From Turritopsis dohrnii (Eukaryota > Cnidaria > Hydrozoa > Anthoathecata > Oceaniidae), in the NCBI GenBank assembly GCA_027922465.2, contig BQMF02000060.1, forward strand, positions 806,001 through 870,000: a DNA stretch of 64,000 nt, written 5' to 3'. The notes under the pieces are model-generated. The model had not been told where the DNA came from and ran no database searches. It saw nothing but the letters and a program-made list of their open reading frames with translations. Positions 1-64,000 of this stretch are shown here, piece after piece. Positions within the stretch are counted from its first letter, which is position 1. The number at the start of each line of letters is the position of its first letter. A program made the position numbers and the translations under genes.

Positions 1-570
1 TGTTATACTTGGCTCAATAATCTTGATAAAGATGCTACATATGCTCTTAATATCATGAAGCGTAAACATGATGCCGATGAGCATGACAGTGACAAGCGTG
101 TTCGTAGAAATGAACAGTCATTAAATGACATTGTGAATATTGTGAAAAATGAATTTCCTGGCTTGACTATTAATCTTAACCGCTTAGCCTCAGAACAATG
201 TTTAGAGGTTAGAATTAATCAAGTTTTTGCTGTTTATTTCTTTTTTACTGGCCTTTGTGTTAGTCATTGTACAATAAAAAGTATGGAAGAATGTTTCACT
301 TTGGAACCTGCTGAGCCTTCAAACTACACTATCTTTAAGAAGCTTACTGATGTATTCATAGCACACATATTGGGTTTACTTGATGAAAAACCTGAGGAAA
401 TGTTATGTAAACTGTTGCAGTACACAATTATTTATAAAGATGTATTCAACGTAAAGTGCAGTATATGTAATAAGCACCTTGGCTTGGATTGTGGCCCATG
501 CCAGTTGCTGCCACCTATTTGGGTTGATATGAAAACACATCAATTCCGACACTTATCCTGCTTAACATGA
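1..570 (+). CDS. MED27: Mediator subunit 27, 3' part
   Basis: Open from the first base of the window to a TGA at 568-570, so the 5' exons lie outside. MED27 is a tail-proximal subunit of the Mediator complex, which links transcription factors to RNA polymerase II in the nucleus. The C-terminus carries the family's cysteine-rich finger: C-x2-C in VKCSICNKHL, then LPPIWVD, then a final H-L-S-C. An internal Met at 55 starts a basic stretch (KRKHDADEHDSDKRVRR) but lies in the middle of the open frame and is unlikely to be the real start. The next gene begins about 400 bases downstream on the same strand. Assignment rests on the C-terminal finger and length; another small zinc-finger protein is possible but less likely. 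Confidence 0.72.
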   Translation, partial: CYTWLNNLDKDATYALNIMKRKHDADEHDSDKRVRRNEQSLNDIVNIVKNEFPGLTINLNRLASEQCLEVRINQVFAVYFFFTGLCVSHCTIKSMEECFTLEPAEPSNYTIFKKLTDVFIAHILGLLDEKPEEMLCKLLQYTIIYKDVFNVKCSICNKHLGLDCGPCQLLPPIWVDMKTHQFRHLSCLT

Positions 571-970
571 GAAACTATTTTTTATGTGAGCTATTATTGT
601 TAATTGTTGAACAGTAGATTGTAGTTGATTTGTACTTTTGATAAAGCATTATTCCCTTCCCTGCTTGAAGGTGTTTCTGATTCTGGCGATATCTGTATTC
701 CTATCAGCCAGGCATGCCCTCCTTTCACCCTGCTTCTTTTGCTCAGCACAAATCTTGTCTAAGAACCCTCTCAACATCTATTGTGTATAGGCTTTGTTAC
801 TTGTCTGAGACATTATTGGTGAAGGTGTACTGTTAAGAGAACTCTTTGTAGGCCAGCTCAAAGACCTATCGGAATTTTCATAGTGTTTTTGATTACTTGC
901 AACTGACAATGATATTGTGTTTAGGAATTTTCATATAAAAAGTTGTTCAAACAAGGTATCCTTTTGTACA
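571..970. other. Intergenic, MED27 to nocturnin
   Basis: No convincing coding sequence. It holds the MED27 3' UTR and the upstream region or 5' UTR of the next gene. An in-frame upstream ATG at 917 precedes the chosen nocturnin start; the bases before it resemble a splice acceptor (GTTTAG). Confidence 0.5.
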
Positions 971-1986
971 ATGGAAAATGATGAACATATAAAATTAATT
1001 GATAGAAAATTCCATGTGGTGAAAGAATCACAGCATACTTTCAGAGTTTTGCAATGGAATATTCTGGCCGACGGTTTGTTATTACAGTATTTAAATACAT
1101 TTTCATTTCTGAAAATTGTTATTATTATTTCAAAACATATAACATTGTATTCATGTGTTGTTTAGCATTGTCTGGTTCATCTCCAACAGAAAATTTTTGT
1201 GTTGTGCCCTCCATGCATCTTGAATGGCAATACAGAAGATATGTCATACTCAAGCAAATTTATTCCAGCAATGCTGATGTTATTTGTTTGCAAGAAGTGG
1301 ATCACTTCTATGATTTCCTTCAGCCTGAATTAGCAAAACACGGGTACACAGGCCATTTTGTTGCTAAACGAGATTCACCATGTTTAAAGTTTCCCGGAAA
1401 TAATGGACCTGATGGTGTAGCAATATTTTTCAAAAGTTCTAAGTATAATCTTTTAAAATGCCATGAAAAATATCTAGCTGAGGAATCTGGTGAAGAGGGA
1501 CAAGCAGCCTTACTTGTACACATGTTGCAGGATTTAGAGTTTAAAAGATCTGTTATCATTGCCGTAAGTCATTTAAAAGCAAAGACTGGATTTGAGGTCC
1601 GCAGGCACATGCAAACCAAAAGTGCTTTGCATTATCTGTCTGAGTTCATAAAAGATATTGACAAGAAAGTTCCCATTATCTGGTGTGGCGATTTTAATGG
1701 TAGACCGTCAGAGTCATTTTATGCTGAAATAAGAAATTCTACGTTAGGTTTTGAAAGTGCATATCGTAAAGGTTCTGGTAGTGAAATTCAGTATTCCACT
1801 TGGAAAATAAGACCAGAAGGTGAAAAGAAAGGAGAAATTGATTACATCTGGTTTACAGAAAACTTACTCCAAGTTAATCAGTTGCTATTACCCATGGATG
1901 ATAATGATGTTCCATTAACCCGATTCCCTTCAGTCAATCATGGATCAGACCACATAGCACTTTGTGTTGACTTTAGCTTTACATAG
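971..1986 (+). CDS. NOCT: Nocturnin-like phosphatase (EEP fold)
   Basis: Two exons, 971-1073 and 1166-1986, joined across a 92-base GT-AG intron to give about 307 residues. The join restores the FRVLQWNILADALSG motif. Endonuclease/exonuclease/phosphatase residues are all present: LQEVDHF (catalytic Glu), NNGPDG, SHLKAKTG (His), CGDFNGRP (Asp/Asn), EIDYIW and GSDHIAL (Asp/His). Nocturnins act on NADP(H) and were earlier described as circadian deadenylases; they form the CCR4-related branch. No long mitochondrial leader is visible with the Met at 971; the in-frame Met at 917 would add 18 residues. Reading through the intron gives a false longer ORF beginning at 1054. The nocturnin branch fits better than Angel or PDE12 because of the EVDHF and short N-terminus. 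Confidence 0.88.
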
Positions 1987-2507
1987 TTACTATGATAAGT
2001 TGGTAAGCTTGTTTTCTGTTATCATATAATTGTCATATTAGAAAGAACTGGATTTTATTGAACATTGGTAATTTTGCACCAATTACAAACATACAATAAT
2101 GAATTTCCTTATGTTATCTGTTTTTAACCTTTCATGTATTATCTAGTTATCAAAATATCGCAAAATACTATAAATTAGAGACTAGACGAAATATCCATAA
2201 AGAAAATGTCATCAATACAACTCATATTTATTATTGTTATCAAATTATGTTCCCAAAGTAATATTTAATTATTATTACTATTATATCAGTATAACCAGAC
2301 AAAGGCTTGTGCCGAAATATTATTTAAACATAAATGTGATTTTACTGCTTATATTATTAGATATTGTATATATATTCATTTTATTAGTTTCATATGGCTC
2401 TCTATATTTCCAAATAATGTTGACAGTAAAGTGAGTTTGGGTATCATTTCTGTTAATTTGATTATATTTCTATTTTTTAATGTCAATGAAAGAAAAAAAT
2501 AGCCAAA
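1987..2507. other. Intergenic, nocturnin to TRAPPC9
   Basis: AT-rich spacer with no coding evidence; nocturnin 3' UTR and the TRAPPC9 promoter/5' UTR must lie here. A short hydrophobic ORF at 2234-2434 is low-complexity and is not called. Confidence 0.5.
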
Positions 2508-5500
2508 ATGATGCGTTACAATTTCCGACCAAGTTTAGCTGATCATTCACAGATTCTGATTCTTATTCGTCCTTTTTACACTACATCAGATCAAGATTTC
2601 AACTACGTTTTGAAGAAGCTAACTCAATTCTCCCATGCACAAATTAAGGACTGTGATCGAACTATACTTCTGAAGTTCACTAAAGGTTACAGCCGTGATA
2701 CCCTAGAATGGGGACGACTTCAGATGCATCGACGACCGCTGGGTTTCATTGGAGTTGCACGTCTATCAGATGATCCAGTACAGCAACCGAAAGATTACGA
2801 AAAAATTGAACAAAGATTTGATAATTTGATCAGTCAATATGAAAATTTTTTATTTAATTCAAGGTGTATTGTCACTGGACCACCAAATCCTGTCATAAAA
2901 ACTCTCCGAAAGGATATGTACTATTTACCTGAAAGTTTGGACAGTATTCCAGAGGATTTGATTGGATTTCTGAGTGATTTCATTGCATCTATTTTTGTTA
3001 TTCTTGAATCCAAACGTGTTGATAAAATAAGTGAAAATTTTGATCGCATGATTTTACCTACTTCTCCAATAGAGGCAGAGCAAACTGTCACTGAATCTGA
3101 TACTAGGTAAGTAGTTTGCATATTCACTTTTTTAAAATTTTTTATCGATTATATCAATCTAAGTAATTTTATGCTGCATTTTTATTTCTCTTGACTAGTA
3201 TGTAATTCGGTTTCAGGTTTCTCAAAAGGAAATGTCTTGGTCGTAATAAAAAACTCTTGGCTGATTTTTGTTTACTATCTGGACTTTATACTGATGCCTT
3301 AATGCATTACTCTCATTCAGTTGAGCACTTGCGTAGTGTCAATGACATCTTATGGATGGGTAGTGCTTTAGAAGGGATATGTGCTGCCTGGAATGCTACC
3401 ATGTTTGGGAACAAAATGATAAAACCTAATTCATTACCAATCATAATTCGAAATTCTAATATCAACATCAATGTCACCAAAGATTCCAGTGATGATGAGA
3501 AGTTGCAAAATTACCTGCAACATTCTGTAGATGACATTTATGGGAAATACAGTGAATGTCTGGCATGTTATAGAAAGTTTGTGACAGGTCCTGTTGAGCT
3601 GGAGGCACATCTAAAGTTCATAAGAGTTCTACTTCATCATAAGGTTCCTGATGAATCTGTTTGATATTTTTATTTTTATTTTTCATCATCACAGATGATA
3701 GTAATTATTTTGTTCTTCTAGAAAGCTATAGAGATATCACAAATCATCCAAAGCTTGTTAGTTTTGCCATTAACGTTCAATGATAATGAGAAGGTATGAT
3801 TTATATTGGAAAATTATTTAAGTTTAATTAGTTATAATCAAAGCATATTTTTAATTTTAATTACCAATGTTTATTTTTTATTGTTATTGTTTGTATGGAA
3901 CATTGTTTGTTAGGTTGAACATTGTTTTTATAAATTTTTTTAAATACATTACTTTTAGATTGAATTCACAATGGTCCTTGCCACAATTTATGATCAATTG
4001 AATCTTAAGAGAAAGGCTGCAATGTTTAGACGTAGAACTGCTCTTCATTACATGCAAAATAATCCAACAAAACAATCCCTGTCCATGGTATGTGCATAAA
4101 AGTGAAATGAACAGTACTTGGAAACTTCAAAAGGTTGAAAGTCTTTTCTCTTTTCCTTTTTTTCACGTAGGCAATGAATCTATTAAAGCAACTTGCACCA
4201 GCCTACAAGTTATCAATGGATTCTGATATGCAAGGTAATTGTATTTTCACTCAATCCAAGGCTAACGAATCTTGTTTCGGGAGTATTGTCTATTTTCAAT
4301 ACATTTCAACGATCAGTTTGATCCTTCATATTCTTCTGTGGTAAAAGGGCAGCAAATATTTCAATATCACTTTTATTTATGTCTGATATCTTTATTTTTA
4401 TTGCAAATTCTTCATTCACGTTGTGAAAAGTGCTGTTATGATTAAGATACTGGTTTTGTCTTAACTTGCATTACGAAGGTTGTTTTGACACAAAAACTCT
4501 CACATTTAGTCAGGGCGCTACCGTCAAAAAAAGGTGGCGTGATGCGGATTAATCATAAATGGTTTAGAAGGCTCAAATATCATCCTCTTGTTACGAAAAT
4601 GTTTACTGGCTAGTATCTAAGCACCAAAATGGGCTTGTCAGGACCAAAATACCATTTTTCCATATGACGTCACAGGTCAAGTGATAAGAAAAAGATTTTT
4701 ATTCGGATTTTTCAAATATTATTGATGCCAACTGAAAGAGCTTGAAATTCTAAATAAAAAACATTATATAGACCTTGACGTAATTTCGCATCTGTTCAAA
4801 AGACTTTCCACTTGTACAACATCAACGTCTTCAGATTGGAATGCTTTGGATGGGGTTTTCGCTGGTGCCAACACTTCCACACTGACGCATGCTAATAAGG
4901 GGATACTAGCTTGCATCCATTTAATCAGCCATCCTTTGAATTTCGCTCTTTCTTTCGACGGATACGATTTATCTTCTGATAAGCTTTCGAGATGTTGCAT
5001 GAGTATACCATACTTGTCAATTATATCAAGTGCACGTGTCTTGTGAGCTATCCACCCAGTTCCAGATGCCTTTTTTGGTCGGTATCCTCCCTCTACAAAT
5101 TCAAATGTCTTGCTGTAAATTTCAGCAAGTTCTTTTTGGCGCAGTTTGTAAAGATAATAAACCCTCAATATTAACTCGTCAGCATCATCAAAACTCATCC
5201 CTTTTAAGCTATCTTTCAGTGCTAACTCCAGGCGATGTGCACCATCCAAACGTGATCCAAGAGTTTTCCTGTTTTAGCACAGTTTTAACACCCTCCTTCT
5301 TTCCCGTATTTACAGAAGCACCATCAGAGCCAAAACCAACAATTTCACCATACACAGACTTAACTGCTACCTTAACTGCAACCTTAAGGGAAGAAATTGT
5401 TTGCGGAAGAAATTGGTACGGAACTTTTTTGTGGAATTTATTTTTGCGGATTTCACTCAAATCCGCAAAAATAAATTCCGCAAAAATGAATAAATATTGA

Positions 5501-8500
5501 TCATCCGCAAAAATAAATTCTGCAAAATTTTCGAAATTTTTCATATGCAAAGATTTACTAGAACAAAATTCGAGGTTATTGAACATCTAAGGTCTTATTA
5601 TTACTCTTCGTCAACAACAATACAAGCAGCATCTGCACACTTGCAACAGGTTTCGCGCTTCGTACTGTTGCTTTTACTTTGAGAAATTATGTTGGCGGAA
5701 ATATCGCAGTTTTTATTGTTATTTGCACTTTTCCTTTCTGGGAAGTAGACCTAGACTGAGTCATATTCTGAACCTCCTTTGAACAAAGATAAGAAGACAT
5801 CTGTTTGTTACAGTTAAGTATTCTTTTTGATATTATAACGGATGATTTATGTTATTCCATAAATCTGCTCTTTCCTTTCCAACTAAAGTTTGTATGTACA
5901 CCCAGGCACTGAATTAGGTGTTTCCCTACTTTCGATTTTATTAAATTTCTTGCGTTCGCAAAATCTCTTTTGAAGTCGTCATCCACAAAAATTTCTTCCG
6001 CAAACAATTTCTTCCCTTAAGGTAGATCCAAATAGCTAACTTTTACTCCTACTTTATCCATTCCTGGTGGACTCGGGTCAAATAAAATAACGAATATGGC
6101 TTCCTTTTCAATAATGCTGGTATCTGTTGAGCCGTCCCTCAAAATGCTGAAAATATTTGCCTCTTTCAATTCCTTCTTCTGTTCATTCTGTTCATTTTCC
6201 AATGAAATCGATCCTTGTAGAACCAGACATAGTATTTCTGTATGCCTTGCCCAGTTCAACACCATGCTTTTCTTCAAGTTCTAAAATCTTTGTGAACTTT
6301 GTTATTGGTAATTCTTCCTTAAAGGAGAATTAACGTCAAAATTATTTTATGTTTTTTTTAATGAATCGTTTTTAAATTGTGGAAAACAACTTTTTACAAA
6401 GTTTCATTCATTTTACACAATTCTTTCGTTAGTTATTTAAGTTTGAAGTTTAATCAAAACTCAAAAATATGACGTCGCAGTTGCACTTAGATACCCAGCT
6501 GTAGTTTTTACAAATCACGTAGCGAAGACAATTTGTGATGAGAGAATATATTTTCTTTTTCCTGATCTTGTCAAAGAACAACAGAGAGCTGAAAGATGGC
6601 TTAACAACATCAGCACTGGGTTTACTGTTAAAACTTTTTGATTTGGAAAAGATAAAGTAGTTTGCAGCGATCATTTTCATGAAGACTGTTTCGAAGTTGA
6701 TAATATGGCAAACATGCTAGGTTATATGCCGAAGAAAAGAACATTGAAAACTGGTGCGGTACCAACAATTTTCCAACATATAGTATTCAACATGATAAAT
6801 ATGAATGGAGAAAACCGTGAGCTCTAAAAAACTTATAAGAGGTGCAACAAAGTGATCAAAAAGAAGTAAAGTGTTTTTAAAATTAAATTTCCGTAAATGC
6901 TCTCTTTGTGCATTTTTCTAACACAAGGCATGGTTTACTCTAGTATTTTTCAATTTTCCTAAAGAATCTTTTAAAAAATAACAAAAAAAGACACGGTACT
7001 GTGTTCAGAGACTTGCGCATTCTTAACAGATGTTCCTTGACATTTTGCTTTCTATCTGACCTGGTTTCTTTTATTTTGAAAATTTCTAAAAGTATTATCC
7101 GCATTATTGGAATTGCGATTACATCTATCTTGTAGAAACCACGCATTGCATACATACGTGATGAAGTTTAATGTTCATGGAAAAGTAAAAATTCTTCAAA
7201 TCTACTATCAGAACATTTTTCTTATGAGAAAAAAAACTTACTTTGCCGTCATTCTTTTTCACTTTGGAATAATTATTTTTCTATCTGCGATATCTAATAA
7301 ATGACGTTTCAAGCACGGATTTATTCAATAACAAAACGTTAAAATCTGAAGAAAATCATGTCACCACTCGTGATTTTCTTTTATCATGAATGGTTCTGAC
7401 TCTGCGTATGAAGAAATTCTAGTGCAACTGTGACGTCACAGTGAATTTTTTAAATCCTTTATTATAAGCGAAATATGGTATTTTATAAAATTTTATTATT
7501 AACCCTTTATTTAAATACACATAACAAACAATTTCAGCCAAAGTTGTATTTTTGACGTTAATTCTCCTTTAACAACAAAGTATGCAGCTTCAAACTTTTT
7601 CTTCGTTAGTTCAAAGTCTTTTTGTTTCATGACATTGAGACAGCACCTCCGACATTTTGATTTGTTCTTTCAGAATGTTCACGTACAGTGAGTCCCTCAC
7701 CTTGAAGATGAAGATGAAATGCTTTCTTGTGTGGTTCGCCTTCAGCATGTTCTTTCGCTGCGGTTAACTGGAGTCGTTTGGTTCCCTTCTTTTATCCAGG
7801 TGTGGTTGGAAACTAATTTAAAATGCCAGTTCTATCTTTATTTTGAGATGAGCTTCTGCAGCTGTTGGTGGTATTTCCAATTCTTCGTTCTCACTACCTA
7901 CCTCAAATTTAAAGATTTCACATGCGTATAGGAATCGTAGCATTTTGGTGAAACACTAGTTCGTTGTCCAGAAAGGTTGACAATCACCCCCCTTTGCTGC
8001 TTTTTGTGGTGATCCTTATTAAGTGAAAGTTTGATCCTCTTATTCGTTGATGACATTTGATCGTTTTTCTACACTTCACACCTGTGGCTGTTACCCCTGT
8101 CCGACTAGTAAGTAACCACGTGCAAGTTAAAATATGAACACAAAAATGACGTCGTTGTAAAAAATAATCGAGGGAGTTTATTTGTGGCATAAATTTACTC
8201 TGTGCACGTTTATTTGGCGGAATTAAAGGTGCCAGTAAACATTTTCTTGATGGGAAAGGATTAACACAATCAATCATTTTTTAAAGTTTTGAATAATCCG
8301 CAAAATCGAAAATTTTTGTCGGTAGCAACCTGACTAATTCTTTAGTTTATAGTTAGTATTCATTTTTTCTGGCAAATCCACAAAAATTTAATTTTAATAA
8401 AATTTGCCATTGTTTTGTCTGCACTTCTTCATGACTTTGTTGAAAAATAAATTTCTCAAATACCCAAAGATCCATACAAAACAGTTTAAATCAGAAATAT

Positions 8501-11500
8501 TTATTGAAATAAATACCATAGATCAGTAGCCCTGCTTCCCAATTAGCCTTATTGGCAAACAGAAATTTAAACTGTGAAGAACCTGAAGGATTTTGTTGGC
8601 TCAATTGTGAGAGAAGGTTCATTCAAAACATATCACAATTTCAATCATAGCCTTGATAAATAAATCTCTTCACCTACTATACTGTAAACTCAAATGAATT
8701 ATTGATTAATTGAACACAATTTAAATCTCCTTTGTTTTTGACGTATTTTGATGGGTTTTTTTTCTCTCAAAATGAGAAAAGTTGACTTCAGTTGATTTCA
8801 ACTCACATTTGTTTTGCAGACTCTGAAACCCTAAATTTCCTCAAGATGTGAAAATGGTTAAATTATTTCCAAAGTGAAATAAACATGCATCAATGATTTC
8901 CTTTTAAAATGCTTGTCTAGAAATTTTTGATTACTTGTTATCGATTACAGAATATAATGGTGGTTGGGCGTCGATTCAGCTGCAAGTTCTTCTTGATATG
9001 TTAAGTATTTCCAGAAGGCTTGGTAACCAATTGGACAGTGTGAGGTACTAGTTTTTGTTGCACCCTGCTTTGTTTTTCTCCATTGATATAAATTACTTTT
9101 GTAAAAATGATTGGTTTTGAAACAACATAGAAGGATTTTGGAAATAAGACAAAATTAAGTTTAAAGAATTATCAAGCAAGAAAAATTATTATTATTATTA
9201 TTCTGAATGTTTTACAAGGATTTTTACAAATCAGTTAAAAAACTGCTATCAATTTGTGTCCTTGACACTGACACCGTTCCATTTCACAATATTTCATCCC
9301 CGATTAAGCAGAAGTTATTACAAGTTGATAATAACTTCGAAATTTTAATACAATAATGGAGAAAGAAAAGAAAAACATAATAAAGTGTGGTTAATTCAAA
9401 TTATCATGATAGTTACTAAATGTTGGTAAAGTATTGGTTAGATAAGGTTCAATAAGGGGACCAGGATCTATTATAGACATATTTTGGCATTGGTTAGTCA
9501 ATTTTTGGAGACGTGCATTTAGGGTTCTTGAATTTGTTCGATGGAAAGTTGAAACATTAGAGCATTGTTCACACATAATTCATGCATTCACGCAAAGTAA
9601 ATAACCAACAATATACCATAAACAATGTTTTACAGACCATAGTAATAGTGCCAGGAAGTGGCTTGAAAGGTGTAAATGTACTTAGAAATACTCTAAATTT
9701 AATTTGAAATATTTGTACCTGAGAAGCATAATTATTTTTTAAAAGTGAATTTGCTACCACTGCCAAAGTCAAACCTCGAGAGTAGCCCTAGTGATGTCTT
9801 TTTTATTGATTCTTGAGGTGTTAATACTAGAAGCTTGCTTATTTAATGACTTGTTAGGTAAACATTGACCCAATTTTGTATTTTGTTTTATTTCAACTTT
9901 ACAATTTGCATTCTGCCATAGGTTACTATGTTTTATTTTGGAGAGGTATGCTCTTCAGCTAAATAAGTACACATATGATGAGTTGGTGAACTTATTAGAG
10001 GAATTTTCTGATGATGTTGGTGGACCTCAAAGCAATGATGACAGCAATGAAACCAATATCCGGCTCATCAGACCTTTACCCATCATAAGGTATCAATAAC
10101 TTCGCATTTGGTATTTTTGTAATGGCCTATGATAACTGAGTACATGGGTCATTATTTTTTCACATAAGGATTTTTTATTTTGTGATCCGTTCATGTGGTT
10201 TTATTGAAAATTGTGTTTGGTTCTAAGATACTGATGCATAATTATTATATAAGTTGAAAACAATTTAATGCTTACAAAATTTTAGTGATTCTTCAGGTAC
10301 GATGAATAGTTCATAATATATTCTGTAAATCAAACTATTGATGTATATAATTATATTGATGTGTATTCGCAATTTTTGGTCTATATTTTCCTTTGATTGA
10401 CATATGTATATCGACTGAAATCTTGATTTCCTTGATATAGAAAGCATGAGTAGAAAAGTTGTTTGCTTACGTACTTAATGATAGAACCACACACTACTCT
10501 TTTTATCACAAACTGTGTCCACTTGTGTAAGCTGTCCTTCCATTTGTCCTAACACATCCTAATGCTTTACATCCAGGCATTTTCTGTGACATCATACTCT
10601 ACAAAGTGTCTTTTCAGTGTCTTTCAAAATTGATTTACTTAAAAAAGCACTATATGATTTAAGTTCCTTTTATCATGAGTCCATTGTATGTCTAGTTGTC
10701 TACATTATTTTCTTTAAATGTTTTTAGCATAAGAATTTTTCTTAATTGTTGGATGTAACTTGAACTGAAACAATAGACTACTAAGATTGAACCAACATCT
10801 TTAGAGACTTCCATCCAAAGAGATTGGCTCATCACTTACAGCCTCTGAAATCTAAAAATGCAGATCAAACTGGACCATTTATATTTTCGTCGCTGAGCAC
10901 CAGATCAAAAAAGGAGGAAGGTACTGCAGTTGCTTGTGTTTCAGTAGATACTGGAAGTTTCTAAATATTAAAACTTAATTCTTCAGATATAATATGGGTT
11001 TGTGGCGATGTTGCTGAAGTTGCCATGGTAGTTGATAATCCACTTCCAGCAGAAATCAAAGTTAATAATATGGTAAAAAAAATTTTTGAGCACTACAATC
11101 ATTCTATTTGCTTTAAAGATAAAGATAAAGATACTTTAGAACTCAATATAATTAAATTTGAATAAAAACAATTTTAGACCTTGATTACTGAAGGCACACC
11201 ATTTGAAGCATATCCAGCAACGCTAGCACTTCCTGCTCAATCTGGTTCATTTCCATTCATGTTACTTGGAACACCAAGTCAACCTGGAACGTTAATTATA
11301 AAAGGTCATTTCGATAATATTTTTTTCACTGTTGGAATGCCTTTTTATATTGTCGTATATTTCCAACCATACATCCTGAAATTCATAAAAATAATTCTTA
11401 TGCACTGTTGCAACTATGCAATTCTTTTAATCAAATTGGTTGTCTTACTTTAAAATAGGTTACAGAGTAGAATTATTGGGAATATCAAATACTGTCTTTC

Positions 11501-13908
11501 TTCCAAAAGCGATTGTTGTTGAAGTGACTCCTGCATTACCAGTTCTTACATTAACCAGTACACTTCCCAAAGCACAAAATCTAAGTGCTTTAGATCCTGA
11601 AGATCAGCATTATCAAACACTGTTTACTTCAGCTAATTTGTATCGAGGACACAGGTGAGCCCACAATTTTAGTACCAAATACGGTTATCTTAGGGGGACT
11701 TGTCTGAAAGTAAATTTTTCATTGGTAGTTGTTCCGGAAAGGTATCTTTGGAAAATGCTGGAAAAGTGCCTGTTACCAAATTGGACATAAAATTGAAGAA
11801 ACCAAGAGGTAAGTATGAAATATTGATGATGTTAAAGAGTTGCAGGAGGCTAGTTTGTCACTAACATTATCAACGTCAAAAAATCATTTCTTTATCATCC
11901 ATTACACTTTAATTTATCAGATAGTAATGTCATATTTGATGTGTCTGCAGTACAGTCACGACTCCCATTACCTCCTGGTGAAACGTTACATGTTGATGTC
12001 ACTATTATGCCAGAAGATTCTTGGAAGTTTTTCAATAATCAAGATAAGATCGAAGCAACTTTGATTATGTCTTATTCCTGTGAAGAAGGCGAAGCAAATG
12101 GCTACATTCGAAAAATTTCATGGGTTACCTATGTGAACGTGATGCCATCCCTGGAATTTTCCAACTATGAAATCGTTGAAATTGAAAGGTATTCGTGCTT
12201 TTTAATTCAAAAGTTTTTACGTTAACGTAATCAAATAAGCGTCAGTCGAACCATGGACACTCAATCGTGTTTTTTCTACTGAATATTTTAATCATTGTTT
12301 GGTTTTTAGGCATCCATCTTGCTGTTTGATTCGTTTTGATGCTGTCAACATGACGTCAGTTTCTATGAATGTAACCAGTGAAATTAAAATTGGTAACGAA
12401 AACTTTGGTATGTTATACATTTGTTAAGATGATTGATATGCAATATTGATGCAACTCAAAATTGAATATTGTTTAAGCTGTTGCTGTTTTTATCTTCCAA
12501 ATGCTAACCATGAAAATCTTTTATTAGATAGCACACTCTTTTCAAGCTGTTTGCTGAAGAAGCTTTTTGAACTTCCATCAAAGAAAAAAATGAGCTTAGG
12601 AATGCATTTTCCCAGGCTATCATTACCACCTCCAACTTTGAAAAGAAAAGTATAGCGATTGTTTTTCTCAATCTATTTTTGAAGGACTTCTCGGTTATCT
12701 ATTCAATTTGCATTAATTTAACCCATAGACAATAGAAGATGTGTATCAAGAATTCATAAGTGAAGCTGTGACCTTTAGTTGGAGACTTGTATCTTTTCTG
12801 TCTCCTCGAAGTGACACAAGAAGACTATTTAAGATTTATGAGGTTTTGCTGATGTTGGAAATTCTTGTCTTGCTTTCCGTTCTAAATTTTCGTGAGCAGG
12901 TCTTCTAATTTTTGCATACGCCACAGAACCCTTGAATTAAGGATATCGAAACCTTCATTCATCATGTGAAATATAGCTGTGGGTTTTTATACAGTATTCT
13001 GAATTCCTACGACCATGGATATACTTCCTTTGTTTTTTTAACAACTAAATTGAATTAGTCAGATACAAATTACAGAGGGATAACCTACCTGCAAAATATG
13101 AAAATTGCGCCTGATCAGATTGCTGCATTGAAGCCAAGACACTTAAATATCAGTACGTTTTTTTTTTTCTCGTCAGTGTTTTTCTTCAAGTGTAAATATA
13201 CAGGACCGTATTTCATCTCTCTATATATTTCTTTTGTGTAACGAAATCAAGTATTTTCATTGCGTAGATATTATGGTGAACGATACTCACTTGAAAGAAG
13301 GTGAAAATATCAACGTAAATGAATGTAAAATGGCGGAAATCAACATAACACTGACAAATGCACATGGTAAGTTATCCAAGTATTCTTAATTTTCCCTACT
13401 TTTTACATGTACCAGTGAATGTTATGGACTATTTCAGAACTTGATTTGAAAGACATGACATTATATGTGAATCCTTACCAAAAGTGCTACCGAGGTCGTG
13501 AAGAGATGAAGGAGTTGTACCTACCATCAGGTATACTGGCGAAAGAAATTAAAAAGGTAATTTTTGTAGACCGTTGCTTTGTCTGTGGTATCTAAAGTTT
13601 CCATAAGTGATAACACATTTCATGGTCTTTCTTCGTAGTTAGCCCCTGGTGAAGCATATGAACACAACTGTGGCGTGCTGTTTTTGTATCACGGACAGTA
13701 CATGGTTGATGTGTCTTGTTCCATCGAACAAAGGTTTGGTAGTCATTTCTCCCATAGACAACGCGCCTATGCGAAAGTGGAAGATAGTTCGGATCAAACA
13801 GAGTCGTCAATAGCTCCTCCGCTGAGTCCTAATTCTGTCACGAAAAAACTCAAGGCAAACGAAAATGATTTTTGGGCGCAAAGTTTCTGTGTAACTGTTA
13901 CGCAATGA
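2508..13908 (+). CDS. TRAPPC9: TRAPPC9 / NIBP (TRS120-like) TRAPPII subunit
   Basis: Twenty exons can be traced with consistent phases: 2508-3106, 3217-3643, 3722-3793, 3959-4087, 4171-4234, 8951-9044, 9922-10089, 10805-10920, 10987-11072, 11178-11304, 11459-11654, 11729-11808, 11921-12188, 12310-12407, 12528-12649, 12729-12788, 13059-13152, 13268-13366, 13438-13556, 13639-13908. They total 3288 bases, 1095 residues plus stop, close to the usual length of about 1100-1150. The start YNFRPSLADHSQILILIRPF and the block FLKRKCLGRNKKLLADFCLLSGLYTDA (shown only in part here) fit the TRS120 N-terminus; the C-terminal half is a series of beta-rich domains. TRAPPC9 is a scaffold of TRAPPII, a Golgi Rab exchange factor, and has been linked to NF-kB signalling. 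Exon 16 could instead end at 12842 (also in phase). Intron 5 (4235-8950) is enlarged by nested transposons; all other introns are short. Confidence 0.9.
5388..6016. mobile_element. TTAA-flanked MITE-like insertion
   Basis: A 629-base element with long, perfect inverted ends (GGGAAGAAATTGTTTGCGG...) flanked by TTAA at 5384-5387 and 6017-6020. It interrupts the hAT transposase reading frame. The interior repeats TTCCGCAAAAATAAATTC-type motifs and codes for nothing recognisable. TTAA targets are used by piggyBac and Kolobok elements, so this is probably a non-autonomous member of one of those. Confidence 0.85.
6323..7568 (+). mobile_element. TTAA-flanked element with THAP remnant (Kolobok-like)
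   Basis: A 1246-base insertion bounded by inverted repeats beginning AGGAGAATTAACGTCAAAA, with TTAA at 6319-6322 and 7569-7572. It also interrupts the hAT transposase frame, in a different place from the 5388-6016 element. A THAP-like zinc finger is encoded inside on the plus strand. THAP domain together with a TTAA target is the combination known for Kolobok transposons; no catalytic core remains, so it is internally deleted. Confidence 0.8.
6480..6790 (+). pseudogene. THAP zinc-finger fragment
   Basis: Plus-strand reading gives FLFPDLVKEQQRAERWLNN, an in-frame stop at about 6656, VCSDHFHEDCFEV, then LKTGAVPTIF. The order F-P, W, C-S-x-H-F, and the AVPTIF box is the signature of the second half of a THAP DNA-binding domain. 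The first cysteine pair is not clear. The stop and missing catalytic region make this a remnant. Confidence 0.65.
8333..8950. other. Remainder of TRAPPC9 intron 5
   Basis: AT-rich intron sequence with no coding or repeat structure that I recognise, ending in a polypyrimidine-poor acceptor (CGATTACAG) before exon 6. Confidence 0.5.
9045..9921. other. TRAPPC9 intron 6, nothing recognised
   Basis: Holds a short ATT microsatellite (about 9186-9203). The short minus-strand ORFs at 9391-9772 show no family features. Confidence 0.5.
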
Positions 13909-14355
13909 AGCAGTCTGTGCTACAAGGATGTGATTGGGCAACGGACGGTCAATGTTTTGGAAGATTCTCATACTTCAATTATACAATATTCAATTATACA
14001 GTTTCATTTTTTATATTTTTATACCTATTATTAATACTTGTAGTACTTTTGAATGAGTCTCTGGAGGTCTGTGTACTAACTTTGTTCATGTAAATATTGT
14101 CAAGCATTGCTGAAATGAAAAATATATTTGGTATTCGTGAAAGTGGTTGTCGTGGTGAATGGAAGATTTTGGTTAAAATAACAACCGAAAATGAGATTAT
14201 TAGCTAGATTGATTGACGATATCTGTGTGTGTATGGAAGTTCTTGTCATAAATCTTACCAGCTTCATTACTAGGTTTAGTTGACTGATACATCATGTGGA
14301 TTTTCAACTTGGGAAAAACATATTCACGATGACAGACATTCATTTTCAGTCTTAG
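13909..14355. other. TRAPPC9 3' UTR and intergenic
   Basis: No gene seen. A short hydrophobic ORF beginning at 13872 overlaps the TRAPPC9 end in another frame and is treated as chance. Confidence 0.45.
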
Positions 14356-15344
14356 ATGAACATCTTGCGGAAATCTAAAATGGCGTCATTGACATACACT
14401 GAAACCACTCGAAAAGTTTGTAAAGCTAAATCAGATTCGTGGCGGCATTGTGCCCATGTTATGATTTATTCCAATATTGAGAAGAATTGTTATTTATTCA
14501 AACCAAATAATAAAGTGGCCCAATACAGTATTATGGTCTGGTGACTATATTGTCATAAAGTACTTCAAGTATCTCAAAATTGCTGCGTTATCGTCTAAAC
14601 AAAAATTGGTTTATTCGAACAAACAAATGTCTTGTGAAGCATTTTTCTTTTAGCATTATCTTGCCAAAGCTTCTTTCATTATGCAGTTTTCCGTTTTGAT
14701 TTTTTGGGACTCATATTAAATCTCTGTATCTTTTTTCCCAATTGCTCAATGAGTGATTTTTTGATTTTTCAGATGCAAATGCGATTTGATGGTCGTTTGG
14801 GTTTTCCCGGTGGATTTATTGATGAGGAAGACAAAAGTTGGGAGGCTGGGTTGAAACGTGAATTGCATGAAGAAATGGGCAATATCCCTCCCACATTTGA
14901 GATAACAAAGGATGATTATTTGAGTTCACACTTACTGGAAGAGAAGAAATATTGTCTGCATTTCTATGCGAAAGAGGTGTCCTTCAAAGATTATTTGAGT
15001 ATTGAAACCAGAAATAGCGAGCAGCAAAAAGATTTTGAGGTATTCCGTTCATTATAAAGAAACTTTGTTCTGGATATCTTGTTTTGTTTAATGATGTCTT
15101 AGCGTTTTTTCCGTATTGATCATAGGTATTAGGAATCTTTCGCGTTCCACTGTACACGATACGTGATAACAAGGCCGGCCTACCAGCATTTCTTCGAAAC
15201 AACTTCATTGGACATTCTCCAGTTCAGTTGTTGAACGGGATCCGCGCGAGAGGACTGTTGTCTGATAAATATTTACAGCAATGTCTAGAAAACAGTAAAT
15301 TACCAGATCCTTTAAGTAGCACTGTTGTTGATTATGATATTTAG
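14356..15344 (+). CDS. NUDT16: NUDT16-like Nudix hydrolase
   Basis: Three exons: 14356 (or 14380)-14535, 14773-15039 and 15126-15344, giving 221 or 213 residues; vertebrate NUDT16 is about 195. The Met at 14380 has the better context (AAAATGG). The Nudix box is intact: GGFIDEEDKSWEAG leading into RELHEEMG, matching G-x5-E-x7-R-E-x2-E-E-x-G. RFDGRLGFPGGF before it and FRVPLYTIRD, FLRNNFIGH after it fit NUDT16. These enzymes hydrolyse inosine diphosphate and remove caps from U8 snoRNA and some mRNAs, in nucleus and cytoplasm. The exon 1 donor is GTCTGG, slightly unusual. It lies about 450 bases after TRAPPC9 on the same strand. Confidence 0.87.
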
Positions 15345-16564
15345 ACCACAAAGTGGTTTGCTCGTTAATACAGGCTTTCTGGTTCAACACCATCAAAGGG
15401 GTATTTAATAGCCATTATGAATCAGACAAATCTGACAAAGTAAAGAAGTGGTATCATCAAAGTTAACTCATTTTCAGATATTTTGGTCAAAACCATCACA
15501 CCTGTCAGGGTCGGATCTAAGATTGATTTTCTAACAAATTCCATGGTTGCAAGGCCAAGAAAATTTTTGGATCTGGGTCGTTTAAAAACGCTATTCATGT
15601 CTGATGTTTTTAGGCAAGTGATACATCACCACTTTTTACTACAGGATTTCACTTTTCTTTCTTCTTTTTTTTCAATATTTAATTTCGCAAAATACAGATT
15701 TTTCCGTAGAAGTGATCATTCAGCACAAATAGCTTCGATAAATGTGAAAATCATAAATGAATGTTACTGCATGAATCTATTAAGCTATGTTGTGGCTCAT
15801 TGTCCGAATAGATACTTTATCCAGTGCACCTCTTGAACAGCCATTGATTGACCTTCTCGTGACACCACATGTTTGGGCATTATAGTGAACCTTCGATAGA
15901 CAATATTTCTGTTGAAAATCTGTTTGATATCTCTTACCAGAAAGGTCACAACCAATTTAAAGTAATCTTTAGGTTCATCTGCAATGTAGTTCTCTCGATA
16001 GATTTGGATCTTGCACCAACGCTTGAGCTTCTCTAGAGCATCTATTTCATTTGTCAGCTCCGGTATTAAGCTACATTAAGCTTAATACCAGAGTTCACAA
16101 AAATGATCAATGTTGTTCCTCAATTCTTTCCCAGTTTACAAGAGCAACGATACGTCGTGAAATGTTACTATGATACATAAAGTGCTTGAGAGTATATCTC
16201 ATTTATTCTGGTTAAAACATGTGAGTTACTCTTTCCTCTTTGGTGATGGAGTCGAAAGAGGAAGAGGATTTTCTGTTGATGTCATTTTTCCTTGCATCAT
16301 TTTTCGGATGCGAAAGATCTTTTGTCAATTGTCAATGTGCTTTTGAAACTTGTTTATTGCATTTTCCAATCAGGAAAATAGATTCATTATTCCTTGAAAA
16401 TAGTACACAAGGAATATATAAAGCCTCATTAAGTAACCTAAAGTATGACAACCACGAAAATTGCTGTAACCGTTTGTGATTGAATCGGCGCTTCGTGACT
16501 CTTCAATCATTATGTTGATCAGGCTTGGAGACATTTCTTAATTGCAGTCTGTCAAATCTAACGT
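15345..16564. other. Intergenic, nothing coding recognised
   Basis: No supported gene. There is a small inverted repeat, GGTATTAAGCT at 16062-16072 against AGCTTAATACC at 16079-16089. Two ORFs (15483-15836, 16240-16479) look like chance. The stretch is a transition from the host gene block to mobile DNA. Confidence 0.5.
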
Positions 16565-16868
16565 CTATGCTCTTTTCTTTTCTTTTGCATACTTGAAGTG
16601 ACATGAAGTGACATAGCAGGTATTTTTGATTCCAAATCTATCCCCTTGGAAATTCTTCAAAAATCGATGGATGTTGTGATGGAATCTTTTGGATATCTCT
16701 AAGAAACACGAACATCCATCTATCGTAATGAATATGATCCAACGCAAACATCCACGGCGTGATATCGTTGACACACTGTACGAATAGACGAAAGTCTGCA
16801 TCCCAACGACTATTGATAAATGAAAATAGTAAAGTTTCCAGCTCGATTGCATGAAAACAAGAGCACAA
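16565..16868 (-). pseudogene. Transposon-associated protein fragment
   Basis: Minus strand, 16868 downward, encodes FVQCVNDITPWMFALDHIHY followed by DRWMFVFLRDIQ and PSIFEEFPRG, then in another frame DRFGIKNTCYVTSC. The pattern (dwiPlffalDh-x-YaRW...hirDm...HP-x-eF-x-G) is a block repeatedly found in long uncharacterised proteins of repetitive families in invertebrate genomes. Only this block remains, with a frameshift between the two parts. No enzymatic function is assigned. Confidence 0.5.
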
Positions 16869-16994
16869 TTTGCATTCTCCTTGAGGCCTCGTAATTTTTT
16901 ATAGGTAATTTTTTTTTACATGACCTAAGCAAGTTTTTTGTTCGGGAGAAAAAGACCTTTCCAACGGTATATAATACTTCATGATTTGATGATA

Positions 16995-17359
16995 TTAAAG
17001 TCTGTCTCAATATAATTGGCAGTGGAAACAAATTACCTCATAACTTTTGATAGCCACTTCCGATTCCAAAACTTTTTTTTGCATGTTTTAGATAATCAAA
17101 AGCACTATATTTGAGTATATTTTTGGTCGAAAAATTCGCGATTTTTAGCGGTTAAATTTGCAATTTAAAAAATAAAGCTTTTTTTCTACTTAAGCTATAA
17201 CTTTCATTTCTGCACCAGTGGTAGCCCTGCCTTAGGCAAAGAAAGTTATAAAGTTTGAGGGCAAACCAATGGGTCGTTCAGAAGATATGGGACACGAAGT
17301 ACCCCTCGGTAGCGATTTTATGCGAAACATCAAATCTCCAACTTTTAACAAAAAACGGG
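16995..17359 (+). repeat. DIRS inverted terminal repeat, left
   Basis: About 365 bases, beginning TTAAAGTCTGTCTCAATATA and ending in an AACAAAAAACGGGGG segment; the reverse complement is at 22664-23030 with a few substitutions (for example CCTCGG against CCTCAG near the inner end). Confidence 0.9.
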
Positions 17360-17408
17360 GGTTATCTTTTTTTTCATCAACAGCTCAATTAAAAGTTGAA
17401 AAGTGTTG

Positions 17409-17875
17409 AGGATTACGCAAGGGCGCGAAGCGCCTGATGGGTAATCCAGATTTCAAAAAGCTGACGAGCTAATACTGGAACCCAACCCTCTCGCGTATAA
17501 GTCTCGAGGCTATAGAAGCAAATCACTCTGGAATATTCCTGTGTGGCTTAATTTCTTTGCTGAGGAATAAAACACAAGGAGTATGGACGGGAACACGGTT
17601 TACTACCAAATAATTGGGAGATGATTAAAAAGACAATTGTGAGACGAAAGTTTTTTGTTACTCCGGAAAGAAAATACATTTAACGACGACCTCCACGTCC
17701 ACGATGGTATCCACCATAACCGCCGTAGTTACCATAACCTACAAAACCATTAAACGGTTAAATAAAACATTGGGCGGGAGGGTGGGAGTATTAGCTCGTC
17801 AGCTCCGATTTCATTCATGAAATCTGGATTACCCATCAGGCGCTTCACGCCCTTGCGTAATCCTCAATTTCATTT
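17409..17875. repeat. Internal inverted repeats of the DIRS element
   Basis: GATTACGCAAGGGCGCGAAG... at 17410-17455 returns inverted as ...CGCTTCACGCCCTTGCGTAATC at about 17838-17872. A second motif, GGAACCCAACCCTCTCGCG, occurs in direct orientation at about 17479 and 17903. DIRS elements carry an internal complementary region used as a template bridge for circle formation; this zone may be that region or may flank an insertion that brought the RGG exon. Confidence 0.6.
17680..17738 (-). pseudogene. Terminal exon of an RGG-box protein inside DIRS
   Basis: Minus strand: a polypyrimidine-poor acceptor TTTTGTAG, then codons for GYGNYGGYGGYHRGRGGRR and a TAA at 17680-17682. This glycine/tyrosine/arginine-rich ending is typical of hnRNP- or FUS-like RNA-binding proteins, not of DIRS proteins. 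The sequence beyond the stop looks like a 3' UTR up to about 17520. It sits between the internal inverted repeats. Most likely a host gene end carried by the element; it could also be the end of a real host gene into which the element inserted. Confidence 0.6.
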
Positions 17876-17957
17876 CATGAAATCTCCACTGGAGCTAATA
17901 CTGGAACCCAACCCTCTCGCGTATAAGTCTCGAGGCTATAGCCTCAACTCCCTATCT

Positions 17958-18761
17958 TCAAAGCTGTACTCCTAAAATAGCGCATTGATAGGTCTGTGCA
18001 CTATCTCCCACTTCCCTGTGGTAGAAATTCTGAAATGTCGACTCCCCTGACCAGTAGGCCTGTGCCATAATGTCGGACAAACTTACCCCTACCTTAACCG
18101 CCTTTGAAGTCGAGGCGGGCCTGGTTGAGTGGGCGGTAAACTGTTTAGTATCAATTCCAGCAGAACTGAGAAACTCTTATAACCACCTAGATACCGTAGA
18201 AGTTGTAACTGCCTTATGAGGTCTTATATGACTAACTAGGAGTTGACCATCCTGTGTTCCCCACTTTATTTTCCGATCGATATACCCGTCCAGAGTTGAG
18301 CATACACAAAGTTTCTCATTCTGTGGAAATTTGAAAAATTTTATAGGAGGCCTGACTTTCCCAGGTTTGCAAACTTTAGTCAGTTGTGCCAAATGAAAGG
18401 TATAAAACTGTTGGTGTTTAACAAGAAATTTTGTGTCCAAATAGGTCAACTCTGAAACCCGAGAAGCTGCTGTCAAGGCGAGAAGTGTAGCAAGCTTCAA
18501 AGTGAGCAACTTTGCAGATAGGTCACTATTAGCTGGGAGATCCCTTATATATTTCAGAACTAACTCAACATCCCAAATGAATAATAACTTTGGCTTAGGT
18601 GGCCTGCTGTTAAAAACACCCGCCATTAACGCTGATACTCTGGGATGATCTCCAATTTTTTGTCCATCTATGGGTGCATGATAAGCAGAAATAGCCGATC
18701 TATGGTTCGAAATTGTGCCATGCTCCAGACCCTGAGTAAATAATTCAGCTAGAAAATCCAA
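17958..18761 (-). pseudogene. DIRS tyrosine recombinase
   Basis: Minus strand from Met at 18761. The N-terminal part holds HGTISNHRSAISAYH (core-binding domain), then LALTAASRVSELTYL with the first catalytic Arg. An in-frame TAA at 18177-18179 interrupts the frame, after which the same frame continues with FTAHSTRPAST (the H-x-x-R pair) and STFQNFYHREV (the nucleophilic Tyr), ending at 17958. All catalytic residues R...H-x-x-R...Y are thus present, separated by one stop. The enzyme would join the circular DNA to the genome. Read-through or an uncorrected base error would restore one protein of about 267 residues. Confidence 0.85.
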
Positions 18762-18763
18762 GA

Positions 18764-21391
18764 TTACATTGACAGGACATCCAATGGGACATACCTGTCT
18801 TTCAACACACCAGCTAAACCATTTTCGCCAAGCCGAGTTGTAATGCTTAAGTGTCCCGATACGTCATGAAGCAGTGATGAGGGTGGCAGATGTCCCTGAT
18901 ATTCCCTCTGTCTCCAAGGTTTGCCTGAAAGTGTCCATGCCACTGACCTGAGAGAGTTTCTCACTATGAAGGGGTGGCACTCTCCCTTTGGGTTTTTTAG
19001 TAGATCCCCTCTGCATGGGAGCAACAAGGGATTTCTCACTGACAGTTTGAGCAGAACTGGGAACCAGGCCTGAGTCTGCCATGCTGGAGCAACTAACATC
19101 ATATCTGCTTGTTCCGCTTCCAACTTCCTTAATACTCTCCCTATTAGGGAAAATGGAGGGAAGCCGTAAGTGAAGCTCCCGTTCCAGTTTGTCTGAAAAG
19201 CATCCCGCCCTTGGCTGTCTGGATCCCTTTTCCAGGATCTGTATCTCACCAGCTGATGGGAAGCCCTTGACGCAAACAGATCTATCTCCGGTGTTCCCCT
19301 CAGTGAGCAAATCTTCTGAAAGACTGAAGGGTCCAGCTTCCATTCGCTGGAGTCGCTTATCGATCTGCTCTCCCAATCTGCTTCCACATTCATACTGCTT
19401 GTTATATATTCTGCAGTAATCGTGATCTGGTGCTCCATGATATATTTCCATATCTTCTTGCTTATGTCTACTAATTCCTGGTTTTTGGTTCCCTCCATCT
19501 TGGTCAGATACCTTAGTGCAACCATGTTGTCCACCTGCATGAGAACTGACAGACCCTTTTTCTTTCCCATTGTAAACGTTCTTAGTGCTAGATCCACAGC
19601 CATGAGTTCTAAAATGTTTATGTGTAGCTCCCTTTCTTGCCTGGACCAAGGCCCCCCTGTCTTCTGTCCATGGCAAAATGCCCCCCCCCCCCCCCCCCCA
19701 GCCCTCTTTTGAGGCATCCGAACAGATCACTACTTGTGGGAGAAGTACCACTAAGGACTTCCCGTTGTGGAGTTCTAGGTTGTTCATCCACCAGGATAGT
19801 TCTTGTTTGGCTTTCTCTGACAATGTTATTTGAGCATTGTAATGACCGTGATATAGCAGACCTGTTATCGCTTGGTGTTGGAGGTAATGGTACTGTAGGG
19901 GAGCTGGGAGAACAGCTATGGCTGAGGACGACATTTTTCCTATCAACTTTGTCAGTTCTCGAACTGCGGACATGGATTGGGTAAGAAGCCCCTGGCACAT
20001 GGACTTCAGATTTGAAACCTTTTCTTCCGGGAGGGACACTGTCATGCTTGTTGTGTTGATAACCACCCCCAGGAAGGTCAGAGATTGAGTGGGTATTAAA
20101 GTCGACTTTGGGATATTGATCACAAAACCTAGATTCTGTAGAAGAAAAATTAAAGTGTCTCGGGCTATCAGCAACTCCTCTTTGGAATGTGCCATAATTT
20201 AACATGTCGTCTAGATAAATGATAATCCTCACATTGAGTTTTCGTAAGAGAGAAATAGGTACTTTCAAAAGTTTTGTGAAGATCCATGGAGCTGTTGATA
20301 AACCGAAACATAGGCAAAGAAATTCGTACAACTTCCCTTGCCATAGAAACCTTATGAATTTCCGATGTTTCCTTGTAATTGGAACTGCAAAATAGGCGTC
20401 TTTCAGATCTATTTTGCAGAGAAAGTCCCCCTGGTGAAGCAATTCTTTCAGTAGGTGGAGGCCTTCCATTTTGAAATGGTTGTAGGGAATATTCTGATTG
20501 AGGGATTTCAGATTTATGACCGGCCGGTAAGTTCCCCCTTTCTTGTCTACCAAGAAGATGTTGCTCAGGTATTGGCCAGGAGAAGGCTTCACTTCCCGAA
20601 TTGCTCCTTTTTTCAGCATAGCTTGAACCTCCCCCTCTACCAGATCCTGTTCCACTTTGGAAAAACTGGGTGGCTTTGGAGGGTGATGTTGAATTGGGGC
20701 AGATAGAAACTCGATTTCGTACCCCTTCACTGTATCTAAAATCCACTGGTCGTTTGTCAACAGTGCCCAATGATGTTGAAAATGAATCAGCCTTCCCGCA
20801 GGTGGGAGGCCTGGAATTTCTGAGGGGAAAAGATTCCTTACTAATGGATGGACCTTTGGGAAATCTTGCAAAGAAAGAATTTCTACTATGCGGATGACTG
20901 GATCCAAAAGTATATTGCTTACCCCTTTGGCCTCTGAGTCCACGTCCACTTGATGACTGGAAGTGTTGGCTGGTGGCTGTGAAGATTCCTCGCCCCCTTC
21001 CTCTTGCACCGAGGGGGCCTCTCTGAAAGGGCCGGTTGCTTCCACGAGCACCTCTATATGTTGGTTTCTTGAGCGAATTATACAACTCCTTTTGTCTCGA
21101 CTTGGAACTCAACATCTTCGCCACAGTTTCTTCATATTGAGGCCCGAATAACAAATTGTGATTGTTGCTCTCAAAAGTCTCTGCCATATCTTTCAATGTT
21201 GTTTCCACTTTCTTTTTGTCGTTGACCAGGTTCATCAAAACATTGTAACGTCTGTAGTATGAACAAGAGTTTAGCACTTGTCCCAGGAGCAGTATTGTTT
21301 GGTCAAACAACGTTGACATGTTCCTTATTGATTCTTTGGACGCCTCATCTGCCTTGTCAGAATCTACTACTGCGGTCTTTTCTTCTTCCAT
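18764..21391 (-). pseudogene. DIRS reverse transcriptase-RNase H-methyltransferase polyprotein
   Basis: Minus strand, in three overlapping frames. From about 21050: the RT fingers (GGTYRPVINLKSLNQNIPYN), LKDAYFAVPI, CFGLSTAPWIFTKLL and the catalytic IYLDDML at about 20205-20225. A one-base shift near 20195 moves the thumb region (SKEELLIARD, LTFLGVVI) into the next frame. RNase H follows with VICSDASKEGWG, ILELMAVDLAL and LMQVDN, but a 19-base C run at 19681-19699 breaks the frame just after the first Asp. The end (PEIDLFASRASHQL, DAFQTNW, FPPFSLI, LVAPAWQTQAWFP) is the DAM-methylase-like domain known from DIRS elements. A basic, RG-rich leader (GARGSNRPFQRGPLGARGRG) occurs in the 20168-21391 frame. 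Confidence 0.88.
19681..19699 (+). repeat. 19-base cytosine run in the RNase H codons
   Basis: Nineteen consecutive C on the plus strand (G on the coding strand) expand the GWG codons after the RNase H SDAS motif. Slippage here, biological or in sequencing, explains the frame change between the two halves of the polyprotein. Confidence 0.9.
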
Positions 21392-21491
21392 GGCGGTCCA
21401 TAATTTACATAATGGACCGTATACAAAACCCAGCCGTTGTTGGATGGCATGGAATTGTTTATCGTAGCTTAAACAGATACTCTTTTTAGAC

Positions 21492-22172
21492 TCATTCAGG
21501 AGATCTCATATCGAGTTCCTTCTCAGCCTGAATATTACGAGGAGGAGGATGGGCACAAAGAATACCCTCTGAAATTGTCTGGTTGGTGATGTGTACAACC
21601 ATATGTTTGATGGCATATTCTGCTAACTGGCTTGGTAAATACCACGCCTGGTCATCAAAATCGACCAGGGAAAAACGCTCATCAGTCACTTTGGACTTTT
21701 TTGTTGGAGGTTGATCCTCATATTGGGAGGCTTCGTCCTCAGGCAGATGTCTTTTCGATGATTCACCCTCGGTTGTGGAATTTTGCACATCCACTTCTTG
21801 AGAGTTTTCTGGTGTCACTTCACTCATTCTATAAGAAATGCGGGAAAACATTGAATGAAAATCATGTTTCCTACCCTTAGGTCTATCATCCCTGTATGTA
21901 GGTAATTTTTTCAGAGGCCTTAACGCTACCACCTCTTCGTTAGGTGGTCTGACTATTATCTTCTCTTCTTCAGGGAGTCCAACAAATACCTCCTCTTTTT
22001 CAGGGGGTCTGACATATACTTCCACTTTTTCAGGGAGTCTGACATGATTAGTCCCCTCTGTAGGGGATCTAACATCATATATCAATTCATCAGATGCTAC
22101 AGGAGTTTGGTTAGCTTCCTTTTCTAGCTCCACTCTTCTCGATGGAAGATTGAGCGCCACACGTGCAAACAT
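21492..22172 (-). CDS. DIRS Gag-like ORF1
   Basis: A 226-residue minus-strand ORF at the 5' end of the DIRS element. It is very acidic and repetitive: a run of short units of the type RLPEKVEVYVRPPEKEEV, each about 14-16 residues, followed by a Ser/Glu-rich part and PTKKSKVTDERFSLVDFDDQ. No zinc knuckle. The position between the terminal repeat and the RT frame is that of the DIRS ORF1 (Gag-like) protein. Palindrome 1 cuts this ORF: the mirror copy (41380-41820) has only the first 146 codons and ends at the junction. Confidence 0.72.
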   Translation of the reverse strand: MFARVALNLPSRRVELEKEANQTPVASDELIYDVRSPTEGTNHVRLPEKVEVYVRPPEKEEVFVGLPEEEKIIVRPPNEEVVALRPLKKLPTYRDDRPKGRKHDFHSMFSRISYRMSEVTPENSQEVDVQNSTTEGESSKRHLPEDEASQYEDQPPTKKSKVTDERFSLVDFDDQAWYLPSQLAEYAIKHMVVHITNQTISEGILCAHPPPRNIQAEKELDMRSPE

Positions 22173-22663
22173 ACGGAATATGTTGTCAAAACCGTCTGAG
22201 TAATGTCCCCGCTGTGTTCAATACATCATAAATTTCTCAATTTATTATAACAAATGCTAAGATCGAGTAGATAATTAGTGATAATTTCAATATTTATTAA
22301 CTCACCTGTCTTCGTGTTGTTTTCCTGTCGCGAGAGAGAAATAAGAAGGGAGTTGAGGCTATAGAGATTTCATGAAATGAAATTACAGTAATGCGTTGAT
22401 GTTTGTTGACCATTAAGCAAAACAAAGGGAAGCAGCTTAATTGTTTTTTATTGTTAAAACGATGTGGAATATAAAAGTCACAGATCTTGAAAGCGTTTTT
22501 GTTGAACACAACATGATATCTTTTAAACACAAAGCTATGAAACCGTATGATACAATAGAAAGTAAACTTTGATTATTCCCAAAACACAAATAACAGTTTC
22601 TCAAAAGATAATTTAAAAGATCGTTAAATGTGATGTCTTTAAAAAATTGTTCCACCATCATTG
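22173..22663. other. DIRS 5' untranslated region
   Basis: Between Gag and the right terminal repeat. It contains GGGAGTTGAGGCTATAGAG at about 22339, matching the motif near 17930 (in inverted orientation), and CATGAAATGAAATT, both also found in the internal repeat zone. No gene seen. Confidence 0.5.
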
Positions 22664-23030
22664 CCCCCGTTTTTTGTTGAAAGTTGAAGATTTGATGTTT
22701 CACGTAAAATCGCTACTGAGGGGTACTTCGGGTCCCATATCTTCTGAACGACCCATCAGTTTGCCCTCAAACTTTATAACTTTCTTTGCCTAAGGCAGGG
22801 CTACCACTGGTGCAGAAATGAAAGTTATAGCTTAAGTAGAAAAAAAGCTTTATTTTTTAAATCGCAAATTTAACCGCTAAGAATCGCGAATTTTTCGACC
22901 AAAAATATACTCAAATATAGTGCTTTTGATTATCTAAAACATGCAAAAAAAAGTTTTGGAATCGGAAGTGGCTATCAAAAGTTATGAGGTAATTTGTTTC
23001 CACTGCCAATTATATTGAGACAGACTTTAA
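22664..23030 (-). repeat. DIRS inverted terminal repeat, right
   Basis: Reverse complement of 16995-17359. It lies inside the left arm of palindrome 1 and so reappears at 40520 to about 40887. Confidence 0.9.
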
Positions 23031-25002
23031 TTTTTTTACACAAAAAGTGCTGACGTCAGCACTCACGTGACATTCAAGAGTGTCTCTCTCAAAAAAATGT
23101 TTCTTACATTATGGGGAACATTTGTGGAAAGTTTCTTGCTTCTATCACAATTTGAAGTATTTTTGTGCTAAACGACTCCACTATGTATTTTATTTTGTTG
23201 GTATGAGCTCAATCTGCATTTGTGCATTTACATTAAGCTATTCAAGAATAGGATAAGCTGATGAATATCCAATCTTCAGACACTTGGTGAAACCATGCCA
23301 CCATCATCTTTGGTTTTAATGTTGTATTTTTTACAGTAAATCTTATGACTCCTGATTCATAATGCCCTTAATGAACAGTTGAACTGCTGTGTTTATCCAT
23401 GTCATCCTGTCTGGCCCAGAAATTTCTTTGAAGATCATTAGTATGGTTAAAGACAGATGGAATTTAAAAATGTTTCCACACTGATATCAGCATTGCGGTC
23501 TGATTCTTCATCAGACCTTAATGTTTGTGTTTCACCAGATGAATAAAACGAATGGGGTTGTTTCGTTATTGGTTTATCATTTACTTGACCTCATCAAAAC
23601 AAGGGAGCTTTTAGGTGTGCAGTGTCTGTACTGCGTAGTTTACTGTGTAAGTACTGTCAGTTGTTGTAAGCTTGTGCATTCTATTTTTTTTTTTTTTTAA
23701 ATCTATCATCATCTCGATCTTCGCAACATAAAGCTTTCTTTCGAGTACACGACTGAAGCCTCTACTGTATATTTTTTCCCAGCTATGTTAAAACCAACGT
23801 CTTGTTTCCTTTGACCTTTTATTTTTAGTTGTAACTTTTCAACCATGTTCATTCTAATAAAACAAGTTTAATACACTACCTCGTTATGATGGTTTATTAA
23901 AAACTCGTTTAAATTAAGCAGAATTTATCAAAACATTACTTCGAGTTACCTGATCTTAATTTTGGATTGAAGGAGGTGTTAGTTAGCTCAGAAGTAACGG
24001 GTGAACTTATGAATGTTGGCAAGGAAACCTAGTGTATATCTTTACAAATGATTTTATAAATAAATTTGCAAGATTAACGTCTTGAAACGTCTGTTGTGAA
24101 TATAAGTAAGCATAATGGTATTTGGAGGCTCAAATTCTGCAAACGACAAACAAGACTGAAGCTGAAATCTATTTACCCTGATACTTGTTATAAAAAAAAC
24201 TGGATGTAGAAGCAATGTGCAATGAATAGTGTAGTAGTGAATAATAGTGAATAGTAATGAATAGTGACCATACCTTTAGCAGGGGTGTTAGCCGAAGAAG
24301 AAGAACATGGAGAAGATGATGCAGGAAACATAACTCCTGATTCATAATGTCCTAAATGAACATGGACAGTTGAACTGCTGTGTTTGAAAAAAGGAGAAAT
24401 CTTTTTTGCTGCTATGATATCTTTTTAACTTTAAACCAAAACTAGTAAATCAATTCGGAGAAACTCAAAGGCAACAAAACCTTGTTAAATTGCTTGACAC
24501 AGAAACAGAATCATACCTGACAGGTTTGTAGCCCTTTTCACTTATGTGTTGCTACAGCATCCATGTCATCCTGTTTGGCCCAGGAATTTCGTTGAAGATC
24601 ATTAATATCGTTAAAGACAGATGGAATTTTCATAGAAATGGTAAAAACTTTAGAAAGAAAGCTCCTATTAAGCTCATTTTACTACAGGACCTCCATCTTG
24701 ATATACAGAAAATCTCCTGAAGCTACGTTCATTTAAAAATTGGAATTGTTCCGAAAACGGTAAATTGAAAAAATGGGCAAAAAAAACATTGAAATATAAA
24801 AGTTACATTAAAAATTTCCAGCAACATAAGAATTTCCTACTTCTTCTTGGTCCTGTCAACCCTTCTTAATGGCTCTTAATTTTTTACTTCTGTTTTTAGT
24901 CTTTAAATGGTCTTTTCTAGCCATATTACTCAACCGGGCTTAATGTTTATGATTCGATTCCTTTTCTTATTTTCATATTACTAGTAGAATATTTTAACAA
25001 AT
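23031..25002. other. Left-arm spacer DNA with diverged repeats
   Basis: No solid gene. It contains two copies of one module (about 23340-23470 and 24330-24620) and a poly-T run at 23682-23698. An exon-like stretch at 24274-24380 (minus) reads VHVHLGHYESGVMFPASSSP with splice-like borders, but no family is recognised. Mirrored at about 38545-40519. Confidence 0.5.
23047..23062. promoter_or_regulatory. Palindromic CRE next to DIRS terminal repeat
   Basis: GTGCTGACGTCAGCAC is a perfect 16-base palindrome centred on a full cyclic-AMP response element (TGACGTCA), followed by CACGTG at 23064-23069, an E-box. It lies 17 bases outside the DIRS terminal repeat. Mirrored at 40488-40503. Regulatory function is not shown. 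Confidence 0.4.
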
Positions 25003-25401
25003 TTACTTATTTTGAACCTTCGATTCCACCATTTCCGAAACCTTTACACAAGTCCCTCCAAACCTCGTTGACAGGGATTCCGAGAGATAGTTTAGAGCAA
25101 ATCTCATCTTTGACGGAATTGGTTGATATTTTGTGTTTTGAATCGTCAAACGATGGTTATGCGAACTTATGTATTTAACTTCAATCTTATTTGTTGATAA
25201 GTTTTTTTGTAACATCATTCTTGCCGGGCAGAAGTAATTCCTCTTGACTTTTCCGTGATGTATCTTTCTCTGATTTTTATGTAATTTTTCGGACCCACCA
25301 AACTGACAGTTATAGTAAATATGTTTACTGGTTGAACTGGTAGTATCTCCCCTTTGCTTAGTAAAATACACAAAATTATTCAGTTCTTCTCTTTCTTCCA
25401 T
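25003..25401 (-). CDS. FLYWCH/MULE-type zinc-finger fragment
   Basis: 132 residues: HIYYNCQFGGSEK, then NYFCPARMMLQKN, VKYISSHNHRL. The C...C-P-A-R-M...H-N-H arrangement is the WRKY/GCM-like zinc finger of FLYWCH proteins and of MULE transposases. No catalytic domain follows, so it is a fragment or a domesticated DNA-binding module. The bases before the Met (reading LINHQRDVHELATYVKLLSF in a neighbouring frame) look coding too, suggesting a small frameshift close to the start. Confidence 0.55.
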   Translation of the reverse strand: MEEREELNNFVYFTKQRGDTTSSTSKHIYYNCQFGGSEKLHKNQRKIHHGKVKRNYFCPARMMLQKNLSTNKIEVKYISSHNHRLTIQNTKYQPIPSKMRFALNYLSESLSTRFGGTCVKVSEMVESKVQNK

Positions 25402-26294
25402 ATATCAAAGTCAACCATTGAATCAAAGGACAGCAATTTTACATATGTGGCAAGTTCATGTACATCACGCTGGTGGTTAATAAGGTCAAGTTTCATGTAA
25501 AAAGATTCGCTGCAATGAGAAAATATGCAAGGAGTTCTCCTTTCGGTTGTTCTTTCACCTTTGTAAATAAAGTTCTTTTAGAGTATGTCTCTTTAGATTA
25601 TCTTTACGCATGAAGGCTGAAGAACACCAGTTGAATGACCCCCTGTGTATGTAGCATAGTAGAAACATGTGCTATAGTAGAAACTCATTCATAATTCTTA
25701 AAATTGAAAGGGATTTCTTTTATTGAGAGATTTTTTGTTAACATAGTTGTTAATTTAAGAAACAAGGATGGTTTCTATTTAGAGAGTTCCGTTGTATCTT
25801 TATTAAACAATGAGTTAAAATGTGTTAAAATGGGCAATGTTAAGCCTTTCATTTTCTCTAGAATATATGTACATTTAAAAAAAACTATGCAAAACAGACT
25901 TAACAGACATATAAACCACATAAACAAATAAAGTATCACCATAAAATAAATGAAGAGGATAATACAGTTTGAAAATAAAAACACAGCGTTACATGTAGTT
26001 ATAAACAGCCTACATTTTGTATGACTTGAATTATAATTGTCCACGAAGATTGAAGAATTACCTTGGTAGTTTTGGTAAAGTAATTAGTGCTACACATGAA
26101 AGCAATAAAAAATTTCATTGTTCCTTCATTATTCAGGTGGCTTTATGGAAACTTTCAGGGTTGTAAAAGTAAAATTTGAGTATGAAAACATAACATGAAA
26201 CAGAAAGAAATGGAGGTTGTACTACACTATATACAAGCAACTTAATACAACTAAAAATAAATGAAAATAAACGGACGATAAAAACATTTAGCAA

Positions 26295-27350
26295 TCAAAT
26301 ATCCTTGCTTTCAAACCCACACATTCTTGGCGTAACGTTTTTGGGAAATGTTTTGAGGAAACCCGGAATGAAAGGGTAAAGGCTATTGGTCTCATCATAG
26401 ATGAACCAGTAGCTTATCTTTAATGGTACCCATTGAACACCCAAATTCTCCAGGCAAATGATTCGATGGTTCCCTTCCGTCAAGTACGCCCTTTGACTGT
26501 CTTTGCTGACCGCCAAAATTAATGGCTCTTTCAACCCATTGTGTTTGATATTATCTTGCAGTCTTTCAAGATACTCATCGTCGTTGATGTACTTGACGTC
26601 TTTTGTCCTGTCGAATTCGATGTAATTTTGCAACACTGGCAGTCTTACCAGTTGTACATTCTCTTTGGAGTATAATTTTGATACAACATCTACTTTTTCT
26701 GTTAGATTCCGGTCATAAGCATTTTTCCCTTAAAGAAAAATTTTTGTCTATATCTGCTTTTCATAGTAACAAACGTTAAAACAATTGCCTAGTATAAATA
26801 AATACATCACATCATAGTTTTACCTTTCTTCCGTGTTTGCTTGAGTGATGTTCTTTCTAAAAAAATAATAACAAATACTTCATACTTGTATTTTTTTTTT
26901 TCGAATTTCTTAAATAACATAGAAGAGAATTGAATAAGCATCACTACACACACTACAATTGAACTTTTTCATAAATGTAAGATCTCTTACTTTCCCAGTG
27001 TTTGTTTTCTTTGTTTTTATTGTTTTTTTTCGTTTTGGTATGATTGTTAGAATTTGACATCTGCTGGTGATCCTTTTCGATTTTTTCATTTACCACTCCT
27101 TCAGCTGATAAGCAAAAGAAAATTGATTAAACAATTGATTGATTATAATTACATTAAGGGATCGAAAATTCGCATGTTTATCCCCTACAAAACGAACATA
27201 TGCATAAAACATAAGTAAAAAATTTAAGTTAAGGTTCTAAAGAAGCTAATATTTTTTTACTTTCCAGAGCTTTCTTCTGCTTTCCTTTATTTCTTTCCGA
27301 TTTGTCATCCTGATCAATTTGGATCCCTTCTTTCACCACTCGTTTAAATG
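26295..27350 (-). CDS. Multi-exon gene with ParB/sulfiredoxin-like domain
   Basis: Exons on the minus strand, mirrored from the plus copy: 27350-27261, 27104-26991, 26856-26824, 26728-26295. All phases agree (phase 1 at every join). The first two exons are related to each other (FKRVVKEGIQIDQDDKSE and EGVVNEKIEKDHQQMSN), lysine-rich and probably nuclear. The last exon holds the domain: YIEFDRTKDVKYINDDEYLE, NIKHNGLKEPLILAVSKD, RAYLTEGNHRIICLENLGV, VPLKI. The E-G-N-H-R-I box is the nucleotide/phosphate-binding signature of the ParB/Srx fold. The 5' end was not found. Function unknown; ParB-fold enzymes include CTPases, nucleases and kinases. Confidence 0.68.
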
Positions 27351-27589
27351 CTAAGAAAAATGGAAAGTTTAAGATACTTTTTTGTGATATTTTTTTCTGT
27401 ACACCCTGTGAATAGATAATTATTATTTCACCGTTGATGGTATACCATTCTATTTTTGGCTAATTAATAAAAGAATTAAAGTTCACCTACCAAAAGTATG
27501 AGTAAATTTTGATTATACAAGCATTTGGAGGTTTGAGAGTTATTGATAATAATATTGATACCTTTAGATGTATTCGACAAGTTCCCAGC

Positions 27590-27730
27590 AGGCACGCCAA
27601 CGTTGATCCAACGTTGCACCAACGTTACACTTAACGTTGGTTCAACGTTGGTATACGGTTGGTTTTGAAGGGTTTTTTAACGTTAGATTCCGACGTTGTT
27701 ACAACGTCGCTTTCCGATGTTGCGCCGACA
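27590..27730. repeat. Dense CAACGTTG-type motif block
   Basis: Many copies of CAACGTTG and close variants in about 140 bases (CCAACGTTGATCCAACGTTG and onward), in alternating orientation; AACGTT is itself palindromic. Mirrored at about 35818-35957. A related but different ACGTTG-rich block is at 63440-63640. Confidence 0.75.
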
Positions 27731-27734
27731 TTAC

Positions 27735-28205
27735 CTTATTCGGAGAAATTTTGGCGCGGATTTAATTTGGCGCAGCCAGAAAAAAGTTAAATTTAGCGCG
27801 GATTTAATTTGGCGCAGCCAGAATGTTTCAAAAATTTCATAGTCGTTTAACGAATCAATCAGAACTAATTACAGTACCATACATTCAAAGAAGGTGAGAC
27901 GGTAAAGCATAGAACTTCAAACATTCATGTATTCATGACTTTTTTTATTAAAACTATAAACAGAAGATTCACGACAGTGATATAACAAGAAAAATTAAAA
28001 GCGTGACAACACTATTTACCTTATTCGGAGAAATTTTGGCGCGGATTTAATTTGGCGCAAGGCAAATTTGGAATATTTGGCGCGGATTTAATTTGGCGCA
28101 GCCAGAAAAAACTAAATTTGGCGCGGATTTAGTTTGGCGATTTTTGGCATTTTGCGCCAATTGCGCCAAATTTTCTCCGCGCCAAAATTTCTCCGATTAA
28201 GGTAG
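27735..28205. repeat. TTTGGCGCGGATTTAATTTGGCGCA repeat array
   Basis: Interrupted tandem and inverted copies of a unit built from TTGGCGCGGATTTAATTTGG, with ends ACCTTATTCGGAGAAATTTT and AAAATTTCTCCGATTAAGGT forming inverted termini. It looks like a small inverted-repeat transposon, possibly two nested copies. Mirrored at about 35342-35812. Confidence 0.7.
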
Positions 28206-28259
28206 TTTGACGTTGGGACAACGTTATTCCAACCATACCTCTCCGTTTACGTCGTACTA

Positions 28260-29371
28260 CTATTTTGATACAACGTTGCTACAACATTCTTGCAAAGATA
28301 ATGATGTTTTCAAATTCTTGCAACTGGTACCACTGACTGATAGATTTTCCAATTCTGAAATTCGTTTTACTACCTGACTTAACGGATTTTGGGCTTTTCT
28401 TACGAACTTTTTGATCACTTGCAAAAAATTTTCGAATGGAAAAGAGGATATTTCATTCAATGAGGTTCCAAGGAATTCAGCATCATCTACTATGTGCATT
28501 AGATTGTGCACATTATATACCATAAATGAGTCTCCATAAAAATCACAAGCCTTGGAAACAAAATATCTCAATAAACCATTGGCATAATCTAGTTGACGGG
28601 CATTTTCATTCTCATCCAGCAAAATTGTCATAGCAAGACACAGTGACAGAAAATGCTCATATTGTTGGTCAGATAGAACATCTCTCAGTACAATGTAACC
28701 AGAGTATAAGATAAATTCTCTGAATTCAGTTGCTTTCCAACGCTTCACATGTTCAAGGCTACGAGGCTGTCGGGCAAGTTCAGAAGGAAATTTACCTGTG
28801 AACTCCATCAATGCATTCGAAGTTGAGTTTGTGATAAACGAAAATTACGTGGACCAGTTTCTTTCACTACAATAAAATTCGCTTCACTACACCTAAACAA
28901 ACTAAGTGCATATAGTCTAGGGGAAATTGACCAATGCAATCAAAGTCGTAGTCAAGTAAAACTGAGCACCCAAGTTGATGACTACCAGCATAATCATAGT
29001 TATTAAAACGCTTTACTGTTGTTGGATTGCAATTCACTTGAGATAAAAGCATACGGGAATTTTGGTAGTCACCTTTAATTTCACAACGTTCACAACAGCT
29101 ATAACCAGTGTGGCCTTTAACACACTTCAAGAACTGCCGGGCTGGAGCATCACATATAAATGCTGACACATTTATGCCAACGGTTACTGCATTTAAGTTA
29201 ACACCGTTGATTTTTAGATATTGGTACTCAACTAGAAAATCTGATAAAAATTCTTTTAAGTCATTGGGTTTCTTTGTTCCATAAAATAAAGCTGCTACAA
29301 ATGACCTTAAGTTGCCAAAATTGATCACCAGTAGATTTGTAGACAGGCACACCATCAACATTAACTTTCAA
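28260..29371 (-). pseudogene. Tnp2-like (CACTA-group) transposase, C-terminal part
   Basis: Two minus-strand ORFs, 29361-28867 and 28811-28260, from one gene. The first reads FVAALFYGTKKPNDLKEFL, AFICDAPARQFLKCVKGHTG, YSCCERCEIKG and FPLDYMHLVCLGVVKRILL; the second reads FPSELARQPRSLEHVKRWKA, TEFREFILYSG, and VHNLMHIVDDAEF. These blocks, including CDAPAR, HTGYSCCERC and DYMHL, are those of long transposase-domain proteins related to CACTA/Tnp2 families in invertebrates. Just before the first ORF, in another frame, NVDGVPVYKSTGDQFWQ continues the same protein. The N-terminal part is in palindrome 2 (46783-47289). Confidence 0.65.
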
Positions 29372-31718
29372 CAGGGCCCCCGCCATGGATTTCAAAGTGG
29401 GGGGGGGGGCTAAAAAATAGAATAATTTGCCTAAAAATGTCGCCCACCATGGTTGGGCGACGAAGAAAATTTTGGCTTCCAGGGTCTCTAAAATGACCTC
29501 AAATCGATTTCTGGGGATAATTATGGCTAAAAATTTCCATTTTATTAAGTGTGAAATGTTGTGAAAAACGCAAATTGTTCAAGAGAATCTTGGTTATCTT
29601 GTGAATGTAAGAAAAAGGAAAATGGTCCAGAAGTGTAATGATACCGCAAGAATTCGACAATGGAAACTATTTCTATAACGTTAACACGAATCAGTCAAAG
29701 AACATTTACTACATGCTCGTAAACACATTCATAAAAATTACTGTAATAAACTTTGAAGTCAGTACATCTGGCAAAATGCTAAGTAGATAAATGATGATAG
29801 TAGATTGCCTTCCAGACTTTCAAACGGAATTTTCCAGCTTGAGTGCATGTTACAAGTCACTAGTTGAAAATCTCCCAAAATGGTTGTAGCGTTTCTCATG
29901 TCCAGAAACGAATACGTTTGCTACTTCAACTAAGTCCAAATCATCAGTAACATCTTTATGTGATGTTAGTATTGCCAATGCGTTGAACCTTTTTTGTGTC
30001 ATGGTGGTCCGTAGCCATGTTTTCACCCTTCGCATCATCGAAAACGAACGCTCAGCAGTCGCAGTTGTTGCTGCCACTACTAGCAAAAGCTTGAGAATTT
30101 TTATTACCGACGGGATCATTAACCAATTATCGCGATCACATTGTTTTAGCACTTCGATGACTTCTAAAGTGTGTGAAGGTTTGTTTTTCTTAGCAATGTT
30201 CTTTAAGACTTCAAGCTCAGTGCCCAGCAACGTAACATCAACGTCATCACCAAAAATATTTGTCATCTCCTCAATTTCGTCACTTGCATCTTTACCTTCC
30301 ATTCCTTTAAGGAGCACCTGTTCCATTGTGCAAAATGCCTTAAAGCTTGGTTGCTCGAAACGGGACATGAGAGCCTGAACGATGGAGTCAATTGCTTCAA
30401 AATACAACGGTCTATAGTAGTCTTCAACTGTTACTGCGTGGTGACTTTCAGCTGATGGATGCCCTTCCACATGAGTTAAAATTGAATAGTTTGGTCGGTT
30501 ACGTTTCCTTGGCAATGTTGGTGACTCTATCTGGGGATGAAGTGAAGCCTTTCTTGACACAACATCAAAAAATAATTGAAAGTTTTCATCACTACGCAAG
30601 CCCATTAGAGTGTCTTTTGTCAGCAAAGCTAGCCTGAGTGCTGCAATTCCAGGCAAGGTTTTGCTCTGTAGGGCTTTTGACAAATTGTCGGTGTGGCTAT
30701 AAAGTCTTTGCCCCAAACACAGGCCAAAAAAGAACTTAAAAGATTTCATTTGCGTCTGACAGCCAATAATCCTCGAGCGAACATCAGTTGTTAGCTTTGC
30801 CTGCAAACAAAGGTCCCAAAGCTGTTGCAAGCTGTCGAACTGGTCAATTATTTTTTGGAAACAATTGGCTCTTACAGTCCAACGGGTTGCACACAATTTA
30901 TCAAGGGATTCTCCTCTTACTTCCAGTCCTTCTTGGTCAAGTCCTTCTACATTGTCGACGATGTTGCCAAGTATTTTTTCTCTCTTCGGAGAAAACTTTA
31001 CCAAAACAGTTATCTCACCAACTGTTCCCATAGTGTCCCCTAAAAGTTTGCAACTGGAAGTCAAATCTTTAACAGCAAGACTTACGGAGTGTCCGCAACA
31101 GTGTGTAGGAAGAGCTTTGGGTTGTATTGCTGATAGTTGCGTAGCAACACCACTTTTTTTACCAAGCATGTTACTAGCGCCATCGTAAATTTGACCACGA
31201 CAAGAGTCTAATGACAAGTTGAATCTTAAAAGGCTATCTTTAATTGCTGCAACGATCGTATCGCTCTTTATGTTATCTACTTCATAAAAACCTAAGAAAT
31301 CTTCATGGACTTCGAGATCATCATCTACGCTTCGAATATTAAAGGACAGCTGTTCTAAGTTCCTACAGTCTGTTCCTTCATCGCACATGATGCTAAAATA
31401 ACCATTTTCTCTTATTTCAGCTACTTTCTTTGATAAAACCTGCTTAGCCATGAAAGAGGAATCATACATTACTAAAGGGTTTCGTTCTTGGAAAAAGGCT
31501 CCAAAATGTTTTAATGATCATCAAAACTCAAATTGCCACAAAGCTGCTGCTTCATATCACGCTATTCAATCAAACGATATTGGAGATTTAGTAATAAAAG
31601 TTTAGCTGATTCTAGGAAGGACAATAGGTCATATTTAATTACAGTCATTAGAGGACTTCGATATTTAGCAAGGCAAGGCATTGCAATTCAAGGAACCCAT
31701 GGGTCCGACAATTTCACC
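29372..31718 (-). mobile_element. hAT element with CAGGGCCCCCGCC terminus, 3' half
   Basis: The terminus CAGGGCCCCCGCC at 29372 (plus strand) is preceded by TTCAA, the complement of TTGAA. Inside lie about 480 bases of noncoding DNA, including an 11-12 base G run near 29400, then the transposase C-terminal ORF on the minus strand. The other terminus is not in this palindrome: it is in palindrome 2 at 47295. Confidence 0.8.
29850..31469 (-). CDS. hAT transposase, C-terminal 539 residues
   Basis: True transposase sequence probably begins at MAKQVLSKKVAEIRENGYF (about 31450); the first seven codons come from the rearranged junction. Blocks: FSIMCDEGTDCRNLEQLSFN (first Asp), GQIYDGASNMLGKKSG (second Asp), LPTHCCGHSVSLAVKDL, CATRWTVRANCF, and the C-terminal dimerisation block ATTATAERSFSMMRRVKTWL ending near SDL. 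This is the DUF4371/hAT_C architecture found in ZMYM-like and KIAA-type hAT proteins. The frame is completely open. The N-terminal BED/TTF-type zinc-finger part is displaced to the palindrome centres, so no copy in this window is complete. Confidence 0.88.
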   Translation of the reverse strand: MYDSSFMAKQVLSKKVAEIRENGYFSIMCDEGTDCRNLEQLSFNIRSVDDDLEVHEDFLGFYEVDNIKSDTIVAAIKDSLLRFNLSLDSCRGQIYDGASNMLGKKSGVATQLSAIQPKALPTHCCGHSVSLAVKDLTSSCKLLGDTMGTVGEITVLVKFSPKREKILGNIVDNVEGLDQEGLEVRGESLDKLCATRWTVRANCFQKIIDQFDSLQQLWDLCLQAKLTTDVRSRIIGCQTQMKSFKFFFGLCLGQRLYSHTDNLSKALQSKTLPGIAALRLALLTKDTLMGLRSDENFQLFFDVVSRKASLHPQIESPTLPRKRNRPNYSILTHVEGHPSAESHHAVTVEDYYRPLYFEAIDSIVQALMSRFEQPSFKAFCTMEQVLLKGMEGKDASDEIEEMTNIFGDDVDVTLLGTELEVLKNIAKKNKPSHTLEVIEVLKQCDRDNWLMIPSVIKILKLLLVVAATTATAERSFSMMRRVKTWLRTTMTQKRFNALAILTSHKDVTDDLDLVEVANVFVSGHEKRYNHFGRFSTSDL

Positions 31719-31828
31719 CAACTTTTGAGATTACTGGGGACCAAAGACCCATTAGTCATCGAGAAATTGGAACGTTCAAGCCTAAAATTTACCCACAGTG
31801 ACGTACAAAATGAATTTTTAGATATCAT
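31453..31828 (+). pseudogene. hAT transposase middle segment, wrong orientation
   Basis: Plus strand: EESYITKGFRSWKKAPKCFN, SNCHKAAASYHAIQSNDIGD, a frameshift, then VIRGLRYLARQGIAIQGT, the spacer-encoded LLRLLGTKDP and NEFLDIM. These are the end of the TTF-type zinc finger and the start of DUF4371. The sequence that should follow (AKQVLSKK) is at 32097, after an intervening 266-base inverted copy of this segment. Confidence 0.8.
31719..31828 (+). other. Palindrome 1 spacer (110 bases)
   Basis: The only non-repeated part of palindrome 1. On the plus strand it encodes LLRLLGTKDPLVIEKLERSS and FTHSDVQNEFLDIM, part of the DUF4371 region of a hAT transposase, continuous with coding sequence in the left-hand inner arm. 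Confidence 0.92.
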
Positions 31829-32077
31829 GGTGAAATTGTCGGACCCATGGGTTCCTTGAATTGCAATGCCTTGCCTTGCTAAATATCGAAGTCCTCTAAT
31901 GACTGTAATTAAATATGACCTATTGTCCTTCCTAGAATCAGCTAAACTTTTATTACTAAATCTCCAATATCGTTTGATTGAATAGCGTGATATGAAGCAG
32001 CAGCTTTGTGGCAATTTGATTTTTGATGATCATTAAAACATTTTGGAGCCTTTTTCCAAGAACGAAACCCTTTAGTA

Positions 32078-33697
32078 ATGTATGATTCCTCTTTCATGGC
32101 TAAGCAGGTTTTATCAAAGAAAGTAGCTGAAATAAGAGAAAATGGTTATTTTAGCATCATGTGCGATGAAGGAACAGACTGTAGGAACTTAGAACAGCTG
32201 TCCTTTAATATTCGAAGCGTAGATGATGATCTCGAAGTCCATGAAGATTTCTTAGGTTTTTATGAAGTAGATAACATAAAGAGCGATACGATCGTTGCAG
32301 CAATTAAAGATAGCCTTTTAAGATTCAACTTGTCATTAGACTCTTGTCGTGGTCAAATTTACGATGGCGCTAGTAACATGCTTGGTAAAAAAAGTGGTGT
32401 TGCTACGCAACTATCAGCAATACAACCCAAAGCTCTTCCTACACACTGTTGCGGACACTCCGTAAGTCTTGCTGTTAAAGATTTGACTTCCAGTTGCAAA
32501 CTTTTAGGGGACACTATGGGAACAGTTGGTGAGATAACTGTTTTGGTAAAGTTTTCTCCGAAGAGAGAAAAAATACTTGGCAACATCGTCGACAATGTAG
32601 AAGGACTTGACCAAGAAGGACTGGAAGTAAGAGGAGAATCCCTTGATAAATTGTGTGCAACCCGTTGGACTGTAAGAGCCAATTGTTTCCAAAAAATAAT
32701 TGACCAGTTCGACAGCTTGCAACAGCTTTGGGACCTTTGTTTGCAGGCAAAGCTAACAACTGATGTTCGCTCGAGGATTATTGGCTGTCAGACGCAAATG
32801 AAATCTTTTAAGTTCTTTTTTGGCCTGTGTTTGGGGCAAAGACTTTATAGCCACACCGACAATTTGTCAAAAGCCCTACAGAGCAAAACCTTGCCTGGAA
32901 TTGCAGCACTCAGGCTAGCTTTGCTGACAAAAGACACTCTAATGGGCTTGCGTAGTGATGAAAACTTTCAATTATTTTTTGATGTTGTGTCAAGAAAGGC
33001 TTCACTTCATCCCCAGATAGAGTCACCAACATTGCCAAGGAAACGTAACCGACCAAACTATTCAATTTTAACTCATGTGGAAGGGCATCCATCAGCTGAA
33101 AGTCACCACGCAGTAACAGTTGAAGACTACTATAGACCGTTGTATTTTGAAGCAATTGACTCCATCGTTCAGGCTCTCATGTCCCGTTTCGAGCAACCAA
33201 GCTTTAAGGCATTTTGCACAATGGAACAGGTGCTCCTTAAAGGAATGGAAGGTAAAGATGCAAGTGACGAAATTGAGGAGATGACAAATATTTTTGGTGA
33301 TGACGTTGATGTTACGTTGCTGGGCACTGAGCTTGAAGTCTTAAAGAACATTGCTAAGAAAAACAAACCTTCACACACTTTAGAAGTCATCGAAGTGCTA
33401 AAACAATGTGATCGCGATAATTGGTTAATGATCCCGTCGGTAATAAAAATTCTCAAGCTTTTGCTAGTAGTGGCAGCAACAACTGCGACTGCTGAGCGTT
33501 CGTTTTCGATGATGCGAAGGGTGAAAACATGGCTACGGACCACCATGACACAAAAAAGGTTCAACGCATTGGCAATACTAACATCACATAAAGATGTTAC
33601 TGATGATTTGGACTTAGTTGAAGTAGCAAACGTATTCGTTTCTGGACATGAGAAACGCTACAACCATTTTGGGAGATTTTCAACTAGTGACTTGTAA
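32078..33697 (+). CDS. hAT transposase, C-terminal part, mirror copy
   Basis: Same 539-residue protein as 29850-31469, no amino-acid difference seen. The genuine sequence resumes at about 32096, where CATGG is shared between the end of the spacer (GATATCATGG at 31821-31830) and this start (TTTCATGGCTAAG), a five-base microhomology at the rearrangement joint. Confidence 0.88.
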   Translation: MYDSSFMAKQVLSKKVAEIRENGYFSIMCDEGTDCRNLEQLSFNIRSVDDDLEVHEDFLGFYEVDNIKSDTIVAAIKDSLLRFNLSLDSCRGQIYDGASNMLGKKSGVATQLSAIQPKALPTHCCGHSVSLAVKDLTSSCKLLGDTMGTVGEITVLVKFSPKREKILGNIVDNVEGLDQEGLEVRGESLDKLCATRWTVRANCFQKIIDQFDSLQQLWDLCLQAKLTTDVRSRIIGCQTQMKSFKFFFGLCLGQRLYSHTDNLSKALQSKTLPGIAALRLALLTKDTLMGLRSDENFQLFFDVVSRKASLHPQIESPTLPRKRNRPNYSILTHVEGHPSAESHHAVTVEDYYRPLYFEAIDSIVQALMSRFEQPSFKAFCTMEQVLLKGMEGKDASDEIEEMTNIFGDDVDVTLLGTELEVLKNIAKKNKPSHTLEVIEVLKQCDRDNWLMIPSVIKILKLLLVVAATTATAERSFSMMRRVKTWLRTTMTQKRFNALAILTSHKDVTDDLDLVEVANVFVSGHEKRYNHFGRFSTSDL

Positions 33698-34175
33698 CAT
33701 GCACTCAAGCTGGAAAATTCCGTTTGAAAGTCTGGAAGGCAATCTACTATCATCATTTATCTACTTAGCATTTTGCCAGATGTACTGACTTCAAAGTTTA
33801 TTACAGTAATTTTTATGAATGTGTTTACGAGCATGTAGTAAATGTTCTTTGACTGATTCGTGTTAACGTTATAGAAATAGTTTCCATTGTCGAATTCTTG
33901 CGGTATCATTACACTTCTGGACCATTTTCCTTTTTCTTACATTCACAAGATAACCAAGATTCTCTTGAACAATTTGCGTTTTTCACAACATTTCACACTT
34001 AATAAAATGGAAATTTTTAGCCATAATTATCCCCAGAAATCGATTTGAGGTCATTTTAGAGACCCTGGAAGCCAAAATTTTCTTCGTCGCCCAACCATGG
34101 TGGGCGACATTTTTAGGCAAATTATTCTATTTTTTAGCCCCCCCCCCCACTTTGAAATCCATGGCGGGGGCCCTG
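33698..34175. mobile_element. hAT 3' noncoding end and terminus, mirror copy
   Basis: Noncoding DNA with a run of about 11 C at 34140-34148 region, ending in GGCGGGGGCCCTG at 34163-34175, followed by TTGAA (34176-34180). Confidence 0.75.
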
Positions 34176-35287
34176 TTGAAAGTTAATGTTGATGGTGTGC
34201 CTGTCTACAAATCTACTGGTGATCAATTTTGGCAACTTAAGGTCATTTGTAGCAGCTTTATTTTATGGAACAAAGAAACCCAATGACTTAAAAGAATTTT
34301 TATCAGATTTTCTAGTTGAGTACCAATATCTAAAAATCAACGGTGTTAACTTAAATGCAGTAACCGTTGGCATAAATGTGTCAGCATTTATATGTGATGC
34401 TCCAGCCCGGCAGTTCTTGAAGTGTGTTAAAGGCCACACTGGTTATAGCTGTTGTGAACGTTGTGAAATTAAAGGTGACTACCAAAATTCCCGTATGCTT
34501 TTATCTCAAGTGAATTGCAATCCAACAACAGTAAAGCGTTTTAATAACTATGATTATGCTGGTAGTCATCAACTTGGGTGCTCAGTTTTACTTGACTACG
34601 ACTTTGATTGCATTGGTCAATTTCCCCTAGACTATATGCACTTAGTTTGTTTAGGTGTAGTGAAGCGAATTTTATTGTAGTGAAAGAAACTGGTCCACGT
34701 AATTTTCGTTTATCACAAACTCAACTTCGAATGCATTGATGGAGTTCACAGGTAAATTTCCTTCTGAACTTGCCCGACAGCCTCGTAGCCTTGAACATGT
34801 GAAGCGTTGGAAAGCAACTGAATTCAGAGAATTTATCTTATACTCTGGTTACATTGTACTGAGAGATGTTCTATCTGACCAACAATATGAGCATTTTCTG
34901 TCACTGTGTCTTGCTATGACAATTTTGCTGGATGAGAATGAAAATGCCCGTCAACTAGATTATGCCAATGGTTTATTGAGATATTTTGTTTCCAAGGCTT
35001 GTGATTTTTATGGAGACTCATTTATGGTATATAATGTGCACAATCTAATGCACATAGTAGATGATGCTGAATTCCTTGGAACCTCATTGAATGAAATATC
35101 CTCTTTTCCATTCGAAAATTTTTTGCAAGTGATCAAAAAGTTCGTAAGAAAAGCCCAAAATCCGTTAAGTCAGGTAGTAAAACGAATTTCAGAATTGGAA
35201 AATCTATCAGTCAGTGGTACCAGTTGCAAGAATTTGAAAACATCATTATCTTTGCAAGAATGTTGTAGCAACGTTGTATCAAAATAG
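34176..35287 (+). pseudogene. Tnp2-like transposase, C-terminal part, mirror copy
   Basis: Plus-strand copy of 28260-29371: ORFs 34186-34680 and 34736-35287, preceded by the NVDGVPVYKS block right after the hAT terminus and its TTGAA flank (34176-34180). Confidence 0.65.
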
Positions 35288-35341
35288 TAGTACGACGTAA
35301 ACGGAGAGGTATGGTTGGAATAACGTTGTCCCAACGTCAAA

Positions 35342-35957
35342 CTACCTTAATCGGAGAAATTTTGGCGCGGAGAAAATTTGGCGCAATTGGCGCAAAATGC
35401 CAAAAATCGCCAAACTAAATCCGCGCCAAATTTAGTTTTTTCTGGCTGCGCCAAATTAAATCCGCGCCAAATATTCCAAATTTGCCTTGCGCCAAATTAA
35501 ATCCGCGCCAAAATTTCTCCGAATAAGGTAAATAGTGTTGTCACGCTTTTAATTTTTCTTGTTATATCACTGTCGTGAATCTTCTGTTTATAGTTTTAAT
35601 AAAAAAAGTCATGAATACATGAATGTTTGAAGTTCTATGCTTTACCGTCTCACCTTCTTTGAATGTATGGTACTGTAATTAGTTCTGATTGATTCGTTAA
35701 ACGACTATGAAATTTTTGAAACATTCTGGCTGCGCCAAATTAAATCCGCGCTAAATTTAACTTTTTTCTGGCTGCGCCAAATTAAATCCGCGCCAAAATT
35801 TCTCCGAATAAGGTAATGTCGGCGCAACATCGGAAAGCGACGTTGTAACAGCGTCGGAATCTAACGTTAAAAAACCCTTCAAAACCAACCGTATACCAAC
35901 GTTGAACCAACGTTAAGTGTAACGTTGGTGCAACGTTGGATCAACGTTGGCGTGCCT
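35342..35957. repeat. Mirror of the GGCGC and CAACGTTG repeat blocks
   Basis: Right-arm copy of 27590-28205 with the same unit composition. Confidence 0.75.
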
Positions 35958-36196
35958 GCTGGGAACTTGTCGAATACATCTAAAGGTATCAATATTATTA
36001 TCAATAACTCTCAAACCTCCAAATGCTTGTATAATCAAAATTTACTCATACTTTTGGTAGGTGAACTTTAATTCTTTTATTAATTAGCCAAAAATAGAAT
36101 GGTATACCATCAACGGTGAAATAATAATTATCTATTCACAGGGTGTACAGAAAAAAATATCACAAAAAAGTATCTTAAACTTTCCATTTTTCTTAG

Positions 36197-37252
36197 CATT
36201 TAAACGAGTGGTGAAAGAAGGGATCCAAATTGATCAGGATGACAAATCGGAAAGAAATAAAGGAAAGCAGAAGAAAGCTCTGGAAAGTAAAAAAATATTA
36301 GCTTCTTTAGAACCTTAACTTAAATTTTTTACTTATGTTTTATGCATATGTTCGTTTTGTAGGGGATAAACATGCGAATTTTCGATCCCTTAATGTAATT
36401 ATAATCAATCAATTGTTTAATCAATTTTCTTTTGCTTATCAGCTGAAGGAGTGGTAAATGAAAAAATCGAAAAGGATCACCAGCAGATGTCAAATTCTAA
36501 CAATCATACCAAAACGAAAAAAAACAATAAAAACAAAGAAAACAAACACTGGGAAAGTAAGAGATCTTACATTTATGAAAAAGTTCAATTGTAGTGTGTG
36601 TAGTGATGCTTATTCAATTCTCTTCTATGTTATTTAAGAAATTCGAAAAAAAAAAATACAAGTATGAAGTATTTGTTATTATTTTTTTAGAAAGAACATC
36701 ACTCAAGCAAACACGGAAGAAAGGTAAAACTATGATGTGATGTATTTATTTATACTAGGCAATTGTTTTAACGTTTGTTACTATGAAAAGCAGATATAGA
36801 CAAAAATTTTTCTTTAAGGGAAAAATGCTTATGACCGGAATCTAACAGAAAAAGTAGATGTTGTATCAAAATTATACTCCAAAGAGAATGTACAACTGGT
36901 AAGACTGCCAGTGTTGCAAAATTACATCGAATTCGACAGGACAAAAGACGTCAAGTACATCAACGACGATGAGTATCTTGAAAGACTGCAAGATAATATC
37001 AAACACAATGGGTTGAAAGAGCCATTAATTTTGGCGGTCAGCAAAGACAGTCAAAGGGCGTACTTGACGGAAGGGAACCATCGAATCATTTGCCTGGAGA
37101 ATTTGGGTGTTCAATGGGTACCATTAAAGATAAGCTACTGGTTCATCTATGATGAGACCAATAGCCTTTACCCTTTCATTCCGGGTTTCCTCAAAACATT
37201 TCCCAAAAACGTTACGCCAAGAATGTGTGGGTTTGAAAGCAAGGATATTTGA
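36197..37252 (+). CDS. ParB/sulfiredoxin-like gene, mirror copy
   Basis: Exons 36197-36286, 36443-36556, 36691-36723, 36819-37252, GT-AG borders throughout. The last exon starts G|GG and reads KNAYDRNLTEKVDVV before the ParB-like domain; stop at 37250-37252. Same protein as the minus copy. An intact frame in both arms argues that the gene is young or selected, or that the duplication is recent. Confidence 0.68.
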
Positions 37253-37772
37253 TTGCTAAATGTTTTTATCGTCCGTTTATTTTCATTTATTTTTAGTTGT
37301 ATTAAGTTGCTTGTATATAGTGTAGTACAACCTCCATTTCTTTCTGTTTCATGTTATGTTTTCATACTCAAATTTTACTTTTACAACCCTGAAAGTTTCC
37401 ATAAAGCCACCTGAATAATGAAGGAACAATGAAATTTTTTATTGCTTTCATGTGTAGCACTAATTACTTTACCAAAACTACCAAGGTAATTCTTCAATCT
37501 TCGTGGACAATTATAATTCAAGTCATACAAAATGTAGGCTGTTTATAACTACATGTAACGCTGTGTTTTTATTTTCAAACTGTATTATCCTCTTCATTTA
37601 TTTTATGGTGATACTTTATTTGTTTATGTGGTTTATATGTCTGTTAAGTCTGTTTTGCATAGTTTTTTTTAAATGTACATATATTCTAGAGAAAATGAAA
37701 GGCTTAACATTGCCCATTTTAACACATTTTAACTCATTGTTTAATAAAGATACAACGGAACTCTCTAAATAG

Positions 37773-38145
37773 AAACCATCCTTGTTTCTTAAATTAACAA
37801 CTATGTTAACAAAAAATCTCTCAATAAAAGAAATCCCTTTCAATTTTAAGAATTATGAATGAGTTTCTACTATAGCACATGTTTCTACTATGCTACATAC
37901 ACAGGGGGTCATTCAACTGGTGTTCTTCAGCCTTCATGCGTAAAGATAATCTAAAGAGACATACTCTAAAAGAACTTTATTTACAAAGGTGAAAGAACAA
38001 CCGAAAGGAGAACTCCTTGCATATTTTCTCATTGCAGCGAATCTTTTTACATGAAACTTGACCTTATTAACCACCAGCGTGATGTACATGAACTTGCCAC
38101 ATATGTAAAATTGCTGTCCTTTGATTCAATGGTTGACTTTGATAT
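37773..38145. other. Arm spacer between ParB-like and zinc-finger genes
   Basis: No gene seen beyond the zinc-finger ORF's probable 5' extension (about 38050-38145). Mirror at 25402-25774. An ORF at 37503-37772 is hydrophobic and AT-driven and is not called. Confidence 0.45.
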
Positions 38146-38544
38146 ATGGAAGAAAGAGAAGAACTGAATAATTTTGTGTATTTTACTAAGCAAAGGGGAG
38201 ATACTACCAGTTCAACCAGTAAACATATTTACTATAACTGCCAGTTTGGTGGGTCCGAAAAATTACATAAAAATCAGAGAAAGATACATCACGGAAAAGT
38301 CAAGAGGAATTACTTCTGCCCGGCAAGAATGATGTTACAAAAAAACTTATCAACAAATAAGATTGAAGTTAAATACATAAGTTTGCATAACCATCGTTTG
38401 ACGATTCAAAACACAAAATATCAACCAATTCCGTCAAAGATGAGATTTGCTCTAAACTATCTCTCGGAATCCCTGTCAACGAGGTTTGGAGGGACTTGTG
38501 TAAAGGTTTCGGAAATGGTGGAATCGAAGGTTCAAAATAAGTAA
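38146..38544 (+). CDS. FLYWCH/MULE-type zinc-finger fragment, mirror copy
   Basis: Identical to the minus-strand copy at 25003-25401 except Leu for Ser in VKYISLHNHRL. This one difference shows that the two arms are not literally the same read placed twice. Confidence 0.55.
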   Translation: MEEREELNNFVYFTKQRGDTTSSTSKHIYYNCQFGGSEKLHKNQRKIHHGKVKRNYFCPARMMLQKNLSTNKIEVKYISLHNHRLTIQNTKYQPIPSKMRFALNYLSESLSTRFGGTCVKVSEMVESKVQNK

Positions 38545-40519
38545 ATTTGTTAAAATATTCTACTAGTAATATGAAAATAAGAAAAGGAATCGAATCATAA
38601 ACATTAAGCCCGGTTGAGTAATCTGGCTAGAAAAGACCATTTAAAGACTAAAAACAGAAGTAAAAAATTAAGAGCCATTAAGAAGGGTTGACAGGACCAA
38701 GAAGAAGTAGGAAATTCTTATGTTGCTGGAAATTTTTAATGTAACTTTTATATTTCAATGTTTTTTTGCCCATTTTTTCAATTTACCGTTTTCGGAACAA
38801 TTCCAATTTTTAAATGAACGTAGCTTCAGGAGATTTTCTGTATATCAAGATGGAGGTCCTGTAGTAAAATGAGCTTAATAGGAGCTTTCTTTCTAAAGTT
38901 TTTACCATTTCTATGAAAATTCCATCTGTCTTTAACGATATTAATGATCTACAACGAAATTCCTGGGCCAAACAGGATGACATGGATGCTGTAGCAACAC
39001 ATAAGTGAAAAGGGCTACAAACCTGTCAGGTATGATTCTGTTTCTGTGTCAAGCAATTTAACAAGGTTTTGTTGCCTTTGAGTTTCTCCGAATTGATTTA
39101 CTAGTTTTGGTTTAAAGTTAAAAAGATATCATAGCAGCAAAAAAGATTTCTCCTTTTTTCAAACACAGCAGTTCAACTGTCCATGTTCATTTAGGACATT
39201 ATGAATCAGGAGTTATGTTTCCTGCATCATCTTCTCCATGTTCTTCTTCTTCAGCTAACACCCCTGCTAAAGGTATGGTCACTATTCATTACTATTCACT
39301 ATTATTCACTACTACACTATTCATTGCACATTGCTTCTACATCCAGTTTTTTTTATAACAAGTATCAGGGTAAATAGATTTCAGCTTCAGTCTTGTTTGT
39401 CGTTTGCAGAATTTGAGCCTCCAAATACCATTATGCTTACTTATATTCACAACAGACGTTTCAAGACGTTAATCTTGCAAATTTATTTATAAAATCATTT
39501 GTAAAGATATACACTAGGTTTCCTTGCCAACATTCATAAGTTCACCCGTTACTTCTGAGCTAACTAACACCTCCTTCAATCCAAAATTAAGATCAGGTAA
39601 CTCGAAGTAATGTTTTGATAAATTCTGCTTAATTTAAACGAGTTTTTAATAAACCATCATAACGAGGTAGTGTATTAAACTTGTTTTATTAGAATGAACA
39701 TGGTTGAAAAGTTACAACTAAAAATAAAAGGTCAAAGGAAACAAAGACGTTGGTTTTAACATAGCTGGGAAAAAATATACAGTAGAGGCTTCAGTCGTGT
39801 ACTCGAAAGAAAGCTTTATGTTGCGAAGATCGAGATGATGATAGATTTAAAAAAAAAAAAAAAAAATAGAATGCACAAGCTTACAACAACTGACAGTACT
39901 TACACAGTAAACTACGCAGTACAGACACTGCACACCTAAAAGCTCCCTTGTTTTGATGAGGTCAAGTAAATGATAAACCAATAACGAAACAACCCCATTC
40001 GTTTTATTCATCTGGTGAAACACAAACATTAAGGTCTGATGAAGAATCAGACCGCAATGCTGATATCAGTGTGGAAACATTTTTAAATTCCATCTGTCTT
40101 TAACCATACTAATGATCTTCAAAGAAATTTCTGGGCCAGACAGGATGACATGGATAAACACAGCAGTTCAACTGTTCATTAAGGGCATTATGAATCAGGA
40201 GTCATAAGATTTACTGTAAAAAATACAACATTAAAACCAAAGATGATGGTGGCATGGTTTCACCAAGTGTCTGAAGATTGGATATTCATCAGCTTATCCT
40301 ATTCTTGAATAGCTTAATGTAAATGCACAAATGCAGATTGAGCTCATACCAACAAAATAAAATACATAGTGGAGTCGTTTAGCACAAAAATACTTCAAAT
40401 TGTGATAGAAGCAAGAAACTTTCCACAAATGTTCCCCATAATGTAAGAAACATTTTTTTGAGAGAGACACTCTTGAATGTCACGTGAGTGCTGACGTCAG
40501 CACTTTTTGTGTAAAAAAA
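38545..40519. repeat. Right-arm spacer with a duplicated module
   Basis: One module beginning TTCCATCTGTCTTTAAC occurs at about 38920 and about 40087 and reaches a shared GCATTATGAATCAGGAGT-like end. In the first copy about 190 bases, starting GCTGTAGCAACACATAAG, lie between GATGACATGGAT and AAACACAGCAGTTCAACTG; in the second these are joined directly. A poly-A run is at 39849-39866. Confidence 0.6.
40488..40503. promoter_or_regulatory. Palindromic CRE, mirror copy
   Basis: Same 16-base palindrome as at 23047-23062, preceded by CACGTG, in the right arm of palindrome 1. Confidence 0.4.
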
Positions 40520-41817
40520 TTAAAGTCTGTCTCAATATAATTGGCAGTGGAAACAAATTACCTCATAACTTTTGATAGCCACTTCCGATTCCAAAACTTT
40601 TTTTTGCATGTTTTAGATAATCAAAAGCACTATATTTGAGTATATTTTTGGTCGAAAAATTCGCGATTCTTAGCGGTTAAATTTGCGATTTATAAAATAA
40701 AGCTTTTTTTCTACTTAAGCTATAACTTTCATTTCTGCACCAGTGGTAGCCCTGCCTTAGGCAAAGAAAGTTATAAAGTTTGAGGGCAAACTGATGAGTC
40801 GTTCAGAAGATATGGGACCCGAAGTACCCCTCAGTAGCGATTTTACGTGAAACATCAAATCTTCAACTTTCAACAAAAAACGGGGGCAATGATGGTGGAA
40901 CAATTTTTTAAAGACATCACATTTAACGATCTTTTAAATTATTTTTTGAGAAACTGTTATTTGTGTTTTGGGAATAATCAAAGTTTACTTTCTATTGTAT
41001 CATACGGTTTCATAGCTTTGTGTTTAAAAGATATCATATTGTGTTCAACAAAAACGCTTTCAAGATCTGTGACTTTTATATTCCACATCGTTTTAACAAT
41101 AAAAAAAACAATTAAGCTGCTTCCCTTTGTTTTGCTTAATGGTCAACAAACATCAACGCATTACTGTAATTTCATTTCATGAAATCTCTATAGCCTCAAC
41201 TCCCTTCTTATTTCTCTCTCGCGACAGGAAAACAACACGAAGACAGGTGAGTTAATAAATATTGAAATTATCACTAATTATCTACTCGATCTTAGCATTT
41301 GTTATAATAAATTGAGAAATTTATGATGTATTGAACACAGCGGGGACATTACTCAGACGGTTTTGACAACATATTCCGTATGTTTGCACGTGTGGCGCTC
41401 AATCTTCCATCGAGAAGAGTGGAGCTAGAAAAGGAAGCTAACCAAACTCCTGTAGCATCTGATGAATTGATATATGATGTTAGATCCCCTACAGAGGGGA
41501 CTAATCATGTCAGACTCCCTGAAAAAGTGGAAGTATATGTCAGACCCCCTGAAAAAGAGGAGGTATTTGTTGGACTCCCTGAAGAAGAGAAGATAATAGT
41601 CAGACCACCTAACGAAGAGGTGGTAGCGTTAAGGCCTCTGAAAAAATTACCTACATACAGGGATGATAGACCTAAGGGTAGGAAACATGATTTTCATTCA
41701 ATGTTTTCCCGCATTTCTTATAGAATGAGTGAAGTGACACCAGAAAACTCTCAAGAAGTGGATGTGCAAAATTCCACAACCGAGGGTGAATCATCGAAAA
41801 GACATCTGCCTGAGGAC
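40520..41817 (+). mobile_element. Partial DIRS copy cut by the palindrome junction
   Basis: Terminal repeat (40520 to about 40887), 5' untranslated region, and the first 146 codons of the Gag-like ORF (41380-41817), read on the plus strand. The ORF runs two codons past the breakpoint and stops in palindrome 2 sequence. Confidence 0.9.
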
Positions 41818-41819
41818 TG
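41818..41819. other. Palindrome 1 / palindrome 2 junction
   Basis: Arm A ends at 41817 (...TGAGGAC) and arm B starts at 41820 (AAAACTG...), with two unmatched bases TG between. The left partner continues differently beyond 21735 and the right partner differently beyond 54599, which fixes the breakpoint to the base. No homology of more than a base or two is present, as in end joining. Confidence 0.9.
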
Positions 41820-43221
41820 AAAACTGTTACTGTTGTTCTTGACCTTAAATCCTAGATAGAACTAGTAATCTTCAAGGTGTTCAAAATTTTTAAACAATTT
41901 CATCATCAAAATGAAAACAATGCATTTAATATTTGAACAAGAAACAAGCTTCATATCCAAACCAGATCTTCCCCTGCTGATAATCTGCAATTATTTGCTC
42001 AGCTGACCGCAGACCAGATGCTAATACATGTACCAAACATTTAAGGTCACGAACTGAAGAGTCCTATTCCCTTAATGAGGCTCTAAACGAATACACCCAT
42101 TCTGAAAAAAAAAACTTTACACAACGATAGATACTAGTTTAATTTTTTTAATCCATCAACACGAAACATAGATAACATATTAGAAACATATAAATATTCA
42201 AAAAAAATAAAAAATAAAAATCGAAAAAAAAAAATTGTAACAACACAATTTCTTATGGAAAATTTAATCGTACACATCAGTAAGAAATTAGAATTCTCAC
42301 CCGAGGAAACCTACTTGAAGAATCAGACAGAGCTTAGAAGTGGTATTCTTAAATTTCGCTCATTTTCAGATTTTCAAAACCATGACTTATTTTGCCATGA
42401 TTTTGAAACCTTGAATAAAACATATTCAGGTGCAAGCAGAATGAAATTGCACTTATTGCTCTGAAAAATGTTTCACGTGTCTTTCATGGAAGTACAGCCG
42501 AAATTTTTCCACTAAATTTTAGAGTCCTTATATTTTTATTTTTTCTGTCTGGAAACCATGACTTGAAAATTCTTTTTTTGCTTTTCAACTGACTTTTGGC
42601 TATATCTCTTTAGTGATATAAGTGCATATTAATTTTTTGGTGGGAACGAAAGTGTGATGCCTTTCTTTTTAATTATGGACCAAATGCAACAGTCCATAAT
42701 GGAGGAGTTGGCCATTGTTCTGTCATGTTGCTTTATTGTTATTTTGAAAGATACTTTAATACCTCATCACATAGAAAAGCAGATGTCTTCTTTCAGTCTA
42801 ATTACAAAATGAAGCCAAAGTTCAGTTTTTGTTGAGAAACTGGAAAATTAGAAACAACGAATATAAAGCTTGAAAATTTAGTTTATGTAAACCACTCCAG
42901 TATATTTGAGATGGCCAACATTATTCGTATGAATAAAAAATCTTCTGATCTGGAAACAACTTTAATTATCTCACAATAATATGTTCATAATCATTTCTAA
43001 AAACTGTTCAGGAGTTAACTGATAAACTGTAGATGTGCATCTCACAATCAGTGCGAATGTTTTTCTCGAGTAAAACTGGACCGTCTTGATATAAGAAGAG
43101 GGGTGTTGTCACCACCAACAAAACAGATGTGAAACTTCTGACACAAAAAGAAGTAGGTTTCAAACATAACAAAAACCTGAAAAATTAAGCTAAAGATGCT
43201 GAAGAGTTGGCCTCTGGTCAG
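41820..43221. other. Outer part of arm B, unassigned
   Basis: AT-rich with A runs (about 42205-42240). ORF 42255-42464 encodes 69 residues with no family features. Nothing else supported. Mirrored at 53199-54599. Confidence 0.5.
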
Positions 43222-43543
43222 TTATATAATATAAAATGTGACGTCGCCTATGAACAGGATTGCAAAGACAGTGAATGACGATACTGCTGGTGTGATTGAG
43301 GCGACACGCTGGGGATCGCTGATCGATGTTGTTGATGATATTGGATCAATAAAACACCATTGCAAAAGTCTTGTCCGTAACAACAATCCCTTAAAGTTAA
43401 AATATTGCACCTTCGCAAAACACCTTAAAAGAATTAATAGCAACTAAAGTAGTCTTTCCACCCGATTCCATAAAACACATTGTCTCGTATCGCGCGCCAA
43501 AACCCGATTTATTACTATGAATTCGATTTTAGAACTATTGATA

Positions 43544-44632
43544 CAGTTGAACTCATGTAATTCGAACTCCTATAATTCGAAAACTCATTTAAATCGAACA
43601 AATGTTTCGGTCCGTTCCGAAATTACTGTTAAAACCTTATAAAAAAAACTCCTTTAATTCGAACTCCTATAATTCGAATACTCATGTAATTCGAACAAAT
43701 TCTTTGGTCCCCTGGTCATATTTTTATCATGTAATTCGAATTTCCGACATTCGAATATCGTCTACACATTTCGAACGCATGGATCATGAAGCCATGATAA
43801 TGCTCAAGGCAGCTTGGGATGAAGTCACTGTAAAAACAATTGTCAATTGCTTCAGGAAGTCTGGAATATCAGAAGAATCTAGGAAAGGGGCAATGGATGA
43901 TGACGACGATCCATTTAGGACACCATTTAGGGAGGTAGCCGATGACGTTGAAAGTGCTAACGAATCAGAGGACAATGTTGTAGAAGAACTTGTGATGGAC
44001 TTGGATCGTCTACGCGAAACAAGGCCTGACCTGGCCCCTGAAGACCTCAATGCTGACACACTCGTCGATTTCGACATAGAGGTATTGACCTATCAATCCC
44101 AACCATTGTCTGTTGACGAAATCGTTGACGAATACATGAGACCATTGGACAATGTTGAAACTGAAGACATTAGCAGCGACGAGGATGATATAGCCGACGA
44201 TCCAATATCTCCACCAACACAAAATGAAGTTGACAAGGCAATTGAAATCCTACAGAAGTTGTCCTTGTTCACATCTGATTTGGAACTGGATCCTTTACTC
44301 TCAAAAGTCTTGTTAAAAGTTAACCTAGCGAGACTTGAGAGAATGAAACAAACTTCGATAACGGACTTTTTTAATAGCCCTATGTAAACATGTCTGTCAT
44401 GTCATATGTCACGTTCCTAATAAACATACTTGAAAGCTATGCAACTTTGTTTTGTACATTTATTTGGCTGCCACAAAGCCTTTACACCATTTAGTATCGT
44501 CTAGACACCCCTAAGTCAGTTTTTTTTTCCAAAATTCTGCCGATTAAGCTTGAACTCCTATAATTCGAAAACTCATGTAATTCGAACAATTTTTTAGACC
44601 CCTTGTAGATTCGAATTACATGAGTTCAACTG
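43544..44632 (+). mobile_element. Internally deleted Tigger/pogo element
   Basis: Bounded by inverted repeats CAGTTGAACTCATGTAATTC and flanked by TA on both sides (43542-43543, 44633-44634), the target of the Tc1/mariner-pogo group. Subterminal motifs AATTCGAACTCCTATAATTC and TCATGTAATTCGAA recur several times at both ends. It encodes only the C-terminal part of a transposase. Confidence 0.88.
43602..44387 (+). pseudogene. Tigger/pogo transposase C-terminal fragment
   Basis: 261 codons; the first 58 or so translate the repeat-rich terminus. From DHEAMIMLKAAWDEVTVKTI and VNCFRKSGISEES the sequence matches the end of the DDE_1 domain, followed by an acidic tail and a final KQTSITDFFNSPM. The CENP-B-like DNA-binding domains and the catalytic aspartates are absent, so it cannot catalyse transposition. 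Confidence 0.78.
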
Positions 44633-44796
44633 TATTATAAAACTATTGCAGCCGATTATACGATTATCTTTTATGATTAATACTTCTATCATGATCTTTG
44701 ACTTATACTTTTTTAGTTATACTTTTTTACTGTCAAACCGTTAATATTCTGCTTTACATGCTTTAAACGTATCTATTAAATATGATACCATAACTG

Positions 44797-45533
44797 TTGT
44801 GCTTAATAGCATCGCATGTTGAATATAATACTTTGGTCTGTTGGATGACCCTGGTCTACTCGATAATCCAATTTCGTGTAAGAAGCAGTGTAAGAAGAAA
44901 CAACACGAGGAAAAGAAAAAGCAAGATGGCGCGTCGACAAGCAGAACGAGACTTGGTGGATTCTCTCCACGATCTTGTTTCGGCTGCCAAACGTGTTGTT
45001 CCAGAGGTAATGGAGTCAACGTCAGAATCAACGGATCAATCAGTACATACTGCGTTACGACGACTGTATCCAAGTGGGCGTCGTGCATCATCCTTGCCTA
45101 TCATTACTAGTGAGGATAGTAACATGGCATCATCATCGTCCACCGCCATAATAACCAGCAGCCCACAACCAGTAGGAAAAGTAGCATCAGTACCCTATCA
45201 GCTTACTACACAACATGTTTGGGGAAAACAGTATTCAGGAAAACGAAAGGCTTCGCATGTCAAAAAATGTCACTCTCAGAAAAGCATAAATAAAAAACAC
45301 AAGCAAACAGAATCTTTGAAAGATATAATATTTATAAATGATCCAAAGATATCCACAGTGCCTCGAAAATCTGATAGATCATTTTACTATCAAAATAACT
45401 TGGTTACCTTGGCAGTAAAATTTACAAGTGGTATGAATGTAGAAGAGCTGCAGAATACCATAAGGGAAAACTTGCCAAGCTCTTGCAATCATTTTAAATT
45501 TCAGTTTGTGAAAGCTGTAGAGGATTCACTTAT
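44797..45533 (+). CDS. Uncharacterised basic, Ser-rich protein, first exon(s)
   Basis: The ORF continues to 45609, but a good splice donor (TAT|GTATGTA) at 45533 suggests an exon end after VKAVEDSLM. A likely start is the Met in KSKMARRQAERDLVDSLHDL. A basic region (GKRKASHVKKCHSQKSINKK) precedes NLVTLAVKFTSGMNVEELQN, which resembles the region before HECT-like domains in transposon-linked G2E3-type proteins; this is weak. Function unknown. Confidence 0.45.
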
Positions 45534-45609
45534 GTATGTATTATTTATTCATATTTTATCCGAAACTGATGTACTTACACTGCCTGTCACTACTTTATTA
45601 TTTATATAG

Positions 45610-46782
45610 TCATTCAAGAGATAAACTGTTTATTTGCAACACTGGCTGCAACAAAATAAATATGTTTACTACAGATGTGACACATAATTTGTTACATCAG
45701 TTTTTTACTTACTACATTGATGTCTTATTTTGGTTGTATGCATATGTAAAAAGAAGAAGAATTAACCAAGATCTGATATTATAGGAAAGCTTTTTCATAA
45801 TTGAATTCATCCTCAATCATAATGACAAGTGACATATATTTTTTTCATGTTTACTCTTCTGAAATGATGTTTCTACCAAAGCATTTCATTTGTTGTTCCA
45901 AAATTTTTTTACAGTAGCAGTGTAAGCGAATACCATATCAAAACACCCTCGGACTATTCCTATTACTACTACTAGTCCCTTTTAAGCGTTTCTAGTTTCG
46001 TTTAAAAGACACTTTTTCAAGTGAGTTGTCAGTGCTCACCTAATCGCACACTATACAACTTTTTTCAGTGGGAAATAATCTCTACAGCAATGTTTATTAC
46101 TCCTTAATCCTTATAGTCAAGAATGTCAAAACCTAGAATGTTTTTTGATAAATTTTCTTAAACAAGGAATTTTTAAATTTTCTTATATATTTTCCACGTT
46201 TTTTCTTATGACTGCTCTTTTTATACATAATTACAAATTACATATGTGTTCACTTCATTTCTTTTGTGTTTAAACAATAAGTTTCTCAGGTGGTTTTATT
46301 AAGCCTGATCTATACTGATAGTTGCTGTACGGTGTTTACTAAAACATTTAAAGGCCCTTAAACTTAAAACTTTAATTAAACTTTTTATGAAAATTTATGT
46401 TTTGCGTGTTGTCATTAAACTAAGAGGACATATTATGTGCTGCTACTGTTTGCGCCATCCTGCTCTTGTTATATATTCAATGTGCCTTCATAGTTCTCAA
46501 TTACGTGGGCAAACACACAATTTATTTTGTTGCACCCTTTTCTGTGATTTCCTTTAAAAGTGATACAGTTTAGTTGATAAAAATTGATTTTCTTGCATGT
46601 CTTATTCTTTGCTATCTTTTTATTACTCTTGTTTAAAATCTGTATTGACACCTGGAACAGTATATAGTGCAGAAGTATAGTATGAATAGAAGTATTGTGA
46701 CTGAGTGTGATGTAAAATCACAACAACATTGAAAAGTTCCCACATGTTCACTTTCTCCTCTTGTTTTTTATGTAGCTTTAAA
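45610..46782. other. Arm B spacer, nothing recognised
   Basis: AT-rich, with short hydrophobic ORFs that do not look like genes. May contain further exons of the preceding ORF. Mirrored at 49638-50810. Confidence 0.45.
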
Positions 46783-47289
46783 ATGAGCAAGAAGAAAAGT
46801 GAATATTTGAGAACATGGCGAAAAGAAAATAAGTTAATGCAAGATTTTTTACTTAATACTGTAAGTGAAAATAATAGTAGCAATTCTCCTTCTGAGTTGG
46901 ATGAACAATCTCAAGTGAATATTTCTGATATGAGTATCGATACAGATTATCAAAACCACCATTCAGTTGCTGAAGATGTAGATGAAAATGATGAGAATGA
47001 GGAAGATGAAGACGACTTAAACATTAGATGATGAAATTGACCTTTTGGAAAACAAAGATTTATTAGATGAAAACTTGAGCATGGACATAGGTAAATGGAT
47101 CCTTAAAAACAAGATTTCTAGAACAGCAAGTAATGAATTATTAGCAATCCTACGAAAGCATGGTGTTGGTAACCTCCCTAAGTGTTGCAGGACTATTTTA
47201 CAAACTCCTCGCCTGTTTACCTTGGCATAATAAAAGGCATTGATCGAGTTTTGTCAGAAAACCCTTTTTTTGAAATTGCAGAAATTTCC
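46783..47289 (+). pseudogene. Tnp2-like transposase, N-terminal part
   Basis: Starts MSKKKSEYLRTWRKENKLMQ, continues through an acidic stretch, shifts frame near 47025, then LSMDIGKWILKNKISRTASN, ELLAILRKHGVGNLPKCCRT and, after another shift, YLGIIKGIDRVLSENPFFEI. The block W-x-K-x-I-x-x-A-x-N-x-L-L-x-I-L-R and LP-x-x-x-R-T-x-L is the usual opening of invertebrate Tnp2-like transposases. The gene is cut at 47290-47294 (TTGAA) by the hAT terminus; its continuation NVDGVPVYKS is at 34184 in palindrome 1. Confidence 0.65.
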
Positions 47290-47595
47290 TTGAACAGGGC
47301 CCCCGCCAAAGGGGGGGCTGGGCTATAGAATACAAATGTAGTTTCTACCAAGTTCTTATTTTCCTGTTTCCAACTCATTATTCATTCAAAAAACATTGTT
47401 GTTCCGAATTGTAAGCTAAGCGCACGTGTTTTCTTTATGCATTTAATTCGAATTCAATTGACAATTGAATTCGAATTCAATATAAAGAAAACAATCGAAA
47501 GAAATTTGGAAACTTTTCTGAAGGCAAAGGTTCATGTTAGTTTCGATACGATTATATATATAATTGTAAAATAACGTTGAAACGTAGGCTTCAAG

Positions 47596-48338
47596 ATGAG
47601 TAAAAAGTTAACAGATTATTTCTTTAAAAGAAGATAAAGTTTCTTCAACGCCGCAAACTGAACAAAGTACTTCTGTTAATGGCTGTTCATCTGTAAACAG
47701 CGATGTAAATATGCTTGATGTAAATAATCCTACTGTACATACTCCCGTTGTCAATACTCCTGCTGTAAATAATCCTGTAAATATTTCAAGTCGCATGCTT
47801 AATGAAGATATAAAAACACCTTATCATCCATCGACTTCGTTTAATTTTCCCAAAACGACATTTGGCAAACAAGATCGATCATGTCAAGCTTCTTGGTTTA
47901 TTAAATATCCTTGGCTACATTACAATGAAAGGTATGTACATTTCCTTATTTGAGGGTGATGATATATTTGAGCCAGTTTTTGTTTGGTTTCAGTCAAGAA
48001 TCTTGGCTAGTTTAATCAATAAGAGACGCGGGAAAATGTCTCAGCTTAAAATCAGCTGACAGCGATTTTAAGTCAAGGGCTCCTATCGTTCACCCAAGCT
48101 TATTAAATTTTGTTATCTTACACACCGAAAACTCTTTATTTTTGGAATTGCATGTAGGGGAATCGTAGTAGGTTGACTTTTTCAATCTTTTCTACATAGA
48201 TCATTTTGCTGCTTTTAGGAACGACTGCTTGTTATGTTTCTACTGCTACTCACAATCAAAGAGAGGAACATTGCTGTCAGAACGTAACAAAGAGGAATCA
48301 TACATTACTAAAGGGTTTCGTTCTTGGAAAAAGGCTCC
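47596..48338 (+). pseudogene. hAT transposase N-terminal exons
   Basis: Exon 1, 47596-47931: MSKKLTDYFFKR, a one-base frameshift near 47630, DKVSSTPQTEQSTSVNG, imperfect VNNP/VNTP repeats, then TFGKQDRSCQASWFIKYPWL. Exon 2, 48219-48338, after a GT-AG intron (47932-48218): NDCLLCFYCYSQSKRGTLL, EESYITKGFRSWKKAP. The join gives YNERNDCLLCFYC, the TTF-type zinc finger used by DUF4371 hAT transposases. Exon 2 stops at the palindrome 2 spacer edge. Confidence 0.8.
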
Positions 48339-48347
48339 ACTTAAAAT
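48073..48347 (+). other. Palindrome 2 spacer (275 bases)
   Basis: Single-copy centre holding the end of an intron and the zinc-finger exon of the hAT transposase (48219-48338). Its last 48 or so bases repeat the sequence at about 31458-31505 next to the centre of palindrome 1. Confidence 0.92.
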
Positions 48348-48485
48348 CTTAAAATCGCTGTCAGCTGATTTTAAGCTGAGACATTTTCCCGCGTCTCTTA
48401 TTGATTAAACTAGCCAAGATTCTTGACTGAAACCAAACAAAAACTGGCTCAAATATATCATCACCCTCAAATAAGGAAATGTACA

Positions 48486-48824
48486 TACCTTTCATTGTAA
48501 TGTAGCCAAGGATATTTAATAAACCAAGAAGCTTGACATGATCGATCTTGTTTGCCAAATGTCGTTTTGGGAAAATTAAACGAAGTCGATGGATGATAAG
48601 GTGTTTTTATATCTTCATTAAGCATGCGACTTGAAATATTTACAGGATTATTTACAGCAGGAGTATTGACAACGGGAGTATGTACAGTAGGATTATTTAC
48701 ATCAAGCATATTTACATCGCTGTTTACAGATGAACAGCCATTAACAGAAGTACTTTGTTCAGTTTGCGGCGTTGAAGAAACTTTATCTTCTTTTAAAGAA
48801 ATAATCTGTTAACTTTTTACTCAT
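48486..48824 (-). pseudogene. hAT transposase N-terminal exon 1, mirror copy
   Basis: Reverse-complement copy of 47596-47931 (approximately 48489-48824). Exon 2 is not duplicated because it lies in the spacer. Confidence 0.75.
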
Positions 48825-49125
48825 CTTGAAGCCTACGTTTCAACGTTATTTTACAATTATATATATAATCGTATCGAAACTAACATGAACCTTTGCCTTC
48901 AGAAAAGTTTCCAAATTTCTTTCGATTGTTTTCTTTATATTGAATTCGAATTCAATTGTCAATTGAATTCGAATTAAATGCATAAAGAAAACACGTGCGC
49001 TTAGCTTACAATTCGGAACAACAATGTTTTTTGAATGAATAATGAGTTGGAAACAGGAAAATAAGAACTTGGTAGAAACTACATTTGTATTCTATAGCCC
49101 AGCCCCCCCTTTGGCGGGGGCCCTG

Positions 49126-49637
49126 TTCAAGGAAATTTCTGCAATTTCAAAAAAAGGGTTTTCTGACAAAACTCGATCAATGCCTTTTATTATGCCAAGG
49201 TAAACAGGCGAGGAGTTTGTAAAATAGTCCTGCAACACTTAGGGAGGTTACCAACACCATGCTTTCGTAGGATTGCTAATAATTCATTACTTGCTGTTCT
49301 AGAAATCTTGTTTTTAAGGATCCATTTACCTATGTCCATGCTCAAGTTTTCATCTAATAAATCTTTGTTTTCCAAAAGGTCAATTTCATCATCTAATGTT
49401 TAAGTCGTCTTCATCTTCCTCATTCTCATCATTTTCATCTACATCTTCAGCAACTGAATGGTGGTTTTGATAATCTGTATCGATACTCATATCAGAAATA
49501 TTCACTTGAGATTGTTCATCCAACTCAGAAGGAGAATTGCTACTATTATTTTCACTTACAGTATTAAGTAAAAAATCTTGCATTAACTTATTTTCTTTTC
49601 GCCATGTTCTCAAATATTCACTTTTCTTCTTGCTCAT
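49126..49637 (-). pseudogene. Tnp2-like N-terminal part, mirror copy
   Basis: Copy of 46783-47289 on the minus strand (ORFs 49691-49389 and 49375-49190), with the hAT terminus ending at 49125. Confidence 0.65.
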
Positions 49638-50810
49638 TTTAAAGCTACATAAAAAACAAGAGGAGAAAGTGAACATGTGGGAACTTTTCAATGTTGTTGT
49701 GATTTTACATCACACTCAGTCACAATACTTCTATTCATACTATACTTCTGCACTATATACTGTTCCAGGTGTCAATACAGATTTTAAACAAGAGTAATAA
49801 AAAGATAGCAAAGAATAAGACATGCAAGAAAATCAATTTTTATCAACTAAACTGTATCACTTTTAAAGGAAATCACAGAAAAGGGTGCAACAAAATAAAT
49901 TGTGTGTTTGCCCACGTAATTGAGAACTATGAAGGCACATTGAATATATAACAAGAGCAGGATGGCGCAAACAGTAGCAGCACATAATATGTCCTCTTAG
50001 TTTAATGACAACACGCAAAACATAAATTTTCATAAAAAGTTTAATTAAAGTTTTAAGTTTAAGGGCCTTTAAATGTTTTAGTAAACACCGTACAGCAACT
50101 ATCAGTATAGATCAGGCTTAATAAAACCACCTGAGAAACTTATTGTTTAAACACAAAAGAAATGAAGTGAACACATATGTAATTTGTAATTATGTATAAA
50201 AAGAGCAGTCATAAGAAAAAACGTGGAAAATATATAAGAAAATTTAAAAATTCCTTGTTTAAGAAAATTTATCAAAAAACATTCTAGGTTTTGACATTCT
50301 TGACTATAAGGATTAAGGAGTAATAAACATTGCTGTAGAGATTATTTCCCACTGAAAAAAGTTGTATAGTGTGCGATTAGGTGAGCACTGACAACTCACT
50401 TGAAAAAGTGTCTTTTAAACGAAACTAGAAACGCTTAAAAGGGACTAGTAGTAGTAATAGGAATAGTCCGAGGGTGTTTTGATATGGTATTCGCTTACAC
50501 TGCTACTGTAAAAAAATTTTGGAACAACAAATGAAATGCTTTGGTAGAAACATCATTTCAGAAGAGTAAACATGAAAAAAATATATGTCACTTGTCATTA
50601 TGATTGAGGATGAATTCAATTATGAAAAAGCTTTCCTATAATATCAGATCTTGGTTAATTCTTCTTCTTTTTACATATGCATACAACCAAAATAAGACAT
50701 CAATGTAGTAAGTAAAAAACTGATGTAACAAATTATGTGTCACATCTGTAGTAAACATATTTATTTTGTTGCAGCCAGTGTTGCAAATAAACAGTTTATC
50801 TCTTGAATGA

Positions 50811-51623
50811 CTATATAAATAATAAAGTAGTGACAGGCAGTGTAAGTACATCAGTTTCGGATAAAATATGAATAAATAATACATACATAAGTGAATCCTC
50901 TACAGCTTTCACAAACTGAAATTTAAAATGATTGCAAGAGCTTGGCAAGTTTTCCCTTATGGTATTCTGCAGCTCTTCTACATTCATACCACTTGTAAAT
51001 TTTACTGCCAAGGTAACCAAGTTATTTTGATAGTAAAATGATCTATCAGATTTTCGAGGCACTGTGGATATCTTTGGATCATTTATAAATATTATATCTT
51101 TCAAAGATTCTGTTTGCTTGTGTTTTTTATTTATGCTTTTCTGAGAGTGACATTTTTTGACATGCGAAGCCTTTCGTTTTCCTGAATACTGTTTTCCCCA
51201 AACATGTTGTGTAGTAAGCTGATAGGGTACTGATGCTACTTTTCCTACTGGTTGTGGGCTGCTGGTTATTATGGCGGTGGACGATGATGATGCCATGTTA
51301 CTATCCTCACTAGTAATGATAGGCAAGGATGATGCACGACGCCCACTTGGATACAGTCGTCGTAACGCAGTATGTACTGATTGATCCGTTGATTCTGACG
51401 TTGACTCCATTACCTCTGGAACAACACGTTTGGCAGCCGAAACAAGATCGTGGAGAGAATCCACCAAGTCTCGTTCTGCTTGTCGACGCGCCATCTTGCT
51501 TTTTCTTTTCCTCGTGTTGTTTCTTCTTACACTGCTTCTTACACGAAATTGGATTATCGAGTAGACCAGGGTCATCCAACAGACCAAAGTATTATATTCA
51601 ACATGCGATGCTATTAAGCACAA
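50811..51623 (-). CDS. Uncharacterised basic, Ser-rich protein, mirror copy
   Basis: Same 270-codon ORF as 44797-45609, no difference seen; the same donor would end the exon at 50887. Confidence 0.45.
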   Translation of the reverse strand: MCLIASHVEYNTLVCWMTLVYSIIQFRVRSSVRRNNTRKRKSKMARRQAERDLVDSLHDLVSAAKRVVPEVMESTSESTDQSVHTALRRLYPSGRRASSLPIITSEDSNMASSSSTAIITSSPQPVGKVASVPYQLTTQHVWGKQYSGKRKASHVKKCHSQKSINKKHKQTESLKDIIFINDPKISTVPRKSDRSFYYQNNLVTLAVKFTSGMNVEELQNTIRENLPSSCNHFKFQFVKAVEDSLMYVLFIHILSETDVLTLPVTTLLFI

Positions 51624-51787
51624 CAGTTATGGTATCATATTTAATAGATACGTTTAAAGCATGTAAAGCAGAATATTAACGGTTTGACAGTAAAAAAGTA
51701 TAACTAAAAAAGTATAAGTCAAAGATCATGATAGAAGTATTAATCATAAAAGATAATCGTATAATCGGCTGCAATAGTTTTATAATA

Positions 51788-52876
51788 CAGTTGAACTCAT
51801 GTAATTCGAATCTACAAGGGGTCTAAAAAATTGTTCGAATTACATGAGTTTTCGAATTATAGGAGTTCAAGCTTAATCGGCAGAATTTTGGAAAAAAAAA
51901 CTGACTTAGGGGTGTCTAGACGATACTAAATGGTGTAAAGGCTTTGTGGCAGCCAAATAAATGTACAAAACAAAGTTGCATAGCTTTCAAGTATGTTTAT
52001 TAGGAACGTGACATATGACATGACAGACATGTTTACATAGGGCTATTAAAAAAGTCCGTTATCGAAGTTTGTTTCATTCTCTCAAGTCTCGCTAGGTTAA
52101 CTTTTAACAAGACTTTTGAGAGTAAAGGATCCAGTTCCAAATCAGATGTGAACAAGGACAACTTCTGTAGGATTTCAATTGCCTTGTCAACTTCATTTTG
52201 TGTTGGTGGAGATATTGGATCGTCGGCTATATCATCCTCGTCGCTGCTAATGTCTTCAGTTTCAACATTGTCCAATGGTCTCATGTATTCGTCAACGATT
52301 TCGTCAACAGACAATGGTTGGGATTGATAGGTCAATACCTCTATGTCGAAATCGACGAGTGTGTCAGCATTGAGGTCTTCAGGGGCCAGGTCAGGCCTTG
52401 TTTCGCGTAGACGATCCAAGTCCATCACAAGTTCTTCTACAACATTGTCCTCTGATTCGTTAGCACTTTCAACGTCATCGGCTACCTCCCTAAATGGTGT
52501 CCTAAATGGATCGTCGTCATCATCCATTGCCCCTTTCCTAGATTCTTCTGATATTCCAGACTTCCTGAAGCAATTGACAATTGTTTTTACAGTGACTTCA
52601 TCCCAAGCTGCCTTGAGCATTATCATGGCTTCATGATCCATGCGTTCGAAATGTGTAGACGATATTCGAATGTCGGAAATTCGAATTACATGATAAAAAT
52701 ATGACCAGGGGACCAAAGAATTTGTTCGAATTACATGAGTATTCGAATTATAGGAGTTCGAATTAAAGGAGTTTTTTTTATAAGGTTTTAACAGTAATTT
52801 CGGAACGGACCGAAACATTTGCTCGATTTAAATGAGTTTTCGAATTATAGGAGTTCGAATTACATGAGTTCAACTG
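51788..52876 (-). mobile_element. Deleted Tigger/pogo element, mirror copy
   Basis: Mirror of 43544-44632 with TA flanks and the same transposase fragment (52818-52033). A substitution is visible near 52825 (GCTCGATTTAAATG against the mirror's TTTAAATCGAACAA). Confidence 0.88.
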
Positions 52877-54599
52877 TATCAATAGTTCTAAAATCGAATT
52901 CATAGTAATAAATCGGGTTTTGGCGCGCGATACGAGACAATGTGTTTTATGGAATCGGGTGGAAAGACTACTTTAGTTGCTATTAATTCTTTTAAGGTGT
53001 TTTGCGAAGGTGCAATATTTTAACTTTAAGGGATTGTTGTTACGGACAAGACTTTTGCAATGGTGTTTTATTGATCCAATATCATCAACAACATCGATCA
53101 GCGATCCCCAGCGTGTCGCCTCAATCACACCAGCAGTATCGTCATTCACTGTCTTTGCAATCCTGTTCATAGGCGACGTCACATTTTATATTATATAACT
53201 GACCAGAGGCCAACTCTTCAGCATCTTTAGCTTAATTTTTCAGGTTTTTGTTATGTTTGAAACCTACTTCTTTTTGTGTCAGAAGTTTCACATCTGTTTT
53301 GTTGGTGGTGACAACACCCCTCTTCTTATATCAAGACGGTCCAGTTTTACTCGAGAAAAACATTCGCACTGATTGTGAGATGCACATCTACAGTTTATCA
53401 GTTAACTCCTGAACAGTTTTTAGAAATGATTATGAACATATTATTGTGAGATAATTAAAGTTGTTTCCAGATCAGAAGATTTTTTATTCATACGAATAAT
53501 GTTGGCCATCTCAAATATACTGGAGTGGTTTACATAAACTAAATTTTCAAGCTTTATATTCGTTGTTTCTAATTTTCCAGTTTCTCAACAAAAACTGAAC
53601 TTTGGCTTCATTTTGTAATTAGACTGAAAGAAGACATCTGCTTTTCTATGTGATGAGGTATTAAAGTATCTTTCAAAATAACAATAAAGCAACATGACAG
53701 AACAATGGCCAACTCCTCCATTATGGACTGTTGCATTTGGTCCATAATTAAAAAGAAAGGCATCACACTTTCGTTCCCACCAAAAAATTAATATGCACTT
53801 ATATCACTAAAGAGATATAGCCAAAAGTCAGTTGAAAAGCAAAAAAAGAATTTTCAAGTCATGGTTTCCAGACAGCAAAAATAAAAATATAAGGACTCTA
53901 AAATTTAGTGGAAAAATTTCGGCTGTACTTCCATGAAAGACACGTGAAACATTTTTCAGAGCAATAAGTGCAATTTCATTCTGCTTGCACCTGAATATGT
54001 TTTATTCAAGGTTTCAAAATCATGGCAAAATAAGTCATGGTTTTGAAAATCTGAAAATGAGCGAAATTTAAGAATACCACTTCTAAGCTCTGTCTGATTC
54101 TTCAAGTAGGTTTCCTCGGGTGAGAATTCTAATTTCTTACTGATGTGTACGATTAAATTTTCCATAAGAAATTGTGTTGTTACAATTTTTTTTTTCGATT
54201 TTTATTTTTTATTTTTTTTGAATATTTATATGTTTCTAATATGTTATCTATGTTTCGTGTTGATGGATTAAAAAAATTAAACTAGTATCTATCGTTGTGT
54301 AAAGTTTTTTTTTTCAGAATGGGTGTATTCGTTTAGAGCCTCATTAAGGGAATAGGACTCTTCAGTTCGTGACCTTAAATGTTTGGTACATGTATTAGCA
54401 TCTGGTCTGCGGTCAGCTGAGCAAATAATTGCAGATTATCAGCAGGGGAAGATCTGGTTTGGATATGAAGCTTGTTTCTTGTTCAAATATTAAATGCATT
54501 GTTTTCATTTTGATGTTGAAATTGTTTAAAAATTTTGAACACCTTGAAGATTACTAGTTCTATCTAGGATTTAAGGTCAAGAACAACAGTAACAGTTTT

Positions 54600-55200
54600 A
54601 TGTACTTACTTTTATATACAACTGATAATTTTATCCAGTAAAATATCCGTAAGAAAATATAAAATAGAAAGTTTTCAGTTTGCATTCCCCCAAAGTCTAT
54701 AAAATATTATTCAGTCAGTGTCATGTGGAATCATTAATTTGCAATAAGCGTCAAACATGAAGCACGTAAGGATAGTTAATTATATACCTTTTAAGAGAGG
54801 GGTTTATTCGAACATATTGTAAAAGCACAATAATTAAAGATAATGAGCTAATGTACTACAGTGTCCATCAGAAATTGGAAACAAAGAATATTACCACAGT
54901 TTTAAAAGTAAATATCCAATTTTCTTCTTATAAATTTTATATCAATGGAATTCTTATCTTTTTGTCTTTCTAATGATGTATATTTTGCAAGATATGGAAA
55001 AGAAGAAGGAGCGAAAATCGAAATAAAAGGTTTGAAAAAACTCGTAGTGCACTCCTCAGCTCTATATAATAGTACCGTAAAGGCCCTGGGCGCTTATTTG
55101 ATTTTTGAGATATTAGGGTGAGCGCTTATTAGAAAGGGGGAGCTTATTTGAAAACTACACGTTTGATGTTCTAGAATATTTTTGTTTTGCGTAAAAGTTC
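54600..55200. other. Unique flank right of palindrome 2
   Basis: No gene. Near 55073 the sequence TACCGTAAAGGCCCTGGGCG starts a stretch with GCGCTTATTTGA and GAGCGCTTATTAGAAAGGGG, which looks like one terminus of the pogo-like element whose transposase follows. The other terminus was not found. Confidence 0.5.
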
Positions 55201-55201
55201 G

Positions 55202-56041
55202 TTAATCAATCGTTACAAAATCATCTTCATCCAAATCATCGTCAAGCAGGTTGAAGTCGACGTTGGCTTCTTCAACGTCGGAATCGGTTGATGAGAATGG
55301 GTCATCGTGAAGCTCGTCATTGAATAACAGGCTTGTTTGATTTTTCAACGTATCTCTCCCAATGGAGCAGGGTTGGTTTTCTTTAAGGCAATGAATCAAG
55401 CCATCCTCACTTCCGTCTGTTTTGATGTTGAGAGCACAGCCTTTAAAAGAAGCAATGATCTGTTCCTTTGTGATTTTTTGCCAGCCGTCTGTGATCCATG
55501 TAATTACCAACTTCCTTGGAGCCGGTTTCATATTTCCGGATTTAAATGGCTTATTCCAACAGACATCTGGAGCTTGGATGCATTTGGTGCAACCACACGG
55601 AATCAACGCACTGTCAACTTTGATTTATTTAAGCCTTTTGTTCACTGACTCAGTCATGTATGCCTCAAACGTATCCAAACTAATAGACGCTTGCCAAACG
55701 AAATTTTTGTAACCATCCTTCACTTGTAACAAACGCATCCCTCAAAGCTGTGTTTTATTCATTTGTTTCATCGTGAATAGCTTTCGCATTTATCATGATT
55801 AGCTTACGAGACACCCGCAGCGTTTTTGCTCTGCGCTCAAATATCCACCTCGAGATTTCTTCTTCCAATTCTGCACTTTGTATTTTACGGCCCCCACCAT
55901 CGACACGCTTACGATTTAAATTTGTTGCACTTTCTTGGACAACCACTCTCGTACTCTTTTACGATCAGCTTTGACTTTTTCAGCACTTTTTTTTATCGAA
56001 GTCTCTTGGGCGTATTTGATAACCTGCTTGTTAAAGTTCAT
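55202..56041 (-). pseudogene. Pogo-like transposase with deleted catalytic core
   Basis: Minus strand from Met at 56041: MNFNKQVIKYAQETSIKKSA (psq-type helix-turn-helix), KRVREWLSKK, a frameshift, RKRVDGGGRKI, ELEEEISRWIFERRAKTLRV (CENP-B-type DNA-binding domain), FVTSEGWLQKF, then directly IPCGCTKCIQAPDVCWNKPF and VITWITDGWQKITKEQII, and an acidic C-terminus ending at 55202. The DDE core between EGWLQKF and the IPCGCTKCIQ block is missing, with a stop near 55640. A non-autonomous derivative. Confidence 0.75.
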
Positions 56042-56149
56042 TGGGTATGCTTTTATTTTTCCTCCCTTGTGGGAAGTTGCTTAGTTTTCGTCCTCCATTA
56101 TTGAAGTAGTAGTTTTGAATGCAGTACACAAAAATGCGGAAGCCGAAAA

Positions 56150-56290
56150 GGGCCAATCGACATTTCTGAACAGAATCTGAATCAGAATTCCAAGTTAAAA
56201 TCCGAGTTTCAAAGTTTAAATCTGCGTTTCAAAGTTGAAATCTGCATTTCAAAGTTCGAATCTGCAAATTTAAATTTCATTTTTTGGATT
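56150..56290. repeat. Subterminal CTGCGTTTCAAAGTT repeats
   Basis: Four to five diverged copies of a roughly 20-base unit (AAATCTGCGTTTCAAAGTTG) next to the left end of the 4 kb element; the inverted counterpart is at 60085-60180. Possible transposase binding sites. Confidence 0.7.
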
Positions 56291-57820
56291 TCTGCGTAAG
56301 CAAGAAATACTTTACGATCGTCCGTGTTTTTCTGGTTTTTTTTTCATCTTACTGTCCAAACCTACGCATTTTTGTTTCTTAAATTTCATTGGTTCATAAA
56401 AAAGCCGTCTCAATCGTGATTGGTGCATAATGCCCGATTTCTACGAAAGGGTGCTAATTTAGCCACCTCCACTTAAATAGCGATAGTTTATTGGCTGATT
56501 TTCGCCATGCCATGTGATCGTCCACAAAACGTTTTAAAAATGGCAGCGAAAGAACGTGTGACTAGTTTGCTAAAAGTTTCTTTGATGGAAATATGGCTTT
56601 AAAAGAAGTTAATACAGCTTATAATTTTATATAAAGAATTGCATTACTGTTGGGAACTTATCATGTTCACAAAATTAAATTACAGTGTGGTTATTCTGTT
56701 TTTTGAAAGAAGTTTTCTCGAAGTTTAAAATATGAAAACAGTGCCAATACATGGTGTGTGGAAGAAAAGGTATTTCTTGTTTTATTTTTTGCTCCAAGCC
56801 TTTTTAGATATGAAAGACCTTCGTGTATTTTGTATGTGTATGCATGTTTGAAGTTGATTTTTAGAAGCTTTTGGATTTTTAAAGCTCAGCTTAGCTTCCT
56901 TTCAGCTTCTCCCCAACATCACCAACATATATGCACTTTATACAGCTATTTATACTATATTTAGTAGCAATTTTTGGATGTATTCTGGCTATATCAGCTT
57001 ATCTCTTTTCTCCTTACGTATGTTGTATTTTTTTTAACTTTTAGATTAGATATGAGCTTTAATTTCTAAGTAATTATTATTGTGATATTTATATTTTTCA
57101 TACTGAGGAGATCAATATAGAAACTTTATATATTAGTTTGTGCTGCCCAAAGGATATGTTGGTTACCGCCAGTATACACAATCTTTTTATCGGACTCGTT
57201 ATATTTAATGTGGTTAAATTAAAGTTTCGTATTGTGTCGATGCACTTTTTTGGAGTACGTGGGTGGCAAATATCCAGTAACAATCATTCAGCTTATTCGT
57301 ACAAAAAAACAGATCTTCATAAATGATCTCCGCGATAGCATAAAGAAAAGCCCCTTTTTTATGTTATGGTAGGCTGACTTTCTTGACGAACATTGTCAGT
57401 CGCATTAATATTTTTGTTTATTTAATGTTGATGCTTCTCGAGCTGAATGATGTGACTGTCTTAGTTTTGCAGGACTAGTGTGCTAGTGTGGCATTTTCAG
57501 CAGCAAAGCGTGCAGAAATCCTTCTGCCCGGTAGGGCATCTTGTTTAAGTTTATATTGTACTGCATTATTAATATTGCACTATCTTTGGTAATGGTTTAG
57601 ATACATGTAAACATGTTTTGTGGACGACAACGCCAAGATGGAGAATTGTTTTGCGCCACATGTAAAAGTAAGAAGGCATGGGGAGATGTGGAGGCAAGCA
57701 GTTTTGAAAGTGAAAGGATATCATAGTGCATTACTTTAAAAAGGGTTTCACTCATCGCTCAATTTTTATGTTTCTGGCTAAGTACAATGATATAAACATT
57801 AGTATAAAGAATAACGAAAT
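56291..57820. other. Noncoding left part of the 4 kb element
   Basis: No supported gene. The small ORFs here lack family features; a reading MFCGRQRQDGELFCATCKSK at about 57612 has one CxxC only and is not called. Confidence 0.4.
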
Positions 57821-58706
57821 TTGTTTATAAGCTTTTCGGCTTACGCCATCTTCAGTAAAAGTCTCAGAACCCTTAAGCGTCATTTACATTCGTATAACAT
57901 AAAGAAGAGAAGTTCAGCTTTTACTGAGGATCAGATTATGCAAATCATCAGAAATGAAATACAAGGAGGGCCATTATCTTTATGCGGCTACAGAAGCATG
58001 TGGAATAAATTGCGCACAACATACGGTATAACGATTGGTAGAGACACTGTCATGCATACCGATGGGTACAACGTATGGTTTTCCCATTCACGGTTGCGTC
58101 GATGGATTTTCAAGGAAAGTCGTATGGTTGAAGGTTGTTAGAAGTAATAACAATCCTGTAATACCAGGAAATCTTTTTCTTCGTACTGTTGAAGAAACTA
58201 GGTGTTTGTCGAAAGGTAATAAACGGATTGTGGCTCTGAAAATGGGCATATCGCCGCTATACAAAGCATGCTGGTCGACCCCAGTGCTCATAAATTCGGA
58301 ACGTCTCCTGCTAACCAGAGAATCGAAAATTGGTGGTCTCATTATAAACGGGGATTTACGGCGTGGGTTATTGATTTTTTTTGACTAGTGAAGACTAGTT
58401 CACGAGGGTCAGTTGGTATAAGGTCATCCTGTACATATGGAAGCTGTGTGGTTTGTTTTCGCAAACTTTCTGCAAAGAGAACTTGATGTGGTGAAAGAGG
58501 AGTGGAATTTGCATTATATTCGTCGTTCTAACTTTACTAAAGTTTTTGGCATTCCAGAGGAGTTGTATTTTCTACCAGAGACACGTGGACATTCAGACTG
58601 TGATATACCAGTTGGTAAAAAAGATATTGAAAGCATTTTAGATAATAAAAAAAAAACATATACGTGGAGGGAGAAGTTGCTATGGTATCTCACGACAAAA
58701 CATTAA
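57821..58706 (+). pseudogene. rve-type DDE integrase/transposase, broken
   Basis: Pieces in three frames: LCGYRSMWNKLRTTYGITIG with RDTVMHTDGYN (first Asp); after a frameshift GFPIHGCVDGFSRKVVWLKV and VRSNNNPVIPGN; after another shift TDCGSENGHIAAIQ (second Asp) and FGTSPANQRIENWWSHYKRG (catalytic Glu); then MEAVWFVFANFLQRELDVVK and YIRRSNFTKVFGIPEELYFL. The order matches integrase-core proteins common in fish and cnidarian genomes. VMH and HTDGYN are directly fused, so a segment before the first Asp is deleted. Not functional as it stands. Confidence 0.8.
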
Positions 58707-59010
58707 CTGATTACTTTACACATGTCATCCAGATAGAAAATTTAAATTATCCTCCTGAAGATTGGAATGAAGCTAAGTTATTATTATTATTATTATTATT
58801 TGAAACACTGATTGCGCGATCAGGATGTTAATACCTTAACATGAGAAAAAACACATTACACATGCAGTTGTATGTATAACTTGTACACTAGCCAATAACA
58901 TAATTACAGAATGACACATGATAATAGTGAACAAAATAATAAACAAAAAAGTTCCTTTTGTTTTCTTTAGCATTTTCCGAATCCACATTCACCTTTAAGA
59001 GACATCACGA

Positions 59011-60043
59011 TCAAGCTTCACTCATGTCTTTCTCCGACAAAATGTGCACCGGCAGTTCCACACTTAATGAACATGTAATAACCGTTGGCAAACATTTACA
59101 TTTAGTCCCGTGCTGAGATAAAGGACAGTCATGTTTAAAGCGAACAGTGTAATAAGGTGTGAGTCCAAGAGGTGGTACAGTCGATGACCCAGTTAAATAT
59201 TTCATAAATCTTCCTCCTGATATTTCAAAATTCTCTAAAACAAATAAAATTAAGATTTAACTTACAGGGAATAAATGGCAGGAAGGAAACGAGCCAGGAA
59301 TTCAAAACTCACACGATTTGTTCGTCTATTGGTATACGTTAAATGTATACGTTAAATGCAAGTGATTTCAATTCACAATTGCAACAGTTGAGACAATACT
59401 GTAATTGCGAAAACTCGCCATCCATGAAACAGACTTAATAACAACCAGTCTCTAGGCTCTTTTTAGTACTTCCAGTTTCACTGAGTTCTGGTGTTAGCAT
59501 CTGTATGAAGGTATCAAATTCCCATTTGAATACATTAGATGGACTGAATACTGGCAGGAACACATTTTCATTTTGTTTCATTTTCACATCCAAAATGCCA
59601 AAGCATTTCAGACCTTCTGTTATCTCACTCAATGCCGTCATCAACGGTTCAATCTTTGACTTTATAAACATAGATCTAAAAAACAAAGTACATTAACCTA
59701 CCTTAGTGGAATAAATTTTTGGAAGAATTTTGTTTGGCAAATATTGAGATTAATACTTTTACCCTTTAATGTGAAAGGCACTTTACAGGGATTAACTTTT
59801 GAGGGATTAAATTTTGCAGATGGGGTCAAAATTTGTAAATTCCGTGAAATTTAATTTAGCACTTAAAGTACGTATTCAAGATTAAGCATACCTGAGAATG
59901 TCAACTTTATCGACAATTTTTGCTTTCGATGGATTACAATCATTATGTGCTTCGAGTGTTTCTTTCTTCAACCCACATTTAACACAGAATTTTCCGGTGA
60001 CCTTATTGCCACATTGGCCGCAATAACAACAAGTTTCCGCCAT
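59011..60043 (-). CDS. Zinc-ribbon plus HECT-like protein, partial gene model
   Basis: Minus-strand exons 60043-59892 (MAETCCYCGQCGNKVTGKFC, a zinc ribbon with paired CxxC), 59675-59435 or earlier (SMFIKSKIEPLMTALSEITE, phases agree) and 59234-59011 (GGRFMKYLTGSSTVPPLGLT, CLPTVITCSLSVELPVHILS). The last exon matches the end of a HECT E3 ligase lobe (F-x-T-G-S, P-x-A/V-x-T-C); TC holds the catalytic Cys position. Most of the HECT domain is missing between exons 2 and 3, so exons are missed or deleted. Such HECT-like (G2E3-type) genes recur in transposons. E3 activity is not established. Confidence 0.6.
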
Positions 60044-60399
60044 TTTACTTTTTTATAAAAACCGACTTCGTAAAACTACCGGTTTTTAAAACACGGATTT
60101 GCAAAACTTTGAAACTCGGATTTACAAAACTTTGAAATGCGGAATTAAACATTGAAACGCAGATTTAAATTTCGAAATGTAGATCCTGCTGCTGAGATAT
60201 GTCGATTCGCCCTTTCCAAAAATCGTTCGCAAAACATCTAATTATAATAATCCGCAATCGTGTGTAACACATTTAACTTAGAGAGTGATGGTTTTTTTTA
60301 AATATTTACGGCCAAAACGCTTTTTTCTTTTGACTATGGCGAATCTGATAACACTTTTCAAAATCATATTCAAGAAACATAAGTGGATAAGTTTAGAGT

Positions 60400-60524
60400 C
60401 ATGCACAGAATCAACTTCAGAAGTCTACAAGAGGACATCATGTGTATAAAACTGCATGGAGCCCATACCTTCAAAAAGAACTTGATGCAAACCATGACAA
60501 AAGAGGAGAAGCGTTAGAATGCGA

Positions 60525-60557
<33 letters not shown>

Positions 60558-60881
60558 GAATATTTATTACTAAACATTGCCATAGGAATTTACAAAACTA
60601 CCGAAAATAAAGAGAAAGAGCTGGTTGGACACGTACCAATTGAACTTTCTAGCCTTCTTTACCATTTTTTTAACAACAGCAAGGAAAATTTTATCAAAGT
60701 AACCGTGATAGGCAAACGGAAACGTGAAGTAGGGCTTGCTGCACCAGCAAAATTCGAATGTTTTACAAACTGTAAACGGAAGGCAGTCGTACTGGATGAA
60801 GAAATGTCAAAAAGAAAGAAGAAATCTGTTGCCTATTTCATCAAGAAAAAGTTTATCATAAGAAATTTCCTTCTTTTTTGA
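60400..60881 (+). pseudogene. HIRAN-like domain fragment
   Basis: Plus strand: TSEVYKRTSCVYKTAWSPYL, QKELDANHDKRGEA, interrupted by an ATT microsatellite (60521-60556), then ELVGHVPIELSSLLYHFFNN and FIKVTVIGKRKREVGLAAPA. The order (vyk..W.P..ge.L....e..N..D.yAv, then vGHvPxelS) is a HIRAN-like pattern seen in many repetitive invertebrate proteins. HIRAN domains bind DNA ends in HLTF-type proteins, but here it is probably part of a decayed repeat. Confidence 0.5.
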
Positions 60882-61586
60882 ACTTTACTTAATATATGAT
60901 TTTTAAATACAGTTATTAAATCAGCTTTTAATCGCTTTTATTATTTTTTACCCGCTTCTTGGTTACGTATATATATATGTATACAGTGTGTATTATGATT
61001 GTAGCTCTCTCGTGGAGATGTATCACAAAAAAAAACTGCTAAACGTGCTACAGGAATTTCGACATTGTATGATAGAGTAAAACATTGTAATAGTAAAACA
61101 TTTCTTTCTTAAGAAAAAATATTAATTAAAACTCTTTTAAAGGGTAGTAGTGATATAACTAAAGTCAATAAAACTTTCCTAAGATAATAAAATATATACA
61201 TTTTTTGAATACTACAAAAATAGAAAACTGCACCAAAGAGATCTCAAAACACAGAAGACACATGGTCGTTTCATTCATGAAGAACACACAGTTAGTACCA
61301 GAAATGATGAGAGAGTGGCTTTGGTATAGCGCAGTTTAATACATATTTCATACGATGGCTGCCTGTGGATCCTCGTAATGAAAGGACGTTGTGCTTTGAT
61401 GATGTGAAACTGGTCTCATAGGTTCGTAGCCTCTGGTTTGGATGGCAAAGGGGAATTCACTGGTGAACCTAAAACATTAAGGTTTTTCACAATTAGCTAA
61501 TTAGTTTATAACTATATAGATTCCGGCAAAAAGAAAGCATTGCGAACAACCATGAAATAGTAAATAATGCTAATAAGTATATTTAC
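60882..61586. other. Downstream region of the Ig-domain gene
   Basis: Includes a possible last exon on the minus strand, about 61468-61351, reading EFPFAIQTRGYEPMRPVSHH and SFHYEDPQAAIV before a stop. Its acceptor phase does not fit the 61587-61645 exon unless another splice site is used. Confidence 0.4.
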
Positions 61587-62887
61587 TTTCACCGACTCCA
61601 CAGCTTCTTCATGATCTGGAAAAGTGATCTTTGGTGCAACATTTTCTATAGTATTAACAAAGAACGAGAGAAATTTGAAATATTCAAAATAAAAAAGACA
61701 ATGCAATAAGTGAGTGAATTGCGATTTTGAAAAATCATTAAAAATGATAACATCCATGTTATTAAAAAGTACCATTATTTTATGGTGAGCTGATAACAAA
61801 GAACCAAAAAAGCATCATTAAAATTGAAATGGGTTAGTCCTGTAGTCTTGTAAATTTTACATTAAGTACAAAGCAACAAAGTATTTTCTGTAATAAGATT
61901 GATTAACTATCGTAAACGTTTCTTGACTGTGTGAGCCAATGATTTAAAAAAGAACGTCTATAGGAAAGGTTTCTGTTTAGTGGCTTTCATTCTATCATGA
62001 CTTCCAGAAGAAGTAAAATTTTGTTAACCTACTTGTTACAATAACTCTTCCCAGTTCTAATTCTATCTCTTTTCCTCCTTTAACGTATGCACTGCACTGA
62101 TAGTATCCTGTATCACGCGAAACTACATTTGACACAACGAATGCTTGTCCAACTTTACTCACACGATCTTGAAAGCTGGGAAGTGCGTTCACAAATGGAA
62201 CAGACGAAGACATGCGTTTATTTAAAAACACAGTAGCATCTATGATATTAGTTGTGCAATTGATGGTAAACGATTCTTCCACAGAAACAAATTTCATTGG
62301 TGGTATTAGAGGATTGTTTTTGAAATACCACGGTTCAGCCACAAATTTCAAATTCTCTAGAATATTAAAAAAAAAAAAAACAATTTACATAGGCAGTATA
62401 TCTCCTAACAAAATCGCCAATAATTATACCAATTCTGATCATAATCATGGCTAAATAGCATGATCTCTAAAGATAATGTACTATTACATATGGAGCTGAG
62501 AGTTAAAATAAAATAATAAATAACAATGCAATAAGTGAATGAAGCGAAACTTACTTGCTAGCTCCACCTTAACTGACTTTTGAGTTGGATGACGAGTTCC
62601 AACTTTGCGCTTACAAACGTATGTGCCAACATCACTTTGACTAAATTGATTGAATACAAGCATTTCAACATCAATATATTGGCCATCGCTAGTCCGCTCT
62701 TCACTTCTTATAATTCTTGACTCATCAATTAACTGCAATGTTCCACCAACATCACGATACCAATTCAAATAGGAATCCTTCACAGATGGTTTGCCAATTT
62801 GCTTACATGTCAAGGTTTCTTTTTCCTGCAGCGCAAACTCAACCACTGGCAAGTCTGGATAAATTTCAGGGTCCCTATCCCTGTAAT
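61587..62887 (-). CDS. Immunoglobulin-superfamily protein, partial
   Basis: Minus-strand exons 62887-62555 and 62356-62033, each one Ig domain and each phase 1 at both ends, the standard layout for exon-shuffled Ig genes. Domain 1: KETLTCKQIGKPS, YLNWYRD, DVGTYVCKRKV. Domain 2: ESFTINCTTNII, DTGYYQCSAYV. A short third exon, 61645-61587, reads NVAPKITFPDHEEAVES. Cys pairs, Trp (domain 1) and the D-x-G-x-Y-x-C box are intact. The 5' exons (signal peptide) would lie at higher coordinates, perhaps beyond the window; no transmembrane segment is seen. Probably a secreted or surface adhesion/recognition protein. Confidence 0.75.
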
Positions 62888-63060
62888 CTGAAATGATAAA
62901 CATTAGTACCTATGAAAATATAGTGCCTCAGAGCTAACAAAACAGTTGTTGATGGCAAATGCTTTAAGGCAAACAAAAAGATGGAAATAGCATGAAAACT
63001 GTAAATTAATAATACTTCAAGACCTGAATTCAAGATTTAGGGGCTGGGTAAATGGGAGAA

Positions 63061-63322
63061 ATTATCCCACTTAGCCGGGACAGAAATTCTTATGGGTGTT
63101 CTTTGTCCCGAGTTTTCATGAAAAAACCCATCCCAGAAAAGCGGGACAGAACTTTATCCGCCATCTTTAAAGCTTGCTTTGAAAATTATTTCTCACACGC
63201 ACGCAGCTGATGTCAGATAAAATCTAAAATCGTCCCGTCTCGGTGTTATATGAGCAAAAAACGTCCCAGCTACACGACATGCGGTTTCTCTGCAAGCGAG
63301 ATGCCGTTTAAGCGGGATGATT
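63061..63322. repeat. Short inverted-repeat (MITE-like) element
   Basis: Inverted ends TTATCCCACTTAGCCGGGAC and, reversed, TCATCCCGCTTAAACGGCAT enclose about 260 bases rich in GGGAC/GTCCC motifs. No coding content. Confidence 0.55.
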
Positions 63323-63439
63323 TTTTTATCATATAACCGAAATTTGATAAAATAAAAGAAATGAATTCAATAACGAGATCTTGTTAAAACGTTTAATTGA
63401 AATAGCTTAGTCATGTATTCTTGTACCCAGTAATCACAA

Positions 63440-63640
63440 AGGCGTTGTTTGGACGTTGTTTGGACGTCGTATTCCATCGTCGCTTGACGGTCGTTTAATG
63501 GTCGAAATGGAAACACCAAAACAACGTCGGATTTTGACGTCAAAACGACGATTAAAAATAGCCAAAAATGACGTTGTACGGATGTTGTGCTACGGTCAAA
63601 TGACCGAAAACAACATTGAATTGACGTTGTAGCATGGTCA
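63440..63640. repeat. ACGTTG/ACGTCG motif block
   Basis: Many copies of GGACGTTGTTTGGACGTCGT-like words, GGTCGTTTAATGGTCGAAAT and GACGTTGT in about 200 bases. Similar in style, not in sequence order, to the CAACGTTG block at 27590-27730. Confidence 0.65.
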
Positions 63641-63673
63641 AATTAACGCGAAGGGTAATGACAGCAAATGAAA

Positions 63674-63745
63674 AGTCAGCAGCTTGAATCGAACCATGAT
63701 CTCTCGCTTGAACTCTGAGAGTGGTAACCACTACACTACGGATCC
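63674..63745 (-). repeat. tRNA-like SINE head
   Basis: Minus strand from 63745: GTAGTGTAGTGGTTACCAC (A-box-like), an anticodon-arm-like CTCTCAGAG...CGAGAGATC part, then GGTTCGATTCAAG (B box). The 3' end does not pair with the 5' GGATCCG, so it is not a working tRNA gene. Placed right next to the ACGTTG block, it is likely the promoter head of a tRNA-derived SINE. Confidence 0.55.
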
Positions 63746-64000
63746 TTGAGAGAAAAAATGCCATGTAACTTTTGCTTGCTTTTTAAAACATGCAACTGTT
63801 CGCAGTGTACAGTTCACAAACCATCGTTTCTTTCTTAATCTTAGATTATATTAATTCATTCAAATTGAATAGATAATGGAAGACACATTTTTCATGGGTT
63901 TCAAGATAATAACCTTACGAACTAAATTGAATATAAAATGCAAAGTTCTTTTGACGTCGAAAGAAAGTCAGTATTGACTGTAAGTAAATAAATGATTTTA
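63746..64000. other. Window end, nothing recognised
   Basis: AT-rich sequence without coding evidence. Confidence 0.4.

Follow-up and report, generated by a model that had tools for sequence, protein, structure and literature searches.

The window, the whole 64,000-nucleotide stretch of the Turritopsis dohrnii genome analysed here, contains two giant palindromes (P1 and P2) placed back to back, and self-comparison of the window found both of them as the sequence-only reading had described. In P1, positions 21732-31718 match 41821-31829 in inverted orientation over 9,994 columns at 99.81% identity, with 11 mismatches and five gap openings; in P2, positions 41820-48072 match 54599-48348 over 6,253 columns at 99.94% identity, with three mismatches and one gap opening. 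P1 consists of an outer A arm (21735-31718, minus strand), which is attached to the left flank Y, and an inner A arm (31829-41817, plus strand), placed by self-comparison and alignment to a hAT transposon. P2, delimited by self-comparison, consists of an inner B arm (41820-48072, plus strand) and an outer B arm (48348-54599, minus strand), the latter apparently attached to the right flank X. Each pair of arms encloses a single-copy spacer of hAT interior, and the sizes proposed earlier, 110 bp in P1 (31719-31828) and 275 bp in P2 (48073-48347), are borne out, as are the two filler bases between the palindromes: the A arm proper stops at 41817, TG occupies 41818-41819, and B begins at 41820. 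The description of the arms as having almost no indels was slightly generous, because there are six indel events, one adjoining the A/B joint (dependent on the alignment) and five within A or T runs of the arm interiors; the substitutions also mentioned there are present and number 14. The next-longest inverted pair in 264 contiguous kbp (the window plus 200 kbp) spans 899 columns at 90.5% identity, and is so much shorter that a chance origin of the palindromes is excluded. No other long palindrome was found in this control, which is one 264-kbp stretch around the locus rather than the whole genome.

Both palindrome centres fall inside one 3.45-kbp hAT transposon, which was not visible to the sequence-only reading. 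Alignment to an intact copy found elsewhere in the genome (L009, whose positions are prefixed here with h) maps the centres to h845-1435 of a single element. The inner copy of the hAT 5' part (47295-48339, plus strand; the intact copy aligned to 47328-48339) extends from the terminal inverted repeat (TIR) CAGGGCCCCCGCC to a turn-round tip at h1112, and the outer copy (48348-49125, minus strand) reaches h845. The inner copy of the 3' part (32094-34175, plus strand) runs from h1435 to the 3' TIR, and the outer copy occupies 29372-31453 (minus strand). A 539-amino-acid transposase open reading frame (ORF) in the inner 3' part (32078-33697) gave profile matches to DUF4371 and Dimer_Tnp_hAT; in a scan of eight arm ORFs, hAT families were found in one, the others yielding sub-threshold matches or nothing. 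At the centre of P1 lies a middle piece, M (31453-31830, plus strand; h1062-1440), inverted with respect to the adjoining outer 3' part and followed by a second, partial and inverted M copy (31828-32094, minus strand; h1330-1062), which is evidently a later revision of this centre. The P1 spacer corresponds to about h1329-1438, and the P2 spacer to h846-1112 plus the eight nucleotides CTTAAAAT; the P2 spacer continues from the inner arm without a break, and does not do so from the outer one. The turn-round tips overlap in a 51-bp segment, h1062-1112 (48289-48339, plus strand), and self-comparison found this part of the P2 spacer again within the P1 arms, at 31453-31503 and, inverted, at 32044-32094. 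The tip at h1062 was read through the revised P1 centre. All hAT positions alignable to the intact copy (h100 to the 3' end) are present at least once, the TIRs are intact, and the element is flanked by a 5-bp target duplication, TTGAA. Cleavage by the hAT transposase was rejected as the cause of the rearrangement, because the breakpoints are internal to the element and its ends, TIRs and 5-bp duplication included, are intact.

The hAT element is inserted into a DUF4218-type transposase gene, of which the downstream part lies at 34176-35287 (plus strand; PF13960, below the cut-off) and a short upstream part at about 47.02-47.29 kbp, in B. When the gene is joined over the empty site, the alignment crosses the joining point in 117 of the 120 listed homologues; only two of the 120 homologue alignments are gap-free over residues 80-112 around this point, and the gaps there are short in the six alignments displayed. 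The existence of unrearranged hAT copies elsewhere, the 5-bp duplication and the splitting of the transposase gene between the arms together indicate that the ancestral order was X-B-hAT-A-Y, and that it has become X-B-B'-A'-A-Y. In detail, the present order reads X-B (to h845) / h1112-B' / TG / A'-h1062 / h1435-A-Y, with the P1 centre later revised. A LINE-type element (RVT_1; 18177-22364, minus strand; its right limit is set by genomic copies, its left one by ORFs only) identifies the derived joint. Copies of this LINE elsewhere are unbroken over 21000-22364, that is, through the left outer border of A, whereas matches to the LINE from the inner copy end at the A/B joint, where the element is cut; thus the A/B joint is the derived one. 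The exception is a LINE copy on C27 that matches both sides of the outer border in two pieces and lacks 21651-22008, and we count it against the fold-back reading given below.

Searches with arm stretches covered the 436-Mbp assembly, with 40 of 485 and 40 of 536 candidates scored. Among the candidates scored, the non-repeat part of B (41820-43540) and the A stretch 34100-39500 are full-length only at two places each, all in the locus, and the remaining matches to the searched stretches are shorter repeats. An alternative haplotig was rejected, since among these candidates the searched B and A stretches are complete only at this locus. The order rcA-A-B-rcB had at first suggested a linear element with hairpin ends; this idea was also set aside once a split transposon and interspersed repeats were recognised in the arms.

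The substitutions between arms cluster at the distal ends of the arms, away from the centres (combined mean-position test, p about 0.002). The earlier suggestion that the structure is actively homogenised is weakly supported by this clustering insofar as it fits conversion from the centre, but a change of template would fit as well; arm-to-arm conversion may perhaps have homogenised the arms outward from the centre. Palindromes of the sex-chromosome type, which gene conversion keeps, are marked by genes in the arms and by homogenisation over long times; on these two counts the locus shows differences placed away from the centres and the outcome of the arm ORF scan given above. Polarity was assigned to 10 of the 14 substitutions (24293, 24924, 41903 and 42544 gave no polarity), against a background that included L033-L034, 20 kbp of C300. 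Seven are strongly polarised by comparison with other genomic copies, six being new in the inner copies and one in the outer. The weaker calls place 24595 and 27696 in the inner copies and 43598 in the outer, for a total of eight of 10 inner; the excess of new mutations in the inner arms is not significant in either set (6/7, binomial p=0.125; 8/10, p=0.11).

That both mirrors lie inside one broken hAT element suggests a single break repaired by fold-back of both ends. It is rather probable that one staggered break occurred in hAT, that both ends folded back, and that the two new arms were joined end to end. The earlier proposal of a recent rearrangement is thus supported, and its route would be two fold-backs from one hAT point plus one end-to-end joint. 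The staggered double-strand break would have produced 3' ends near h1112 on the left and near h1062 on the right, a stagger of 51 nt, and the 5' strands may have been resected to h845 and h1435. Each end would then have been either replicated, with fusion of the sister ends, or folded back so that its 3' tail primed synthesis, to give inverted copies B' (about 6.3 kbp) and A' (10 kbp), whose free ends would have been joined with two filler bases. Later the P1 centre may have broken again and been repaired via a second, small fold-back; the few substitutions would have gathered in the arms since then, fewest near the centres, with arm-to-arm conversion as a possible cause.

Several features bear on this reading. 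The two fold-back junctions lie on opposite sides of one ancestral break with tips overlapping by 51 bp, and adjacent breakpoints of the same orientation are present on the B side (845/1112) and, read through the later revision, on the A side (1435/1062). Independent tips would fall within 51 bp of each other with p=0.006 over the 16.5-kbp unit, or 0.029 if both must fall in hAT. The contiguity of the P2 spacer with the inner arm counts against this reading: sister-end fusion allows it, but simple self-priming by a 3' tail would require a later flip of the spacer; the original arm of the P1 spacer is hidden by the later revision of that centre. Also counting against it, the B'-A' joint would need two further breaks or the dissociation of both new strands. 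By eye the junctions carry little or no microhomology (0-2 bp, plus the eight-nucleotide repeated CTTAAAAT at P2 and the 2-nt filler at A/B). This is in keeping with the reading, yet as fold-back microhomology it seemingly falls short of the 2-8 bp that 13 of the 21 human junctions in PMC3907307 showed.

Serial template switching within one replication event (FoSTeS/MMBIR) would follow a path from X-B through a strand switch in hAT, back along B, by a jump to the far end of A, back along A, and through a further switch in hAT to Y. It would yield the identical final order with three switches and nothing lost, agrees with junctions that carry minimal microhomology and a short repeat, and could account for six of seven strongly polarised changes in inner copies through error-prone synthesis, at the binomial p=0.125 given above. 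It gives no reason for both switch sites to fall within 51 bp, however, and the substitutions are denser far from the switches, so that we regard it as rather unlikely. Quite improbable is a route in which B-hAT-A was first duplicated in tandem and an inversion then followed, each hAT copy being broken once. It would produce the same order and a P2 spacer contiguous with the inner segment, as seen, but it would take two events, with breaks arising independently at almost one and the same place in two hAT copies, and homologous recombination does not invert direct repeats. The A/B joint is what would be carried by a circle of B-hAT-A (the end of A joined to the start of B) that was cut in hAT and re-inserted inverted into the chromosomal hAT. 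Homologous re-insertion would give direct rather than inverted copies, and end-joining at the identical hAT position would be a coincidence, which leaves the circle highly improbable. Triplication by ODIRA is ruled out by copy number and order, the arms occurring twice in the window and the searched stretches twice genome-wide.

The palindromes are known here from assembled sequence alone, and an artefact of amplification, fold-back reads or assembly had been proposed. All five interior arm indels lie in A or T runs, and fold-back reads are common in some data: they made up 40-50% of whole-genome-amplified PacBio reads in the Arabidopsis samples of one report (PMC6218980) and about 0.55-0.6% of ONT genomic reads in another (PMC12870357), whose PacBio HiFi data contained virtually none. 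An artefact would, however, require two fold-backs at one 51-bp site plus a third, chimeric joint. The h1062/h1435 joint is carried on both P1 arms, with a second fold-back nested at the P1 centre; 14 substitutions separate the arms, the seven strongly polarised ones falling in both arms (six inner, one outer); and no other long palindrome occurs in 264 kbp. An artefact is unlikely, given that both fold-backs share a break point, that there is a further joint, that the centre of P1 has been revised, and that substitutions can be polarised.

Because their arms and centres decay, giant palindromes are usually too old to show how they were born. At this locus, where arms and flanks are all present, the transposon allows the break and the presumed limits of resection to be placed to the base, and likewise the fold-backs and the final joint. 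It is conceivable, though we propose it tentatively, that when both ends of one break in an animal germ line fold back and the new arms join each other, two giant palindromes can arise as a stable pair within a single cell cycle and with no sequence lost. If so, large palindromes could be born by a loss-free route, followed by centre revision and outward homogenisation, for which the locus is a natural test case. Cancers are where reciprocal foldbacks have been described; here the pair would be inherited and kept on one chromosome, and the pathway, if real here, can leave a retained, loss-free product in an inherited genome.

In the breakage-replication/fusion model (Zhang et al., PMC12807874), staggered broken ends are replicated and fused, giving adjacent parallel breakpoints, and 23 instances of reciprocal foldbacks are reported there in data from 2,588 cancers. 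As in those instances, two junctions here face away from one break, and each joins adjacent parallel breakpoints, which at this locus are separated by 267 and 373 bp. Unlike the junction calls from cancers, both fold-backs here lie on one contig and are joined to each other, and the full sequence of arms and spacers is available in one genome assembly. Short single-copy spacers are described as the mark of fold-backs by Hermetz et al. (PMC3907307), and this locus resembles their human fold-back inverted duplications in having a short spacer that is not duplicated and corresponds to the fold-back loop. The human cases reported there accompany terminal deletions, translocations or rings and have sequenced spacers of 766-70,466 bp, whereas here both ends of the break are present, no loss of hAT is seen, and the spacers measure 110 and 275 bp. 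In yeast inverted duplications induced by double-strand breaks (PMC10622511, PMC7467729), a resected end likewise folds back and is copied, but those products are described as dicentric or as stabilised by secondary rearrangements, for example telomere capture, and not an interstitial pair as here. ODIRA (PMC4689423, PMC10766183, PMC10766186) also creates two palindromic junctions and loses no distal DNA, and results in three copies, the middle one inverted around an origin. In contrast, the present locus has two copies of each arm in the order B B' A' A, and its middle, A.B, was not contiguous in the ancestor.

The two giant palindromes that the sequence-only reading had recognized, placed back to back, are real features of the sequence, both arm pairs being recovered in self-comparison. 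The arms of the first palindrome (P1), 21732–31718 and 41821–31829 (inverted), align over 9994 columns with 99.81% identity, and those of the second (P2), 41820–48072 and 54599–48348 (inverted), over 6253 columns with 99.94% identity; the spacers are 110 and 275 bp long, respectively. At the joint between the palindromes (A|B), the A arm proper extends to 41817, the filler TG occupies 41818–41819, and B begins at 41820. The complete list of arm-to-arm differences comprises 14 substitutions and six indel events. Within a contiguous 264-kb stretch that includes the locus, the runner-up inverted pair has at most 899 columns at 90.5%. A cluster of short direct/inverted repeats (around 41–95 bp) with GGCGC motifs, matching many contigs, is located at 27731–28204 and its mirror, 35343–35816.

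Each P1 arm contains a 539-aa ORF for a hAT transposase, with DUF4371 and Dimer_Tnp_hAT domains; three of its 120 listed relatives carry organism names, all cnidarian (Clytia, Paramuricea and Dendronephthya). An unrearranged copy of the element elsewhere in the assembly (L009, contig C189) matches, in the sense direction, 47328–48339, then 31504–31830, and then 32094 to the 3' end, and three further copies (L010, L011 and L012) have the same order wherever aligned. Thus, the P1 and P2 centres both belong to a single transposon, in which they lie next to each other. The hAT element of the window has the terminal inverted repeats CAGGGCCCCCGCC, with TTGAA on either side, at 47290–47294 (in B) and 34176–34180 (in A). 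Excision of the element plus one TTGAA fuses B to A into a DUF4218-type transposase reading, composed of four frame pieces strung together, which has 3177 relatives; 117 of the 120 listed align in one piece across the joining point, and only two of these 120 alignments are gap-free over residues 80–112. The organism names among them are those of two hydrozoans, molluscs, echinoderms, fish and one bacterial MAG. Based on the split hAT, the flanking TTGAA and the rejoined reading, the ancestral order was X-B-hAT-A-Y, in which X and Y are the right and left flanks, both reversed. The target duplication of the element (47295–48339 plus 32094–34175) is 5 bp (TTGAA); that of hAT elements is usually 8 bp.

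A LINE-type element spans the left outer border. Eight other copies (C490, C5, C312, C95, C187, C146, C63 and C117) are unbroken through 21735 over all or nearly all of 21000–22364, and shorter matches in two further copies (C1 and C45) also cross 21735; the copy on C27 consists of two pieces, one on each side of 21735, without 21651–22008. In these contigs, the inner A arm has LINE matches only up to 41817 or an earlier point; the left outer A border is therefore the ancestral one, and the new joint is A|B. Adjoining the 5' end of the LINE is a high-copy interspersed repeat (22383–23031), of which the first 218 bp match many contigs at 96–98%; five sampled copies match the whole 650 bp (96–97%), and a partial inverted copy exists at 16994–17361.

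In positions of the intact copy L009 (h), the present path on the P2 side runs from X through B up to h845, then from h1112 backwards via the inverted copy B' to the start of B, followed by TG; on the P1 side it continues from the end of A backwards via the inverted copy A' to h1435. The P1 centre reads h1062–1330 forwards, h1440–1062 backwards, and then h1435 forwards via A to Y, the h1062/h1435 joint being present on both P1 arms. All intact-copy positions that align (h100 to the 3' end) are present at least once. The P1 centre may originally have had a simple form with a single h1062/h1435 joint, later broken within the middle piece (h1062–1440) and mended by a second small fold-back; this later break would lie near h1330 or h1440, and the sequence fits both. 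The simple form has outer ends at h845 and h1435 and inner tips at h1112 and h1062, whose overlap of 51 bp is a segment occurring three times in the window.

All four of these points are consistent with a single staggered break, which would leave 3' ends at h1112 and h1062, with the 5' ends resected to h845 (267-nt tail) and h1435 (373 nt). Zhang et al. (PMC12807874) describe a model for cancers in which the ends of a staggered break undergo replication and the sister ends then fuse, producing breakpoints that are adjacent and parallel, and report 23 instances of reciprocal foldbacks in data from 2588 cancers. Tandem duplication followed by inversion, re-insertion of a circle, and random template switching are all less favoured than one event, because the chance that independent tips fall within 51 bp is only 0.006 over the 16.5-kb unit and 0.029 within the element; this proximity is the main argument for a single break. 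The one step that we only infer is the joining of B' to A', which would require two further ends and predicts, for one, a reciprocal X–Y deletion on the sister chromatid. The P2 spacer runs on from the inner arm without interruption; sister fusion allows for this arrangement, and simple self-priming does not unless the spacer was flipped later; in P1, the revised centre hides which arm the spacer continued.

An artefact would be in keeping with the abundance of fold-back reads in certain long-read data sets (PMC12870357, PMC6218980) and with the arm-interior indels, all five of which are in A or T runs. However, it is unlikely, since it would require two fold-backs at a single site and a third joint with filler, and is opposed by the h1062/h1435 joint carried by both P1 arms, by a P1 centre that was revised in nested fashion, and by substitutions in both arms after polarising against other genomic copies. 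The strongly polarised new changes are in the inner arm for 22607, 22753, 22857, 25163, 25306 and 31527, and in the outer arm for 22512. A search of the host assembly (435.9 Mb, 891 contigs; 40 of 485 and 40 of 536 candidates scored) recovered the B stretch 41820–43540 and the A stretch 34100–39500 at full length only at their two places in this locus, and thus revealed no unrearranged allele of either. The gene content is animal-like, with a Mediator subunit 27 match at 55–570 and immunoglobulin-like matches below the cut-off at 62484–62903; the host may be a cnidarian. The immunoglobulin-like matches mark a putative ORF, surrounded by a 2.1-kb repeat (61890–64000, the right end of the window) that recurs directly oriented just outside, at 64188–66304 in window numbering, with 98% identity; 0.56 kb of it is present a third time (94%).

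Nine of the 11 substitutions in P1 are in the 3575 bp most distant from the centre, and all three in P2 are in the most distant 1779 bp, limits that were fitted to the data, as the simulations take into account (change-point p = 0.02 and 0.04; combined mean-position test p ~0.002). The longest exact arm-to-arm runs are 3830 bp in P1, stopping 192 bp before the spacer, and 4474 bp in P2, extending to it. In this small sample, the distal substitutions would be explained if conversion between the arms began at the centre and spread outwards; a template change during synthesis is another possible explanation.

The phrase reciprocal foldbacks reportedly also occurs once in a pancreatic-cancer genome preprint, and the other papers listed for it or for similar wording seem, from their titles, to be on different subjects. 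Systems for comparison are the fold-back inverted duplications of human (PMC3907307) and yeast (PMC10622511, PMC7467729) and the inverted triplications of ODIRA (PMC4689423, PMC10766183, PMC10766186). The closest published system is that of reciprocal foldbacks, a phrase used four times in PMC12807874; no germline foldback pair joined in cis was found in the open-licence literature, surveyed mostly by title.
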